From positions 1 to 52,923 of the IMG/VR virus record IMGVR_UViG_3300037852_000044: a stretch of DNA of 52,923 nucleotides; one strand, 5' to 3'. The notes under the pieces are model-generated. The model saw only the letters and a program-made list of their open reading frames with translations. It was not told the DNA's origin and did no database searches. A program made the position numbers and the translations under genes. Source of the stretch: a virus. This document shows positions 1 through 52,923 of the stretch, in pieces (position 1 is the first letter of the stretch; each line of letters starts with the position of its first letter).

Positions 1-132
1 CTTCGCGGCGCGCGGATGAGGCGAGCAGCAGTGATCCAGCGGGGATCGTCCACGGGCTCTCGGGGCGGCGGGTCGTCCAGGTGATCGGCGACGCGGTCAT
101 GACGTGGCCGCCGAGTCGAACTGCTGCTCAGC
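1..132. repeat. Terminal direct repeat, left copy (circular overlap)
   Basis: These 132 bases match 52792-52923 with one difference (T at 125, A at 52916). The start codon of the exonuclease gene lies in the repeat, and the stop of the 111-residue gene at 97-432 overlaps it by 4 bp (ATGA), so the reading order is continuous only if the ends join. This fits an assembly overlap of a circularly mapping genome. A short physical terminal repeat is less likely but not excluded. Confidence 0.95.
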
Positions 133-432
133 TTCGAGCCGCGCGATCATTACCGCCGCTTGGCGGATGCTGCCGCGCGTCATGTCGAGATCGTCCTTCA
201 GATGACGGACGGCCGCGATGCGCCGCCGCGCAGTCATGCGGATGAGAGTCGCGACGGCGATCTGCGCATCGAGCGCGTCGGTGACCGGCGGCAGTTCGAG
301 CGTGTCAGGATCGAAGCCGCTGGGCATCGGCACCTTGACGATTCGGATCTGCGGCGAGCGGGCCGCGTCCGGCGTGTGACGTCCGGGGTAATTGCGCCAG
401 GCGGCGGTCTCGCGCTTCGCATGATCAGCCAT
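97..432 (-). CDS. Small protein upstream of the exonuclease
   Basis: 111 residues with no family I recognise. The N-terminal half is proline-rich. The C-terminal half (about 60-105) is predicted helical and Arg/Glu-rich, compatible with a coiled coil or a nucleic-acid-associated helix. The start follows a GGAAGGA Shine-Dalgarno and the repeated promoter/dyad/leader module at 433-505. Its stop overlaps the exonuclease start by 4 bp across the genome join, so it should be co-transcribed with the YqaJ/RecT recombination genes. A role as recombination accessory factor is inference from position only. Confidence 0.75.
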   Translation of the reverse strand: MADHAKRETAAWRNYPGRHTPDAARSPQIRIVKVPMPSGFDPDTLELPPVTDALDAQIAVATLIRMTARRRIAAVRHLKDDLDMTRGSIRQAAVMIARLEAEQQFDSAATS

Positions 433-505
433 GTTCGGTTCCTTCCGGGGGTGGGTTGGGGGTTATCGGGTTCGGGCCGACTCTAACGCGCCGGTCCGAC
501 AGTTC
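433..505 (-). promoter_or_regulatory. Promoter/dyad/leader module, copy 1
   Basis: Reading the minus strand: AACTGTCGG (half-site near 496-505), a TTAGAG -10-like box (481-486), the 17-bp dyad at 465-481 (right arm CCGAT instead of CCGAC), an ACCCACCCCC leader and a GGAAGGA ribosome site. It is one of seven aligned copies in the genome. Confidence 0.7.
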
Positions 506-507
506 TG

Positions 508-597
508 CTATCGAGCGCCGAACCATAGAGGGTCGAAGTAGCCGACCGTGGGCGCGACCGCGCCGAGGAAGAGCCAGCCACGCCATGTCAGCTTCAC
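508..597 (-). CDS. Putative 29-residue membrane peptide
   Basis: Starts with GTG overlapping the repaired stop of the upstream gene (GTGA). It holds one hydrophobic segment (WRGWLFLGAVAPTVGYF) after a short basic start. In the unrepaired sequence it is only the C-terminus of the longer ORF at 508-882. Acceptance depends on the frameshift at 693-697 being an artefact. Confidence 0.4.
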   Translation of the reverse strand: MKLTWRGWLFLGAVAPTVGYFDPLWFGAR

Positions 598-882
598 CCG
601 CGCGCCGCATCCGAGGCCGCGAGCGTCGAGATGACAGCGTCGGCGAGTTCGGTTAGCTCGATAGCGCCGGGCCGCTTGTGCTCGAAACGCGGCCCCCATG
701 CCCATGTCGGGTCGGAGCGGGGTCGGTGCCCATACGGTGTCTGTCGGGTAGCGGCTCGCTGAGCCAAACCATACGTTCACGGCATCGGGTTGGCTGTCCG
801 GATCATGCGGGCCAGGTAGGACGATCTCGGCGCGGTAACCGCGCTGCTCTAGCTCATCTGCGAGTTCTCGTGCGGTGGTCAC
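508..882 (-). CDS. Hypothetical protein, probably frameshifted at a C5 run
   Basis: Read as it stands this is 124 residues from a GTG start (880-882) with GGAGA eight bases upstream. The first ~60 residues look like a normal protein. After the run of five C at 693-697 the frame becomes Arg-rich and shadow-like. The next frame instead gives a natural sequence (…RFEHKRPGAIELTELADAV…) ending at TGA 594-596, where a GTGA overlap starts a 29-residue membrane peptide (508-597). Removing one C from the run restores this ~95-residue protein. A sequencing or assembly indel is the simplest cause. Function unknown. Confidence 0.6.
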   Translation of the reverse strand: MTTARELADELEQRGYRAEIVLPGPHDPDSQPDAVNVWFGSASRYPTDTVWAPTPLRPDMGMGAAFRAQAARRYRANRTRRRCHLDARGLGCGARVKLTWRGWLFLGAVAPTVGYFDPLWFGAR

Positions 883-935
883 GGGGTTCTCCAATCGTCG
901 GGGTGGGAATAGTCGGATCAAGTCCGAGTATACAC
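883..935 (-). promoter_or_regulatory. Promoter/dyad/leader module, copy 2
   Basis: Minus strand: TATACT box (927-932), dyad at 912-928 (GTCGG-N7-CCGAG on the plus strand), then CCCACCCCG and GGAGA ahead of the GTG start at 882. It sits directly after the late-operon terminator, so it probably starts a new transcription unit. Confidence 0.75.
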
Positions 936-947
936 GAGACGAAAGAA

Positions 948-978
948 CGGCCCGGCGCAAGTGAGTCGCGCCGGGCCG
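948..978 (-). terminator. Hairpin terminator after the lysis cassette
   Basis: Perfect 11-bp inverted repeat (CGGCCCGGCGC / GCGCCGGGCCG) with a 9-base loop, 43 bases past the stop of the cysteine peptidase gene. No clear U-tract, as is usual in high-GC genomes. It closes the late structural/lysis unit. Confidence 0.8.
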
Positions 979-1020
979 CTACTTCCCCGAGGTACCCACC
1001 CCTGAGTACCCGCCATGAGT

Positions 1021-1824
1021 CTAACTGACAGCGGTCAGCACCCACGCGTCGCTCGTGAACTTCGGCGACGCCACATACGCCGCCGGAATCCAGCAATAGC
1101 CGTTGTCTCCCCACTGCGGCGACCAGGAGTTCCTGATCCGGAAATAGAGCTGCCCGTTGATCATCGCGTAGCCGCAGACGCACATACAATGCGCGCCAAT
1201 GACCGCGTTGCTCGTCGTCGGCATCGGCACCGTATCGACGCCGAGCGATTCGGGGAAGCTGTCGAAAAGCACCATGCCGAAGACGACGAGCCGCCGCGTC
1301 GCGACCGCCTTCTGGAAGTTCAACGCCGACACCGGCACACGCTGATAGTTGATCAGCCGCGTCTTCGCCGCGTCGGTGTACGCCTGCGCCGGAGGCGCTG
1401 CCGCGAACTTGCTCACGTCATACGGCCACTCGGATTCTGGCGGTGCTCCTACTGCGGCGACGCTCTTGATGCCGTCGCGGATCTGCGCGCCGTGATCAAG
1501 CTTGACGGTGCCTTCGATGTAGCGGGCGTTGAAATAGATGAACAGACGCGACAGCATCTCGACACTGAGGTTCTGCGCGGTGAGATCCCACTCCATCGCC
1601 CCGGCGATGCCGTTCGCCACGCACGCGCCGAGCTGCAACTGGTCGTAGCATCCGGGCATCTTCGGATCGAGATCGAGCCGGACCGTCGGCGGCAGTTGCG
1701 TCTGTGTGATGCGCGGCGCGGCCCAAGTGTGATCGCGGATATCCGGCAGATCAGGCTTGCACCCTAGCCCGTAGCCGCAGTGTGTCGACGGCCGCACATG
1801 TAGCGCGTCGCGGACGCCGCTCAC
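1021..1824 (-). CDS. Papain-like (C1A) cysteine peptidase
   Basis: 267 residues. The papain signature is visible: Q62 six residues before C68 (QLQLGAC, the oxyanion-hole Gln and nucleophile), H212 in GAHCMCVCGY and N232 in RNSW followed by WGDNGY. These match the Cys-His-Asn triad and the NSW…WG pattern of the C1A family. No signal peptide or long propeptide is seen. The GTG start overlaps the endolysin stop by 4 bp, making it the last gene of the lysis cassette, and a terminator follows. It may help lysis by cutting cell-wall or surface proteins, or may mature a virion protein. Both roles are inference. Family assignment is firm. Confidence 0.85.
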   Translation of the reverse strand: MSGVRDALHVRPSTHCGYGLGCKPDLPDIRDHTWAAPRITQTQLPPTVRLDLDPKMPGCYDQLQLGACVANGIAGAMEWDLTAQNLSVEMLSRLFIYFNARYIEGTVKLDHGAQIRDGIKSVAAVGAPPESEWPYDVSKFAAAPPAQAYTDAAKTRLINYQRVPVSALNFQKAVATRRLVVFGMVLFDSFPESLGVDTVPMPTTSNAVIGAHCMCVCGYAMINGQLYFRIRNSWSPQWGDNGYCWIPAAYVASPKFTSDAWVLTAVS

Positions 1825-2774
1825 TTCGCCTCAAAGCCAGGGAGTTTCTGTAGGAACTCACGTGACACGGTTTGCGGGCCGGGCACGCCGAGCGCCTGAT
1901 ACGCAGCGACGTCAGTCGCAGTCGGCAGCCAATAGACGCCAGACTCGGTTTGCAGATGCAGCGCACCATTAGGCGAGCCGCCGTCGTGAACGATGACCAT
2001 GTGTTTGTCCTTTCGTAGCGGAACGGGTGGCGGCGGTGCCGGTGCGCTGAGGCCGTAGTCGGTCACGATCTGAGCGATCGGCCGCTGGATCACATTCATA
2101 TCGACCCAGCCGCCGAACGGCGGGCACGAGCGCGGATAGCCCGCCGGTGTCGGGAAGTTCAGCCCACCGTAATACTGATAGCCGTACCAGCCCGCCGGGA
2201 GCTGATCGGTGTAGTCCGCGAGGAACCGCTTCAACGTCGGCGGGTGCGACGGCCACAGCGCGGACCAGTCGCCTGAGTTCGCGTACCCGTCGAGCCGCGC
2301 GGCGGTCGCCGCATATGCGGCGAACGAACTGACCCAGTACCGCAACTCGGCCGAGTGATCACCTGGACCGGCGAACTGGGCACCGGACTCGACATCAAAG
2401 CGGAATGCGACCTTGCTGGGGCACGTCTTGCCGAGCACGGCGACGATGCGGTCATAGACCGGCGAGAGCTGCCCCGGCTGCACGACGAGATAGATCACCA
2501 GCAGTTTGATCTTCGGATCGGCATGTGCGCGTGCGAAGTTCGTCGCGAACTTATAGTCGAGCCGCCCGCCGCTGTCGCCCCGGATCGCGATCCACGAGTA
2601 GGGGTAGGACGTGTCATAGAGCGGCTGGAACTCCGCGATGTCTGCGCCGAAGCTGACACTCGGTGATGCTGCGAGCGCCGGGTGATCCCATTGCTCGGTC
2701 GGTTCGGTGAAGCCCGGCGGTCGCGGGTTCAGCCCGGCGCGGCCCGCGTGTGCGAGCGCGTTCGCAGCGGTCAC
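1821..2774 (-). CDS. Endolysin, GH25-type muramidase
   Basis: 317 residues from a GTG start that overlaps the holin stop (GTGA). Residues ~40-250 match the glycoside hydrolase 25 layout: an early Asp in ADIAEFQ (D45), FDVES with D127/E129, and a late WYGYQYYG…GWVDMNV segment. It should cleave the MurNAc-GlcNAc bond of peptidoglycan. The last ~60 residues, after a proline linker, form a small separate domain (MVIVHDGGSPNGALHLQ…), perhaps wall-binding. No signal peptide, consistent with holin-dependent release. A longer upstream reading is open but would lie wholly inside the holin gene. Confidence 0.85.
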   Translation of the reverse strand: MTAANALAHAGRAGLNPRPPGFTEPTEQWDHPALAASPSVSFGADIAEFQPLYDTSYPYSWIAIRGDSGGRLDYKFATNFARAHADPKIKLLVIYLVVQPGQLSPVYDRIVAVLGKTCPSKVAFRFDVESGAQFAGPGDHSAELRYWVSSFAAYAATAARLDGYANSGDWSALWPSHPPTLKRFLADYTDQLPAGWYGYQYYGGLNFPTPAGYPRSCPPFGGWVDMNVIQRPIAQIVTDYGLSAPAPPPPVPLRKDKHMVIVHDGGSPNGALHLQTESGVYWLPTATDVAAYQALGVPGPQTVSREFLQKLPGFEAK

Positions 2775-3163
2775 TTCGCGACGGTGGCGTGCGGCGGCGC
2801 ATGCTTCGCCGGAGCTGGCGGCGTAGGGCGAAGCGGAATCGAGTGCTGCGGCTTGCGTGTGATGCCACGCTGCGCGCGAAGCGTCGATGAGATCAGCGAG
2901 AGCAGCGCGGGCACTCCGGTAACGGCGGTCATGATCGCCGACTTCAACACCGAGACAGCGGCAAGCAGACCGGCGACGGCGGCAGTCTGCCAATACGACC
3001 AGTGCGCGAGCGCGGCGATGCTGAAGCCCGAGCCGCCGATGAGCTTCGTCGCGAACACGAGCCCGAACGCCGTCGCGGCACGATCAGCGGTCGAGATCAC
3101 CGCCGCATACTTCGTTCCGAGGAACTTCGAGAGCCAGAGTTTGATCTTCGCGATGATCGGCAT
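2771..3163 (-). CDS. Holin
   Basis: 130 residues, start chosen at the ATG at 3161-3163 because GGAGG lies five bases upstream. Hydrophobic segments lie near residues 20-45 and 50-70, preceded by an amphipathic basic N-terminus and followed by a Pro/Arg/Lys-rich tail. Position immediately before the endolysin and the membrane topology support a holin that permeabilises the cytoplasmic membrane. No specific holin family can be named from sequence alone. Confidence 0.7.
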   Translation of the reverse strand: MPIIAKIKLWLSKFLGTKYAAVISTADRAATAFGLVFATKLIGGSGFSIAALAHWSYWQTAAVAGLLAAVSVLKSAIMTAVTGVPALLSLISSTLRAQRGITRKPQHSIPLRPTPPAPAKHAPPHATVAK

Positions 3164-3227
3164 ATGGACCTCCGGGGAACGCGGCAAGCGGGTCAGAGGC
3201 AAGTATCGTCCCGAAAGTCCAGCCGGA

Positions 3228-3683
3228 TCAGTGGAAGCTCAAATGCGGCGAGATCGCAGCGATCGCCACGATGAGGGCGATCGCCAGCCCGGCGAGGCCC
3301 ATGAGCAGCGTCCGCGACGATTCACCGCGGGCCCCACCCGCCCGTTGACCGGCGATGAACTCGCTGAGCGGCTTGATCGCGAGCAGCAGTTTCTCTTCGA
3401 TCGCGTGCAGTTCATCTTTCGTCGCGTAGCCGCCGCGCTCACGCTCAATCTGGCTGCGCAGATCGTTGGCCTTCTCGTCCTTGTATTTCTGTGTCTCGCT
3501 TTGCAGCAGCAGCGCCCGCTCGTCGGCGGTCTCTTTGATCTTCAATGCCTTCTCGCGTTCGAGCGCCACTTCGCTGTAGCGGCGGTCGCGCTCTTCCAGA
3601 CGGCGGTCGCGCTCAGCTAACCATCGGAGGTCGGCACGGTGTAAGTCCGCGAGATGCTCACGAAGTGGCACGTCATCGACCAT
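3228..3683 (-). CDS. Coiled-coil, C-terminally anchored membrane protein
   Basis: 151 residues. The first ~100 are strongly charged and helical (ERDRRLEERDRRYSEV and similar), typical of a long coiled coil. Residues ~125-145 form one membrane segment (LLMGLAGLAIALIVAIAAI). Its place just ahead of the holin suggests a part in lysis timing, such as an antiholin or spanin-like accessory, but this is inference. Confidence 0.75.
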   Translation of the reverse strand: MVDDVPLREHLADLHRADLRWLAERDRRLEERDRRYSEVALEREKALKIKETADERALLLQSETQKYKDEKANDLRSQIERERGGYATKDELHAIEEKLLLAIKPLSEFIAGQRAGGARGESSRTLLMGLAGLAIALIVAIAAISPHLSFH

Positions 3684-3720
3684 TCCGACAGTATCCCGAG
3701 CAGGGTCTAAGCGGCCGCCG

Positions 3721-4077
3721 TCATTGCCCAGCGGCGAGCAGCATGCAAGGCGGCAGCCGCAGGCCTTGCAGACACGGTGGCGGCGAAACCGTGACCGTGA
3801 CGGTTCTCGTGCGCGTCACGGTAGGCCCGCGCACCGGCACGCCTGGCGCGGTTACCGTCACGCCGGGCGCTATCCGGATCGCCGTCTGCGTCGACCGAGC
3901 CGTCTGCACGACTGTCGACGTCGGACCCGGACTGATCACAGTGCTGCGCGTCGTCGTCGAGTGCTTCGGCCACAAGAGATATAAGGCGATGACGGAGCCG
4001 ACGAGAAGCATGATCGCCGCATAGAGCAGCCAATCAACACGGCGGCTCGATCGAGCGATCGTCTCAATTTTAGTCAT
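3721..4077 (-). CDS. Single-pass membrane protein with Thr/Val-rich tail
   Basis: 118 residues from the ATG at 4075-4077, which overlaps the upstream stop by 8 bp (ATGACTAA). One membrane helix near residues 15-35 (WLLYAAIMLLVGSVIALYLLW) is followed by a Thr/Ser/Val/Pro-rich region (TVTRTRTVTVTV) likely to lie outside the membrane. Part of a run of four membrane proteins ahead of the lysin. Confidence 0.65.
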   Translation of the reverse strand: MTKIETIARSSRRVDWLLYAAIMLLVGSVIALYLLWPKHSTTTRSTVISPGPTSTVVQTARSTQTAIRIAPGVTVTAPGVPVRGPTVTRTRTVTVTVSPPPCLQGLRLPPCMLLAAGQ

Positions 4078-4429
4078 CGGCCGCGTTGCCCTGCCCGATC
4101 GCTTCGCCGCGCATCCGCCACCCGCGATCGAACTCGCGCCGGAGATCTGCCGCGTACTGACGCGCGGCCTCTTCATCGTGTAGGCGCTCACTCTCGGCTT
4201 TGTCGATCGCGCGGTCGCGTTGCGCGCGGTGCATACCGGCCAGCACCGCCCCGAGGCCGAGCGCGGAGATCACGACCGCAATGATCGCCCAAAACGAACC
4301 TTGGGATACGGCTGCACCAGACGCCGACAAATACGCGGCGAGACCGGCCCGCCGGACTAGATGCCACGACAAGACAAAAGGGTGGATCACCGAAGTACCC
4401 GTCGGCTGCGAGACGGCGACGACGACCAC
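4070..4429 (-). CDS. Small membrane protein
   Basis: 119 residues if the GTG at 4427-4429 is used (AAGGGG upstream). A downstream start is possible. One clear membrane helix (FWAIIAVVISALGLGAVLAGM) is followed by a charged helical tail rich in Arg and Glu. It opens the membrane-protein/lysis group after the tail genes. Function unknown. Confidence 0.6.
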   Translation of the reverse strand: MVVVAVSQPTGTSVIHPFVLSWHLVRRAGLAAYLSASGAAVSQGSFWAIIAVVISALGLGAVLAGMHRAQRDRAIDKAESERLHDEEAARQYAADLRREFDRGWRMRGEAIGQGNAADD

Positions 4430-4499
4430 ATTCAGTCACCCCTTGGCGGATGAAACGGACCGGTCTGCCCCCATGATCGCTAAGCCTACGAAGATCAGA

Positions 4500-5453
4500 C
4501 TAGTGCTGTGCCTCGAAGTTCACCCCGGACAACGAGACGAGTCCGTTGTTGCCGCCGAATGACGGCGCGCTCGCGAACACACCGCCGGTCGATGTCACGT
4601 CGACACCGAACTGGGCGAACTCCGTCGATGATCCTGCCGCGCCGGGACCAGCACCGATGACCGAGCGTGAGACTTGCAACAAGGGTTGGAAGCCCGGCGG
4701 CATCGTGAACACGATCCCGGTCGAGCCGCCTGCGATGATGCCTGCGAGGTAGATGATGCCGCGACGCCGCCGGTAGGACACGGCGGGCCAACCGAAGCCG
4801 CCGAACGCGACCGCCCAGCCGTTCGACAGTGCGCCGATGACGGGCTGCCAGCCGGAGTCGTCCGCGTCGAGCGCGCCGATCGCGTCGTTTGTGGGCTTGA
4901 ACAACCCCGCCCACCACGGCGCGGCCGTCGCCGGGGAGAAGTCCGGTATCGGGTTCTGTGTCATCGGCCAGACGTTCGGATACGGCGCGGTCGCCGCCGG
5001 ACCAGGGCTCGTACCCACCGGGAAGCACACGGGCGAGAGGGCGACTGCGGAGTTCGATCCGCCGCCGCCGTAGCCGCAGATATACACCGCACCGGAGGGG
5101 AAGACGTCGACGCGCGCGAAGCCGGTCCCGGCTTGACAGCAGAACATGAGCTGCCGATCCGGCCGGTAACCGGCGGGCAGCGTGAACGCGATCCCCGCCG
5201 GGGCGTCGTTGCCGAGCGTGCCGTTGCTGATCGAGCCGCGCAGGTACACGACGCCGTCACGTATCCGGTATCCGGCGGCGGCCGTTGCGCCGCCTGTGTT
5301 CACCCAGCTATTGCCGAGCGTCGGGGCGATCCACGCGTTGTCGCCGAGACGTGTCGTGAGCGCCGTCGAGACCGGGCTGAGGACGCGGACCCACCACTTG
5401 TTCGCGTTGGACAGCTCGCCGGACGCGAACACCTTCGAGCTAAGTAGGCCCAT
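4500..5453 (-). CDS. Tail receptor-binding-type protein, two modules
   Basis: 317 residues, ATG at 5451-5453 with GGAG upstream. It contains two similar modules (about residues 10-150 and 180-317). Each runs through a W-x-x-P segment, a GYRIRDGVVYLRG-like beta strand pair, FTLPAGYRP and a final strand block ending …LSGVNFEA. The next gene upstream carries a third copy. Position at the end of the tail genes and beta-rich content suggest a distal tail or receptor-binding protein. The FTLP-G-(R/Q)P motif is typical of phage tail-tip modules. The host ligand is unknown. Confidence 0.7.
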   Translation of the reverse strand: MGLLSSKVFASGELSNANKWWVRVLSPVSTALTTRLGDNAWIAPTLGNSWVNTGGATAAAGYRIRDGVVYLRGSISNGTLGNDAPAGIAFTLPAGYRPDRQLMFCCQAGTGFARVDVFPSGAVYICGYGGGGSNSAVALSPVCFPVGTSPGPAATAPYPNVWPMTQNPIPDFSPATAAPWWAGLFKPTNDAIGALDADDSGWQPVIGALSNGWAVAFGGFGWPAVSYRRRRGIIYLAGIIAGGSTGIVFTMPPGFQPLLQVSRSVIGAGPGAAGSSTEFAQFGVDVTSTGGVFASAPSFGGNNGLVSLSGVNFEAQH

Positions 5454-5463
5454 CAGTTCTCTC

Positions 5464-5934
5464 CTAGTCGGCGGTGAAGACGACGCCTTCGAGCGAGACG
5501 AAGACCGAGCCCGCGCCGACGCCGTTCGTAGCGCCGACATACACGCGGCCCGACGTGTCGATGATCAGGCTCGCGCACCCGTTAGTCGTCGCTCCGGCGT
5601 GAACGTTGAACGTGATCTGCGCAGACGGCCGCAGCCCGACCGGAAGCGTGAAGATCGGGTTGCCGACCCCGATGCTGCCGTTGTGCGCGAGCCCGTGGAA
5701 CCTGACCTGTATGCCGAAGACGTGATAGCTCACCGCGTTATACGGCGAGCCCCAGCTTGACCAGCCGCCGGTCAGCGTCGGCGCGACCCACGCGATCGTC
5801 CCTTTCAATGCGGTCAGCGCGTCGCTGATCGGCTTGACGACGTTGTTGAACCAATAGTCGTCATCACGGGTGACTGATGACGAGTCCGCGACCGTGCTCG
5901 ATGTGAACGGCAAACCGCTCGGCCAGTTACTCAT
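5464..5934 (-). CDS. Tail receptor-binding-type protein, single module
   Basis: 156 residues, ATG overlapping the upstream stop by 1 bp (TGATG). It holds one copy of the module seen twice in the next protein: WVAPTLTGGWSSWG, VSYHVFGIQVRFHG, FTLPVGLRPSAQ, then LEGVVFTAD at the end. Likely made by duplication with its neighbour. Probable virion tail-tip protein. Confidence 0.7.
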   Translation of the reverse strand: MSNWPSGLPFTSSTVADSSSVTRDDDYWFNNVVKPISDALTALKGTIAWVAPTLTGGWSSWGSPYNAVSYHVFGIQVRFHGLAHNGSIGVGNPIFTLPVGLRPSAQITFNVHAGATTNGCASLIIDTSGRVYVGATNGVGAGSVFVSLEGVVFTAD

Positions 5935-8813
5935 CAGGTGTACGTCGTGCTTCCGAGTTCGCTGCGGCCGGTCTGACCCATGATCCAATCGCCCGGCGCA
6001 GAGATCCGCAGAGCTGAGATCATCGTCGTCCAGTCGGTCTTGCTGTCGATCGAGTCGAGTCCGACGAGCAGCGCATCATCTTGGATCTTCCCGATGCTGC
6101 CGTCCGGATCAGAGAATGTGATCCGGTCGGAGAGTTGCAGACGCGGGTCGAAGATGATCTGCACGTTCGTCAGCAACGGACGCGGCCGGAACGTGTCAGA
6201 CAGGGTGTCCCCGGCGAGGGTGTCGGCGGTTTGCGTGTCTTGCATCCACGTATTCGCCGGGAGTTGCAGCAGCACTTCCCCGAAGTCCTGATTCGTCGCT
6301 GCGCCGCCGTCGGCCGCGTCGGGCCATTGCCGGTCAGCGAGCACGCCTGTCGTTGATGTGAGTCCGACGCCGCCGATGAACACATAAGGCGTACCGGCCG
6401 GGACGTCTGTCAGCGATGCTGGGGAGACCATCCAGACGTCGAAGCCGTTCGCGTTCGTGATCTGTATAACCATCAGCGCACCGGACACGCTGTAGGTGCG
6501 GACGGTGATCGACGTCGAGATCGCGCTGCCGCCGCCAGGTGTCGAACTCGCCCGCCAGTACGTCGTCCCGGCCGCGCCGCCGCCGACGGTGGCGTTATAG
6601 CCGGAGTCAAGTGCTTGCGGCGTGAGCGTCGGCTGGGAGAGCTGCACGATCGCCGAATACGTCGTCCCTGCCGGGACATGAATCACAGTCGGCGCGCGCC
6701 ACACGATGCCGGGCAATGCCTGCGCGAGCGGAGCGCACGGAACCTGTATGCGTGTCGCGACGGCCGCCATACCGGTGTCAGATTGAAGCTGCTTCAGCGA
6801 CGTCGCGCTCGTGACCGTCCGCGATGACGTCGCGGTGCGGATCGTCTGCCGGTTCTTAAACCGAAGCACGCCCAGCTCGTCGAAGCCGCAGATACCCCGC
6901 TCGGCTGAGGCGATCTGTTGCAGCACTTGCTTCGCGGTCAGCGTTGTCGTGTCCGGTATCGCGGTCAACGGGTTCAGCGACGCGTCAATCACGGCCGTCG
7001 GCGTGAACGTCCGAGTCGCGCCGACCGGCTGCGGGTAGCTTTCGTTGGTCAGTTGGACGGTGTCGGCGTAGCCGAGCCACACGAAGTTGCTGTAGAAGAC
7101 GTTGACGTCCCCGCCGGTCGCTGGCAGCCCGGAGACGTTCGTTGTCGTCGTGACGCCGTCGATCGTCAAGATCACGTTCGCGGTCGTTGAAGCGGTGAAC
7201 ACAACTTGGCAGGCGACGTGATGGAATGCGTTCGTGCTCATCGTCGCGCCCCCGAGCGCGATGTTGAGCAGCGAACCGGAGTCGCGTTGGACGTCCATGC
7301 TCGCGGTCGCGGTGCCGCCGCCGAGCGCCCATGTCCATTTGATCTTCGAGTAGTTGCCGTTGTGCGTCAGCACACTCCAATACGAGCCGCCGCCGGAGCC
7401 GCCCTGTGTCGCGTCGGCGTAAAGCCAGCCCTCGAAGTAGTTCAGCGCGTTCACGTTCCCGGCGTCGATGTTCGGGCCGTTCGATCCGCGTATCGCGTCA
7501 GGGATCGGCGCGAAGAGGATGCTCGGATTCCGCACGACTTGGCTGCCCCAGAATCCCGGCTGCATCTGCCCCAGGTAGTCCAGCGGCGAGCCGGTGAGCC
7601 CGGACGTTGTCGGATCGGTGAACACGTCGAGGCTCATATTCGCGACGACCGGCGTCCACGTCGGCGCGGGGTTACCCATGACTTCCGGCCACGCGGAACC
7701 GTGCAATGAGGCATAGAAAAAACACTGCGAACGCGGCGGCGGCGATGAGTAATAGCCGTTCTGCCGAGCTACATAGTCGATCACCCATGAGGCGGTGAGC
7801 CCCGGCGAGTTGCCATGCGCGGTGTCCAGCCACGCGATCGGCGGGATCGTCACCGACGGCCGGAAGCGTGTCAGCGGATCAAGGGCGGTGATCGTGACGG
7901 TCCCGGCGAGCGCATCGACGATGCAATCATCGATGAAGCCGGTGAACGTTGTGATCAGCTCGGCGGCCGCAGCGGTGTAAACGCCGTGGGTGATCGTGAC
8001 CGGCGAGAGACTCGGCGGGTGCTGATACAGCGGCGACGTCGTCTCATCCGGATCGAAGAGCCACACGGCGTTCTTGCTCGAATCCGTCGGATCAAGCAGC
8101 GCCGACAGGACGATCACCGCCGACGCTGTCGGGTAGCCGGAGATCAGCCGCGTCCCCGGCGGCGCATCTGTCGTGAGCGAGCGCGTGATACGGACCGACT
8201 CGACAGCGCCGACAAGATCGATATAAGGGTCGGTGTAGAGCGTCGATGTTGAGAGACCCGGTATGCCGGTCCAGACGGCGTTCGCGGTGTCACCGTCAAA
8301 GTAGGGGTTGACGACGGTGCCGATCTCGACGAGCACCGTATCGACCCAGAAGCCGCCGGTCGACCCGCCGGTCCACGCTCCGGTGTTATAGATGAAGATC
8401 GTCGGGTTGCCGCCGTCGATATAGCCGTAGAGCTGCTGCCATGATCCGGTTGTCGAGACGGTGTTCCCGCCGGTCGAGTTGCCGATCGCGATGCCGGTCG
8501 CGCCGCTGTCGAGATAGACCATCATCGAGATCATGTAGAACACGCCGGGCAGCGCGTCAGGGATATTCAAGATCGTCTGGTTGTTGAACGCCGTATTGGT
8601 CGGCCAGAGGACATGCATCGCTTGCGTTCCGGCGAAGACGTGCGCGGTCGATGTTGAGAGCGTGCCGCCGTACCAGTTGCCGAGACCGTCGTTGAAGCTC
8701 GGACAGGTGCAGAGGTTCTTACGGGTGATCGGCAGCTTGATCTGCACGTCGTGCTCGACGACCATCTCGTTACCGGCGATGATCGTCCCGAACGCCGCAG
8801 TGGACGCCTGCAT
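5934..8813 (-). CDS. Large minor tail protein with carbohydrate-binding-like domains
   Basis: 959 residues, starting directly after the upstream stop (TAGATG). Residues ~25-200 resemble a jelly-roll carbohydrate-binding module ending in the actinophage-type PYFDGDTANAVW motif. Residues ~460-580 look LamG/concanavalin-like (FEGWLYADA…WSVLTHNG…HHVACQVVF). Other parts resemble tail-hub/baseplate proteins (RITRSL, FTGFIDDC, AERGICGFDELG at ~650). Likely the tail-tip hub and adhesin. Domain boundaries are approximate. Confidence 0.8.
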   Translation of the reverse strand: MQASTAAFGTIIAGNEMVVEHDVQIKLPITRKNLCTCPSFNDGLGNWYGGTLSTSTAHVFAGTQAMHVLWPTNTAFNNQTILNIPDALPGVFYMISMMVYLDSGATGIAIGNSTGGNTVSTTGSWQQLYGYIDGGNPTIFIYNTGAWTGGSTGGFWVDTVLVEIGTVVNPYFDGDTANAVWTGIPGLSTSTLYTDPYIDLVGAVESVRITRSLTTDAPPGTRLISGYPTASAVIVLSALLDPTDSSKNAVWLFDPDETTSPLYQHPPSLSPVTITHGVYTAAAAELITTFTGFIDDCIVDALAGTVTITALDPLTRFRPSVTIPPIAWLDTAHGNSPGLTASWVIDYVARQNGYYSSPPPRSQCFFYASLHGSAWPEVMGNPAPTWTPVVANMSLDVFTDPTTSGLTGSPLDYLGQMQPGFWGSQVVRNPSILFAPIPDAIRGSNGPNIDAGNVNALNYFEGWLYADATQGGSGGGSYWSVLTHNGNYSKIKWTWALGGGTATASMDVQRDSGSLLNIALGGATMSTNAFHHVACQVVFTASTTANVILTIDGVTTTTNVSGLPATGGDVNVFYSNFVWLGYADTVQLTNESYPQPVGATRTFTPTAVIDASLNPLTAIPDTTTLTAKQVLQQIASAERGICGFDELGVLRFKNRQTIRTATSSRTVTSATSLKQLQSDTGMAAVATRIQVPCAPLAQALPGIVWRAPTVIHVPAGTTYSAIVQLSQPTLTPQALDSGYNATVGGGAAGTTYWRASSTPGGGSAISTSITVRTYSVSGALMVIQITNANGFDVWMVSPASLTDVPAGTPYVFIGGVGLTSTTGVLADRQWPDAADGGAATNQDFGEVLLQLPANTWMQDTQTADTLAGDTLSDTFRPRPLLTNVQIIFDPRLQLSDRITFSDPDGSIGKIQDDALLVGLDSIDSKTDWTTMISALRISAPGDWIMGQTGRSELGSTTYT

Positions 8814-9764
8814 CTAGTTCTCGCTAGCGATCAGCGAATGATTGCGCCGCCAGTAGACGTCTTTGATTTGGCCGCCGAGTCCGGCGGATAGTGAGCAGCG
8901 TGGCACGCCGAGTCCGGTTAGCCACGGCTGGGGCGAGCTGTAGCCGTATTCGATCTGCGCGTTCGCGAGAAGCACCCCGACGCCACCGCCAGACGCGGCC
9001 TTGACCGCGACGCCAATGTAGGGCGCGTTCGCAGCCGTCCAGGTGGCAGCGGGCACATAGACAAAGAACCGTGCCCATGTCGTCGTGAGCGCGCACGCGG
9101 CCGTCAGGAACGAGACGCCGTCCCATCCGGCGGCGGCGAGTCCGAGTGCGTAGAGCGTCACGTTCGTCGTCGACGTCTGCGACCGCGCGTAGATCGACAC
9201 GACGGCAGGCTGATCAGTGAGATACGGCACCGCGTAGGTTGCCGACGGCACGAGGTTATTACCGCCGTTGTTCGTGCCCTCGAAGAGATAGTGCCCGTTC
9301 ACCGGGCTTGACCAGCGACCGACCGCTGAGCCGACGATCGGCGGCGTGAACGTCGAGTCAAGCACCAGCTGCGTGTCGGCGGCTGGGGCGTTCCAGACGG
9401 TGTTCGAGCCGTATCCGGCGTCGAATGTCGACGCGTCGAGGCTGAGCTGATTGCGCCACGCCGGATCGAGCAGACAGAACGGGCCGAGTCCGCGCGAGCC
9501 GGTGTAATAGGAGACGAGCGCCTCCGCGTCATCGGTCCGCATGTCCGTGTAGGGGATCGTATAGACGCGCTTCGTGCGCCGCCGCCGTGTGACTGTCGTG
9601 CCGCCGGTCGGCAACGCGTGCGCGACTTCACCGCGACCCATCTTCCCGTCATATCCGGCGTCGGGCAGTCGGAGCTTCGTCATCGAGCCCGGCTTGCCGA
9701 AGTAGATCGTCGAGAACGATCCCGACGGCGGGCCGATGACCGGAGTCGCGCAAGGAGCCGTCAT
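8814..9764 (-). CDS. Minor tail protein
   Basis: 316 residues. The N-terminal part (LRLPDAGYDGKMGRGEVAHA, then TIPYTDMRTDDAEALVSYY and GLGPFCLLDPAWRNQLS) fits distal-tail-type proteins that follow the tape measure in actinophages. The C-terminal half is beta-rich and ends with WLTGLGVPRCS. Overlaps the tape measure stop by 4 bp (ATGA). Expected at the tail tip. Confidence 0.75.
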   Translation of the reverse strand: MTAPCATPVIGPPSGSFSTIYFGKPGSMTKLRLPDAGYDGKMGRGEVAHALPTGGTTVTRRRRTKRVYTIPYTDMRTDDAEALVSYYTGSRGLGPFCLLDPAWRNQLSLDASTFDAGYGSNTVWNAPAADTQLVLDSTFTPPIVGSAVGRWSSPVNGHYLFEGTNNGGNNLVPSATYAVPYLTDQPAVVSIYARSQTSTTNVTLYALGLAAAGWDGVSFLTAACALTTTWARFFVYVPAATWTAANAPYIGVAVKAASGGGVGVLLANAQIEYGYSSPQPWLTGLGVPRCSLSAGLGGQIKDVYWRRNHSLIASEN

Positions 9765-12631
9765 AGCCGCGCCAATCTCATGTCACCTTCGCTGACGATC
9801 CTCGCGAGCACTTGCCGATCAGCGAGCAGATAGACCGGACGGTTGTTGAACGATTCGAGGATCTCCATGATCTCATCCCGCGACATTCCCCCACCCTCAT
9901 GCCGCGCGCCCGGCGTGACCGCGCCGCCGGACGCGCCGGAGGCGAGCGCGCGCATCGAGTCCGCGTTATTGATCACTTCGACGTCCGGACCCATCTTGCG
10001 CATGATCTCAGCGCCGCGCTCGCCGACGACGAACGTTCCATCATCGACTTTGCCGCCCGCCGCGTAGAACTGGACGTTAGCGTTCTGCCCGGTCGCGGAC
10101 GGCCCGGAATGCACGACGCCGTTAGTCGTCACCGTTGCGGCGATGTAGACCTTCGCCTGCTTGCCGTCGAGGTTCATCAGATCCGTGTGCGCCTTGGTGA
10201 TCTCCGCGTCGGCGTTGCCGCTCGCGTTGATCGAGATATTCGTCGGGATCGACAGATCGTGAAGGGTGTTGTTGAGCGCCTGCGCTTTGCGGTCGAGACC
10301 GTCCGCGCTTGTGGTGCCGTCCTCGAATGCTTTGCGGAGACCCATGTATTTCGTCATCGTGTCATTCGAGACTTGCCCCGAGTCGTGCATGCGCTGCATC
10401 AGCGATTGGAACGCCGAGTCGTTGCCGGTGATGCCGCGCGTGAGATCGTCGAGGTTGATCCCGGCCTTCGCCGCGCTGTCGGCTATGCCCTGCTGCTGCA
10501 ACGATGTCGCGGCGAGCGTGATCGTGTTCGTGCCCAGCACGTTGTTGTCGGCGGTGATCGCATCCGAGAACGTCTTCGCCGCTTTCGTGTTGTCACCGAA
10601 CATCGAGTTGATGTTCTGAAGGTTCTTCCACCGCCCGGCTTCGCCGTCGAACTTGTTGATCACGACACCGAGACCGACGACGGCAGCAGTGATAGCGAGC
10701 ACCGGCCCGGCTCCGGCGAGCAGCCCCTTCGCCGCGCCGCCCGCTCCGGCACCAGCTCCGGCACCGGCTGCTGCGACTTGCTGCGCGGCCGCCTCATCGG
10801 CAGCCGCGCCCACCGCCGCATAGGACGCGACTTCCTTCGCCGCCGCCGCCGCCGACGCGGCCGCGCCCTCTTCCTCAGCCGTGATAGCGATCGCCTCGGC
10901 CGCCTGAACCGTCGCGGCGGTGCCTTCAGCGGCAGTGGCGACGGTAGCTGACGCGGCGACGTGCTCAGACGCCGCGAGTGTCGAACCGGCCGCGCCCTCA
11001 TCCTCGGCGGCTCCTGCCGTCGCTTCGGCCGTGACGATCGTCGAAGAGGCCGTCTCCGCAGACGTTGCAGTCGATTCCAGCGCGAGATTCTGCCGAGTAG
11101 CCGCCGCCTCCGACGTCGCCGCGAGATCAGTCTCGGCCGTGGCAGTCGTGCTCAGCGCGGTAGCCGTCTTCGTCGCGGTCGCCTCGCGCGCGGTACTGAT
11201 CGCACCCTGATTCGCGACCTCAGCGTCGGCGGTCGCCTTTTGGGTGATACCGAGCGCGTTCGTGATCGTCTGCACGGCCTTGACCGCTTGCGTGTAGGCA
11301 TCGTGGATGCCCTTGCCGACCCGCACGACTTCCTGATACGCGCCAAGCGCCGTCTTCGCGACGAGAAACCCGGCAGCGAGCACGCCGACGGCGATCGCGA
11401 GCGGTTCGATCCAGTCCTTGTTCTGATTGATCCAGTGACCGAACTCCTGTATCGCCGGAACGACATCACGCGTCACGACGCCCGCGACACTGGCGAGCAC
11501 CGGCAGGAGGAACTGGCCGAGCTTCGCTTCCAGATTGCTGACTTCGGCGGTGAGCACCCGCTTCTCTTGCGCGAGCGTGTGGCTGGTAGCCGAGACCGCG
11601 TTCTCTTGATTCTTTGTCCCGTCGAGGATCGCGTAATAGCTCGCCTGCGCCTTCTGGCTCGCCGTCAGCACCGGCAACTTGCCACCCATCGCCGCCTGTA
11701 GGTTCTGCTCGGCCTTCGCGAGCGCGTCGGTCGCCGCCTTCTTTTGCGCATCCGTCGCGGCAGCCGATTGATTGACCTTTTGCGCGGCAGCGGTCGCCTT
11801 GGTCACCGCATCCTGGGCGAGCGCGACTTTCGTCTGATCAACGTTCATATCAATGATGTGATGCTTCAGCGCCTCGGCGGCGACGGTCGTCGCGTCCATG
11901 TTGATACCGAGCGCCATGAGCGCCTTGCCGCGCCCGCGCATCGCGGCGGTGAACGCGTCCTGCACGCTCTGCGGGTCAGCGTTGTTGAACTTCGCGACGT
12001 TGATCGCGAGGACGTCCATCTTCTCGGCCATTTGCGCGGCTTGCGGCTGCGCGATGCCCATCGCGTGAAACATCTGGCCGAACTTGCCAGCCGTCTGCTC
12101 CGCTTCGATCTGTGACTGGCCGAGCGTCTGCGCGAGCCCACCGGCCCACTTCTCGACGCTCTTCGCTGACTCGCCGAACGCGCCTTCGATCTTGATGTTC
12201 GCGCCTTCGAGCTGATCGGCTGCCTCGACGGATTTCTTTGCGACTTCCGCGACGCCGATCGCGCCGACCCCGGCGAAGATCGATGCGCCGAGACCGTGCA
12301 TCGTCTCCTTGGCTTTGGTCTCAAAGGCCGACCCGGCTTCGCGCCCGGCAGCGCCGAACTCGACCTTCGCGGTCTCCGCAGCTCGCGCGCCGCCCTCCGC
12401 GACGGCCGCCTGCGAACCGGCGACGATCCGTGTCGTCGCGCCCTGGCTGAATGCGGTCCCGGCTCCGCTTCCGGCCTCACCGAAGCGAGCCTCGATACCG
12501 ACGAGCTTCTCATCGACGATCGCTTTGACGGCGTCGAGACTGCCCTTCATCTCGGTCTCGACGCGGTCAGCGAACGCCGCGAGGTCGCCGGTTATCTCGA
12601 TGCGGGCAGCGCCGACGAGAGCCGAGGTCAC
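9761..12631 (-). CDS. Tape measure protein
   Basis: 956 residues, GTG start with GGGAG upstream. Long helical, Ala-rich protein with coiled-coil stretches. Hydrophobic segments occur near residues 400-440 and 650-680 (GPVLAITAAVVGLGVVI). An Ala/Thr/Glu low-complexity stretch fills about 480-640. The C-terminus has the usual GGKVDDGTFVVGERGAEI pattern of tape measure proteins. At about 1.5 Å per residue this would suit a tail near 140 nm, an estimate only. It follows the tail-assembly chaperones and precedes the minor tail genes. Confidence 0.9.
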   Translation of the reverse strand: MTSALVGAARIEITGDLAAFADRVETEMKGSLDAVKAIVDEKLVGIEARFGEAGSGAGTAFSQGATTRIVAGSQAAVAEGGARAAETAKVEFGAAGREAGSAFETKAKETMHGLGASIFAGVGAIGVAEVAKKSVEAADQLEGANIKIEGAFGESAKSVEKWAGGLAQTLGQSQIEAEQTAGKFGQMFHAMGIAQPQAAQMAEKMDVLAINVAKFNNADPQSVQDAFTAAMRGRGKALMALGINMDATTVAAEALKHHIIDMNVDQTKVALAQDAVTKATAAAQKVNQSAAATDAQKKAATDALAKAEQNLQAAMGGKLPVLTASQKAQASYYAILDGTKNQENAVSATSHTLAQEKRVLTAEVSNLEAKLGQFLLPVLASVAGVVTRDVVPAIQEFGHWINQNKDWIEPLAIAVGVLAAGFLVAKTALGAYQEVVRVGKGIHDAYTQAVKAVQTITNALGITQKATADAEVANQGAISTAREATATKTATALSTTATAETDLAATSEAAATRQNLALESTATSAETASSTIVTAEATAGAAEDEGAAGSTLAASEHVAASATVATAAEGTAATVQAAEAIAITAEEEGAAASAAAAAKEVASYAAVGAAADEAAAQQVAAAGAGAGAGAGGAAKGLLAGAGPVLAITAAVVGLGVVINKFDGEAGRWKNLQNINSMFGDNTKAAKTFSDAITADNNVLGTNTITLAATSLQQQGIADSAAKAGINLDDLTRGITGNDSAFQSLMQRMHDSGQVSNDTMTKYMGLRKAFEDGTTSADGLDRKAQALNNTLHDLSIPTNISINASGNADAEITKAHTDLMNLDGKQAKVYIAATVTTNGVVHSGPSATGQNANVQFYAAGGKVDDGTFVVGERGAEIMRKMGPDVEVINNADSMRALASGASGGAVTPGARHEGGGMSRDEIMEILESFNNRPVYLLADRQVLARIVSEGDMRLARL

Positions 12632-12658
12632 GGGCTCAGTCTCCCGATTACGGTCCAG

Positions 12659-13099
12659 TTAGCTGCTGCGCATTGACCGCATCATCTCTTCAAGCAGCAC
12701 GTCATTCCGCCATTCGACGCCGCCCTCATCCGGCCGCCCGCCGCTCGCGATGATGCTGAGATCATCGAGTGCTTGATCCGCAGTGAGGGTCAGCGCACGC
12801 AAGATCCGCGCGGCGACTCCGGCCTTGTCGGTGATGTCGATCTGCGGCTCTGAGCGTCGCGGGTGAACACTGTCGGCATATTCGCGGTATTGATGCTCCG
12901 CGAGCTGGTTGCCGTTGCGTGCGAGCCGCTCGAATCCGGCGACAATCCAGTCGTCGCAGATCGCTAGGAAGAGGCTGCCCGTCGTTTCCCAGATGTCTTT
13001 GCCGGTCGAGAGCGCGTAGCGACCACGGAGGCGACTGAGTCCGAACTGCGCTGCTCCGGCAACTGTGCGGGCAGCGCACCAGTAGGGCGGTCGGGGAAC
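12659..13099 (-). CDS. Tail assembly chaperone, -1 frameshift extension
   Basis: An open frame with no start codon of its own runs from the overlap with the first chaperone gene to TAA at 12659-12661. It reads …AGAAQFGLSRLRGRYALSTG… then an acidic/helical region ending EEMMRSMRSS. It lies in the -1 frame relative to the gene at 12964-13518, just ahead of the tape measure. This is the classic G/GT arrangement, in which a small share of ribosomes shift to make a longer chaperone. The slip site is not certain. The mRNA run GTTCCCC (13093-13099) is my best candidate because the A-site codon re-pairs as CCC. Confidence 0.7.
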   Translation of the reverse strand, partial: VPRPPYWCAARTVAGAAQFGLSRLRGRYALSTGKDIWETTGSLFLAICDDWIVAGFERLARNGNQLAEHQYREYADSVHPRRSEPQIDITDKAGVAARILRALTLTADQALDDLSIIASGGRPDEGGVEWRNDVLLEEMMRSMRSS

Positions 13100-13518
13100 G
13101 CCTTGTCGGCCAGCGCGCGAACGATCGGCATGAGATCGGTCAGATCGAAACCGTCCGTAGTGTCATTGAGCCGCTCATAGATCCGGTCGCGGCCGCGCAG
13201 TTGCCCGGCCTTCGGGTTGAGCCGCTTGCCCGCCGCGTCGAGGAACGGCGGCTCAGGAAGCTCCTTCTCGATGTAGTCGATGAGATTCAGCAGCAGCCGC
13301 GCTAGGTTCGTGCCGACGGTGACCGAGCTGCGGTTTAGCTCCGGCGCTTCGACGAGTTGGATCATGCCGATCATCATCGACAGCTTCGGCCGGAGCAGCG
13401 CATAGCAATCGCCGTCGAGCTTGAACGGGATGCGGTCGGTGTTCTGTAGCCCGCGAGCTGATGTGAACTCGGGGATCGGTTCGTCTTGCGGCTCGACGTT
13501 CGCTGCGGCGGCGGTCAT
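12964..13518 (-). CDS. Tail assembly chaperone
   Basis: 184 residues, ATG with a purine-rich GGAGTCTC site. Helical protein with a Lys/Arg/Ser-rich end (AKTSGKRRAASS). Position between the gp10-like/tail genes and the tape measure, plus the overlapping -1 frame, identifies the short (gpG-like) chaperone that coats the tape measure before tail tube polymerisation. The in-frame C-terminal ~45 residues lie in the overlap and have poor codon quality, as usual for such genes. Confidence 0.8.
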   Translation of the reverse strand: MTAAAANVEPQDEPIPEFTSARGLQNTDRIPFKLDGDCYALLRPKLSMMIGMIQLVEAPELNRSSVTVGTNLARLLLNLIDYIEKELPEPPFLDAAGKRLNPKAGQLRGRDRIYERLNDTTDGFDLTDLMPIVRALADKAFPDRPTGALPAQLPEQRSSDSVASVVATRSRPAKTSGKRRAASS

Positions 13519-13544
13519 CGAGACTCCTTCCGTTTGAGAGAGGG

Positions 13545-13979
13545 TCAGGCTACCCCGGCGGCGAGACCGCCGCCGAGTTCACGGATCATCGCTTCAAGCA
13601 GGAACGGGCGCGGCCGCGTGCCGGGGTGATGCACGACGGCGCGGAACACCGGCTGGCCGTCATGACCGGGGAATCTCAGCACCGTCGCGTTGCGTGCGCT
13701 GATCTCGTGCGGGCGGGTGCCGTCGTGAACGTAACGCGCGTAGCTCGCGCGGTTCTCTAACGTGCCGCGCACGATCATCCCGGCGCTCTCGATGCGTGAG
13801 AACTGCGACGAGCGGAGATTGCCGGTGCGGACTTTCACCATCCCGCCGGAAAGGTTCTGCTTCGCCCGCGCGTCGATGCGCGCGAGCAGAGAGATCCATG
13901 TTCGGTGAATCGGCTGACCGGGGCTGGCGAGTCCGGCGATCTGCCCCCGGTCGACCGTGAACCGCAGGACGCTAGCCAC
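13545..13979 (-). CDS. HK97 gp10-like head-tail/tail completion protein
   Basis: 144 residues from a GTG start overlapping the upstream stop by 8 bp. It shows the gp10-family pattern: TGNLRSSQ, an ARYVHDGTRPH segment (usually Y-x-x-x-V-E-x-G-T) and PRPFLLEAMI near the end. Members act at the head-tail junction or tail completion step. Confidence 0.75.
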   Translation of the reverse strand: MASVLRFTVDRGQIAGLASPGQPIHRTWISLLARIDARAKQNLSGGMVKVRTGNLRSSQFSRIESAGMIVRGTLENRASYARYVHDGTRPHEISARNATVLRFPGHDGQPVFRAVVHHPGTRPRPFLLEAMIRELGGGLAAGVA

Positions 13980-14178
13980 GGCTTCGCGCGGTGCTCCGGC
14001 TCTTCGTCTCGTCCTGCTCGGTGTCCTCGGCGGCTGGCTCGTCGGTGTCGACTTCGACTGCCCAGCCGTTGTCGATGACGTTCTGCAAATATTCGGTGCG
14101 CTCGACGTCGAGCCGGTCGCCCTTCTCGCCGAGACCGTGCACCGAGTAGGTCAGCTCGATCACCTTGTGCTTCGCCAT
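13972..14178 (-). CDS. Small acidic protein in the head-tail region
   Basis: 68 residues, ATG start. The first ~48 residues form an ordered part (HKVIELTYSVHGLGEKGD…YLQNVIDNGWAVEV). The rest is an acidic then basic disordered tail. Overlaps the gp10-like gene by 8 bp, so probably a virion assembly accessory protein. No family recognised. Confidence 0.65.
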   Translation of the reverse strand: MAKHKVIELTYSVHGLGEKGDRLDVERTEYLQNVIDNGWAVEVDTDEPAAEDTEQDETKSRSTARSRG

Positions 14179-14194
14179 GCCGACAGTATTCCCT

Positions 14195-14737
14195 TCACAG
14201 TCCAGTGACCGAGAGCCCCGGTGTGATGACGGTCGCGGCGATGACGCCGCCGGACCATGCCCCGTCGGGGCCGATCGGCGTCCACGGGGAGAGCCACAGA
14301 CCGAGCGCGCACGGTTTCACCGCTGCTGGGAAATAATTCGACATGCCGTCGAGCAGCGTCATCCGATAGTTGGAGTCACGTGTCGCGATCGCCGTCTCAT
14401 ACTCGAAGTCGACGGCGCTGCCCTCTTCATCGACGACTTCACGGCACCATATGATCCCGGCGTCGACGGTGATCGCCCACGCGGGGATCGAGAAGTCGAT
14501 GCGCGCTTCGGCGAGTGCTTTGCCGTCGCCGTTCGTCGGGTAGACATTCGAGATCCGCGCCCACAGCAGCCCCTCGCACGGGTCTTGGACGATCGTGCCC
14601 GAGCCGTGGATCGTATAGATGTGCTTGGGTCGAGTGAGCTTCGCGGCGTCGATCGCGGCCGCGATAGCGACTAGAGCTTCACCGGCAAGCCAGTCGCCGA
14701 CATCGGAGTATGGCGTCGCTGGCTGCGGCCCGGTCAC
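14195..14737 (-). CDS. Probable head-tail connector or tail terminator
   Basis: 180 residues. Beta-rich and ordered; no diagnostic motif I can name. Gene order (between other structural genes, ahead of the gp10-like gene) fits a tail terminator or connector. GTG start overlaps the upstream stop by 4 bp. The role is inferred from order only. Confidence 0.6.
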   Translation of the reverse strand: MTGPQPATPYSDVGDWLAGEALVAIAAAIDAAKLTRPKHIYTIHGSGTIVQDPCEGLLWARISNVYPTNGDGKALAEARIDFSIPAWAITVDAGIIWCREVVDEEGSAVDFEYETAIATRDSNYRMTLLDGMSNYFPAAVKPCALGLWLSPWTPIGPDGAWSGGVIAATVITPGLSVTGL

Positions 14738-15117
14738 GAGTCAGCCCGAACGATGATCTTGCAATGCTTGCGGATGACCGACTCAGGCGAGTCGCCGACT
14801 TGACTCCACAGCCAATAGATGTTGTCGGGAGGCTTGAACACGACGCCGACCATCATCTGCACGACGCGCTGGTTCATCACGCCCTTAGCCGCTCCGGCGG
14901 CGTCTTGCGTCGCGTGATCGACGTCCGGCGTGCGCCACGCGCCCGGCGCGCTCGACGTGCCGAGCGAGAGTTTGATCGTGTCGGCGCTGATGTCCTTCGG
15001 CCCGTTGAACGGCGCGATCGGCAGCGACTCTTCACTGATCGTCAGCGGCCAGGTGTACTCCCAGCCTCCCGAGGCCGTGCGAATGTCGATGAGCTGCGGT
15101 TCCTTCTTTACGAGCAT
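14734..15117 (-). CDS. Structural protein of unknown role
   Basis: 127 residues, ATG with GGGGAG five bases upstream, overlapping the repeat-protein gene by 10 bp. Sequence runs LIDIRTASGGWEYTWPLTISEE… to a conserved-looking …VVFKPPDNIYWLWSQVGDS…IIVRADS end. A small virion or tail-completion protein is likely from context. No family recognised. Confidence 0.6.
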   Translation of the reverse strand: MLVKKEPQLIDIRTASGGWEYTWPLTISEESLPIAPFNGPKDISADTIKLSLGTSSAPGAWRTPDVDHATQDAAGAAKGVMNQRVVQMMVGVVFKPPDNIYWLWSQVGDSPESVIRKHCKIIVRADS

Positions 15118-17735
15118 GGTTGCTCCCCGAGAGATCCCTGCCAGCGGTCCGCGCTACAGGTCGCTTTCCAGCGGTCCGTTCCGACGGTCGATGCCCAGCG
15201 GTCGGTTCCGATTGTGTAGCACAGCCGCACATCGCGTAGGACTCGCGACGCGATGCCGGACGCCGCGAGGTCGATGTGCGCGTTCGCGATGCTCCGGGCG
15301 GCTCCGGCGGCGAGCAGCGCGAGCTGACCGAGCGCCTGCTGCGATGTTGTGCCGGTCGCGGTGAAGCTGATCTGCCCTAGCGCGGATTGTGCGCTCATAC
15401 CGGCGGCGAGCAGCGCGAGCTGACCGAGGCCGGTGCCGGTCGCGGTCCCGGTGACGCTTGCCGTGAAGCTGATCTGAGCGCTGCCGGTGCCCTTGCCGAC
15501 CGGCACACCCGAGCCGTTCAGAGATAGCGCGGCCGCGCCGACACCTTGGCTGATCGGCGTACCGGCGGCCGCGAGGCTCAATACCCCGGCGGCACTGCTC
15601 GCGCCAGATACCCCTGATGATGCAAATGTGAGAGCGGCCGACGCCGACTGTGCGCTCGTTCCGCTCGCACCGAGCGCGACCGCCGCCGAGCCGGTCGTTG
15701 AGCCGGAGCCTGCTGAGGCGAGATTGATGCTCGCGCTCGCTGCTGATATTGCGAGCCCGGAAGCGCCGAGCGTGAGAGCGGCAGCGGCCGACCCCACCGC
15801 TTGCGGCGTCCCGGCCGCCGAGACAGCGATCGCCGCCGAGCCGATGTTCTGCGCGGCAGTACCGGCGGCGGCGAGCGCGACCGCTGCCGCGCCAGTCGTG
15901 CCGCCAGAACCGGCCGCGCCGAGCGTCAGCGCCCCGCTGGCGGCCGTTCCGCCCTGTCCGCTGCCGGATAGTTGCACGGTGGCAGCGGCGCTCGTAGAAC
16001 CGCTTCCTGCGGCCGCGAGTGCGACGGCGGCAGATCCCGTCGTCGAACCGCTCCCGGCGGCCGCGAGGACGACTGCTGCGGAGCCGGTCGTCCCTCCGGA
16101 CCCGGCCGCCGCCAGGGTGAGAGCGGCGGCGGCGTTCGTCCCCCCTACGCCGGATGCCGCGAGAGCGATGCTCGCTGCCGCCGTCCCCTGTCCCGATCCG
16201 GCACCGGAGGCTCCCAGCGTCAATTGAGCCGTGCCAGCCGTTCCGCCAGCCCCGGTCACGGTTAGGGCGATAGCGGCCGTCCCAGCGGTTCCGCCTTGCG
16301 CCGTCTCGCCGAACGCGATCGCTGCCGAACCTGCCGTGCCCCCAGTTGCGGTCGTCGACAGGGCAATCGCGGCGCTCGCGCTCGTGCTACCGACACCGGA
16401 CGCGGACAAACTGAGCGCCGCCGTCGCCGTATTCGCCGCCGGAGGCCCGAACGCGATCGACAAGATCAGGAACCCGGAACCACCGAGAGAGTTCGTCGCA
16501 CTGAATGTGTGCGTGATCGACGTGCTCGACGCGGCGACTTGTTCATCAGCAACCCAGCACGTACTCGCCGAGCCGATGTGCTGCTCTTGGATCGCGCCGC
16601 CGCCGAACGACGGCGCGGTGAACGATGCGCGGCCGACGACGCCCGTGACGACGTACATATTCGGTTCATCAGTGACGATCGTGTTGCTCGGCAACGATGA
16701 CGGCGTCCCAGTGGACTGGCTGCCGCCCGCGACGGTGAACGGCAGCGAAGCAGGCAAGTCCGGAATGCTCGCTGTGTCGACGTTCGCGACCTCGAAGACG
16801 ATCCAACTGATCGTGCCCGCCGAGAGCGTCAGCGCCGGGCCACTCGTGCCGCCGGACACATCATCAGCATCGACGAGTTTGACGAAGACGCCGCCGTTGC
16901 CGGAGTTCGTGCCGTTCGGTACCCCGGGCGGCGTGTTGCAGTCGATCCAGTCTGTGTCCGCGATCGTGCATGTCGGCGGCGTTGCCGAGCCCCGGCTCAT
17001 ACCCCAGAACAAGACGAGGACATTGCCGAGCGTCGGCGTCTGACCGTAGGTGACCGAGCTAGCGGTGCCCGTCGTGAATGAACTGATATTGATCGGCCCG
17101 AGCTGCGGGATGAGCGCGACCGTGATGAGGTTCGCCGATTTGTTGTCGATCAGCGACACGGCCGGAGCGATAGTCCCGGCGGGCGTCTGCACATATGAGG
17201 CGTCGCCTGCCGTGCAAGTGCTCGTCGTGTTGTCTGTATCGCGGACCGCCGAGCCTGACCATGTCGCGTTGCCGGGACTCGCCGTGTTCAACATTCCGTA
17301 AAAGCAGTAGACGAGGTCCTTGTCGGCGATCGTCGTGCCAGAGCCGGTGAGCGTCGGCGACGCGCCGATCGAGCCGGTGCCGTTCGTGACGTCGATGTTG
17401 ACCGTCGGGTCTTGGTAGCCGTTCCACTCCGTTGTGAACGCTTGACTTACGCCCGCTGAGACGGTGAATGACGGCGCGGTCGTCGAGTCGCCGGTCAGGA
17501 ATCGCCGTGCGAAGAGCCAGACGGTGCAGCGGCCGGTGCCGTTGTTATGCGAGGTCGGGCCGCCGATGATCGCCCAGCCCGCCGGTGTCGTGCAGGTCGG
17601 CGTGACGCTGGCGTTGTTCGTGACGGCGACGCCGATCATCGTCACGTTGCCGGTCGTCGGCGTCTGTGGATAGACCGCCGTGAGAGTGGTGGTCGATGAA
17701 GTCGCTACGTTGGTCGAGCCAACCTGGCCCGCCAC
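15108..17735 (-). CDS. Giant virion protein with ~25 sixteen-residue repeats
   Basis: 875 residues. Residues ~1-430 form two related beta-sandwich-like segments: each has P-T-x-G-N-V/L followed later by TCTxA/TCTIA and a glycine/threonine-rich end, with several cysteines. Residues ~430-830 are tandem repeats of about 16 residues with consensus TGSAAVALAAAGSGST, made only of small residues plus a regular A-x-A-L hydrophobic pattern, which suggests a beta-solenoid or fibre. The end carries three TDRW-type motifs (GTDRW, GTDRW, SADRW). Its place among head-tail genes suggests a surface-exposed fibre or decoration. I know no characterised homologue. Confidence 0.75.
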   Translation of the reverse strand: MAGQVGSTNVATSSTTTLTAVYPQTPTTGNVTMIGVAVTNNASVTPTCTTPAGWAIIGGPTSHNNGTGRCTVWLFARRFLTGDSTTAPSFTVSAGVSQAFTTEWNGYQDPTVNIDVTNGTGSIGASPTLTGSGTTIADKDLVYCFYGMLNTASPGNATWSGSAVRDTDNTTSTCTAGDASYVQTPAGTIAPAVSLIDNKSANLITVALIPQLGPINISSFTTGTASSVTYGQTPTLGNVLVLFWGMSRGSATPPTCTIADTDWIDCNTPPGVPNGTNSGNGGVFVKLVDADDVSGGTSGPALTLSAGTISWIVFEVANVDTASIPDLPASLPFTVAGGSQSTGTPSSLPSNTIVTDEPNMYVVTGVVGRASFTAPSFGGGAIQEQHIGSASTCWVADEQVAASSTSITHTFSATNSLGGSGFLILSIAFGPPAANTATAALSLSASGVGSTSASAAIALSTTATGGTAGSAAIAFGETAQGGTAGTAAIALTVTGAGGTAGTAQLTLGASGAGSGQGTAAASIALAASGVGGTNAAAALTLAAAGSGGTTGSAAVVLAAAGSGSTTGSAAVALAAAGSGSTSAAATVQLSGSGQGGTAASGALTLGAAGSGGTTGAAAVALAAAGTAAQNIGSAAIAVSAAGTPQAVGSAAAALTLGASGLAISAASASINLASAGSGSTTGSAAVALGASGTSAQSASAALTFASSGVSGASSAAGVLSLAAAGTPISQGVGAAALSLNGSGVPVGKGTGSAQISFTASVTGTATGTGLGQLALLAAGMSAQSALGQISFTATGTTSQQALGQLALLAAGAARSIANAHIDLAASGIASRVLRDVRLCYTIGTDRWASTVGTDRWKATCSADRWQGSLGEQPCS

Positions 17736-17739
17736 AGGG

Positions 17740-18111
17740 TCAGCTCACTGAGAGCGTGAGCGATCCTGGCGCGAACGCGATGCTCGTCGACGTGATCGAC
17801 GCGGTCAGGTTCCCGCCGAGCGCATAGGTGCCGCCCGCATAGGTCGCCGATGACCACGTACCGAACGCGGTGACCGCGACTGTGCCGCCCGTGGTGAACG
17901 TCAAGCTCGTCGAGTTCGTCTTCGACCCGGCGCTGGCCGCGTTCCACGAGCACGCCAGACGCGCATACGAACCGGAGTTCGCGTTCTCGCTCGCACCAGT
18001 CGTGCCCGGCGACGCGGTATGCAGCGACACGTCGGGGATGACGTTCGTGCTGCCGGTGCCGTCGAGGCCGTTCAGCGCCGCATTCTCAGCGGTCGCGCTC
18101 GCATTAGCCAT
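17740..18111 (-). CDS. Gp80-like tail fibre/surface protein
   Basis: 123 residues, ATG overlapping the upstream stop by 8 bp. The pattern VSLHTASPGTTGASENANSGSYARLACSWNAASAG followed by a Gly/Thr-rich beta region matches the phage 'tail fibre-like' Gp80 family, whose members carry L-H-T/A-DPGTTG…YAR. It directly precedes the repeat protein, so the two probably form part of the same surface structure. Exact virion location is unknown. Confidence 0.7.
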   Translation of the reverse strand: MANASATAENAALNGLDGTGSTNVIPDVSLHTASPGTTGASENANSGSYARLACSWNAASAGSKTNSTSLTFTTGGTVAVTAFGTWSSATYAGGTYALGGNLTASITSTSIAFAPGSLTLSVS

Positions 18112-18580
18112 TAGAAGCCTGCTCCGCTAGTAGGGCGTGAACTTCTGCATGCTTCGCGTGGATCTGCGCAACGAATGCGTCGTGCTCCGGCGTGCCGATC
18201 AGATGATCATGCCCGAGCCGGGTGAGGGAGTCGTTGTAGGCATCGGCGACCTCGTCGACGCTGCGGCCGACGTCGCCGCAGACTGGGGTGCAGATATGCA
18301 CGAACGGTTCGCCTAGCGCGCCGTCAGGACCGTCGTCGCTGTGATTCGGGTGGCCCTCTTGCTCATAGCGGACGCCGATCAGATGCATGACTTCGCCGAG
18401 ATGCGCGTTCGGCACGCAGATCACATCTTCGCCGACGTTATAGCTCGTGCCGTCGCCGGTCGTCACGCGCCCATAGATCGGGCCGGTCGCGACAGCAGTC
18501 TCGCTGGGAGTGCCGTCATGCACGAACGCGGTGCGCGTCGTGCCGTCCGCGAGGGTGTCAACCTGCTTGCTGAGGCCCAT
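18104..18580 (-). CDS. Small structural protein behind leader element A
   Basis: 158 residues, ATG at 18578-18580 with AGGAG five bases upstream. The N-terminal half looks like a small beta domain (TRTAFVHDG…GPIYGRVTTGDG). The C-terminal half is helical with many His and Asp. It is one of only three genes with the shared 18.6/20.8/24.0 kb leader; the others are the major capsid gene and the tail-tube candidate, so high expression is likely. No family recognised. Confidence 0.65.
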   Translation of the reverse strand: MGLSKQVDTLADGTTRTAFVHDGTPSETAVATGPIYGRVTTGDGTSYNVGEDVICVPNAHLGEVMHLIGVRYEQEGHPNHSDDGPDGALGEPFVHICTPVCGDVGRSVDEVADAYNDSLTRLGHDHLIGTPEHDAFVAQIHAKHAEVHALLAEQASNG

Positions 18581-18640
18581 GAACGCTCCTACGGTCGGCA
18601 TTCGCGATCTTCTCTGCCCGGCCCGTAGCCAGCGGCGTGC
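18581..18640 (-). promoter_or_regulatory. Leader element A
   Basis: A 27-base stretch at 18611-18637 and a 14-base stretch at 18585-18598 are identical to parts of the leader of the major capsid gene (24009-24056). A shorter copy lies at 20845-20865. The minus-strand core reads GCCGCTGGCTACGGGCCGGG, ending in a TAGGAG ribosome site. Upstream, a TAACAT box could be a -10. Function unknown: promoter leader, attenuator or protein-binding RNA. Confidence 0.6.
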
Positions 18641-18652
18641 TTACTCGGAATG

Positions 18653-18811
18653 TTATGGCTTACGGTCTACTGCCTTGCCTCGTCGGCGCGCCGGAGCGGC
18701 CGCGCCCGGTTCGCTCATCAGCGCGTCAATGTCTTTCCCGAACCATTCGTGGTCGCGTTGCCGCTCCGCAGCGGATTCGCGACGAATCGTCTCTAGTGGG
18801 TTCTCAGCCAC
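18653..18811 (-). CDS. 52-residue basic/acidic helical protein
   Basis: Starts at GTG 18809-18811 with AGAGGG upstream and ends at TAA 18653. It reads MAENPLETIRRESAAERQRD then HEWFGKDIDALMSEPG and a basic RRRGK tail. Codon use resembles its neighbours and the spacing fits the operon. Function unknown. It is short but convincing because it fills an otherwise empty 240-base gap in a tightly packed genome. Confidence 0.6.
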   Translation of the reverse strand: MAENPLETIRRESAAERQRDHEWFGKDIDALMSEPGAAAPARRRGKAVDRKP

Positions 18812-18823
18812 AGCGGCACCCTC

Positions 18824-18961
18824 TCATCGGAGGACATTCGCGATCGCCTGCGCGTAGTCGCCATAGCCCGTCGCGGAAGGATGCACGATGATCTGCCCGG
18901 CATCGCCGTAACCGAGGACCGAGCGATTCATTAGGAGATAGATGCTGTCGCCGAGCGCCAT
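18824..18961 (-). CDS. 45-residue structural-region protein
   Basis: ATG at 18959-18961 with a GGGAAGGGA site, stop TGA at 18824. Sequence begins MALGDSIYLLMNRSVLGYGD and ends …YAQAIANVLR, with two G-Y-G-D repeats. It follows the connector gene by 12 bases. No family recognised. Confidence 0.6.
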   Translation of the reverse strand: MALGDSIYLLMNRSVLGYGDAGQIIVHPSATGYGDYAQAIANVLR

Positions 18962-18973
18962 GCCGTCCCTTCC

Positions 18974-19786
18974 CTACGATGTCGGAGCGTAGGAACCGGC
19001 GAACGTCGGCGCGTTACGCGCCTGATCCGGCGACCAAAACTGCGGCGACTGCTGCAACCCATTCGGGTTCACCATCGTGACCCACTTGTCGACGATGTCG
19101 ATGCCGGTCGTCTTCATCGCCTTCAAGATGTCGCGATTCACCGTCACCCCAGCACGGGTCACCGTCGTCGCGTTCGCCGGAACCTTGCACGCTTTGTCCC
19201 CGGCGAACTGCTTCGCGAACTCTTGCGCGAGCAACGCTGCAGCGACTTGCCCCATCGTCGGCGGCACGACGCCACGCGTATAGGTGACCGCCCAGGTGTT
19301 GATCGCGCCGAGAGCCGCGATGAGGTTCTGCGTGTCCGGCCACTGACCGCCGTCTTGCCGCACGAGATAGTTGCCCTCTTGCCGGAACAACGGCGGCGAA
19401 TCGGTGGGCAGCATAACCGTGTGAGCGCCGGTCGTCACGTCATAGATGTCAACTTGCTGAATCGAGACGACCGGCGCGACAAGCTCGACGAACTGCTTCA
19501 GCCCGAGACCGTTCTCGCGCGGATCGCCAGTGAACGGCCAACCGAGAGACCATAACGGCCCGTAGATCGACTGCAACCCGTAGGGGTAGTCATAGACGCT
19601 CAACACACGCGTCTGCGGCCGGTACACCGCCGGGAACGTGCCAAACTGCCGCGCGGTCAGCTCCCACAGCCATTCGATCGCGATCGCTTGCGCGGTCGCG
19701 ACGAGATCAATGTCGAGATCGTCCGGCGGATTGAACAGATCATCGGCGAGCGGCCACGAGAGGTCGCCTTCCGCGATGATCGTCAT
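18974..19786 (-). CDS. Head-tail connector (adaptor) protein
   Basis: 270 residues. Begins with an acidic helical part (DLFNPPDDLDIDLVATAQAIAIEWL) and contains PVVSIQQVDIYD, a W-A-V-T-Y-T-x-G motif and VAAALLAQEFAKQ, the layout seen in actinophage head-to-tail connector proteins. It lies downstream of the capsid genes, where such adaptors are expected. Confidence 0.65.
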   Translation of the reverse strand: MTIIAEGDLSWPLADDLFNPPDDLDIDLVATAQAIAIEWLWELTARQFGTFPAVYRPQTRVLSVYDYPYGLQSIYGPLWSLGWPFTGDPRENGLGLKQFVELVAPVVSIQQVDIYDVTTGAHTVMLPTDSPPLFRQEGNYLVRQDGGQWPDTQNLIAALGAINTWAVTYTRGVVPPTMGQVAAALLAQEFAKQFAGDKACKVPANATTVTRAGVTVNRDILKAMKTTGIDIVDKWVTMVNPNGLQQSPQFWSPDQARNAPTFAGSYAPTS

Positions 19787-19838
19787 GAGCCGCCCGCCTG
19801 CCTAGCGTCGTTACGGGATACCTGCGATGCGTAACTCG

Positions 19839-20063
19839 TTACAGGATGCCGACCCACGTCGCCGAGCCCGCGACGCCTGCGACGGTGCAGACGTAGAGCC
19901 GCTGATTCGTCGTGCCCGGCGTGTCGAGCCGCCAATACCGCTGACCGAGATACCCGGCGATCGTCGGAGCACCGGAGCCTTCCGGGTCGAGCTGCGCGTC
20001 GATCGACTGCGCGATATCGTCGTCGATCGCGAGACCGCTCGCAAGCAAGGTTGAACGAGGCAT
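19839..20063 (-). CDS. 74-residue structural-region protein
   Basis: ATG at 20061-20063 with AGGAG five bases upstream. Sequence LLASGLAIDDDIAQSIDAQL then a beta part with YLGQRYWRLDT…YVCTVAGVAGSATWVGIL. The ending resembles short beta modules that end many phage structural proteins. Role unknown. Confidence 0.6.
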   Translation of the reverse strand: MPRSTLLASGLAIDDDIAQSIDAQLDPEGSGAPTIAGYLGQRYWRLDTPGTTNQRLYVCTVAGVAGSATWVGIL

Positions 20064-20071
20064 GAAGGCTC

Positions 20072-20818
20072 CTAGTAGCTCGTCGGTAGGGTGATCGAGA
20101 TCGGGCCGGGCGTCGTGAACGCTGCCGGTGCCGGAACTTGCGTCAACTCGAAGTGACGGTGCGCCGCCGGGTCGACCGCGACAATTAGACGGCCCGGCGT
20201 CGGCGGCGGTCCGGCGGCTGTCGCAATCGGACCAGGGACCGATGAACCGTCGGTCGGCGAGTTGCCGTAAGGGCCGCGACCCCACGACGGGTTGCCGTAG
20301 CTCATGCCCTTGATCCAGCCCGTGACTTCCTTCTCAGTGATGTCGTCGAACTCGACATAGGACTGCCCGATCATCGGGTACAGCATGTAACCGGAGTAGG
20401 GCGAGTTCGCCGAGCACGGCGCGCCGGACGTTGACGTCCACACTTCGAGGGCGAAGTTCTGCGTGAGCTTGACGAGCGCCTTCTCTTCCCAGCCGGTAGC
20501 CGCGCCCGCGTAGTCGAGCACGAGCGGATCGCCGGAAAGCATCACGATCGCCGCCGGGTCGATCTTGATGAACTGGATCTCCGTCGCGAAGTGCGTCAGC
20601 GTCGCACGGCCCGGCTCGTATTCCTTGATCGTGCCGTCAGCACCGCGCACCTTGATCTCGGTGCCCATGTCCATGTTCTTGGTCTGCTTGATCATCACGA
20701 AGCCGTCGGTGACATACATCGAGTTCGTGATCTGCGGCATCCCGCATTGATCGACCAAGGTGAACCGCGCGACCCTGCCGCGAACGAGGCCGATTTGCTT
20801 GCTGACGAGTGCGGCCAT
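20072..20818 (-). CDS. Probable major tail (tube) protein
   Basis: 248 residues, ATG with AGGAGG upstream and a long leader (element C). The pattern RFTLVDQCGMP…VTDGFVMIK, an E-I-K-V-x-x-A-D-G segment, IQFIKIDPAAIVMLSGDPLV and ALEVWTSTSGAPC resembles a family often annotated as major tail protein in actinophages. The long leader hints at strong expression. It lies upstream of the connector gene, an order that leaves some doubt; another abundant head protein is possible. Confidence 0.55.
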   Translation of the reverse strand: MAALVSKQIGLVRGRVARFTLVDQCGMPQITNSMYVTDGFVMIKQTKNMDMGTEIKVRGADGTIKEYEPGRATLTHFATEIQFIKIDPAAIVMLSGDPLVLDYAGAATGWEEKALVKLTQNFALEVWTSTSGAPCSANSPYSGYMLYPMIGQSYVEFDDITEKEVTGWIKGMSYGNPSWGRGPYGNSPTDGSSVPGPIATAAGPPPTPGRLIVAVDPAAHRHFELTQVPAPAAFTTPGPISITLPTSY

Positions 20819-20908
20819 GCCGGGTGCCTCCTAGTTGCGGTGACGCCCGGCCCATAGCCAGCGGCTTGCTGTGCTCGATGCTGAGCCTAACGGCCCAGGT
20901 ATTGCGAT
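20819..20908 (-). promoter_or_regulatory. Leader element C
   Basis: This 90-base gap holds the third copy of the conserved leader core at 20845-20865 (one base different from copies A and B). It is followed on the minus strand by CTAGGAGG and the start of the tail-tube candidate. A GGGCCGTTAG segment at its upstream end is shared with element B. Confidence 0.55.
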
Positions 20909-21244
20909 CTACCTCTTCGCGGCGGTCCGCTTCGCAGGCGCGGCAGCCGCCGGGGCTGCCCCCGTGTCCTCTTCGACATCAGCTTCGGGCAGCTTGGCCT
21001 TCTTGGCGATGTCAGCCGGTACGAGGAAGTTGCCGTCGCTCGTCTTGATCTCATGCTCACGATCCGGCCCGGCAGCGTCGAGAAGCGCCTGCGCGGTCTC
21101 GGTGCCTTTCCCGGCAGCCGGGAAGACTTCGACGAGTTCGACATCGTCGACCGGCGCGGCGTGCGGCATCGAGCCAGCTTCGGCCGGGTCCCACGTTCCG
21201 GATGGGTCGATCTCCGCGACAGTCTTCGCGTCAAACTCGGCCAT
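20909..21244 (-). CDS. Acidic protein between capsid and tail genes
   Basis: 111 residues. Starts acidic (AEFDAKTVAEIDPSGTWD), has a middle ordered part with SDGNFLVPADIAKKAKLPEAD, and ends with an Ala/Pro/Lys-rich tail (APAKRTAAKR). Possibly a head accessory or assembly protein. No family recognised. Located between the second capsid-type gene and the tail-tube candidate. Confidence 0.6.
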   Translation of the reverse strand: MAEFDAKTVAEIDPSGTWDPAEAGSMPHAAPVDDVELVEVFPAAGKGTETAQALLDAAGPDREHEIKTSDGNFLVPADIAKKAKLPEADVEEDTGAAPAAAAPAKRTAAKR

Positions 21245-21252
21245 GAGAACTC

Positions 21253-22101
21253 CTAGAGGGTGAGATCGACGAGCGCGGCGGCGACCGCGTAATCGTAGGT
21301 GATGAGGTACTCCTGCTCGGCGATGATGTGGACCGTGTTCAGCGTCTTCACGATCGCCTGTTCGAGTGTCGGCTCACGCGGCTCGCCGCGAAGCAGCACG
21401 ACGCCGCCGGTCGCATAGATCCACGTCTGACCGGCCGACGGGACGACCGCGTTCGGCCCGGTGCCGTCATAACCGGCACCGAAGATCCACCGCGTGCCGC
21501 CCGGCGTCGACACGACGCGCGGATCGAGATCGTAGGTGTCCTTGACGAGATGAGCTGACCCGGCGATCGCAGAGACGCCGCGCTTGGCGTGAATGAAGCC
21601 GCGCCCGTTGTAGTTATCGCCGAGCCAGTCTTCGAGGATGCGCAGAGCGGTCGAGACCTTCGATGCGGTAGCGCCGCCTGTCGGGATCGTCGTCGTTGAT
21701 GCGTTGAGCCCCGGTGCGTTGCCGCCGCCGCCGGTCCACAGCGCGTTCTCTGCGGCGTGCTGCCCGGACAGTTCGAGGACACGCAGCGCGCGCGCTTCAT
21801 GCTCGGCGGCCGTGTAGCCGACGACGCCGCATTCGATTCCGGCGTAGACAGCGAACGGCAACGCATGCGTGCGCGGGTTCGCCGACGGCAGCGTCTTGCT
21901 TCCGCCTGCGCCTCCGGCAGCGTTGATCCCCACCGGGTAGAACTGCCCCTGATAGCCGCCGAGCGAATCGAACTCGATACCGCCGTATTCCCAATGACCA
22001 TCGACCCCGGTGAGCGGCGTCGCGGCATGAAACAGGCCGAACGGTCGCTCTTCAATGTCCGGTGGCTCGATGTAGACGTAGGGATGGATCGTCTGCACCA
22101 T
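21253..22101 (-). CDS. Second capsid-type protein (pentamer candidate)
   Basis: 282 residues. Follows the major capsid gene closely. Contains EYGGIEFDSLGGYQGQFYPVG, a helical EHEARALRVLELSGQHAAE and IHAKRGVSAIAGSAHLV, reminiscent of the smaller of the two capsid proteins annotated in some actinophages as the pentamer protein. It could equally be a distinct head or connector protein. Evidence is gene order and overall resemblance. Confidence 0.5.
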   Translation of the reverse strand: MVQTIHPYVYIEPPDIEERPFGLFHAATPLTGVDGHWEYGGIEFDSLGGYQGQFYPVGINAAGGAGGSKTLPSANPRTHALPFAVYAGIECGVVGYTAAEHEARALRVLELSGQHAAENALWTGGGGNAPGLNASTTTIPTGGATASKVSTALRILEDWLGDNYNGRGFIHAKRGVSAIAGSAHLVKDTYDLDPRVVSTPGGTRWIFGAGYDGTGPNAVVPSAGQTWIYATGGVVLLRGEPREPTLEQAIVKTLNTVHIIAEQEYLITYDYAVAAALVDLTL

Positions 22102-22173
22102 GGCGGCGTTCTCCTTTCCTGATCAACCTCCGGCGAGTGGCGGGGCGCTCGCCGGAGGCCGTCGAGGGTTCGA

Positions 22174-24003
22174 CTAGATCGTCGGCTGGTTCGCCGAGAG
22201 GGTGTAGTCGACACCGAGAGCCGTCGTGCCGGAGATGACGACCGGCACCTTGACGTAGCGCGCATCCCAGATGCGCTTCAAGGTAAGCCGCGACCGCTCC
22301 ATGAAGAGCAGCACGAACTGGTTCGTCGTCAGCAGCGTCGAGTCATACACCGCCGACAGTTCGATCACATCGGACTGCGCCTTGACGAACGTCCCCTGCG
22401 GGTACACGAGGTAGAACAGGTTCGCGGGCCACGCGGTCGGCGGTGTCGCAGCACCGAAGCCACCCGAGACGCCTGTGAACGCGTCCTGCCAGTCATAGAC
22501 CCACTGCACGTTCGCGCCGCGCACCGTGAGGTAGCTCTCGATCTCGGCGTCGCTGATGCCCTGACCGTTCTCGACGCCGAGGCGCTTCGCGAGGTCAGAC
22601 CGCAAGATGCCCTTCGCGAAGTGCGGCAGGACGACTTCGACCATCTCCGTCAGTGACAGCCGGTTCTTGTACCGGACATCGGTGACTTCGAGTTCCAGCG
22701 AGCCGAGCAGCGTCGACGTGACCGAGAGATTCGCGCCGTGAACAGCGGTGAAGTCGACCGCTGTGCTCAGCGCGACTTGATCGGCGATCGCGGCCGCGTT
22801 CACGTAGTGATCGAACGCGATCAGCGACTTCTCCAAATAGTCGGCATACGCCTCGGGGTAGCCCTTCTGGCTCAGAATGTCGCCGGTCAGATACAGGCCG
22901 TCGACGAGCAGACGGTTGTCGGTGAACGCCGGGCACGGCACGTTCACGATCGGCTTCACCGATCCGGCGATCGCCTGCGCTTCAGTCTTCGTGAAGTTCT
23001 GGCCGGAGTTGTAGACGGCCGTGAAGTCCGGTCCGAGGGTGTACCGGACACCGCCCCGCACGACGGTCATCGACGGGACGTCGAGGATGCCGTCGCGGGT
23101 CATCTTGTTCACGAGGTCATACAGCGTCTCGGACGGTGAGCACCAGCCGCCAGCGGCGGTGAGAGTGTCTTCGCCGGTCTCTTCCTTCAGCCGGTCCATC
23201 GAGCATGCCCACTCGATCTGAGCGCTGATGTCGACGAAGCCTTCACCGCTAGCAGCGGATGCGACGAGCCGCTCATCATTCGTCGGGATGATGACCTTGC
23301 CGAGCGGTAGGTGCGCGGGCTGCCCGCCTTCGCGCTGCGGCAGCGACGAGAACCGCTTCTCAGCGATCACGCCGAGCTGATCGAAGTCGATGCGCTGGCC
23401 CATCTCCGCGACGTTGCCGACGCTCGTCGATGCGACGAGATGCGCCTGAGCGTCGCCTCGGGGCACCGGACGCTGCCGGATCGCCGGAGGCCGCCCGGCG
23501 ACCGCTGCCGCCGCGACCGCCGAGCGGCGACCGGCACCAGCGACGAGCAGCGGCTCCGCTAGTGGTGCTTGCGCCGCCGGGTCGCCAGCGATTTGAACGC
23601 CGTTCCCTTCCGCTTGTGCTTTCGCGGATGCTTCGGCCTCTTCCTTTTCGCGTGCTTCACGGGCCGCTTTTTCCTCGTCGCTCTCAATACCATTCGAGCC
23701 TCCGGCATCATCGGCCTTCGGAGCGAGCTTCGCGCGCGCCGCGTCGAGTTCGGCCTGCTCGGCGACACTGTCAGCGACGATCGTGTCCTGACGGGTCTCC
23801 ATCGCGGCGATCGCGTCGGCGTACCAGTTCGCCTTCGCGACATTCTCGCGGATCGAACCCTTCGCGCCTTCAGCGAGCAGCGCGTTCGCGTCGGCCCGCG
23901 TCTGCTCGATCATCGCCGTCAGTTCCTCGACGGATGCATCTTCCGGAGCGACATACGGCGCGGTCAGATCGGCGGGAAGATCAATCTTCGGACGACGAGG
24001 CAT
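22174..24003 (-). CDS. Major capsid protein with N-terminal scaffold-like region
   Basis: 609 residues, ATG with TAGGAG upstream. Residues ~20-130 are an Ala/Glu/Lys-rich coiled coil, like a built-in scaffolding (delta) domain; a linker follows; residues ~225-609 are the ordered coat part with a beta-rich end (YVKVPVVISGTTALGVDYTL). It follows the MuF/protease gene and the shared leader, as expected for the most abundant head protein. Large size and a following 282-residue relative suggest a two-protein capsid (hexamer and pentamer), which is inference. Confidence 0.75.
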   Translation of the reverse strand: MPRRPKIDLPADLTAPYVAPEDASVEELTAMIEQTRADANALLAEGAKGSIRENVAKANWYADAIAAMETRQDTIVADSVAEQAELDAARAKLAPKADDAGGSNGIESDEEKAAREAREKEEAEASAKAQAEGNGVQIAGDPAAQAPLAEPLLVAGAGRRSAVAAAAVAGRPPAIRQRPVPRGDAQAHLVASTSVGNVAEMGQRIDFDQLGVIAEKRFSSLPQREGGQPAHLPLGKVIIPTNDERLVASAASGEGFVDISAQIEWACSMDRLKEETGEDTLTAAGGWCSPSETLYDLVNKMTRDGILDVPSMTVVRGGVRYTLGPDFTAVYNSGQNFTKTEAQAIAGSVKPIVNVPCPAFTDNRLLVDGLYLTGDILSQKGYPEAYADYLEKSLIAFDHYVNAAAIADQVALSTAVDFTAVHGANLSVTSTLLGSLELEVTDVRYKNRLSLTEMVEVVLPHFAKGILRSDLAKRLGVENGQGISDAEIESYLTVRGANVQWVYDWQDAFTGVSGGFGAATPPTAWPANLFYLVYPQGTFVKAQSDVIELSAVYDSTLLTTNQFVLLFMERSRLTLKRIWDARYVKVPVVISGTTALGVDYTLSANQPTI

Positions 24004-24088
24004 TGCGGGCTCCTACGGTCGGTGAGTGGTCTCTGCCCGGCCCGTAGCCAGCGGCGCTTGCTCTCGTGCGAATCCTAAGGAACTTGGT
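24004..24088 (-). promoter_or_regulatory. Leader element B, major capsid gene
   Basis: Contains the 27-base core at 24030-24056 and the 14-base segment at 24009-24022, both identical to element A. On the minus strand a TAGGAT box lies about 20 bases before the core and could act as a -10. No gene fits this 85-base gap. The core is GC-rich and may fold, but I see no perfect hairpin. Confidence 0.6.
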
Positions 24089-24259
24089 CTAACGGCCCGG
24101 TTGACGCTTCGTCGCTTTGAGGATGACTCCGCGACCGCCGAGCTTCGTCTGCTCGATCAGCGCCTCATGCTGCGAGGCGAACTCGCGCACTTCCTCACCG
24201 ATGACGCGGAGCTGCCAGACCGTCGTGTAACCGTTCGGCGGCTGGCCGCAACACGGCAC
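24089..24259 (-). CDS. 56-residue conserved-looking head-region protein
   Basis: GTG at 24257-24259, stop TAG at 24089. Begins MPCCGQPPNGYTTVWQLRVI, continues with an acidic helix and ends basic (ATKRQPGR). A Cys-Cys pair near the start could bind metal. It starts 4 bases after the protease stop and ends at the capsid leader, filling the gap exactly. Function unknown. Confidence 0.65.
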   Translation of the reverse strand: MPCCGQPPNGYTTVWQLRVIGEEVREFASQHEALIEQTKLGGRGVILKATKRQPGR

Positions 24260-24262
24260 AGC

Positions 24263-27200
24263 TCAGCCCGCCGAGCGGTTCCGGCGCGCCGCGAGATCGA
24301 CGCGTAGCCGTGCTCGGCGGATCGCTAACTCATCCTCGGTATCGATCGGCTTGCGGTTCATCACTTCGATTGCCGCCGCCGTCAAAGCTTGGAAGTCATC
24401 AATGCCGATCGTGCGGCCGGACGGCAGCGTGATCTCATGCAGCGACCGGCCTTCGGGGATTTCGAGCACGCCCGCCGCGACGAGCGATATCTGACTATCG
24501 CCGCTCATACCCACGACAGGTCGACGTACCGGGAACCCCGGTGTGTTGACCGCGAGCGCGGCAACGAGCCGGAGATGCCCGTCGAGTCCACGCCAGTCGC
24601 CGGAGATCGGCGAGCGCATGAGTTCCTCGATCTTCGCGGCGGGCGTGTCGTGAATGAGTTGACCGGCGATCTGGATGCCGTAATCGTCCTCATAGGCGCG
24701 GACGACCGCGACAGCGGTCGCGGTGTTGTCATAGTGCGCGAGCGCGGCGCGCATCCCGCCGCGTCCGGCATGTCCAGCGCCGAGCGTGATCTTGCCGACG
24801 TCGAGCAGACCTTCGTCGGTCTGCACCGGAGCAAGGTGGAAGTAGCTGTAATCGCCGCCTGGCGCGGGCGGGGCGGTGACGCATTTGCCTTCCATGATCT
24901 TGCCCGTGTGGCATTCGCCCCACGTCGCGAGATGCCCGAACACTTCGCCGGTCTCAGCGTTCACCGTCAGCGGCGTCGGACCCGGCAGTGTGTGCTGCCG
25001 GAAGTGCTTCGCGGTATACGGCCGGATCTCCGACGAAGCGAGCAGCGCGGACTCACTGCCGTCCATGCCGGGCTTGCCCGCCTCGTCCGGTACTGGGATG
25101 AGCCGTCCGACGTCAAGCGTCATGTCAGGTGGTTGCGTGCCGTCGCTGAGCGCATCCGGTGTGACGCTGACCGTGTTGTCGGTCGCGTTGATCTCTGAGA
25201 TGACGCCGGTCGCCGTAGCACCGTCCGAGCCGGTCCACGCGACCGGGTCGCCCACTCCGGCAGTGCTGCCGTCATCGAGAGCGACGCTCGTGCCGTCATC
25301 GCTGATCGTTGTCTTCTCCGGTGTCGCGCCTGCGAATGCCGCCGGGCCGCTCGGTCCGCTCACGATAGGTGCCTCCGTCGGTGCCGGGTTGATCGTCGTG
25401 CCGGGCAATGCCGGTACTTCATTCGTGATCCGCGCGTCAGCGAAGCTCGCGAAGCTCAGGATCGTCGCGCCGCCAAGCTCCCACGTCAGAGCAACTTCGG
25501 CGATGTCGGCGTCGAAGACCATCAGCGCCGGATCGACCGGCGCGCCGGTCTCAGCGTCGGCGTAGCCGATTTCATGCACCGCGAGATCGACGGAGATGAA
25601 ACCCATCCCAGCGTCGACTTGCGCCATTGCTTGCGCGGCGTCGAAGTTCAGATTCGGGTCGAGCCAGTCGCCGGACGCCCACAACTGGCTGCCACGGATC
25701 TCGACGGCGAGGATGCGACCGACCATGACCGCGCCGACATGCCCGAACTCGGCGTCCTTCTCTTGCCACTTCAACGGCTGCGGCAACGGCCGCACGGTGC
25801 CGCCGGTAGAGCTGATGACACGGCCGTCGCTGCTCGGCGTGTCGAGCAGCGCGATCGGGCCAGACCAAGTGATGCCTTCCGGTTCGAGCGCCTCCGGCGG
25901 CACACTCTCAGCCGGGGTATCGCCGCCGGTCGCCTCAGGTGCCGGAGCCGTGCTCGGTGCAGTCACAGGTGCCTCCGTTGCGGCGGTCATCGCGTCGCTG
26001 CCAGTATCGCCGGGCGAGTCCAGCGCGCCGTCGCCCGCCGCGACGATCTGCTGGCCGCCCCAGCCGACGATCAGACGGTTGAAGCTGATCTCACCGAGCA
26101 TCGAATCCGGTATGACGCTCGGGTCCGAACCGTATGCGACGGCGACGTGCGGTATCCAGATCGGGAACGTGTCGGACTCCGCGAGGCCGCACTGCGTGAG
26201 CGCCGCCGCTACCTGTTCGTGGATCTGCGATAACGCCTCGGATTGCACGAGCAGCACCGCGCACGGCTCGCGCTCATCGCTCGCCGGGTTGAAGTGTGCC
26301 GTCGCGAACGCGTCGGCGGTGATCTCCGGTTTGAGCATCGAGAGCGCTGTGATGAGCGCGGCTTGCTGCTGCGGCGTGTAGCTCGTTGCTGGTTCGGCGA
26401 GATAGGCGAGTGTGCAGTGAAAGCCCGGCGGGTCCGGTGTCGGCACGCCCGGCAGTGTCCGGAGCGCGCTGTCATCGCCTGCGCCGAGTCCGAGCATGAC
26501 GGCGACGCCGGTTTGAGCAGCGGCAGCGGGTGCGCCCAGTCCCTCTCTGCTGTCAAACGCTGTGAGGCCCGCGTTTATCTGGGACTCGGCCGCTGCTGCC
26601 GTCATGTTCGTGTCGGCTTGATCGGTGAGATCGGCTTCGGTCTGATCGGCTTCACTCCCACCGTTATCCCCAGAGTTATCCCCACTTGTGGATACGTCGG
26701 GGAACGCATAGGTGAGGGTGCATCGGCAATTACAGACCTGAGCCGCGCCGCCCGCCGGATCACCAGGCCCGTTCATCTCATCGCCGCCGACGTCGAACAT
26801 CTCGCTTAGCCCGACGGTCGTCCCGTCGACGTCGACATGGTCCTGTCGGGTGAGGGAATCCTCGGTCGCGAGCCATGTCTTCTCCCCGGCCATGTTCTCG
26901 CTGTCGGCGATCGCGCTCATTGAGGCGAGGCTGCCCTGATTGTTCGCGCCGACGGTCTCCGTGCGTGCGATGAGATCCGCGCGGTTCGCCCAGCTCGGGT
27001 AACCGTTGTCGAGCATGTTCTGCACCAGCCAGCTCGCATCAGAGACGCTCGTGCCGCGCGTCGCAGCGGCCGCTTCGAGTTGAGTCCGGAGTTGTGACGT
27101 GATCGAGTCCGGAATGTTGACTAGCTCTTGACGGCGCGAGGCGAGCCAGTCATTGCGCCACGTCACGAGCGAGTCCTGCACGCCGGGCCGCGCCATACCC

Positions 27201-27523
27201 GCTTGCAAGATCGGGATGAGCTGCGCTTTGAGCGCGGGCATGATCGTCCGGTCGAGAATGTCACCGAACAGGCCGCCCTGATCTAGCTCGTCGAGCAGCG
27301 CGGCCGCGTCCTCATCGGTGAAGTCGTCGCCGGAGCCGTCATCGACCGGCGCGGCAGCGGTGAGCACTTTCGAGCGTGCCGCATGCTTCCGCAAGATCGA
27401 CAGGTAATCATTGATCGCCTGCTCGACGTGCGGCCGCAGCTCCGCTTCGCCTTTCGCGAACCGCGACCACGCCTGCCGGGCGAACACGGCGCGACGCTGC
27501 GCGGTCATCGCGACGCGGCTCAT
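24263..27523 (-). CDS. MuF / 2H-phosphoesterase / capsid maturation protease fusion
   Basis: 1086 residues. Residues ~180-272 form the MuF minor-head domain (RTETVGANNQGSL, KTWLATEDSLTRQDHVDVDG, then a Cys-rich CNCRC). Residues ~338-495 look like a 2H phosphoesterase: H369-C-T371 in FHCTLAYL and H459-V-A461 in IPHVAVAYG, with the second Thr/Ser replaced by Ala. Residues ~550-700 match actinophage prohead protease (GRVISSTGGTVRPLP, FGHVGAVMVGRI with H595, GFISVDL with S644). A further conserved part at ~840-1000 includes GHLATWGECHTG. Linkers are Ala/Thr/Pro-rich. MuF-protease fusions are known in phages; the 2H insert is unusual. Confidence 0.8.
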   Translation of the reverse strand: MSRVAMTAQRRAVFARQAWSRFAKGEAELRPHVEQAINDYLSILRKHAARSKVLTAAAPVDDGSGDDFTDEDAAALLDELDQGGLFGDILDRTIMPALKAQLIPILQAGMARPGVQDSLVTWRNDWLASRRQELVNIPDSITSQLRTQLEAAAATRGTSVSDASWLVQNMLDNGYPSWANRADLIARTETVGANNQGSLASMSAIADSENMAGEKTWLATEDSLTRQDHVDVDGTTVGLSEMFDVGGDEMNGPGDPAGGAAQVCNCRCTLTYAFPDVSTSGDNSGDNGGSEADQTEADLTDQADTNMTAAAAESQINAGLTAFDSREGLGAPAAAAQTGVAVMLGLGAGDDSALRTLPGVPTPDPPGFHCTLAYLAEPATSYTPQQQAALITALSMLKPEITADAFATAHFNPASDEREPCAVLLVQSEALSQIHEQVAAALTQCGLAESDTFPIWIPHVAVAYGSDPSVIPDSMLGEISFNRLIVGWGGQQIVAAGDGALDSPGDTGSDAMTAATEAPVTAPSTAPAPEATGGDTPAESVPPEALEPEGITWSGPIALLDTPSSDGRVISSTGGTVRPLPQPLKWQEKDAEFGHVGAVMVGRILAVEIRGSQLWASGDWLDPNLNFDAAQAMAQVDAGMGFISVDLAVHEIGYADAETGAPVDPALMVFDADIAEVALTWELGGATILSFASFADARITNEVPALPGTTINPAPTEAPIVSGPSGPAAFAGATPEKTTISDDGTSVALDDGSTAGVGDPVAWTGSDGATATGVISEINATDNTVSVTPDALSDGTQPPDMTLDVGRLIPVPDEAGKPGMDGSESALLASSEIRPYTAKHFRQHTLPGPTPLTVNAETGEVFGHLATWGECHTGKIMEGKCVTAPPAPGGDYSYFHLAPVQTDEGLLDVGKITLGAGHAGRGGMRAALAHYDNTATAVAVVRAYEDDYGIQIAGQLIHDTPAAKIEELMRSPISGDWRGLDGHLRLVAALAVNTPGFPVRRPVVGMSGDSQISLVAAGVLEIPEGRSLHEITLPSGRTIGIDDFQALTAAAIEVMNRKPIDTEDELAIRRARLRVDLAARRNRSAG

Positions 27524-27903
27524 ACGGCCCGCCTGATACCGGGCTCGAAGTCACGGACGCCGACGGCCGCCGCGAGAATCGGACTCAGCCGCGTCGCGGC
27601 ATGCGGCATGCTCATCAGCAGCAATGAACGGGTGTAGGAATCCAGAGTGCCGACCCACACGTCGACGTCGACGCCGAGCTGATGCCGCGAGCACAACGCC
27701 GGGCAGAGCGTCCATGCGTCGGCGAGCGCGGCTTCGATCTTCTCTTCACTGATCGACACCAGCTCGTAAGCCCGGTGTCGGTCGCGCATCGGGACGTACT
27801 TCGTCCGGCGCGAGATCGACCGCGAGTATGCCCGCTGACACGCCGTCATCACCAGCACGTCGGAGACCGCGAGCAGCACATCGAAGCGGTGCCGCCCGGT
27901 CAT
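27520..27903 (-). CDS. Protein between portal and MuF/protease
   Basis: 127 residues with 4-bp overlaps on both sides (portal stop side and protease start). Starts with a hydrophobic/helical part and contains CPALCSRHQLGVDVDVWVGTLDSY. Position suggests a portal-associated or head assembly protein. No family recognised. Confidence 0.65.
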   Translation of the reverse strand: MTGRHRFDVLLAVSDVLVMTACQRAYSRSISRRTKYVPMRDRHRAYELVSISEEKIEAALADAWTLCPALCSRHQLGVDVDVWVGTLDSYTRSLLLMSMPHAATRLSPILAAAVGVRDFEPGIRRAV

Positions 27904-29474
27904 GGCCCAGCGGCTCCCTGATCCGGGGTAGACGGCGGCCCGGCCGTAAGCGCAGGTGGTGCCTGCCGTGCCGCTGGCATCGACGTGGCGGCCGCTACGG
28001 CGGCTCCTGCGCCCGGAGCGCCGGGCACCGCCGGAGCCGGGGCGACGGAGATGTCAGGGAAGAGCAGCGCGAGCGTCGGTGCCAGCTCTTCGAGCGTGAT
28101 CGGATTGCCGCGAGCGAGAATGTCGAACACGAGCCGCCGGGCACGCTCAGCGTTGTCGGCGATATCAGCTTCAGAGAAGCCGAGGACCGCCATATATGCG
28201 GTCTCCTTCAGCGTCCCGGCGGTGTACGCCTTCTGTGCGTTGTCGACGGTGACTTGATTCGGCAGCAGTTTGTCGAGATCGAAGTTCACCGCGAAGAGCC
28301 CCGGCGGGCGGCCGCGCATCCGCAACGCTGGGCGCAGGTAATAATGCGTGATCGCGTCGGCGATCAGTTCGAGCTTCGGCGCGAGATACGCCCGAGCGAA
28401 GTCCTCGGTGATCGTCCATGCGGTCCAGTGATTCGCCGTCTCTAGCCCGAGCAGGATCGCCGGGGGCAAGTTCATCCCCACCGCGAGCCGCTCGACGCAC
28501 GCGCGCCGCAACGGCTCGATCATCGCGTCGAGATCCTTGCCGAACTCCATGTGGAAAATGTTCTTGATGTGCTCGCCCTTGACGACGCTCACCATCGGCA
28601 CCACAGCCGACGCACTGTCAGGATCACGAATCGGCGCGGTCATCGCCTCAGTGATGAGATCGAGCCACCCGGCCGCGCCCTGACTGAGCGACTTCACTTG
28701 CGTCGTGTCATTCGGCGTCGCGGAACGCACCGGCGGCAACGTGATCTCTTCCGGTATCCACAAGATCCCCGCCGACGCGAGCCGCGACTTCACCGTCGCG
28801 GACACCATCGCCGTCAGCGCGGCGAGTTCACGGAGCACCGGCAGCATCGACCGCGTCGCGGAGTCCGCTTCCCAGCGCCGCTTCGGATGCGGCTGCCAGA
28901 TGCGGATCAGCAGCTCATTCTCCGTATCGATCGGACGCGGCATGCCGTTGATCTGCTGCACCATGATCCGGTTGCCGCCCGCTGATGTGACTTCCGTCGT
29001 CGCGAGCACTTCCCAATCAGCGCCGTCGATATCCGGGTTGTCCGTCGCGAGCACCCATGAGTCCCCGGCGACGTCGAGATGCCGGTAAAGCTGCGCGAGC
29101 GCTTGCGACTGGCCGGTCGAGCCGCCGAAGAGCTGATTCATGATGTCCGCGACGTCCGGATCTTTACTCGGCTGCGTGCCGAGTTCCCCGGTGACCGGGT
29201 CGACATCGACGCCGATGAGCCGCGACCGGGAGAGGTTATGCGCGCCGATGTTCACCCCGGAGTGGAACTCCGGGCAAGTGTCATAGTGCAGCCAAGCCTC
29301 TTGCTGCCAGTCGGTGCCGCCCCAGCGAATGTTCTGATAGCCCATCGTGACGCGGACGTTGATCGCCGCCGCGACCAGGCTCGCGGTCGACCGACTCGAC
29401 TCCGCGACATCAGTGACCGCCTGCCGGGCGGCGCGCCGCTCACGCCGATTACGAGGCACGGCGACCATCGTCAT
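27900..29474 (-). CDS. Portal protein
   Basis: 524 residues, ATG at 29472-29474 with GGAGG upstream and a 4-bp overlap with the preceding stop. It has the portal pattern: a basic start (RNRRERRAARQ), WLHYDTCPEFHSGVNIGAHNLSR (entry to the wing), IRIWQPHPKRRWEADSA, a long helical stem region with RRACVERLAVGMNLPPAILLG, and a Pro/Ala-rich C-terminus. It forms the dodecameric ring at the head vertex and sits next to the protease and capsid genes. Confidence 0.9.
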   Translation of the reverse strand: MTMVAVPRNRRERRAARQAVTDVAESSRSTASLVAAAINVRVTMGYQNIRWGGTDWQQEAWLHYDTCPEFHSGVNIGAHNLSRSRLIGVDVDPVTGELGTQPSKDPDVADIMNQLFGGSTGQSQALAQLYRHLDVAGDSWVLATDNPDIDGADWEVLATTEVTSAGGNRIMVQQINGMPRPIDTENELLIRIWQPHPKRRWEADSATRSMLPVLRELAALTAMVSATVKSRLASAGILWIPEEITLPPVRSATPNDTTQVKSLSQGAAGWLDLITEAMTAPIRDPDSASAVVPMVSVVKGEHIKNIFHMEFGKDLDAMIEPLRRACVERLAVGMNLPPAILLGLETANHWTAWTITEDFARAYLAPKLELIADAITHYYLRPALRMRGRPPGLFAVNFDLDKLLPNQVTVDNAQKAYTAGTLKETAYMAVLGFSEADIADNAERARRLVFDILARGNPITLEELAPTLALLFPDISVAPAPAVPGAPGAGAAVAAATSMPAARQAPPALTAGPPSTPDQGAAGP

Positions 29475-29779
29475 TGCCGGACCTCCACGCCCTTCACGAT
29501 CTGAGCGAGCACGCCGGTCAGCATCGACGACGCGAGCGCGAGCAGCGCGATCTGCACCGGCCAGAACTGATGCCACGCATAGGTCACCCCGGCGACCGCG
29601 CCCGAGACATAGATCGACGCGCACCACGGGCACGTCACCATGAACGCGACGCCGTCCGAGCCGTGCCGCTGAATGAACGCGCGCGGCGCGTCGAAGATCA
29701 CGTCGTCAGTGACGAGCCGTGTGAGCCGCGCCGTTGCGAGGGCTGCGAGGGCGACGAGCAGCCAGACGGCGTGAATCAC
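29471..29779 (-). CDS. DUF1360-type membrane protein
   Basis: 102 residues. Starts with a membrane helix (VWLLVALAALATARLTRLV), has LTRLVTDD then TCPWCASIYVSG, and ends with a second hydrophobic segment. The RLxxxD-x-I…PR…CPWC pattern matches DUF1360, a small membrane family common in phages. Located just upstream of the portal; function unknown. Confidence 0.75.
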   Translation of the reverse strand: MIHAVWLLVALAALATARLTRLVTDDVIFDAPRAFIQRHGSDGVAFMVTCPWCASIYVSGAVAGVTYAWHQFWPVQIALLALASSMLTGVLAQIVKGVEVRQ

Positions 29780-29813
29780 CGCCTAAGTGTCTCGGAGCCG
29801 GTCTAGTAACGCA

Positions 29814-29843
29814 CGAGAGCCCCGCCCGAAGGCGAGGCTCTCG
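29814..29843 (-). terminator. Hairpin terminator with TTCG tetraloop
   Basis: Minus strand: CGAGAGCC, one mismatch, CGCC, loop TTCG, GGCG, GGCTCTCG. The inner UUCG-type loop makes a very stable RNA hairpin. It lies between a 71-residue gene and the DUF1360 gene and probably ends the small unit started at the 30.46 kb promoter. Confidence 0.7.
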
Positions 29844-29864
29844 GAGCAGCACCGGCCGCTGGCG

Positions 29865-30080
29865 CTAATGCTCCCACACGTCGGCGAGCAGCTTGCGCTG
29901 CTCCGGCCGAAGACTCATGAACGCCGAGCATGGAAGGCTCATGACCTCACGCGGCGACAGGCGGCGGGCGAAGTGCAGGCGTCCGGTGTAGACGTCGCGG
30001 TGCAGCCGGTAGCCGAGACGCCGGGCACGGGTGGCTGAGATCAGGATCATCGCAGCGAAGGCGAGCAGTTCGAGGATCAT
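29865..30080 (-). CDS. 71-residue single-helix membrane protein
   Basis: ATG at 30078-30080 overlapping the upstream stop (ATGA). Begins MILELLAFAAMILISATRARR, a membrane helix with positive-inside flank, followed by an Arg/His-rich cytoplasmic part (YRLHRDVYTGRLHFARR). Ends just before the hairpin. Function unknown. Confidence 0.65.
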   Translation of the reverse strand: MILELLAFAAMILISATRARRLGYRLHRDVYTGRLHFARRLSPREVMSLPCSAFMSLRPEQRKLLADVWEH

Positions 30081-30427
30081 CGCGCGGGCACCCACGGCTC
30101 AACCTGGCTCGCTGCGTCGCACAGAGCGCAGAGATCCGGGTCGCTCGCAAGCAGTGTGGCGTCGCATCCGACGCATGTCTTGCCGATCGGCGCGGGGAAA
30201 ATCACGTAGCCCCAGATGCCGACGATCTGATCGCCGCCGCCGTCATAGACGTGAATCGCGCCGGTCGAGCCGGTCGCGCGAGCGAGATCATGTGCGGCTT
30301 CGATGACGTGCTCAGCTTCGCCCCGGTCCGGGTCGTTGTCGAAGACGATCGCGCCGATGGTCGGCTCGTCGCCTTCCCAGCGGAAGATGTGGCTCGCGCC
30401 GGGCTGCGTGTAGGTCACTCGGGTCAT
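30077..30427 (-). CDS. Zinc-ribbon protein under dyad promoter
   Basis: 116 residues, ATG at 30425-30427 with AAGGAGA seven bases upstream. Contains an ordered alpha/beta part (GAIVFDNDPDRGEAEHVIEAAH, IHVYDGGGDQIVG) and a C-terminal CVGC…CALC zinc ribbon. First gene after promoter copy 3, in the middle of the late region. Function unknown; could be regulatory. Confidence 0.7.
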   Translation of the reverse strand: MTRVTYTQPGASHIFRWEGDEPTIGAIVFDNDPDRGEAEHVIEAAHDLARATGSTGAIHVYDGGGDQIVGIWGYVIFPAPIGKTCVGCDATLLASDPDLCALCDAASQVEPWVPAR

Positions 30428-30480
30428 CTCGGTTCTCCTTCGGGGTGGGTTCGTTCTGTCGGTATGAGTCCGACAATAGC
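30428..30480 (-). promoter_or_regulatory. Promoter/dyad/leader module, copy 3
   Basis: TATTGT box (30473-30478), perfect dyad GTCGG-N7-CCGAC at 30458-30474, AACCCACCCCG leader and AAGGAGAAC. Same arrangement as copies before early genes, although this one lies inside the terminase-portal interval. Confidence 0.8.
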
Positions 30481-30501
30481 GCATGCCGGGGCTAGGCGGC
30501 A

Positions 30502-30672
30502 CTAGATAGCGGATTCCGGCGGCCCAGCATCGACATCGGACCGCCAGAGCCCCGGAATCACGGGGATTTCCTCAGTCGGCGGGCCGCCGTCCGGCTCGCC
30601 GTGATGCTCCCGGTAGCCGACCCCAGTGACGATCGTGAAGATCAGCCAGACCGCACGGCCGAACCGCTTCAT
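30502..30672 (-). CDS. 56-residue small protein
   Basis: ATG at 30670-30672 overlapping the upstream stop by 4 bp, stop TAG at 30502. Starts MKRFGRAVWLIFTIVTGVGY, a short possible membrane segment, then an acidic/proline-rich part ending GPPESAI. Stops 22 bases before the dyad promoter. Function unknown. Confidence 0.6.
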   Translation of the reverse strand: MKRFGRAVWLIFTIVTGVGYREHHGEPDGGPPTEEIPVIPGLWRSDVDAGPPESAI

Positions 30673-30887
30673 AGCGCGCGCCTAGCAGCGCCAGGGCCGA
30701 ACCCGCTCGGCCGCCGCTCTTCATACGGCTCGACGCGCTGATCCCACGGCGGCGGCGGCGACGCGGTCAGATCCGCCGACTGCGCGCCTGCGACCAGCGA
30801 TGCGTCTTTCGCGGCGTCCTCATCTCGCGCATCGTCGCCCGTGCAGATCAGGAACGAGCGGTGCCGCGTCGTCAGGTGCAGCCGCAT
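30669..30887 (-). CDS. 72-residue hypothetical protein
   Basis: ATG with GAGG upstream. N-terminal half is ordered (LTTRHRSFLICTGDDARDED); the rest is Pro/Arg-rich and probably disordered. Overlaps the next gene by 4 bp. No family recognised. Confidence 0.55.
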   Translation of the reverse strand: MRLHLTTRHRSFLICTGDDARDEDAAKDASLVAGAQSADLTASPPPPWDQRVEPYEERRPSGFGPGAARRAL

Positions 30888-30897
30888 GACCGCCTCG

Positions 30898-31443
30898 CTA
30901 GCTAGCCGTGGCGGTCTTCGCTGCCGCTTGCAGCATCGTCGTGTGAATCACGTCGACACGAGCGCGAGCACGGGCGGCGACCATCGGATCGCGGATCACC
31001 GTGAGCTGATTGTCCTGCTTGCTCTCCCCGGAATCCGACCAGTTCGTGCTGCCTTCGATGACGTCAAGGCCGTCGACGATGACCATCTTCAGGTGCATGA
31101 TTGCGCCCTTCTCGCTCCGGCCGACCGCTACCGATGACGCCGGGTAGTTCGACTGGGCGAGTAGCGCCTTTTCATGCACTCCGGACGCTTGGGAGCTGTC
31201 GAGGGTGAGCTGGACGAACAGATGCTCGGTGTTGAGCTTCTCCGTCAGCGCGGCGGCGAGATCATCATCGTCGAAGCCATACATCGCGACGACGAGGGAT
31301 TGGGTCGCGGACTTGATGACGTCGACGAGCGCGCCGTGAACGTCATCGACTGGGGAAAAGAACCGGCGTTCGTTGTCCGGATAGCCGGGTGCGAAGCCTT
31401 GCGGGCAGTGCTTGTCGAGCAGCGAGAGCGACGCGAGTGACAT
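30898..31443 (-). CDS. Phospholipase D-like (HKD) protein
   Basis: 181 residues with one PLD catalytic motif: H117-x-K119-x4-D124 (HLKMVIVD) followed by GSTNWSDSG, then …QDNQLTVI. The N-terminal strand-helix ([18 protein letters not shown]) also fits the family. Single-HKD members such as Nuc act as dimers and cut phosphodiester bonds in nucleic acids or phospholipids. No signal peptide. Lies between terminase and portal genes, so DNA processing, packaging-linked or host-attack roles are possible but unproven. Confidence 0.85.
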
Positions 31444-31445
31444 CG

Positions 31446-31763
31446 CTACGGGCCAGGAGCCGGTGCTGGCGGCGGGTCGTCCTTCGCGACGGCGGCGGCG
31501 AGCGCAGCCTGAGCGGCCTTCACGGAGGCATCCATCGCGTCGAGATCTGCTTGCGGGACGGTGCCGCCTGCGGCGATCGTCGCGAGCGCTGCGGCGAGCT
31601 TCGCCGCAAGATCGTCGAGTGCGGTCGTCGCGCCGGTCACGGCGGTCGTCAGAGTTGCCACATCGGCTACGAGCTGGGAGTCAGCGGCCATGAGTTGCTC
31701 CATCTTCTCGTCGAGTTGAGCGAGCCGGTCGAGGATCATCCGGAACGGCGACTGACGCGGCAC
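31446..31763 (-). CDS. Ala-rich coiled-coil protein
   Basis: 105 residues from a GTG start (an ATG at 31737-31739 is the alternative). Heptad-like helix through [16 protein letters not shown] and on to [14 protein letters not shown], then a Pro-rich tail. It ends 3 bases before the HKD gene. A structural or partner protein is possible. Confidence 0.65.
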
Positions 31764-31806
31764 AGTTCCCAGTCTGCCCGCGCCGGTCTAACTCGGTGAG
31801 ACCGCG

Positions 31807-31896
31807 CTAGAACGCGCCGTGAGCGTGCAACACGAGCAGGCCCACGACGACAACGATGACCACGACGGCGGCCCAAAACGCTTCGCGCGCGCTCAT
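31807..31896 (-). CDS. 29-residue single-pass membrane peptide
   Basis: ATG at 31894-31896: MSAREAFWAAVVVIVVVVGL then VLHAHGAF. It consists almost entirely of one membrane helix. Fills the gap between two other small genes. A longer upstream reading is Arg-rich and unlikely. Short, so moderate confidence. Confidence 0.5.
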   Translation of the reverse strand: MSAREAFWAAVVVIVVVVGLLVLHAHGAF

Positions 31897-31921
31897 AGGC
31901 CGCACTTTAGTCCCGCCCGGT

Positions 31922-32161
31922 CTAGTCGCCCATGCCCTCCTGGCCCTTCGGCGCAGGCGAGAAGTCCACGTAGTATTCCTCGCCGACATCGAACTGCTCG
32001 ATCGCTAGTTCGTTGCGGATCGACATCTCGATCGTGCCCGCAGGTGTGGCCGACGCCCACTTCTTGTTGTCCTCGCCACGGGTCACCGCCGACAGCCGCA
32101 CCTTGCCGCCGCCGATCATCTTCGAGATCTCCGTGCAGTAGAACTTTGCCCTGACGCTCAT
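31922..32161 (-). CDS. 79-residue conserved phage protein
   Basis: ATG at 32159-32161 with GGAGG upstream. Sequence SVRAKFYCTEISKMIGGGKV, then LSAVTRGEDNKKWASATPAG and IEMSIRN…F-D-V-G-E-E-Y-Y-V-D-F-S-P-A. This pattern recurs in many phage hypothetical proteins near the terminase; its function is unknown. Confidence 0.7.
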   Translation of the reverse strand: MSVRAKFYCTEISKMIGGGKVRLSAVTRGEDNKKWASATPAGTIEMSIRNELAIEQFDVGEEYYVDFSPAPKGQEGMGD

Positions 32162-32240
32162 CGCAGCCTCCAGCTGCTCGAAGGGATGAAAACACCTGAG
32201 CGGCTGCGAGGGGACGAAGGTCCAACCCGACCGATGCTCA

Positions 32241-33821
32241 CTATAGGCCGCCGCGTCTACTCCGCGACCCGTAGACGACAGGCATGCGGCTCGACGGCTG
32301 ATCAGCCCGGCGGCCGCGCCGCTCACGCGCCGCCGGAGACGCGACATCAGCCCGGCTCGGCCCTGTGGTATAGAGCCAGCCGATCGAATGCACAAGCGCG
32401 TCGAGCCGGTCCGGCGAATCGGAATCGAACGGCACCCACGTCGTCTGCTGCCCTTCAAGGATCGGCAACACCCCGACGTGATGAACCCGCGACGTCGGCG
32501 ACGGTTTGCCTTTCACTTGCCGATCTTTGCCCTGCTCGTAGAGCGCGGCAACCGGCTCCGCGCGCAACCGCTTCGACCGCGATGCCGAGACATCTTCGAC
32601 GGAGAACAGGCGCGGCTCAATCTCGCGCTGCTCGACCATCTGCTGATACGTCGTCTCGATCACCGTCGGAATCCAATCGCCACCATAGTTCGACTCATAG
32701 ACGATCGCGTCGGCTTGATATTCGATCACCGCGAGAATCACCCGCCGCGCCGCCTGCGTCGGCGTGCCGTTCACCGACAGATCAGCGATGACATAGAACT
32801 CCGGGTGCGACCGTTCACCGGCTGAACCGCTGACGATGATGCCGTGCTCATCGTGGGTCTCCCCTTCACCGCCGGACGGGTCGAACGCGACGCATATCTT
32901 GTGCAGCTCCGGCGCAGTCTCGACGCGGCCGTTATTGATGATCTCCTGCGTCCAGAGAGCGCCTTCGATGTCTTCGAGCAGCTCGGCGTCGAGTTCCTGG
33001 CGACCGAGCGTCGTGCCGACGAGCGGGTCGATGACTTCTCGCCGGTAGTCGTCAGACAGGTTGTGGACGTTCTCGATCGTGCGGCCGCGTGTGATCGTGA
33101 CGCTGCCCGGACGCTGTAGCAGCCCGGCGTGATCGGGTTTCTCTTCTGCTTCGGCGTCAGAGATTTTCAGCAGCGGCACCGGCCGGGGCGTCGTCGTCAG
33201 GCATGCCTGATTGCGGAATGTCGCCTTGTCCGGCCAGTTGCGGCGCGGTCGAAGACGTAGCCCGATGTTCGCGTTACTCCACGTCGTGTCGCGTGCTGTG
33301 CCGCGCGCGGCGTCTTGCCAGTAGGACGGCTCATCGCCCCAGAGGTAGTGATGCTGCGGGCCGCGAAGCTGACGCGGCCGCTCAGACGTAAAGCATTTGA
33401 ACCGCGAGCCGTTCGCCATGAACAGTTCGCCGAGCGAGCGGTTCCATGCGGTCTCGACGCGGCCGCCGCGCAACTCCCACGGCCGGAGCACCGCGAGCAG
33501 CCCAGTCTCGCCCTCGACCATCGTGTCGCGCGCGTCGCTGAATGTCGGCGCGATCAGCGCGCACCGCGCGCCCGGATGCCGCCGCGCTTTGTCGGCAATC
33601 CACTCAGCTCCGGTGCGCGTCTTGCCCCAGCCGCGTCCGGCGAGGATCAGCCACCAGCGTTTGACGCGCGACGGTTCCTTCTGCTCCGGCCGCCGCCAGT
33701 ACCACCACGGCTGACTACCATCGGCGAGTTCGGCGGCTTGCCCCGCCGGGAGGCTGCGGACCCATGCGGCGCGGATCTCCATGCTCGCATAGCGCAGCCG
33801 GTCCGCGACCGACGACGCCAC
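32241..33821 (-). CDS. terL: Terminase large subunit
   Basis: 526 residues. ATPase domain: Walker A GRGWGKT (62-68), Walker B LWGDEP with D163-E164, and SNA/TTT-type coupling motifs. Nuclease domain from ~310 with AFDPSGG (catalytic Asp), YESNYGG and DRLDALVHSIGWLY near the end. It cuts and pumps DNA into the head. Start is a TTG or GTG-type codon just after the small-terminase stop, so the exact N-terminus is uncertain. Confidence 0.92.
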   Translation of the reverse strand: MASSVADRLRYASMEIRAAWVRSLPAGQAAELADGSQPWWYWRRPEQKEPSRVKRWWLILAGRGWGKTRTGAEWIADKARRHPGARCALIAPTFSDARDTMVEGETGLLAVLRPWELRGGRVETAWNRSLGELFMANGSRFKCFTSERPRQLRGPQHHYLWGDEPSYWQDAARGTARDTTWSNANIGLRLRPRRNWPDKATFRNQACLTTTPRPVPLLKISDAEAEEKPDHAGLLQRPGSVTITRGRTIENVHNLSDDYRREVIDPLVGTTLGRQELDAELLEDIEGALWTQEIINNGRVETAPELHKICVAFDPSGGEGETHDEHGIIVSGSAGERSHPEFYVIADLSVNGTPTQAARRVILAVIEYQADAIVYESNYGGDWIPTVIETTYQQMVEQREIEPRLFSVEDVSASRSKRLRAEPVAALYEQGKDRQVKGKPSPTSRVHHVGVLPILEGQQTTWVPFDSDSPDRLDALVHSIGWLYTTGPSRADVASPAARERRGRRADQPSSRMPVVYGSRSRRGGL

Positions 33822-33825
33822 GGCG

Positions 33826-34392
33826 TCAGCCGGATATCTCTAGCGGCGGGCCCAGCAGCTCGTTTACCGCCGCGACCGCCGCGTCATACGCCTCGTCGTC
33901 GTTGTCGAAGACTCGCGCTTCAAGCTGTATTGGGCCGCCGTCAGCGCCGGTCAACTGGATGCGCCGGACCGCGTCGAGGCCGAGCAGATCCGCGCGGCGC
34001 TTCTCGATCTTCAAGACGCGGTCGATCGCTTCGAGATCGCCGTTGCTGACACGGTCGGCGATGCGCAGCAGCATGTAATCGAGCCGGGCGACCGATTCAT
34101 CGATGTAGTCGCCGATCTGATCGAGTTTGACCTTCGCGAGAGCTTCACGGACATCGGCCGAGGCGGCTTTGTTGTCATAGTTGTCGAGCCCGTACTGGCG
34201 GCTGATCGCTTCGGCGATCTCGATGAAGTTCGCGCCGTTGCGGCGCAGCGCGACGGCTTGCCGACGGCGTTCGGCGAGCGCAATCGCGGCGGGGCTGGAC
34301 TTCGACTTCGCACCGCCGCGCGCGGTCGGTGACGTCGGGCGCAGCTCGAAGACTTTCGCGTCCGGATCAGCGGGCGTCTTCCGGCCGGTCAC
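33826..34392 (-). CDS. terS: Terminase small subunit (DNA-binding)
   Basis: 188 residues, GTG overlapping the upstream stop (GTGA). Contains an HTH-like segment (RRQAVALRRNGANFIEIAEAI) and a helical oligomerisation part with RLDYMLLRIADRVSNGDLEAIDRVLKIEKRRADLLGLD, typical of small terminases. Directly precedes the large subunit. Confidence 0.8.
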   Translation of the reverse strand: MTGRKTPADPDAKVFELRPTSPTARGGAKSKSSPAAIALAERRRQAVALRRNGANFIEIAEAISRQYGLDNYDNKAASADVREALAKVKLDQIGDYIDESVARLDYMLLRIADRVSNGDLEAIDRVLKIEKRRADLLGLDAVRRIQLTGADGGPIQLEARVFDNDDEAYDAAVAAVNELLGPPLEISG

Positions 34393-34697
34393 CGGATCGG
34401 CACTTCACGATTGCCGGTCAACGGGATCACATTGCTCGCCGCCGGTTCACGCTTACGCAGCGCGACACACGTCGCCATATGCGGCATGTAGAGCGTCTCG
34501 CCCCGGCTGGGCGCGTTGTCGCTCTTCGTGAGTGTGCGGCCTTGAAACGTGCCGCTCACGTCACGGTAAACCGCGACGTTGCCCGTGCTGTCCGGTTCGA
34601 GGTTGACCGGCATGTTCTTACCATTCGGTGTCTTGACGAAAAAGATCAGCCCGCCGCAGCCGCGACACGGCGACGCGGCTGCCTTCTCGGCGCTCAC
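34389..34697 (-). CDS. Zinc-finger protein upstream of terminase
   Basis: 102 residues. CRGCGG near the start and HMATC near residue 80 could form one C2HC zinc site. Contains the PVNLEPDSTGNV segment common in phage proteins of this kind. 4-bp overlaps on both sides. Function unknown. Confidence 0.65.
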   Translation of the reverse strand: MSAEKAAASPCRGCGGLIFFVKTPNGKNMPVNLEPDSTGNVAVYRDVSGTFQGRTLTKSDNAPSRGETLYMPHMATCVALRKREPAASNVIPLTGNREVPIR

Positions 34698-34945
34698 AGT
34701 TTCCCCGCCGCTTTCGCAGAGTCCCGCGCCGCCTGCCGGATCGTCGGCACATCACACGCGCGCGATAGGTGCAGCATCGCTTCGAGCAGATTGCAATAAA
34801 GCACGAGACCGTCAACGATCTCCGTGCCGCTCATCTCGATCAGATCGTGTGACGTCCATGTCCCGGCGTCGACCTCTTCTACTGCGTCGATCGCGTCGAG
34901 AGTCAGCCGGGCTCGTTCCTTCGGTTGGATCGATGCGCGAGTCAT
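34694..34945 (-). CDS. 83-residue helical protein
   Basis: ATG at 34943-34945, overlapping both neighbours by 4 bp. Mostly helical and acidic (LTLDAIDAVEEVDAGTWTSH, DGLVLYCNLLEAMLHLS). No family recognised. Longer readings would run through the HTH gene. Confidence 0.65.
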   Translation of the reverse strand: MTRASIQPKERARLTLDAIDAVEEVDAGTWTSHDLIEMSGTEIVDGLVLYCNLLEAMLHLSRACDVPTIRQAARDSAKAAGKL

Positions 34946-35178
34946 ACCCGTGCGCCTTGATCGCGGATCTCTTTCAGCACGCCGCAGATCCGCGCTTTGC
35001 TGTAGCCGAGATGATCGGCGATCTGCTGCGGACCCCAGCGGCGCTGGCATGTCAGCCGCCAGATCGTCACGCGCGCTTCGGACGGTGAGAGATCCGTCTG
35101 GCGGCCGTCCATCGCACGGCTGACCGCGACGCTGTCGAGGATGCCGTCTTCTCTGCGGCGTCCGCAGCATGCGGTCAT
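34942..35178 (-). CDS. HTH DNA-binding protein
   Basis: 78 residues. A helix-turn-helix spans ~36-75: SEARVTIWRLTCQRRWGPQQ then IADHLGYSKARICGVLKEI. N-terminus is Cys/Arg-rich. Sits next to the WhiB-like gene and overlaps it by 4 bp. A candidate phage regulator. Confidence 0.75.
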   Translation of the reverse strand: MTACCGRRREDGILDSVAVSRAMDGRQTDLSPSEARVTIWRLTCQRRWGPQQIADHLGYSKARICGVLKEIRDQGARV

Positions 35179-35537
35179 TGGGCGGCGGCCTTCCGGTGAA
35201 GATCAGGTGAGGGGATGGTAACCCCAGCGGCGGCCGCCCAGGAAGCTAGCTCCGGATCTTCGATCACCCGCGCCTTCTCCCAGTTCCGTCGCCGGAGTAT
35301 CTGACCGGCCCACACGCCGGACGCGCGAGCACCCAATTCGTGACGGCGAGACGAGCACGCTTCAAGCGCCGGACAGACCCGCTTGCAGATGTTCGCCGCC
35401 GCCCGCTTATCCCCTTCGCTGGAATCCTCATCCCACAACTCCGGCGCGTCCTGGCACGGGACATGATCGAACGGACGGCCAACCGCGTCATGCAGCGGCG
35501 CGAGCAGCGCCAGCCGGAGACTCACATCATCACGCAT
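35175..35537 (-). CDS. WhiB-family regulator
   Basis: 120 residues. Four cysteines at C28, C51, C55 and C61 (PCQ…ICKRVCPALEAC) match the WhiB iron-sulphur ligands. GVWAG (74-78) replaces the usual GVWGG turn, and a basic segment (LRRRNWEKAR) follows for DNA contact. WhiB proteins are restricted to actinobacteria and their phages and act with the primary sigma factor. Could redirect host or phage transcription. Confidence 0.85.
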   Translation of the reverse strand: MRDDVSLRLALLAPLHDAVGRPFDHVPCQDAPELWDEDSSEGDKRAAANICKRVCPALEACSSRRHELGARASGVWAGQILRRRNWEKARVIEDPELASWAAAAGVTIPSPDLHRKAAAQ

Positions 35538-35540
35538 CGC

Positions 35541-36131
35541 TCAGCCAGCGCTCCGCAAGATCAGCCACAGCGCCGGGGGCTCGGCGCGCTGCCATGCGTG
35601 CAGTATGGGCCAGCTCGCGGTGAGATAGCGAGGATCGTCGCCGTCGATGATCGGCTCATAAGGCACCGGATGATTTACCGCCGTGTCGTGCTGATGCAGA
35701 GCGTCGATCGCCGGTTTCATTGTGGCGACCAAGTTGTCGATGTCGCGGAATCGGTTCGTCTTCGGCCGGAAATGCATCTCGACGTGAACATGGCTCAGGT
35801 GTGGGATCTCGGCGACGATGACAGCGTTGCGGACGACCGCCTTGATCCGGGCGACCGCGTTCGCGTGCGCCATGTAATGCATGCGGTCATTCAGGCTCAG
35901 CGGCGCTTTGCCCTTCGGGGTGAGCGCCGCGTCGATGTCGACACGCCACTCTGCGACCTCGTCACGCGGATCAACGGCACCCGTGCGGCCCTCAACGAAG
36001 CGGGCAGCGACTTCGTAGGGGCATGCTTGTCCATTGTGGAACGCAGGATGACTGATCGATTCCGATGCCGGTCCCATCCACTCGCATAGCATCCGAACTT
36101 GACATGCAAGCGGCGCGAGCGTCGCGATCAT
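35541..36131 (-). CDS. RusA-like Holliday junction resolvase
   Basis: 196 residues. Conserved acidic segment FRPKTNRFRDIDNLVATMKP then AIDAL, and IIDGDDPRYLTASW downstream, fit RusA-type endonucleases that cut four-way junctions as metal-dependent dimers. A ~50-residue N-terminal extension with several Cys may be separate or mis-started. It would resolve recombination products made by the RecT system before packaging. Confidence 0.8.
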   Translation of the reverse strand: MIATLAPLACQVRMLCEWMGPASESISHPAFHNGQACPYEVAARFVEGRTGAVDPRDEVAEWRVDIDAALTPKGKAPLSLNDRMHYMAHANAVARIKAVVRNAVIVAEIPHLSHVHVEMHFRPKTNRFRDIDNLVATMKPAIDALHQHDTAVNHPVPYEPIIDGDDPRYLTASWPILHAWQRAEPPALWLILRSAG

Positions 36132-36388
36132 CGTCGCGCCGGTTCGTCGGTCTCGTCTTGCCGGTCGATGACGATGCCGGAGATCCCCGACATGATCGCG
36201 AACTTCACGCCGGGGAACCGCTCTTCAAGCTGCATGCTGATCATGCCGAGCAGCTCTTGGGGATGATCGACCGCTGACGTGAGCAGCACTTGATCTCCCG
36301 GCCGGATCTGCGTCGCGGCGGCCTCGAAGACAACCGTGAGACTCGTCGAATGCAGCACGCCCGAGGGCGCTCGGCGCGTCGGGCTCAT
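36128..36388 (-). CDS. 86-residue conserved-looking protein
   Basis: An alpha/beta fold is suggested: LTVVFEAAATQIRPGDQVLL, a helical HPQELLGMISMQLEERFPGVKFAIMSGISG. This pattern (R-P-G-D-x-L-L … F-P-G-V … I-x-x) recurs in actinophage hypothetical proteins. 4-bp overlaps with both neighbours. Function unknown. Confidence 0.65.
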   Translation of the reverse strand: MSPTRRAPSGVLHSTSLTVVFEAAATQIRPGDQVLLTSAVDHPQELLGMISMQLEERFPGVKFAIMSGISGIVIDRQDETDEPARR

Positions 36389-36798
36389 TTGCGGCCGGAC
36401 GTCTTCGAGCCGATCTGCGTCACCTTGTCTGCCTGCTCACGCTCAGCGGCGGCGCGCTCTTCATCGAGACGTAACTGACCGGCGGCCTCATCCTTGCGGC
36501 GAGTGATCTCTTCCGCTGCCGCTTGCAGCAACTTCCCGGCGAGTTCACCGTCGCACTCGGTGATCGCCGCCGCGTCGACGGTATGCACGCGTGTCACGAT
36601 GCCGTCGCGGCTCCGCGCATGATTGATCTGGCTCACTTTGCCGCGCAGCACGTAGAAGACCTCTTCGTCGAGCTGCAACGCGACCGGATCGATCGTCAAC
36701 GCTTCGGATAGTCCGTCTCCGGCTTTCACGATCCGCACGGTCGCACGGTGAACTTGGTTGCGCTCGAATAGCGGGAGCTGATTCTTGTCGACGGTCAT
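36385..36798 (-). CDS. 137-residue protein, C-terminal coiled coil
   Basis: ATG at 36796-36798 with AGAGGA upstream and the C-rich leader (no dyad) before it. N-terminal beta part (LPLFERNQVHRATVRIVKAG, EEVFYVLRGKV), then a long charged helix (RRKDEAAGQLRLDEERAAAE). Function unknown. Confidence 0.65.
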   Translation of the reverse strand: MTVDKNQLPLFERNQVHRATVRIVKAGDGLSEALTIDPVALQLDEEVFYVLRGKVSQINHARSRDGIVTRVHTVDAAAITECDGELAGKLLQAAAEEITRRKDEAAGQLRLDEERAAAEREQADKVTQIGSKTSGRK

Positions 36799-37139
36799 GC
36801 GGGTTCCTCTCGGGTGGGTTGCAGCCGGTCTAGTGGCCGGTCGCCTTTGTAGCCCCATCGGCAGTTCGTGCATCGCACGCCGATGACTTCGGGCTGCGGA
36901 ACATCGAGGACGGCGGCGCGGTCATAGTCGTCAGCGTCGATCTCCGGGTCTGACGCGCCGACATGCCATACGCCGTGCAGATCGCGTTCGATCACTGTGC
37001 GTTCGATGATGATGAGACTGTTCGGCGACGCGCAGTACGGGCAGCCGAGCAGCACCGGCTCGGCTGGTTGGGCCTTGTGCTCGACGAGCGCCGTCGGGCT
37101 GTCATCGCCGGGCACCGCGACATCAGCGGGGCGGCTCAC
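36795..37139 (-). CDS. Zinc-ribbon protein
   Basis: 114 residues. CPYC near residue 33 and CTNC near residue 89 form a four-Cys zinc site. The middle contains an acidic loop (ASDPEIDADDYDRA). GTG start overlaps the upstream stop. Typical phage nucleic-acid or accessory protein; function unknown. Confidence 0.65.
   Translation of the reverse strand: MSRPADVAVPGDDSPTALVEHKAQPAEPVLLGCPYCASPNSLIIIERTVIERDLHGVWHVGASDPEIDADDYDRAAVLDVPQPEVIGVRCTNCRWGYKGDRPLDRLQPTREEPA
36799..36822 (-). promoter_or_regulatory. C-rich leader without dyad
   Basis: Minus strand AACCCACCCGAGAGGAACCC just before the ATG. Same leader/ribosome-site block as the seven dyad promoters but with no TATAGT or GTCGG dyad, and it lies inside the coding end of the upstream gene. 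Suggests the leader itself has value for translation. Confidence 0.5.
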
Positions 37140-37300
37140 AGCAGCGCCAGCAGTAGGCCGCAGCCGGTCGCGGAGACCGCGAAGTACATCGCGGCGAGCG
37201 GCACACCGCGACGGAGGGCGACGGTAGCGAGGATGAGGGTGATGATGCCGATCGTGAGCAGCGCCGCGCGTTCGATACGCCGGTCGACGTCGTCACTCAT
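37136..37300 (-). CDS. 54-residue two-helix membrane protein
   Basis: ATG at 37298-37300, stop TGA at 37136. Starts MSDDVDRRIERAALLTIGII, then two membrane helices split by the LRRG turn. Overlaps both neighbours. Function unknown. Confidence 0.6.
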   Translation of the reverse strand: MSDDVDRRIERAALLTIGIITLILATVALRRGVPLAAMYFAVSATGCGLLLALL

Positions 37301-37586
37301 CGCTCACGCAGCTTTCATGCCAGAACGGCAGGCAGTGTTTCACCGCGAACGCGACGAAACCTGACCGCGCTTCGGTGACGTCGACGAGTTCGAGGCAGCC
37401 TTTGCAGCGGATGCCGTGCCGGAACGTGACTGTCGTGACGTCGCTCCGCGCCGGGTCGCGGTCATACTGCGCGTAGCTCGCCGATACCGCCGTCACGTAG
37501 TCTTCCGGGCTCAGCGTCGTCGGACCTTTCACTTCGCCGATCATGTCGACGACATTGCCGGAGTAGTGCAGCGTGACGCCGCTCAT
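37293..37586 (-). CDS. 97-residue Cys-containing protein
   Basis: ATG at 37584-37586. Begins SGVTLHYSGNVVDMIGEVKG; then CKGC, and a C-terminal HCLPFWHESC, giving a likely zinc site of Cys/His ligands. Overlaps the upstream gene by 4 bp. No family recognised. Confidence 0.6.
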   Translation of the reverse strand: MSGVTLHYSGNVVDMIGEVKGPTTLSPEDYVTAVSASYAQYDRDPARSDVTTVTFRHGIRCKGCLELVDVTEARSGFVAFAVKHCLPFWHESCVSDE

Positions 37587-37783
37587 CGAGTCATCCCGAC
37601 CGCTAGGCGTGAACGCCGGTCGGCGAGCGCGACACGTATAGCGCCGATGCACACCGGGCAGAGGATCACCGACTTGATCGGACGCTCTTCGAGCGTCATC
37701 GTCGCCCACCCGGAAGGCAGCGCGACCATCTGATCCTCACGCATGAGCGGTTCGCCGGTCGCGCCGCACTGGCAGCGCGTCAC
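37583..37783 (-). CDS. 66-residue zinc-ribbon protein
   Basis: GTG at 37781-37783 overlapping the membrane-protein stop. CQC near the start and CPVC near residue 45 suggest a zinc ribbon. A longer upstream reading lies in the wrong frame of the membrane gene and is Arg/His-rich. Function unknown. Confidence 0.6.
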   Translation of the reverse strand: MTRCQCGATGEPLMREDQMVALPSGWATMTLEERPIKSVILCPVCIGAIRVALADRRSRLAVGMTR

Positions 37784-38262
37784 GGCGTCTCCAATGCGTG
37801 AATCGCGTCGAGCACGTCCTTCAAACCACCTTGGGTGTTGATGTTCAACGCGTCGAGAATCGCCTCGGTGTCCTCGAACGTCTTCGTTGACCGCGCATCG
37901 GCGGCTTGGCTTTGAATGTTCTGCCCGACCATGATCACGCTCAGCAGGACGAGCTGAATGAACGTCTGCGCGATCCACGCGATCAGCAAGATCAGATGCT
38001 GGTTAATGAGCACTTTCGGGAAGACGTGCTCGAAGACGGTGAAGCCCGCGAGTGTGGCGGGCAGCGACAATAGCGCGAGAAGAGTGAAGACCCATGCGCA
38101 GTTCATCGTGCCGACCGCGCCGGTCGTGCGCAGCGCTACGGCCTTGTTGAAGCGTTGCCAGCCCGAGCCGCTCGGAAGGTGATCGATCGTCTTCGCATGT
38201 ACTGCGATGCCACGCCGCGTGAAGCCGTGTGTCGGTCTCGGACGCTGCTCCGGTGCGTTCAT
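37780..38262 (-). CDS. Two-helix membrane protein, DUF1003-like
   Basis: 160 residues, ATG at 38260-38262. Two membrane helices (MNCAWVFTLLALLSLPATLAG; LILLIAWIAQTFIQLVLLSV) are followed by QNIQSQAADARSTKTFEDTE, the layout of DUF1003-type proteins (two helices, then …QN-x-x-A-x-R). Function unknown; could alter host membrane properties. Confidence 0.65.
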   Translation of the reverse strand: MNAPEQRPRPTHGFTRRGIAVHAKTIDHLPSGSGWQRFNKAVALRTTGAVGTMNCAWVFTLLALLSLPATLAGFTVFEHVFPKVLINQHLILLIAWIAQTFIQLVLLSVIMVGQNIQSQAADARSTKTFEDTEAILDALNINTQGGLKDVLDAIHALETP

Positions 38263-38543
38263 ATCGTCTCTTTCGTCTCGTCTTCGAGCATGAGGCCAAG
38301 CAGCCCCAGCAGGCCTTCGATGAGCCCGCCGAGCTGACGAGCAGCCGGGTCGGCCGAGCGTGACGCGCGGATGAGTAGCCCCGGACGCGGCACAGCCACC
38401 GGCTGAGGCGGCAGATACGTCACGGAAGTCGTCGACGGCGACCGTAGACCACCGCAGCCGCACGATGCGACTTCACAGACACCTTCGCCGTCCATATGAC
38501 GCCGCGCCGAATGCGAGCAGGCACAAGTGATGATCGACGTCAT
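38259..38543 (-). CDS. 94-residue Cys-rich protein
   Basis: Begins TSIITCACSHSARRHMDGEG then CEVASCGCGG: two Cys groups with a His between, a possible zinc or iron-binding knuckle. Middle is Pro-rich, and the end is a hydrophobic/acidic helix (LIEGLLGLLGLMLEDE). Function unknown. Confidence 0.6.
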   Translation of the reverse strand: MTSIITCACSHSARRHMDGEGVCEVASCGCGGLRSPSTTSVTYLPPQPVAVPRPGLLIRASRSADPAARQLGGLIEGLLGLLGLMLEDETKETI

Positions 38544-38695
38544 AACGTGTGGGTCCGGTCGTGAGCGGCACGGTCGGCGACGATGCTGCCGCAGTCAGGG
38601 CAGATCCAGAGACGGGTGCGGCGTGTCTCATTTTCGCTGACGCCGTGAAGGATCACGCCCGCTTCGATGTATCGCTCGCGGCTGCGGTCGCTCAT
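38540..38695 (-). CDS. 51-residue C2H2 zinc-finger protein
   Basis: ATG at 38693-38695, stop TGA at 38540. CPDCGS followed by HDRTH gives a C-x2-C-x11-H-x3-4-H finger at the C-terminus. It marks the downstream edge of the lower-GC block. A small DNA- or protein-binding factor is likely. Confidence 0.65.
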   Translation of the reverse strand: MSDRSRERYIEAGVILHGVSENETRRTRLWICPDCGSIVADRAAHDRTHTL

Positions 38696-38988
38696 CGGGG
38701 CTTCTCCTCCCCAACAACAAGATCACGCCAAGCATGAACAGTCGCAACAAGGTCATCACAGGCGGCCTCGGGCGTGTCACCCAAACCGTAGAGGCCATCT
38801 GGAATCGCGGCGTGGTCCACCCACCATGTCCCGATAATGCGCATCGGGCCGAACCGCCAACGACCAGCCCTCCACCTACGATGTGAAAAGGCTTCCTCGA
38901 TCCATTCGATGCGGGTATCGCTCGACCAAATTGTCTCTGGTGCTGAGGCATGTTCCATGCCGTCAGCGGGAACAATCACGGAGGTCAT
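38692..38988 (-). CDS. 98-residue hypothetical protein, lower GC
   Basis: ATG at 38986-38988. Contains TRIEWIEEAFSHRRWRAGRW, RFGPMRIIGTWWVDH and a helical end. Many Trp. Codon use has more A/T than neighbours outside the block. ATGA overlap upstream. No family recognised. Confidence 0.6.
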   Translation of the reverse strand: MTSVIVPADGMEHASAPETIWSSDTRIEWIEEAFSHRRWRAGRWRFGPMRIIGTWWVDHAAIPDGLYGLGDTPEAACDDLVATVHAWRDLVVGEEKPR

Positions 38989-39209
38989 CGGGGTTTCTCC
39001 TGCTTCTCCTGGCCTCCGGTGTTTCTTTGAACAGGAACGACAGGACCGGGACATTGCCAAAAACCTCTAACCGGGTAGGTGAAGACGGTAACGGCGTGCA
39101 CACCTGTCTTGCCGTGCTGGCATGTTGGTTGGTCAGCTAGTACAGGAGCCACCGCCGCTGCGGCTTCTGGTGGGCTGTCTACCAACCCCGGCCACGGTTG
39201 GACGATCAC
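38985..39209 (-). CDS. 74-residue hypothetical protein, lower GC
   Basis: GTG start overlapping the upstream stop. Pro-rich; one Cys/His group (CQHGKTGVH) and another Cys (WQCPGP). Ends GGQEKQEKPR. No family recognised. Confidence 0.55.
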   Translation of the reverse strand: MIVQPWPGLVDSPPEAAAAVAPVLADQPTCQHGKTGVHAVTVFTYPVRGFWQCPGPVVPVQRNTGGQEKQEKPR

Positions 39210-39370
39210 TTGGGCAGCGCCAGTGGGACCATCGTCGCTATGGCCTGGCGCACGTCTTCACCGTCATCGCACGCCAAGTACACGGTGCTCCCGTCAAGCG
39301 GCTCGATCCGCCACTCAGGCGCACCGTCGCATCCATCGGCCCAACAACCCAGTTCGGCGTCAGTGCTCAT
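39206..39370 (-). CDS. 54-residue acidic protein, lower GC
   Basis: ATG at 39368-39370, stop TGA at 39206. MSTDAELGCWADGCDGAPEW with three Cys in all (the third in YLACDDGED). Overlaps both neighbours by 3-4 bp. Function unknown. Confidence 0.6.
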   Translation of the reverse strand: MSTDAELGCWADGCDGAPEWRIEPLDGSTVYLACDDGEDVRQAIATMVPLALPK

Positions 39371-40062
39371 TGCTGCTCACTTTCCGACACTGGAAGCGAC
39401 GACGGGGAAGTGTCGTGATAGCCGAGCCGGGTCGTCGTAGGCACTGAGAACAGCCGCCCCGAACGCTGGTGGCCGTTATAACCGTCACCGCTGTATCCGT
39501 GTGGGTCGATCGTCTGGAACCCAGTAGCACCTAGCGCGTAGTCGCCGGTGTAGCCCTCACGGAAAGAGTCAGCGTCGGCCCACGTCGCGCAGACCTGAAA
39601 TCCGTTCGCTCGGCCGCAGCATGTCAGTTCTATGGCCCACCGCGTGTCGGGAGTTTCGCTGTCGTCCTCGGTAGCCGCGTCCTCGCGTATATGATCTTTG
39701 TCTTGATCTTTTCCGGTGTCTGGGCTGACACCAAGAGCAGCGGCGAGTTCGGCGAGCACACCGATGATGAGGGAGGGCTTTAGGTCGAGTCGCCCTGCGA
39801 TCTTCAACACAAGATCAGCGTCTCGTTGGGTGACTCGTTGTAGAGCAGCCCGAGCCTCGACGAGTGCCTCACCGAGCCCGTCGTTCGCGTTGAAGAACTC
39901 CATGCACTCGGCGCGCATCGTCGCATTGTCGGCTTCGGCGGCTTCTAGACGAGCCAGCAACCCAGGAACGTCGCCGAGGACCGCGGCGAGTGCCCTCGTA
40001 TCGTCTCGGCGTTCGTAGGCTTCAAGATCGCGCCGGATGGCGTCTAGGGAGCGGTCAGCCAC
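39367..40062 (-). CDS. 231-residue protein with coiled coil
   Basis: GTG start. Residues ~1-90 are helical (LLARLEAAEADNATMRAECM, EARAALQRVTQRDADLVLKI); residues ~140-225 form a second, Gly/Tyr/Thr-rich part with paired Cys (ELTCCGRANGFQVCATW). Central gene of the lower-GC block. No family recognised. Confidence 0.65.
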   Translation of the reverse strand: MADRSLDAIRRDLEAYERRDDTRALAAVLGDVPGLLARLEAAEADNATMRAECMEFFNANDGLGEALVEARAALQRVTQRDADLVLKIAGRLDLKPSLIIGVLAELAAALGVSPDTGKDQDKDHIREDAATEDDSETPDTRWAIELTCCGRANGFQVCATWADADSFREGYTGDYALGATGFQTIDPHGYSGDGYNGHQRSGRLFSVPTTTRLGYHDTSPSSLPVSESEQQ

Positions 40063-40258
40063 CAGACATGGCCGAGTTCCGCGACCGAGCTATCTCAAAG
40101 GCACGGAGCAGCGGCCGACAGGAGTTCGCCTTCCAGCCGCCGCGCTGGGAAATCTCAGCCGCCAACGCCAACGCAATGGAGACGGCATCCCCGTCCATGT
40201 CGGCGACGATCTGCTGCGCCACGGACTCATTCATCGCAGTTGTCGGTCTGGTGGTCAT
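40055..40258 (-). CDS. 67-residue helical protein, lower GC
   Basis: ATG at 40256-40258. Helical: NESVAQQIVADMDGDAVSIA and AAEISQRGGWKANSC, ending FEIARSRNSAMSGG. Overlaps the next gene by 8 bp and the previous by 4 bp. Function unknown. Confidence 0.6.
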   Translation of the reverse strand: MTTRPTTAMNESVAQQIVADMDGDAVSIALALAAEISQRGGWKANSCRPLLRAFEIARSRNSAMSGG

Positions 40259-40518
40259 TGGGTTTGGTCCTCTCCACGAACAACCCGAGCAGCCATGCGC
40301 ACGCCCTGGTTCCAACCCTTCTCATACCAGTGGCTCAACCCCACCCTTTTTGCTTTGGCTTCGACCTGGGTGGCTATGGTGTCCCGTAACACCGGCAACA
40401 CAGCAGCGAGGACAGCGCGGCTGATCACTTCAGCGAGCACAGCCTGAGCAATCTCCGAACCGGGATGTCGTCGCCGTAGCACTGTGAAAGCAGCTTCGCG
40501 CTTTCTCGGCTCAGTCAT
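40255..40518 (-). CDS. 87-residue helical protein
   Basis: ATG at 40516-40518, overlapping the HNH gene stop by 8 bp. Basic start (TEPRKREAAFTVLRRRHPG), a long hydrophobic helix (IAQAVLAEVISRAVLAAVLPV) and a basic end. Function unknown; overlap suggests co-expression with the nuclease-like protein. Confidence 0.6.
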   Translation of the reverse strand: MTEPRKREAAFTVLRRRHPGSEIAQAVLAEVISRAVLAAVLPVLRDTIATQVEAKAKRVGLSHWYEKGWNQGVRMAARVVRGEDQTQ

Positions 40519-41023
40519 CAGCCGGTCTCCGAGACCGCATATAGGCGAGCACATCTGCGCGATGCCGCGAACCGACAGCGAACAGAGCACGCACCGCATC
40601 CGAGCGGCGCATCCCCGCCTCTGCGGCGAGCTGATCGGCGAGCGCGAGACCGGCCGGTGAGATCCGGATCGAGAGCCGGGGCGAGTGATTCGGCGCGTCT
40701 GACACGGGGATGACACTAACCGACGTGTCCGACAATGTCGAGGGTCTAGCGAGACCCGGTTTCGCTGAGTCGAAGATCCCCATCTCGGCCGCCGCGTGCG
40801 GGTGAGCGTGCTTCCAGTCATGATGCGCCCGACACAGCAGCAGCAGGTTCCCCGGATCGGTGATAGACCCGCCACGGCCTCGTGGCAGCCGCTCATCGGC
40901 ATCACACGCGGTCTCGGTGCATCCGCCGGGGAACTGGCAGCGCACCGGCCCGTGGAGCGTCGCTTTGAGCATCGCGACCCGCTGGCGGTGCGCTGCGGCC
41001 CGGCCGGTCGAGAACTGCCTCAC
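40511..41023 (-). CDS. HNH-like nuclease fused to ribbon-helix-helix domain
   Basis: 170 residues from GTG 41021-41023 (GTGA overlap). Residues ~25-85 are HNH-like: CQFPGGC, PRGRGGSITDPGN, then LLLLCRAHHDWKHAHP. The usual first-motif His is replaced around ADERLPRG, so activity is uncertain. Residues ~118-165 (LSIRISPAGLALADQLAAEA then GMRRSDAVRALF) look like a CopG/Arc-type ribbon-helix-helix DNA-binding domain. A site-targeted nicking enzyme or an autoregulated nuclease remnant are both possible. Confidence 0.75.
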   Translation of the reverse strand: MRQFSTGRAAAHRQRVAMLKATLHGPVRCQFPGGCTETACDADERLPRGRGGSITDPGNLLLLCRAHHDWKHAHPHAAAEMGIFDSAKPGLARPSTLSDTSVSVIPVSDAPNHSPRLSIRISPAGLALADQLAAEAGMRRSDAVRALFAVGSRHRADVLAYMRSRRPADD

Positions 41024-41289
41024 GGGATCTCGTGGCCGAGGGGGGCGACCGCCTGCGCGCACAGCACCGGCACCAGTCCGACCGGCAGCAGCTCGATCGG
41101 TTCGGTCGAGCGGAGCTGCCGCATCACGATCTCGCCCTGCTCCGGGCGGGGGACCTCGGCCATGATTTCGATGACGGTGAAGATGATGTTGCGGTTTTCG
41201 TCTCGGATCGGGACCGGGTAGCCGGTGACTGTGACGCCGGGCGGCGGGCGGTAGGCGGTGATTGCGGCGCTGAGTTCGGTTCGGTTCAT
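41020..41289 (-). CDS. 89-residue protein under dyad promoter
   Basis: ATG at 41287-41289 with AAAGGA upstream and promoter copy 4 before it. Two beta-alpha parts (TGYPVPIRDENRNIIFTVIE; RQLRSTEPIELLPVGLVPVL). Overlaps the HNH/RHH gene by 4 bp, heading that unit. No family recognised. Confidence 0.65.
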   Translation of the reverse strand: MNRTELSAAITAYRPPPGVTVTGYPVPIRDENRNIIFTVIEIMAEVPRPEQGEIVMRQLRSTEPIELLPVGLVPVLCAQAVAPLGHEIP

Positions 41290-41342
41290 TTTCGGGTTCC
41301 TTTGGGGTGGGCGGTCGCCTTGGGGCGTGTCAGACAATAGCG
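41290..41342 (-). promoter_or_regulatory. Promoter/dyad/leader module, copy 4 (degenerate dyad)
   Basis: TATTGT box at 41334-41339, weak dyad (CTTGG-N7-CAGAC on the plus strand) and CCCACCCCAAAGGA leader. The most diverged of the seven copies; lies directly after the hydrolase stop. Confidence 0.55.
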
Positions 41343-41345
41343 GGG

Positions 41346-42299
41346 TCACCATGAGTTGCTTGTCAGCGCGGTCAGGATGAACGCCACGGAGTGTTCGGCG
41401 TTGTGGGACGTGTACACCGTGGCCGAGTTCGGGTTCTCCCATGAGGCGTTGCCGGTGAACGCGAGAGAGTCATCGGCGAGTATGCCGGTGTGGCTGTAGC
41501 ACGGGTTCGTCCATGCGATGCGGTGCGCGCCGGGCATGTCGGTCGCTGAGGCATAGGTGACGATGTCGCATGGGCCGCCGCCGATCGTCGTCCAGTCGGT
41601 GCCGCCCGCTGTGACCGGGTCGGGGTTCGTGCGGAGACGGGTGAGCCATGTTGAGTCCGGGGCGAACTGCGAGCATTGCACGCTCGCGCCGCACGCTGGC
41701 TGGTCGGCGATCGTCGCGCCGTCGAACGGGCTGCTGACCGTGACCGCTTGCGGGATCGTGAGCGGCGCGAAGCCCGGCTGGCCGGATGCGATGTTTGCGA
41801 GCATGGCGCGGATGATGAGGCCGCCCATGCTGTGTCCGACGAGTAGGACCGGCCGGTTGCCGTATGCGACGCCGATGTACGCATCCAGCGCGGCGGCGAG
41901 GGTGTCGATCGGTGTGTCACGGGTGTAGGAGCCGACGCTGACGCCGCCCGTGTCGCACTGGTAGAAGTCGATCAGCGTCGGGACGGGCCAGCCAGACGCG
42001 GTCATGAGGGCGGTCACGCCGGACCAATACGCCGGGGTCGAGTAGCCGGGGCAGCCGGTGCCGAAGCTGTAGCCGTGAACGAGCAACACCGGCAAGCCGG
42101 GCGCGGCAGCAGCGCGGCCGGGCGGGTGTGTGGCGAAGCGCGGCGGGCTAGAGCTGCACGCCGCCAGACCGGCCAGGATCAGGAGTGCGGCCGCCGCTGT
42201 GCTGATTGCCGCATGCCGCGCAGATCGGCGCTCAGCGCCTCGATGACGGCCGCGCGGATACCGGGGTGCTCGCGCCAGGTGCCGAGAAGAGGTATCCAT
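41346..42299 (-). CDS. Secreted alpha/beta-hydrolase lipoprotein
   Basis: 317 residues, ATG at 42297-42299 with GGAGG upstream. Basic N-region, hydrophobic core and lipobox LAAC with C48, so predicted to be exported and lipid-anchored. Mature part is an alpha/beta hydrolase: VHGYSFG oxyanion turn (75-80), nucleophile S157 in GHSMGG, and a late His in SHNAEHS. Resembles triacylglycerol lipases/esterases rather than the LysB cutinase-like enzymes. Overlaps the upstream gene by ~120 bp in another frame. A lipoprotein suggests a role on the infected cell surface (exclusion or envelope remodelling), an inference. Confidence 0.8.
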   Translation of the reverse strand: MDTSSRHLARAPRYPRGRHRGAERRSARHAAISTAAAALLILAGLAACSSSPPRFATHPPGRAAAAPGLPVLLVHGYSFGTGCPGYSTPAYWSGVTALMTASGWPVPTLIDFYQCDTGGVSVGSYTRDTPIDTLAAALDAYIGVAYGNRPVLLVGHSMGGLIIRAMLANIASGQPGFAPLTIPQAVTVSSPFDGATIADQPACGASVQCSQFAPDSTWLTRLRTNPDPVTAGGTDWTTIGGGPCDIVTYASATDMPGAHRIAWTNPCYSHTGILADDSLAFTGNASWENPNSATVYTSHNAEHSVAFILTALTSNSW

Positions 42300-42475
42300 G
42301 TTTCGCCTCCGAGGATCGTGTTCGGGTAGTGGGCGGTGATGTCGTCGAGTGTGCCGGTCGACGGGTCGGCTGCTAGCTCGAAGCGGTCGATCTTGCCGAG
42401 CAGCGTCTCGACTGGCGGGTCGACGGTGATGAGATACCAGGTTCGGCAATCCATCGCGGTCACGGTCGCGGTCAT
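42179..42475 (-). CDS. 98-residue hypothetical protein
   Basis: ATG at 42473-42475, ATGA overlap upstream. Contains CRTWYLITVDPPVETLLGKI and TILGGETWIPLLGTWREHPG, then an Arg-rich end. Its last ~120 bases also encode the signal region of the hydrolase lipoprotein in another frame. No family recognised. Confidence 0.6.
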   Translation of the reverse strand: MTATVTAMDCRTWYLITVDPPVETLLGKIDRFELAADPSTGTLDDITAHYPNTILGGETWIPLLGTWREHPGIRAAVIEALSADLRGMRQSAQRRPHS

Positions 42476-42855
42476 AGTGGGCCGGTCGCGAGGCAGCCAG
42501 GGAATAGGCATGCGGATGCGCCCGCGCCGTCGGTCCGGAACTCATGAACGTGAGCCGGGTAGAAGCTCACTTGACGCTCGTCGACTCCGGCCGCGATAAC
42601 CGTGGGTTCCCAGCGTTCGGTGAACTCGCGGTCAGCGCACGGATAGAAACTGACGCCGTCGCGTTCACGGATGATCCAGTCGCCTAGCTGAAGTCTCACT
42701 CGTGCTCCGCTGCGCGCGGCCCAGAACGTTAGCGACGAGTCCGCTTGCCGCTGCTGTGCGCCGGTCTGCATCCATTCGATGATCTCGTCGAGGTTGTCGC
42801 CGGTCCACCGGATCGCGTCGATCTCAATACCGGGGCGGGCACGAAATCTAGGCAT
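42472..42855 (-). CDS. 127-residue hypothetical protein
   Basis: Start at ATG 42853-42855, seven bases after GGAGG (an ATG two codons upstream is only one base from it). Contains IEIDAIRWTGDNLDEIIEWM and GDWIIRERDGVSFYPCADRE, a pattern common in phage proteins of the 'AIRWTG' type (D-W-I-x-x…G-x-x-Y-P-C), then a His/Cys-containing tail. Function unknown. Confidence 0.7.
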   Translation of the reverse strand: MPRFRARPGIEIDAIRWTGDNLDEIIEWMQTGAQQRQADSSLTFWAARSGARVRLQLGDWIIRERDGVSFYPCADREFTERWEPTVIAAGVDERQVSFYPAHVHEFRTDGAGASACLFPGCLATGPL

Positions 42856-42857
42856 GA

Positions 42858-43142
42858 TCATTCCTCCGTGGTGAGGTAATGCTCCGGGCAGTGAACGTCG
42901 AGCAGTTTGATCGTCGAATACAAAATGCGGCAACCTGGGTGCTCATCGCATGGTGACGGGTGAGCGATCACGAGCGTGTCGCGTCGCAGCAGCGTCACAC
43001 CCCAGCGCCAGAGATCCTTGCGGCCGACGCGCCGAAGCTGCCAGCCGGACCAGTGACCGGCGAACGTCCGGTAATCGCGGTAGGCGTTCTCGGCTTCGGT
43101 GATGAGCGCGAGACGCTGGTCTTCGGTGCCGATCGCGGTCAT
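42858..43142 (-). CDS. 94-residue hypothetical protein
   Basis: Helical start (EDQRLALITEAENAYRDYRT) and a Trp-rich middle (HWSGWQLRRVGRKDLWRWG). Cys/His residues in SPCDEHPGC and DVHCPEHY may bind metal. Overlaps the upstream gene by 4 bp. No family recognised. Confidence 0.65.
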   Translation of the reverse strand: MTAIGTEDQRLALITEAENAYRDYRTFAGHWSGWQLRRVGRKDLWRWGVTLLRRDTLVIAHPSPCDEHPGCRILYSTIKLLDVHCPEHYLTTEE

Positions 43143-43459
43143 CGGATGCGCTGCCAGGAGATTGTGCGCCGTCCGGTGGCGGTCAGTTCGCGGACGCCGG
43201 AATCCTGCACATACGCGAGGTCGACGAGTTCGCTGCGGCGTGTGCGCAGACCGGAATCAGACTGCGTCAGTCCGGCGGCGCGGGCACGGGCGATGAGCTG
43301 CTCGTCGGTGAGCCGTGAGCCGACGTGCGCGAAGAGGCCGAGGACTTCGATCTCGGATGCGCGGAGGTCCGGCAGCGACGCGGCGGCGGCGTGTGACGTC
43401 GCCGGGTCGGTGCTGCGTGCGTGTGCGCGGCGCGGTTTGTCGAAGAGGGTGGGCTGCAT
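43139..43459 (-). CDS. Winged-helix-like DNA-binding protein
   Basis: 106 residues. A helical/winged pattern: SEIEVLGLFAHVGSRLTDEQ, LTQSDSGLRTRRSELVDLAY then VQDSG as a wing. Similar small proteins are common in phages as HTH/winged-helix proteins. Target unknown. Confidence 0.7.
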   Translation of the reverse strand: MQPTLFDKPRRAHARSTDPATSHAAAASLPDLRASEIEVLGLFAHVGSRLTDEQLIARARAAGLTQSDSGLRTRRSELVDLAYVQDSGVRELTATGRRTISWQRIR

Positions 43460-43473
43460 GACGGTGATCCCTT

Positions 43474-43659
43474 CTAGAGCATCGCGAGACGTTTACAGAT
43501 GCACAGCTCGCCGGGATGCGGGTTGCTTCCGGCGTGACATTCGCAGCGGCATGTCTTGCGGCTGCGGACCTCAGAGCGCGCTGCTTCGCGGGCGATCGCT
43601 TCGGCGCGGTGTACCGCTTTCGCCGCTCGCGCGGACCGGCGCACGCCGCGCTGGCTCAC
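43474..43659 (-). CDS. 61-residue Cys-rich miniprotein
   Basis: Arg/Ala-rich helix followed by KTCRCECHAGSNPHPGELCI and CKRL: five Cys and two His in a short knuckle, probably zinc-binding. Overlaps the next miniprotein by 4 bp. Confidence 0.65.
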   Translation of the reverse strand: MSQRGVRRSARAAKAVHRAEAIAREAARSEVRSRKTCRCECHAGSNPHPGELCICKRLAML

Positions 43660-43793
43660 AGCCCGAGCCCGTCAAGGTCGGCGCGGAACTCCGCGTGGCA
43701 TTCCGGGCATTCGAGAATGTCCATCTCGGAGTCGGTGTCGATGTACCAGCATGGTCCGGGGAAATCACACTGAGGGCACGGGATCTCGATCAT
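43656..43793 (-). CDS. 45-residue zinc-ribbon miniprotein
   Basis: ATG at 43791-43793, stop TGA at 43656. CPQC near the start, one more Cys (GPCW) and CPECHAEF near the end make a classic zinc ribbon. ATGA overlap with the DnaJ-like gene. Function unknown. Confidence 0.65.
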   Translation of the reverse strand: MIEIPCPQCDFPGPCWYIDTDSEMDILECPECHAEFRADLDGLGL

Positions 43794-44431
43794 TCAAGTA
43801 GCCCTAGTGCTCGTGCGGCCTCTTCGACGGCGTTCCAGCGTGACTCGCTGCCGTTGTTGCGGTCCGGGTGCGCGTGCTTGCGTGCCCGGCGCAGCGCGAG
43901 CGTCAAGTCGAGTTCGGGGTGCGGCAGCAGCGACTCATCGCGTAGAACGCTCATCGCGAGGTCGCGGCTCATCCCGGCGCTCGATCCGGTGCGCGCGGCG
44001 ATCTGCTGCCAGCCTCGGTACTGTTCGCCGTGCTTGGCGATGCCGTAACGGTCAAGCGTGCGCAGATGTTCGAGTCCGAGCGCGATCGCGCGGAGATTGC
44101 TCTGCCAGTCCGGCGGGTCGTTGTAATAGCGTCCGGCGAATGCGTCGGATGAGTAAGTCAGCGGGCCGAACTCGGACTCAAAGCTGACCCTAACGCCGGG
44201 GTGCAGGATCTCCGCGCGGGCATAGAGCATGCCGTCGCGGCGAAGGTCATGGGTGCCGTTCGCGGTGACCACTTGCACGGCGACCGCTCCGACAGCGCCG
44301 ATCTGACCGAGTTCGTAGCGGAGCAGCCGCAGCGTCTTCTCATAGCTCGCTTTGAACTGCGGCTGGCGTCGCGGTGCGGTCTCGGGTAGTGGCCATTCGT
44401 TGATCGGTTCGATCTGGATCTCGACGCTCAT
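43790..44431 (-). CDS. DnaJ-like (J-domain) protein
   Basis: 213 residues. The C-terminal ~45 residues hold a J-domain core: LALRRARKHAHPDRNNGSES with the HPD tripeptide, then helix IV-like RWNAVEEAARALGLLE. The N-terminal ~160 residues are unique and may bind a client (PLTYSSDAFAGRYYNDPPDW). It would recruit host DnaK. J-proteins occur in several actinophages. Confidence 0.75.
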   Translation of the reverse strand: MSVEIQIEPINEWPLPETAPRRQPQFKASYEKTLRLLRYELGQIGAVGAVAVQVVTANGTHDLRRDGMLYARAEILHPGVRVSFESEFGPLTYSSDAFAGRYYNDPPDWQSNLRAIALGLEHLRTLDRYGIAKHGEQYRGWQQIAARTGSSAGMSRDLAMSVLRDESLLPHPELDLTLALRRARKHAHPDRNNGSESRWNAVEEAARALGLLE

Positions 44432-44847
44432 GTCTGCGCCCAGCGAAGCAGCTTCTCACCGTCAACGACGTCGAGCGCGAGACCGCCCTCTTCATCGGAT
44501 GCGAAGTAGACGCTGACGCCGGTCTTGACGAGCAGCGCGTCGCGGAGCATCGCGGCGACGTTCGATGCCGTTGTGAGCTTCGCTGCGAGTATGCGGCGCT
44601 GGACGGTCGCCTGGGCGGCGGCGTCGCGGTGCTTGATCGCCTCTCGGCGGCGGTTGTCGCAGATGCCGCAGAGGTCCTTCCTGGTGATCCGGCGGCCGCA
44701 GACGCGCAAGCGGCCGGTGTCGGCCATATAGCGGCCGGGCGTCGTCTCAGGTTCGGCGTACCGGGAATGGAAATTGAAGTCGGAGCCGAAGCCGGGGCAC
44801 TTACCGGCAGCGATCATCGCCGCGCTGGGCAGCGGCTCGCCAGTCAT
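44428..44847 (-). CDS. 139-residue Cys-containing protein
   Basis: ATG at 44845-44847. Cys residues in GKCPGFGSD, RVCGRR and DLCGICDNRRREA suggest a zinc site. C-terminal part is ordered (GVSVYFASDEEGGLALDVVD). Function unknown; possibly nucleic-acid-binding. Confidence 0.65.
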   Translation of the reverse strand: MTGEPLPSAAMIAAGKCPGFGSDFNFHSRYAEPETTPGRYMADTGRLRVCGRRITRKDLCGICDNRRREAIKHRDAAAQATVQRRILAAKLTTASNVAAMLRDALLVKTGVSVYFASDEEGGLALDVVDGEKLLRWAQT

Positions 44848-45230
44848 GACGCGGTCCGGGCGGCCCAGCGGTTCACTCCGACGGTGCCGTCCTGCTGGAT
44901 CTCTGTGAGCGTGACGGCGGTGATCGTGTCGGCGTGCGCGCGAAGCGCGTTGAGCAGATAGCGGGCGAGCATTCCACCTGTCGGCGCGAACGGAGCCGAT
45001 TGGTTCAAGTCGGTGTCGGTGAGGTAGTTGTCGAGCCAACCGTCGACGGTCTCATCCGCGTATGCCTCGCCGGGCACGATCCCGATCAGCTCTGGGTATG
45101 CGAACTCGACTTCGACGCGGTATGTGACGCGGCGGTGACGCGGAAAGCCTTGGTTCTGATCGACGCGGACGGCTGCGAGGACCGCCGTGCGGGTGTAGGT
45201 GAAGGTCGTCGTCGGGTCGGTATGCGTCAT
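44844..45230 (-). CDS. 128-residue hypothetical protein
   Basis: ATG with TAGGAG upstream. Beta-rich start (TYTRTAVLAAVRVDQNQG), RRVTYRVEVEFAYPELIG, an acidic loop and a helical end. The upstream C-rich leader (45231-45262) is a distant copy of the dyad-promoter leader. No family recognised. Confidence 0.65.
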   Translation of the reverse strand: MTHTDPTTTFTYTRTAVLAAVRVDQNQGFPRHRRVTYRVEVEFAYPELIGIVPGEAYADETVDGWLDNYLTDTDLNQSAPFAPTGGMLARYLLNALRAHADTITAVTLTEIQQDGTVGVNRWAARTAS

Positions 45231-45262
45231 CTTGGGTCTCCTAGTTCTGGGGTGTCTTCGGA
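45231..45262 (-). promoter_or_regulatory. C-rich leader, distant copy
   Basis: Minus strand GACACCCCAGAACTAGGAGA, resembling the ACCCACCCCG…AGGAGA leader of the dyad promoters but with no dyad or -10 box. Lies in the gap before the 128-residue gene. Confidence 0.4.
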
Positions 45263-45270
45263 GTAGTGGA

Positions 45271-45507
45271 TTATTCGCCGCGACGCAGCCGGGCGAGTTC
45301 CGCTTCGGCTGCCGCGATCTGCGCTTCGCGTTTCACTGCCGCTTTCAGATCGTCGAGCGCGGTCTGCGCTTTGCGGCCGAGCGACTGCACACGGACGCGG
45401 GTCGAGCACGCCGCCGCTGTCAGCAGCTCGTGGACTTCCGAGCCGAACTCGGGCTCGGCGCGTTCGGTGCCAGGGGTAGTGATGGGGTCGTCGTCGAGTG
45501 TGGGCAT
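45271..45507 (-). CDS. 78-residue helical protein under dyad promoter
   Basis: ATG at 45505-45507 with GAGAGGA upstream and a full dyad promoter before it. Acidic start, then a long helix (VHELLTAAACSTRVRVQSLG; RKAQTALDDLKAAVKREAQI). Such helix-rich early proteins often bind host factors. No family recognised. Confidence 0.65.
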   Translation of the reverse strand: MPTLDDDPITTPGTERAEPEFGSEVHELLTAAACSTRVRVQSLGRKAQTALDDLKAAVKREAQIAAAEAELARLRRGE

Positions 45508-45555
45508 GATTCATCCTCTCGGGGTTGGGTTGTCGGGTTCGGTCCGACTATAGCG
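45508..45555 (-). promoter_or_regulatory. Promoter/dyad/leader module, copy 5
   Basis: TATAGT box (45547-45552), perfect dyad GTCGG-N7-CCGAC at 45532-45548, AACCCAACCCCG leader, GAGAGGA. It overlaps the last codons of the methyltransferase gene, so promoter and stop are packed together. Confidence 0.8.
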
Positions 45556-45558
45556 GGT

Positions 45559-46860
45559 TCAGCGGGTCGTGAAGCTGACCTTTTCGTCCGTGTCGGCATG
45601 GACGGGCGTGATGCCCGTGAACTGCTCAAAACGGCGGCAGATCACGTCGGCATAGAGCGGGTCGATCTCGACGAGCCTGGTGGCTCGGCCGATCGTGTGG
45701 GCGGCTATCAGTGTTGACCCAGAGCCCGCGAACGGGTCATAAACGAGGCCGCCGGGCCGCACCGAGTTACCGATCATCGGTGCGACCAGTTCGACAGGCT
45801 TCATCGTCGGATGCTCTTCGGACCGGGCGGGCCGCGCGACTTCGAAGACGCTGGTCTGGGCATTGTCGCCGAACCAGCGACGCCCGCCTCTACCGCGCCG
45901 CCCGGTGCCTTTAGCCGCGTTGCCGGTGAAGCCGTAGAGGATCGGCTCGTGCTGATAGTGGTAATCCGAACGACCAAGTACAAAGCGATCCTTCATCCAC
46001 ATGAGCGACTGCCGCCAGTCCCAGCCCGCGTCGATGATGATCTGCTGGAACACCGCGCATTGCGGCCCGGACGGGTGCGCCACATAGAACGGCGCACCCG
46101 CCCAGAGCACCGCATCCGCTACCGCGAACGCGGCCCGGACGGTCGCCTCATAGGACGCGCCGTCGTTCTGAACGCGGAGACCATCAGTTCTACGGCGTGC
46201 GGCGCGAGCGGCATCGGCGTCTACGAAGTCGTTGTAATCGACGCCGTAGGGCGGGTCGGTCCACATGCAATCGCAGCGGTCGCCGTCAAGCATCAGCGCG
46301 ACCGCCGCGCCGTCGGTAGCGTCGCCGACGAGCAGTCGCGAATCGCCAAGCAGCCATATGTCGCCCGTCTTGGAGATCGCGCGCTTCGGTATCGCAGGGA
46401 CGTCATTCGTTCCGGGCTGCCCTAGCTCGGAACGGCGGATCGAGTTCAGTAGATGATCTATATCTGTCGGGTCGAAGCCGGTCGCCGACAGCAGCGGTTG
46501 GTCAAGGGATTCCAGTAGAGTCACGAGTTGCTGCTCATCCCACGTCGCTAGTTCGGCCGTCCGATTATCGGCAATCGCGAACGCCCGCGCCTCCGCTGCG
46601 GTGCCGGGGAAGATCGTCACCCACAGGTCGTTCCAGCCGAGGTTCGTCGCGGCTTCGAGGGTGCCGTTGCCCGCGACGACGGTCATGTTCCGTGAGACGA
46701 CGATCGGCTTGCGTTGCCCGAATTTCGCGAGGCTCGCTTCGATCGCGGCCAGGTTCGGAGGCCCGTGCATCCGGGCGTTCTTCGGGTCCGGCTTCAAGCG
46801 GCTCAGCGGCACGCGCTCGACGGGGAGGTCGGCTGCGGCCGTGGGCTTGGCTCGGGTCAC
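45559..46860 (-). CDS. ParB-domain / DNA methyltransferase fusion
   Basis: 433 residues from GTG 46858-46860 (GTGA overlap). Residues ~15-120 are ParB/Srx-like (VPLSRLKPDPKNAR, PIVVSRNMTVVAGNGTLEAA, AIADNRTAEL). Residues ~160-415 are a DNA amino-methyltransferase: DPPY catalytic motif (202-205) before the SAM-binding FAGSGST (377-383), the beta-class order, acting on adenine N6 or cytosine N4. No restriction enzyme nearby, so it is an orphan methylase, likely protecting phage DNA or marking it for regulation. The ParB part may aid DNA loading. Confidence 0.88.
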   Translation of the reverse strand: MTRAKPTAAADLPVERVPLSRLKPDPKNARMHGPPNLAAIEASLAKFGQRKPIVVSRNMTVVAGNGTLEAATNLGWNDLWVTIFPGTAAEARAFAIADNRTAELATWDEQQLVTLLESLDQPLLSATGFDPTDIDHLLNSIRRSELGQPGTNDVPAIPKRAISKTGDIWLLGDSRLLVGDATDGAAVALMLDGDRCDCMWTDPPYGVDYNDFVDADAARAARRRTDGLRVQNDGASYEATVRAAFAVADAVLWAGAPFYVAHPSGPQCAVFQQIIIDAGWDWRQSLMWMKDRFVLGRSDYHYQHEPILYGFTGNAAKGTGRRGRGGRRWFGDNAQTSVFEVARPARSEEHPTMKPVELVAPMIGNSVRPGGLVYDPFAGSGSTLIAAHTIGRATRLVEIDPLYADVICRRFEQFTGITPVHADTDEKVSFTTR

Positions 46861-47096
46861 GCTGAGCCCTGACGAGGGCGCTGGGCCGCCGCGCCGCCCA
46901 CTTTCGAGAGGTTGCCCGGCTTCGTGCGGCGTGTGCGGAGCCACCGGCTGATCGTCGACTCCCACCACCACGGCGAACGGCCCAAATAACCGTCCGGCTT
47001 CGGCGCGCGGCCATCACGCTTGTACGTATCGAGGGTGTCCGGCGTGATACCGGCCATCTCAGCGACGGCTCTGATGTCTAGCTGCTTGCCTGGCAT
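46857..47096 (-). CDS. MerR/AlpA-type HTH protein
   Basis: 79 residues, ATG at 47094-47096 with AAGGAG upstream. Helix-turn-helix: LDIRAVAEMAGITPDTLDTY then KRDGRAPKPDGYLGRSPWW and WESTISRWL, the pattern of AlpA/excisionase-like DNA-binding proteins. It heads the methylase unit, directly after a terminator. It could regulate this region or the dyad promoters, although no integrase was seen to pair with an excisionase. Confidence 0.8.
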   Translation of the reverse strand: MPGKQLDIRAVAEMAGITPDTLDTYKRDGRAPKPDGYLGRSPWWWESTISRWLRTRRTKPGNLSKVGGAAAQRPRQGSA

Positions 47097-47120
47097 GCGG
47101 TGCTCCTTAGTCGAGGGTGA

Positions 47121-47158
47121 CCGGAGCCCGCCCACGATGCGGTGAGGGCGGGCTCCGG
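47121..47158 (-). terminator. Hairpin terminator after DUF932 gene
   Basis: Perfect 13-bp inverted repeat (CCGGAGCCCGCCC / GGGCGGGCTCCGG) with a 12-base loop between the DUF932 stop (47175) and the HTH start. Works on either strand by symmetry. No U-tract. Confidence 0.8.
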
Positions 47159-47174
47159 CGCTCTTACGGACGGC

Positions 47175-48356
47175 TCATGCTGCGGCGAATGCGTACTCCA
47201 TCGCGGTCAGAGCCTTAGCTTCCATGTCGAACGCGTCGTCGGCGTTCTCGATCTGCTGGCAGTAGGACGTGACCGCTTGCAGCACGCCTCCGGCGGTGAC
47301 TTGCCCGCCACGGATGAAGTGATCAAGAACGCCCTTGGTCTCGGCTTCGGTGAAGGTGAGGCGCTTCGCGACGATCTTGATCGTCGCCTCCGGGTCGGCG
47401 AGCGGCTTGCTCGCCTTCTCGCTCATCTGCTCGATGCAGCGTCGGACGTAGTCGACGTCGAGGAACGTCGCGACCGCGTCGCGTGCCTTGCTCGTGATCA
47501 GTTCGAGGTTCTTCTGCTGCGTGTCGGCTGACCAGCGGATGACTCCGGTGTCGAGCTTGCTGCCCAAGTGGATCGCGCGCAGCGCGTCCTTCGTCATCTG
47601 CATGCCGTTCGAGCAGACTTGCACGACGAGACGCGGCGTGATCGAGAATGCGCCGTTGCCGGTCTCGGAGTTGCTCACGACGAATCCGGCGAACACCTTC
47701 GGCAACTCGTCGCCCGACAGGCCGGAGTATGGCGAGCGGTAGCCGCGCAGCAGATCCGGCGCGAGCGCCGCGACCGACGGTGCGCTGATCGTGACGTACA
47801 TGCGTCGCTCGGTGAGGTTGCAGGAGTCGATGCTGACTTCGACGCCGGACTTGCGGATGCCGTCGAGTGCGGCTGTGAGCGCGTCGAAGTTGTCCGCGAC
47901 GCCGCCATAAGAATCGGACAGCAGCGCGCGGGCGATGCCTTCGCCGCCGTCGTCGCCCCGGAACGTGCGGACAAGGAACGAACGAGCGTCGGGCTCGGCG
48001 ACGACGTCATCGAACGGCTCAGAGAGTCGCTTGACGGTGTGCCCGTGAATCCAGCCGTTGACGTTCGCGTCGTAGAGATCCGGGCGCTCGGTCCGCATGC
48101 GCCGCACATAAGCAAGTGGGATGCCGAGCTTCTCCGCGACACCCTCATCGAACACCGCCGTCGGACGGAAGATGCCCGGCTCGGTCGTCACGCCGTAATC
48201 GTCCATCGTGACCGTCGCGTCTTTGACATGCAGCAGACCGCCGCGAGAACGCAGCGTTGTCGCCGGGGCAACGATGTCGAGCTTCGCGGCTTGCTGCTGC
48301 TGTAGCAGCTCCGCGAGGTCAGCGAGTGTCGCGTTGCGGGCTTGGGTGGTGATCAT
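47175..48356 (-). CDS. DUF932-like protein
   Basis: 393 residues, ATG at 48354-48356 with GGAAGGA upstream. Matches the DUF932/phage-plasmid-like family: VFDEGVAEKLGIPLAYVRRM, NVNGWIHGHTVKRLS, FLVRTFRGDDG, RALLSDSYGGVADNF, GFVVSNSETGNGAFSITPRL and CSNGMQMTKDAL. Homologues are widespread in phages and plasmids without known biochemical function. Has its own dyad promoter and terminator, so it is a single-gene unit and may be expressed early and strongly. Confidence 0.85.
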   Translation of the reverse strand: MITTQARNATLADLAELLQQQQAAKLDIVAPATTLRSRGGLLHVKDATVTMDDYGVTTEPGIFRPTAVFDEGVAEKLGIPLAYVRRMRTERPDLYDANVNGWIHGHTVKRLSEPFDDVVAEPDARSFLVRTFRGDDGGEGIARALLSDSYGGVADNFDALTAALDGIRKSGVEVSIDSCNLTERRMYVTISAPSVAALAPDLLRGYRSPYSGLSGDELPKVFAGFVVSNSETGNGAFSITPRLVVQVCSNGMQMTKDALRAIHLGSKLDTGVIRWSADTQQKNLELITSKARDAVATFLDVDYVRRCIEQMSEKASKPLADPEATIKIVAKRLTFTEAETKGVLDHFIRGGQVTAGGVLQAVTSYCQQIENADDAFDMEAKALTAMEYAFAAA

Positions 48357-48437
48357 CTTGTGGTTCCTTCCGGGGTGGGTACGTCCCGACCGTTTGTCGG
48401 ATCGAGTCCGACTATACAGCAGCGGGCCGACAGTTCT
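48357..48437 (-). promoter_or_regulatory. Promoter/dyad/leader module, copy 6
   Basis: AGAACTGTCGG half-site (48427-48438), TATAGT box (48411-48416), perfect dyad GTCGG-N7-CCGAC at 48396-48412, an extra GTCGGGACG, then ACCCACCCCGGAAGGA. The fullest copy of the module. Confidence 0.85.
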
Positions 48438-48463
48438 AGCCCGTCGCCGGTATTCTCGGCACT

Positions 48464-48515
48464 GCCGGGCCGGTGCAGCACTCAACTAGGCCAGCCAACC
48501 TTGCACCGGCCCGGC
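48464..48515 (-). terminator. Long-stem hairpin terminator
   Basis: Perfect 14-bp inverted repeat (GCCGGGCCGGTGCA / TGCACCGGCCCGGC) with a 24-base loop, starting 4 bases after the stop of the 63-residue gene. It separates that unit from the DUF932 promoter. Confidence 0.75.
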
Positions 48516-48518
48516 GTT

Positions 48519-48710
48519 TCACGGCCGTAACAGCGGCTCGTCCACGACGCTCACCGGCACAAGATCAAGCACAACAGGCGCGGCTGGCGGCGGCTCAGCC
48601 CGACGTCGGCGGAATAGATCGAGCAGAATCCGCGCGTCCAGGGCTGAGCCGGTGCCGTCGGATGCACGGCGGATCGCCGCGCGTGCCTGATCGGCGGTGT
48701 AGGCGATCAC
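48519..48710 (-). CDS. 63-residue small protein
   Basis: GTG overlapping the upstream stop. Helical first half (AYTADQARAAIRRASDGTGS; LDARILLDLFRRRR), Pro/Val-rich second half. Last gene of its unit before a hairpin. Function unknown. Confidence 0.6.
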   Translation of the reverse strand: MIAYTADQARAAIRRASDGTGSALDARILLDLFRRRRAEPPPAAPVVLDLVPVSVVDEPLLRP

Positions 48711-49075
48711 CCGGCGCGCTGAGCTTTGCCGAGACGCGAGTTCGGTGAAGCGAGCGCGACGCCGGACGGCCGCGCAGGCTTGCGCCTTCGCATGACCGGG
48801 TCGATCTTGCTCGCGCGTCGCCCCATGCTGTAGGACCGCGCCTCCTGCCGGACATGAACGCCGTCATCATGACCGAACGGCAGCCGACACTTCCGCGCCG
48901 CGCAAAGCTTGACGCCGTCGCCATGCCGGAGCCGGAACTTCTCCGCTTGCCGGACCGCCCGCCGGGCGACGCGTTCGAGCGTCTCGTTGTTAGCTTCAGC
49001 GACCGGAGCAGTCTCGACCGGCAATTCGCCGACCGGCAATTCGGCCTCGACCGCGCGCTTTCGTCGTAACCGCAT
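48707..49075 (-). CDS. 122-residue basic protein
   Basis: ATG with GAGG upstream. Basic ends surround a Cys/His segment (LCAARKCRLPFGHDDGVHVR) that could be a small zinc finger; LxRVARRAVRQAEKFRLRHG precedes it. Probably nucleic-acid-binding. No family recognised. Confidence 0.65.
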   Translation of the reverse strand: MRLRRKRAVEAELPVGELPVETAPVAEANNETLERVARRAVRQAEKFRLRHGDGVKLCAARKCRLPFGHDDGVHVRQEARSYSMGRRASKIDPVMRRRKPARPSGVALASPNSRLGKAQRAG

Positions 49076-49096
49076 CAGATGCCTCTCGTGTCGGGA

Positions 49097-49729
49097 TCAA
49101 GCGGACAGTAGCAGCGCCCGGCGTCTACGGAACAGACCGCGCAGATCATCCGGCATCGGCACCGAGAGCGCCCGGTGCTCGGCGCACGCCGGACACGCGC
49201 GGCCGCGATCAATCGACTCGGCCGGGTGGAACGGACACGTCGGACGTCGCTCCGGTCGCAGCTCGCGCCAGAACCGTAGGAATGCCGCGACGTGCCGCAC
49301 GCGTCCCCATATCCGGCCGGACGCTTCGCGGACGAGCCGTGCGATGCCGATCGTGCGTACCCAGCGGGTGAGGTCAGCGATGACGTCCGGCCGCAGACGT
49401 CCCCAGCCGACGCGGATACCGGCGGTGAGCATCGCGTCACGCAGCGCGGTCACTTCCGGCGTCCAGGGCACTGTGCTCTTCGATTGAGAACCTGAGCTTA
49501 GAGGTTGTCCGGTAGGCACGATCCGGTCCGGCAGCCGGTGCCCAGCAGCGTCGCAGCGGCGCTCGCGGCGGATCGTCCCGGCGGTTTCAAGCTCGCCGAG
49601 CGCGCGGGCGACGGTCCTACATGACACGCCGAGCACGTCGGCGAGCGAGTCCTGGCTGGCGGTGATCGGCCGGTCGATGAGCGCGGCGAGCCGGATCAGG
49701 GTGGACGTTGTCGGGTCGGTCTGAGACAC
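49097..49729 (-). CDS. Winged-helix protein, candidate replication initiator
   Basis: 210 residues from GTG 49727-49729 (AAAGG upstream; a TTG 16 codons earlier is less likely). N-terminal winged helix: ASQDSLADVLGVSCRTVARA then LGELETAGTIRRERR. The C-terminal part has TRWVRTIGIARLVREASGRI and CPFHP…CPAC, a zinc ribbon. This two-part layout resembles actinophage replication-initiation or HTH proteins. With no polymerase, helicase or primase found, it is the best candidate to start replication with host enzymes. It could instead be a transcription regulator. Confidence 0.7.
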   Translation of the reverse strand: MSQTDPTTSTLIRLAALIDRPITASQDSLADVLGVSCRTVARALGELETAGTIRRERRCDAAGHRLPDRIVPTGQPLSSGSQSKSTVPWTPEVTALRDAMLTAGIRVGWGRLRPDVIADLTRWVRTIGIARLVREASGRIWGRVRHVAAFLRFWRELRPERRPTCPFHPAESIDRGRACPACAEHRALSVPMPDDLRGLFRRRRALLLSA

Positions 49730-49773
49730 TTGTGTCGCCTTTCGAGCTTGGTCGCGAGTAGGGCATTCGTCAG

Positions 49774-49805
49774 ACAAAGGCCGGGGATGGAAACCCGGCC
49801 TTTGT
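49774..49805 (-). terminator. Hairpin between zinc protein and winged-helix genes
   Basis: Near-perfect stem ACAAAGGCCGGG / CCCGGCCTTTGT with a short loop, in the ~95-base gap between genes. On the minus strand the stem is followed by TCTGAC, with T residues inside the stem's second arm. Probable terminator. Confidence 0.7.
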
Positions 49806-49826
49806 CATGTCCGGAAGATCCGGACC

Positions 49827-50348
49827 CTAGTCTTTCGTGTCGCGCGGAGCAAGATCGGAGACCGCGCAGACGTGCGGCGCATAGCCGCCGCCATGAGATT
49901 CGCCGGTCTCTTCAGCGACGACGTCGGTGATGCGCCGCCGCAGCGGCGCGCCGCGTTCATCGAAGCGCCATAGGCCGCCCCGCACGATGCCGGGGTCGAG
50001 GGTGAGCACGCCGGAGCCGCGCTGTATGCGGAACACCGGCTCGCCGCATGTCTGGCATCGCGCCGGGGCGAGATCGTCGGCCCAGCGCGGCGCTGGGGGC
50101 TCTAGCGGCCGTTCTCGCGGCACTGCCGGTGGTGCGGCTGCGGCTTCTCGGGGCGGGGCGTATTCCCATACTTCGGCGCGGGTGTGCTTATCGAGCGGAT
50201 GCGGCACGCTGCGGCCGGTCCGCCGGTAGTCAAAGACGCTGCCCATCGCGGCGGCCGCGTCGCGGCACCGCTCGATCTCGGCGAGGAAGTATGACCAGCG
50301 GTCGCGCGGGCCGCCTTCGCAGATCGCGACTGGCTGCGACCAGCCCAT
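49827..50348 (-). CDS. 173-residue zinc-site protein
   Basis: ATG overlapping the upstream stop by 1 bp (TGATG). N-terminal ~70 residues with WSYFLAEIERCRDAAAAMGS; Pro-rich linker; then CQTCGEP, RFDERGAPLRR and HVCAVSD, giving a Cys/His zinc site. Follows RecT and may assist recombination or replication; unproven. Confidence 0.65.
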   Translation of the reverse strand: MGWSQPVAICEGGPRDRWSYFLAEIERCRDAAAAMGSVFDYRRTGRSVPHPLDKHTRAEVWEYAPPREAAAAPPAVPRERPLEPPAPRWADDLAPARCQTCGEPVFRIQRGSGVLTLDPGIVRGGLWRFDERGAPLRRRITDVVAEETGESHGGGYAPHVCAVSDLAPRDTKD

Positions 50349-50503
50349 CAGCGTCGCCGAGGCGCTGGCTTGCGCTCAACGATCGCTTTGCGCTCGGCGC
50401 GCATCTCACTCACACACTTCACGCAGCGGCCGTCTTTGTCGAGCTTGTCCGCTTCGTCGATCGGGTGCCCTTGTGAGCACACGTCGCCTAGCCGCAGCGT
50501 CAC
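50348..50503 (-). CDS. 51-residue zinc-ribbon miniprotein
   Basis: GTG overlapping the RecT stop (GTGA), stop TGA at 50348. C-x2-GHP near residue 9 and CVKC near residue 27 are ligand pairs of a short zinc ribbon, followed by a basic tail (RKPAPRRR). Likely nucleic-acid-binding. Confidence 0.65.
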   Translation of the reverse strand: MTLRLGDVCSQGHPIDEADKLDKDGRCVKCVSEMRAERKAIVERKPAPRRR

Positions 50504-51738
50504 AGCAGCGTCTCGCCGTCATCAGCGGCGAGCTGTGACTCGGTTAGAGCGTCGCGCTCGGCTTCCTCCTGCTCGGCGAGGCGGGCGAAGTGCGCCGTGA
50601 GGTCGAACGCGACGACCGCGCGGAGCTGCTCCGTCGAGAGGTAGGCGAGACCGGCGTTCCGGCCGGGCGTGTCGTTGGCGATCGAGTCCGGCCAGATCCG
50701 GCCGCCTGCTACCTCGACGGCAGCGTCGAACGCGCCGTCGCCGTGCTTGTCGATCGCGGCCTTGATAAGCCCCTTGCGGAGCGCGGTGGAAGGGTACGGT
50801 CCCGGCGCTGTCAGCGGCGTGTCGTTGCCCTCAGTGACCGTGACCGGCTCTTCGACGATCGTGATCGTCTCACCGTTGCCGACCGTCGTGCCGGGAAGAT
50901 CAGCGCGGGTGATCGTGACCGACTGCCGCTCATCATCGCCGTCAGCGCCGAGAGCGTCGAGTGACATGTCGGTGCGGACCGCTTCATCAGATGCGAACGC
51001 CAGCGCGAGGTCGGTCGTCTTCGGTAGGAACTTGAACAGTTGCCGGACCGCGCTCTTCCGCGACATGGCGTCTCGGTTCGTGTTCCACGGCGAGTAAACC
51101 GAGTTCGACGACTTGCTGGATTTTTTGATCAGCTCGACGTCGTCTTCGCCCATGACGTGCCACGCGACGCCGCCGTTCGTGAAGCGTGCGATCGCGTAAT
51201 GCAGGATCGGCTCGCCGCGCTCGTCGTGCTTAAAGATCCGCTCATGCTCTAGCTTCTCATCGAGCCCGTCGACGATGCGGAACTTCTCGTTGCTGTAGAT
51301 CGTCTGCGCCTTGATCGAGAGCACTTTGCCGGTCCGCTCGACGAGTTCGATCATCCCTTGATAGCCGAGAATCCACTGAGCTTCGACGGTCCCCGCGCGC
51401 CGGTTCTCATACGGCAACACCCAACCGTGACCGAGCGCCGGGACGTTCGGCCGCAGACCGAGCTGCGCGGCGGTCATCAGCGCGCCGAGGAACGAGGCCT
51501 GTGTCGCGTCGGCGAGCGCCGGGATATTCCGCATCGCGGTCGCGGCGTCACGGATGAGCTGCCGCGCTTCGAGGCCGCGCGGCATCGCGAGCGCGAACTG
51601 TTCCTCGAATTGCTTCATCACCGCGACTCGGCCGTCGATGCGCTGCGCGAGAGTGAGTGATGTTCCGGGCTCGCCGGGTGGCGCTTCGTCGAGGCCGACG
51701 GCGGCGCGGGCACGATTGGCTGGGGTTGCTTCGGTCAT
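50500..51738 (-). CDS. recT: RecT-family single-strand annealing protein
   Basis: 412 residues, ATG with AGGAG upstream. RecT core at ~40-270: ATQASFLGALMTAAQLGLRP, YQGMIELVERTGKVLSIKAQ, VYSPWNTNRDAMSRKSAVRQ. The C-terminus is acidic and disordered. It anneals complementary single strands made by the exonuclease encoded just upstream. Its own dyad promoter at 51739-51803 may raise its level relative to the exonuclease. Confidence 0.9.
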   Translation of the reverse strand: MTEATPANRARAAVGLDEAPPGEPGTSLTLAQRIDGRVAVMKQFEEQFALAMPRGLEARQLIRDAATAMRNIPALADATQASFLGALMTAAQLGLRPNVPALGHGWVLPYENRRAGTVEAQWILGYQGMIELVERTGKVLSIKAQTIYSNEKFRIVDGLDEKLEHERIFKHDERGEPILHYAIARFTNGGVAWHVMGEDDVELIKKSSKSSNSVYSPWNTNRDAMSRKSAVRQLFKFLPKTTDLALAFASDEAVRTDMSLDALGADGDDERQSVTITRADLPGTTVGNGETITIVEEPVTVTEGNDTPLTAPGPYPSTALRKGLIKAAIDKHGDGAFDAAVEVAGGRIWPDSIANDTPGRNAGLAYLSTEQLRAVVAFDLTAHFARLAEQEEAERDALTESQLAADDGETLL

Positions 51739-51803
51739 CGGAGTTCTCCTACTCGGGGTGGGTTATCGGGTCGGTGCCGACTATACTCGGCAGGTCCGAC
51801 AGT
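51739..51803 (-). promoter_or_regulatory. Promoter/dyad/leader module, copy 7
   Basis: TAACTGTCGG (51796-51804, overlapping the exonuclease stop), TATAGT box (51780-51785), dyad at 51765-51781 (ATCGG-N7-CCGAC on the plus strand), AACCCACCCCGAGTAGGAG. Confidence 0.8.
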
Positions 51804-52891
51804 TACTTGATGAGCCAGGACCGGCGGTGCCGCAGCACGCCCGACGCCAGCAGCTCCGGGTGGTTCTCGATGAGCTTGTCGACGTCCATCTCGCGCTTCT
51901 CAACGGTCTTCATGAACGGTTCGACGAGATTGCGGTGCGCGGCGGCAAACTCTTTCGTCGCGCCGTCGATCGTCTTCGTCGCCCGCCATGTCGCGACCGG
52001 CTTGCTCGCGATGCCGGTCGGCGGATCGTAGAAGACCTCAGTCGCGTCACCGATCTTCGCCTGTAGCTGCGCGAGCGTGTCGTCATACGCGGTCTGCGCC
52101 GCTTCAAGGTCAGCCTTCAGCAGCGGCAACGCCCGGAACAGTTCGGCATCCTCTGCGTCGAGCACATACGCTGCGCCCGGCGTCGGATTGCCGAACATGC
52201 TCTTGACCATCGCTGACGACCGAGACGACGCGCTCGGCGCGACGTCAGCTTCGACGTGCTCCGGCCACCACTTCTCGACGATCGTGAACAGACGATCGAT
52301 CAGGACATCGTCGCGGTGCATCAGGCGGTGAACCGGCACGAGACGCGGACCGAGCACCACGAAGTGAACGTGATCGCGGCCGGTGACGCCGAGCTGCCAT
52401 TGCCCCTGGAATTGGAAGCCGACAGGGATTTCCGGTTCGGCGTCGGTGCCCCACTCGCGCAGATCCGACTGCGTCTTCACTTCAACGAGGCACCGGCCGA
52501 TCTCACAGATCGAGATCCGGTCGACGGTCGCCCCGGCGTGCGGGCAGCGCCGCGACCGCAGCAGCCCTTGCCGCCGCACTTCGATCGGGAAGTCGACGTA
52601 GCGGGTCACCCACAGATCGATCACGCCGTCTTCGAGGATGCGGCCGCGTTCCATCGCGTTGCTCGCAACCTCGACCGGGGCGCGGCCGGTCTTGTCGGCC
52701 CATACGGTGAACGCGTCGCCGTAGTGCGAGACGCCGACGATCTTCGCGATGTCCGAGCCGCCGATGAGCGTCTTACGGACCGCGAGCCAGTCTTCGCGGC
52801 GCGCGGATGAGGCGAGCAGCAGTGATCCAGCGGGGATCGTCCACGGGCTCTCGGGGCGGCGGGTCGTCCAGGTGATCGGCGACGCGGTCAT
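51803..52891 (-). CDS. YqaJ-family exonuclease
   Basis: 362 residues. YqaJ viral recombinase pattern: GGSDIAKIVGVSHYG, GRILEDGVIDLW, GATVDRI with catalytic Asp, CLVEVKTQSD (E-x-K) and FQFQGQWQLGVTG. These are the metal-binding PD-(D/E)xK residues of lambda-exonuclease-like enzymes that resect one strand of duplex DNA. The start lies inside the terminal repeat and overlaps the 111-residue gene across the join. Pairs with RecT in a two-component recombination system. Confidence 0.9.
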   Translation of the reverse strand: MTASPITWTTRRPESPWTIPAGSLLLASSARREDWLAVRKTLIGGSDIAKIVGVSHYGDAFTVWADKTGRAPVEVASNAMERGRILEDGVIDLWVTRYVDFPIEVRRQGLLRSRRCPHAGATVDRISICEIGRCLVEVKTQSDLREWGTDAEPEIPVGFQFQGQWQLGVTGRDHVHFVVLGPRLVPVHRLMHRDDVLIDRLFTIVEKWWPEHVEADVAPSASSRSSAMVKSMFGNPTPGAAYVLDAEDAELFRALPLLKADLEAAQTAYDDTLAQLQAKIGDATEVFYDPPTGIASKPVATWRATKTIDGATKEFAAAHRNLVEPFMKTVEKREMDVDKLIENHPELLASGVLRHRRSWLIK

Positions 52892-52923
52892 GACGTGGCC
52901 GCCGAGTCGAACTGCAGCTCAGC
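52792..52923. repeat. Terminal direct repeat, right copy
   Basis: Second copy of the sequence at 1-132, with the single mismatch at 52916. It contains the first codons of the exonuclease gene on the minus strand. The unique genome length implied is 52,791 bp. Confidence 0.95.

Follow-up and report, generated by a model that had tools for sequence, protein, structure and literature searches.

Mycobacteriophages of cluster K carry start-associated sequences (SAS/ESAS), about half of them accompanied by inverted repeats, and the consensus of these repeats differs between subclusters (PMC3203893, Pope et al. 2011). A study of Adephagia published in 2024 recognised SigA-like promoters in the ESAS; its regulator is not known, the immunity repressor being an unlikely candidate (PMC11373665). 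In cluster A, the stoperators recognised by repressors of the L5/Bxb1 type are asymmetric sites of 13-14 bp, present in 20-30 copies per genome and lying mostly outside promoters (PMC6550527). Here we examine a set of promoter modules in a phage whose layout recalls both systems.

The stretch of viral DNA analysed (hereafter the window) is a record of 52,923 bases, the first and last 132 of which form a direct repeat (1-132 and 52792-52923, with one mismatch at position 125), which suggests that the record is probably a complete or terminally redundant phage genome of 52.8 kb. Throughout the window, every gene with a family match lies on the minus strand, and these matches include RecE-like and RecT-like recombination proteins, a terminase, a ParB-like/methyltransferase protein and a WhiB-like protein, while the portal protein resembles those of actinobacterial phages. 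The phage is probably of the actinobacterial type and without a close named relative; a nucleotide search of named phages with the 30-52.9 kb part of the window returned zero matches, and no integrase was found in the phage. Homologues of the product of the 48356 gene led to two relatives, G001, which spans 56.4 kb and has end repeats of 77 bp, and G002, a piece of 35 kb. Both are syntenic with the window, with protein identities mostly of 40-70% and about 70% for the portal. A portal scan gave nothing with a single sequence and, with an alignment as the query, a third relative, G029, closer to G001 (portal 85%, RecT 71%). A terminase scan across bacterial genomes found no relative, and hence no host is assigned for either lineage. 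The evidence is drawn from sequence only, the relatives are few and fall into two operator types, and the chance levels of the scans were set with Markov models of the genomes under study.

The initial annotation had described seven promoter-operator-leader modules on the minus strand, and all seven are present at the coordinates and in the order it gave (Table 1). In every copy, the dyad overlaps the 3' part of the -10 box in the same register, beginning at position 5 of the hexamer, which serves as the anchor, and the start codon follows 39-54 nt further on. Other details were more uniform in that description than in the DNA. The dyad GTCGG-N7-CCGAC is perfect in three of the seven copies, modules 1, 2 and 7 have one arm mismatch each, and the 41289 copy (GTCTG...CCAAG) is hardly a dyad and is kept by its -10, spacing and leader only, which counts against the single-operator reading. 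The -10 forms TATAGT, TATTGT and TATACT hold for six copies, module 1 departing from them without a change of register, and the supposedly constant AGGAGA box varies between AGGAGA, AAGGAA and GAGGAT. The upstream element reported for three copies is found exactly in three of the seven, its GTC always standing 15 nt away from the -10 and the half-site 19 bp from the dyad. One of two genes proposed to have the leader alone is clear (start 36798, its product about 45% identical in relatives); the second was not found.

Table 1. Putative modules, related elements and candidate regulator genes in the window.
Feature	Span (strand)	Upstream half-site	-10 hexamer	Dyad	Leader	Start codon or remark
Module 1	432-504 (-)	AACTGTCGG 504-496	TAGAGT 485-480	GTCGGCCCGAACCCGAT 481-465	CCAACCCACCCCCGGAAGG	432
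Module 2	882-932 (-)		TATACT 932-927	CTCGGACTTGATCCGAC 928-912	CCCACCCCG	GTG 882
Module 3	30427-30478 (-)		TATTGT 30478-30473	perfect, 30474-30458	ACCCACCCCGAAGGAGA	30427
Module 4, degenerate	41289-41339 (-)		TATTGT 41339-41334	GTCTG half-site only	CCCACCCCAAAGGA	41289
Module 5	45507-45552 (-)		TATAGT 45552-45547	perfect, 45548-45532	CCAACCCCGAGAGGA	45507
Module 6, best	48356-48435 (-)	AACTGTCGG 48435-48427	TATAGT 48416-48411	perfect, 48412-48396	ACCCACCCCGGAAGGA	48356
Module 7	51738-51804 (-)	AACTGTCGG 51804-51796	TATAGT 51785-51780	GTCGGCACCGACCCGAT 51781-51765	ACCCACCCCGAGTAGGAGA	51738 (RecT)
Weak eighth candidate	49075-49110 (-)		TACTGT	fused GTCCGCTTGATCCCGAC (GTCCG-N7-CCGAC), 49110-49090	no C-rich leader	49075
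Leader only	36798-36820 (-)				ACCCACCCGAGAGGAACCCGC	36798; without promoter or dyad
Candidate regulator	46857-47096 (-)					short MerR/Xis-like winged HTH; in unit headed by module 6
Candidate regulator	34942-35178 (-)					78-aa HTH protein; 47% identical in G001/G002
Candidate co-regulator	35175-35537 (-)					WhiB-like, four Cys; overlaps HTH gene

The modules lie mainly in the non-structural arm, the sole exception named being module 3, between the terminase and portal genes. RecT is preceded by module 7. If the ends join, gene 432-97 shares an ATGA overlap with the start of RecE over the terminal repeat, and modules 2 and 1 directly precede RecE. The gene behind module 6 had been labelled DUF932; it has no Pfam or NCBIfam match and belongs only to phrog_1362, a family without an assigned function, and the HNH label of another target gene was likewise not confirmed. 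Module 6 also carries an extra GTCGG past the dyad (window 48400-48380), seen in this copy only, which could form a hairpin in the leader.

A matrix built from the seven sites was scored by leave-one-out, with Markov-3 shuffled genomes as the control. The top seven matches in the genome are exactly the seven input sites; six copies score 18.8-33.6 bits when left out, and the 41289 copy 1.3 bits. The shuffles reach a mean maximum of 11.8 bits (sd 2.4) and give 0.095 matches above 15 bits per genome against six strong sites, so that chance does not match the observed number. The combination of CCCACCC, Shine-Dalgarno box and start codon has seven occurrences on the minus strand, and shuffling this strand 60 times produced none, whereas a dyad with one mismatch allowed is by itself unspecific (17 seen, 8.4 expected). 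The full module, unlike the dyad alone, is specific, and the occurrence of its six strong sites is not due to chance. The weak eighth candidate, at 13.9 bits, lies near the shuffle maxima. An exact GTCGG module scanned over all viral contigs gave 34 single matches, one per contig piece and not above chance, and was discarded as evidence. When all loci collected were searched de novo for a -10 joined to a dyad, the outcome was convincing only in the clade of this phage, and a gapped-dyad scan of 17 phage contigs returned GTCTG as the top dyad in G001, G002, G010 and G011. In the same scan, a distant phage (G020, IMGVR_UViG_3300032893_000057; contig of L058, loci L188-L190) has ten CTACC-N2-GGTAG palindromes against 0.05 expected, several of them close upstream of gene starts and one then followed by the leader ACCCACCCGAAAGGACC; this is possibly another operator regulon.

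The related phages, to which the initial annotation had proposed extending the scan, carry the same module with another dyad sequence: GTCGGA-N5-TCCGAC in the window phage is replaced by GTCTGG-N5-CCAGAC, as in the operator stretches GTCGGACTCGATCCGAC (window phage) and GTCTTACTTGACCAGAC (G001). Both G001 and G002 have the fusion of TATNGT with the GTCTGG dyad at five promoters each, and the operator of G029 is of the G001 type. At the phrog_1362 gene, the promoter is the same in G001 and G002, with the operator changed: AACTGTCGG/GTCGG...CCGAC here corresponds to AACTGTCTG/GTCT...AGAC in the relatives, with 15 nt to the -10 in both, and the order in G001/G002 is AACTGTCTGG...TATAGTCTTACTTGACCAGAC...CCACCCAAGGGAGA...ATG. 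The CCCACCC leader, common to the window phage, G001, G002 and G029, is unaffected by this switch. Across the promoters compared, the putative operator is constant within a lineage and is switched at all promoters together between lineages. The half-site and the dyad change in step, as would follow if a DNA-binding regulator, probably encoded by the phage, had diverged in specificity, and every one of these phages probably produces a regulator of its own that acts on many genes simultaneously. The earlier proposal of one regulator over many promoters is thus strongly supported by the concerted operator change in the relatives, while the word repressor had been drawn from the position of the site only.

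Two further arrangements were observed in G001 and G002. A divergent operator pair (G001 54286-54404, G002 32095-32214) places one operator in front of a minus-strand gene and the other in front of an HNH endonuclease gene on the plus strand that has the same leader. An element resembling CTTGACC/CTTGCC lies 7-8 nt upstream of the -10 in place of AACTGTCTG at G001 54286, 46270 and 38223 and at G002 32095, 24643 and 15577; at about 8 nt from the -10 of these six promoters, CTTGACC was rejected as a -35 on spacing, being too near.

On the alignments, the predicted module is made of three separable elements, namely the upstream half-site, the -10 with its dyad, and the leader. The RecE promoters of G001 and G002 have the upstream element and lack the dyad, which identifies the former as a separate element, and the RecE-side promoter of G029 has a similar AACTGTCCGG, with the -10 register off by one. 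The C-rich leader stands alone before RecT of G001, as it does before 36798 in the window.

Taken together, we think it likely that the window holds six to seven copies of one promoter, repressed by a phage-encoded dimer on the dyad over the -10 and start. The host RNA polymerase with its main sigma factor would recognise the -10 box (TANNNT), and a homodimeric phage protein would bind the 17-bp dyad at about -8 to +9, over the end of the -10 and the transcript start, and may also contact the single half-site in the three copies that have it. Once bound, it would stop open-complex formation and shut the target units together, most likely shaping the timing of the lytic cycle, while the C-rich leader and Shine-Dalgarno box would act post-transcriptionally as a separate start-associated element. 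The position from -8 to +9, the two-fold symmetry and the concerted change all argue for a dimeric DNA-binding regulator, for which a block of initiation is the simplest reading. With no integrase found, there is no proven lysogenic state for such a repressor to maintain. No -35 is conserved in 18 aligned promoters, and no sigma-70 pair was found in 33-53 kb; hence, the -10 may have been misread, or the regulator may act as an activator.

Among the regulators proposed initially, the 46857, 34942 and WhiB-like proteins occur together with the system in all three phages (the window phage, G001 and G002), and 49097, which has no homologue in G001 or G002 and resembles replication-initiation proteins, is an unlikely regulator. 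As predicted regulators, the three conserved proteins are not distinguishable, two operator types being too few for covariation. The 46857 winged HTH occupies the same position in G001 and G002 (45-48% identity) and, because the most complete module heads the unit that contains it in each of the three phages, is the most economical candidate; its structure model is unusable (mean pLDDT 53). A GC-rich hairpin (GAGCCCGCCC...GGGCGGGCTC, window 47096-47175) separates its gene from the 47175-48356 gene and has a comparable counterpart in G001 and G002, where, as here, it perhaps lowers expression of the HTH gene. Close behind ranks the pair of HTH and WhiB-like genes at 34942-35537. The 34942 protein has no match in named phages, and its model (pLDDT 77, fair) has no significant match in the PDB, with DeoR, LsrR, sigma region 4, KorA and ArdK at E about 0.6-3; the WhiB-like protein is about 42% identical in relatives and distantly related to TM4 WhiB. 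The mycobacteriophage MerR-type protein Alexphander gp94 reportedly discriminates little between sequences when it binds DNA (PMC11242194), which calls for caution over proteins of this kind.

The missing -35 could also mean an activated, middle-promoter regulon, in which a phage protein at the half-site, about -31 to -23, replaces the -35 and sets the targets on once the regulator is made. The 18 aligned promoters fit this, as do the upstream AACTGTCKG, fixed at 15 nt from the -10 and present at RecE promoters without a dyad, and the conserved WhiB-like protein, whose family is known to act together with the main sigma factor. We nevertheless regard activation as unlikely, since four of the seven copies lack the upstream element, whereas the dyad over the start region is well formed in all but one, and a protein sitting there would be expected to block. 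In phage T4, MotA middle promoters similarly pair a -10 box with an element near -30 that is specific to the phage and stands in for the -35, and the window dyad differs in additionally covering the start region. It is a still more doubtful proposal that this is a new type of regulon from an unisolated lineage, independent of cluster K, in which the half-site near -28 activates, the dyad at +1 represses, a WhiB-like partner acts at the sigma factor and the operator code changes in concert at every promoter from one lineage to the other.

A host protein as the regulator, with the two operator types reflecting two hosts, seems very improbable; neither lineage has a relative among the bacterial genomes scanned and the phage regulators are candidates only, but several clean copies per phage with a lineage-specific operator better fit a phage-encoded factor, and we know of no host site of the GTCGG-dyad form. 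We give hardly any credence to the dyad acting as RNA, in a hairpin or an attenuator at the leader's 5' end, since no transcript should include its left arm, which falls within the -10 box, making the dyad a DNA site, and since the directly oriented half-site changes with the arms, which a hairpin leaves unexplained, even though covariation of the arms between lineages is also expected of a hairpin and the 48356 copy can form CCGAC-AAAC-GGTCGG.

With repression at a shared dyad as the preferred reading, the window resembles cluster K in its many copies before non-structural genes, in a start-associated element with a Shine-Dalgarno box that occurs with and without an upstream promoter and inverted repeat, and in an operator that diverges (GTCGG here, GTCTG in G001, G002 and G029) while the CCCACCC leader is kept. 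However, the 13-bp SAS (GGGATAGGAGCCC, up to 2 mismatches) has 0 matches before start codons in the window, and one window module lies, unlike those of cluster K, between the terminase and portal genes. The paired 17-bp imperfect inverted repeats of cluster K, two full palindromes about 29-37 bp apart, surround a -35/-10 promoter, whereas the window has one 17-bp dyad, with a half-site at 19 bp in three of seven copies and no TTGACA -35. Without the SAS, the paired repeats and the -35, the window system is not a member of the cluster K SAS/ESAS family, although its logic is alike. In TM4, our own scan found a -10 (TGTAGT/TGTACT) fused to TGTTGA-N4-TCAACA in the same way as in the window; comparison of the TM4 right arm with the window proteins revealed none convincingly in common beyond one WhiB-like protein, and no sequence homology was found. 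With the cluster A stoperators, the window shares the plan of one probable regulator, many sites and a consensus that diverges with the phage, and it differs in that its site is a dyad on the -10; an approximate stoperator consensus gave 4 matches in the window against 1.84 expected, without enrichment. In summary, the cluster K elements have lacked an assigned regulator since 2011, and a second lineage with the same logic, no sequence homology, two operator versions and a few conserved regulator candidates makes the question testable by swapping regulator and operator, while the module itself gives a way to delimit regulons in actinophages without an isolate.
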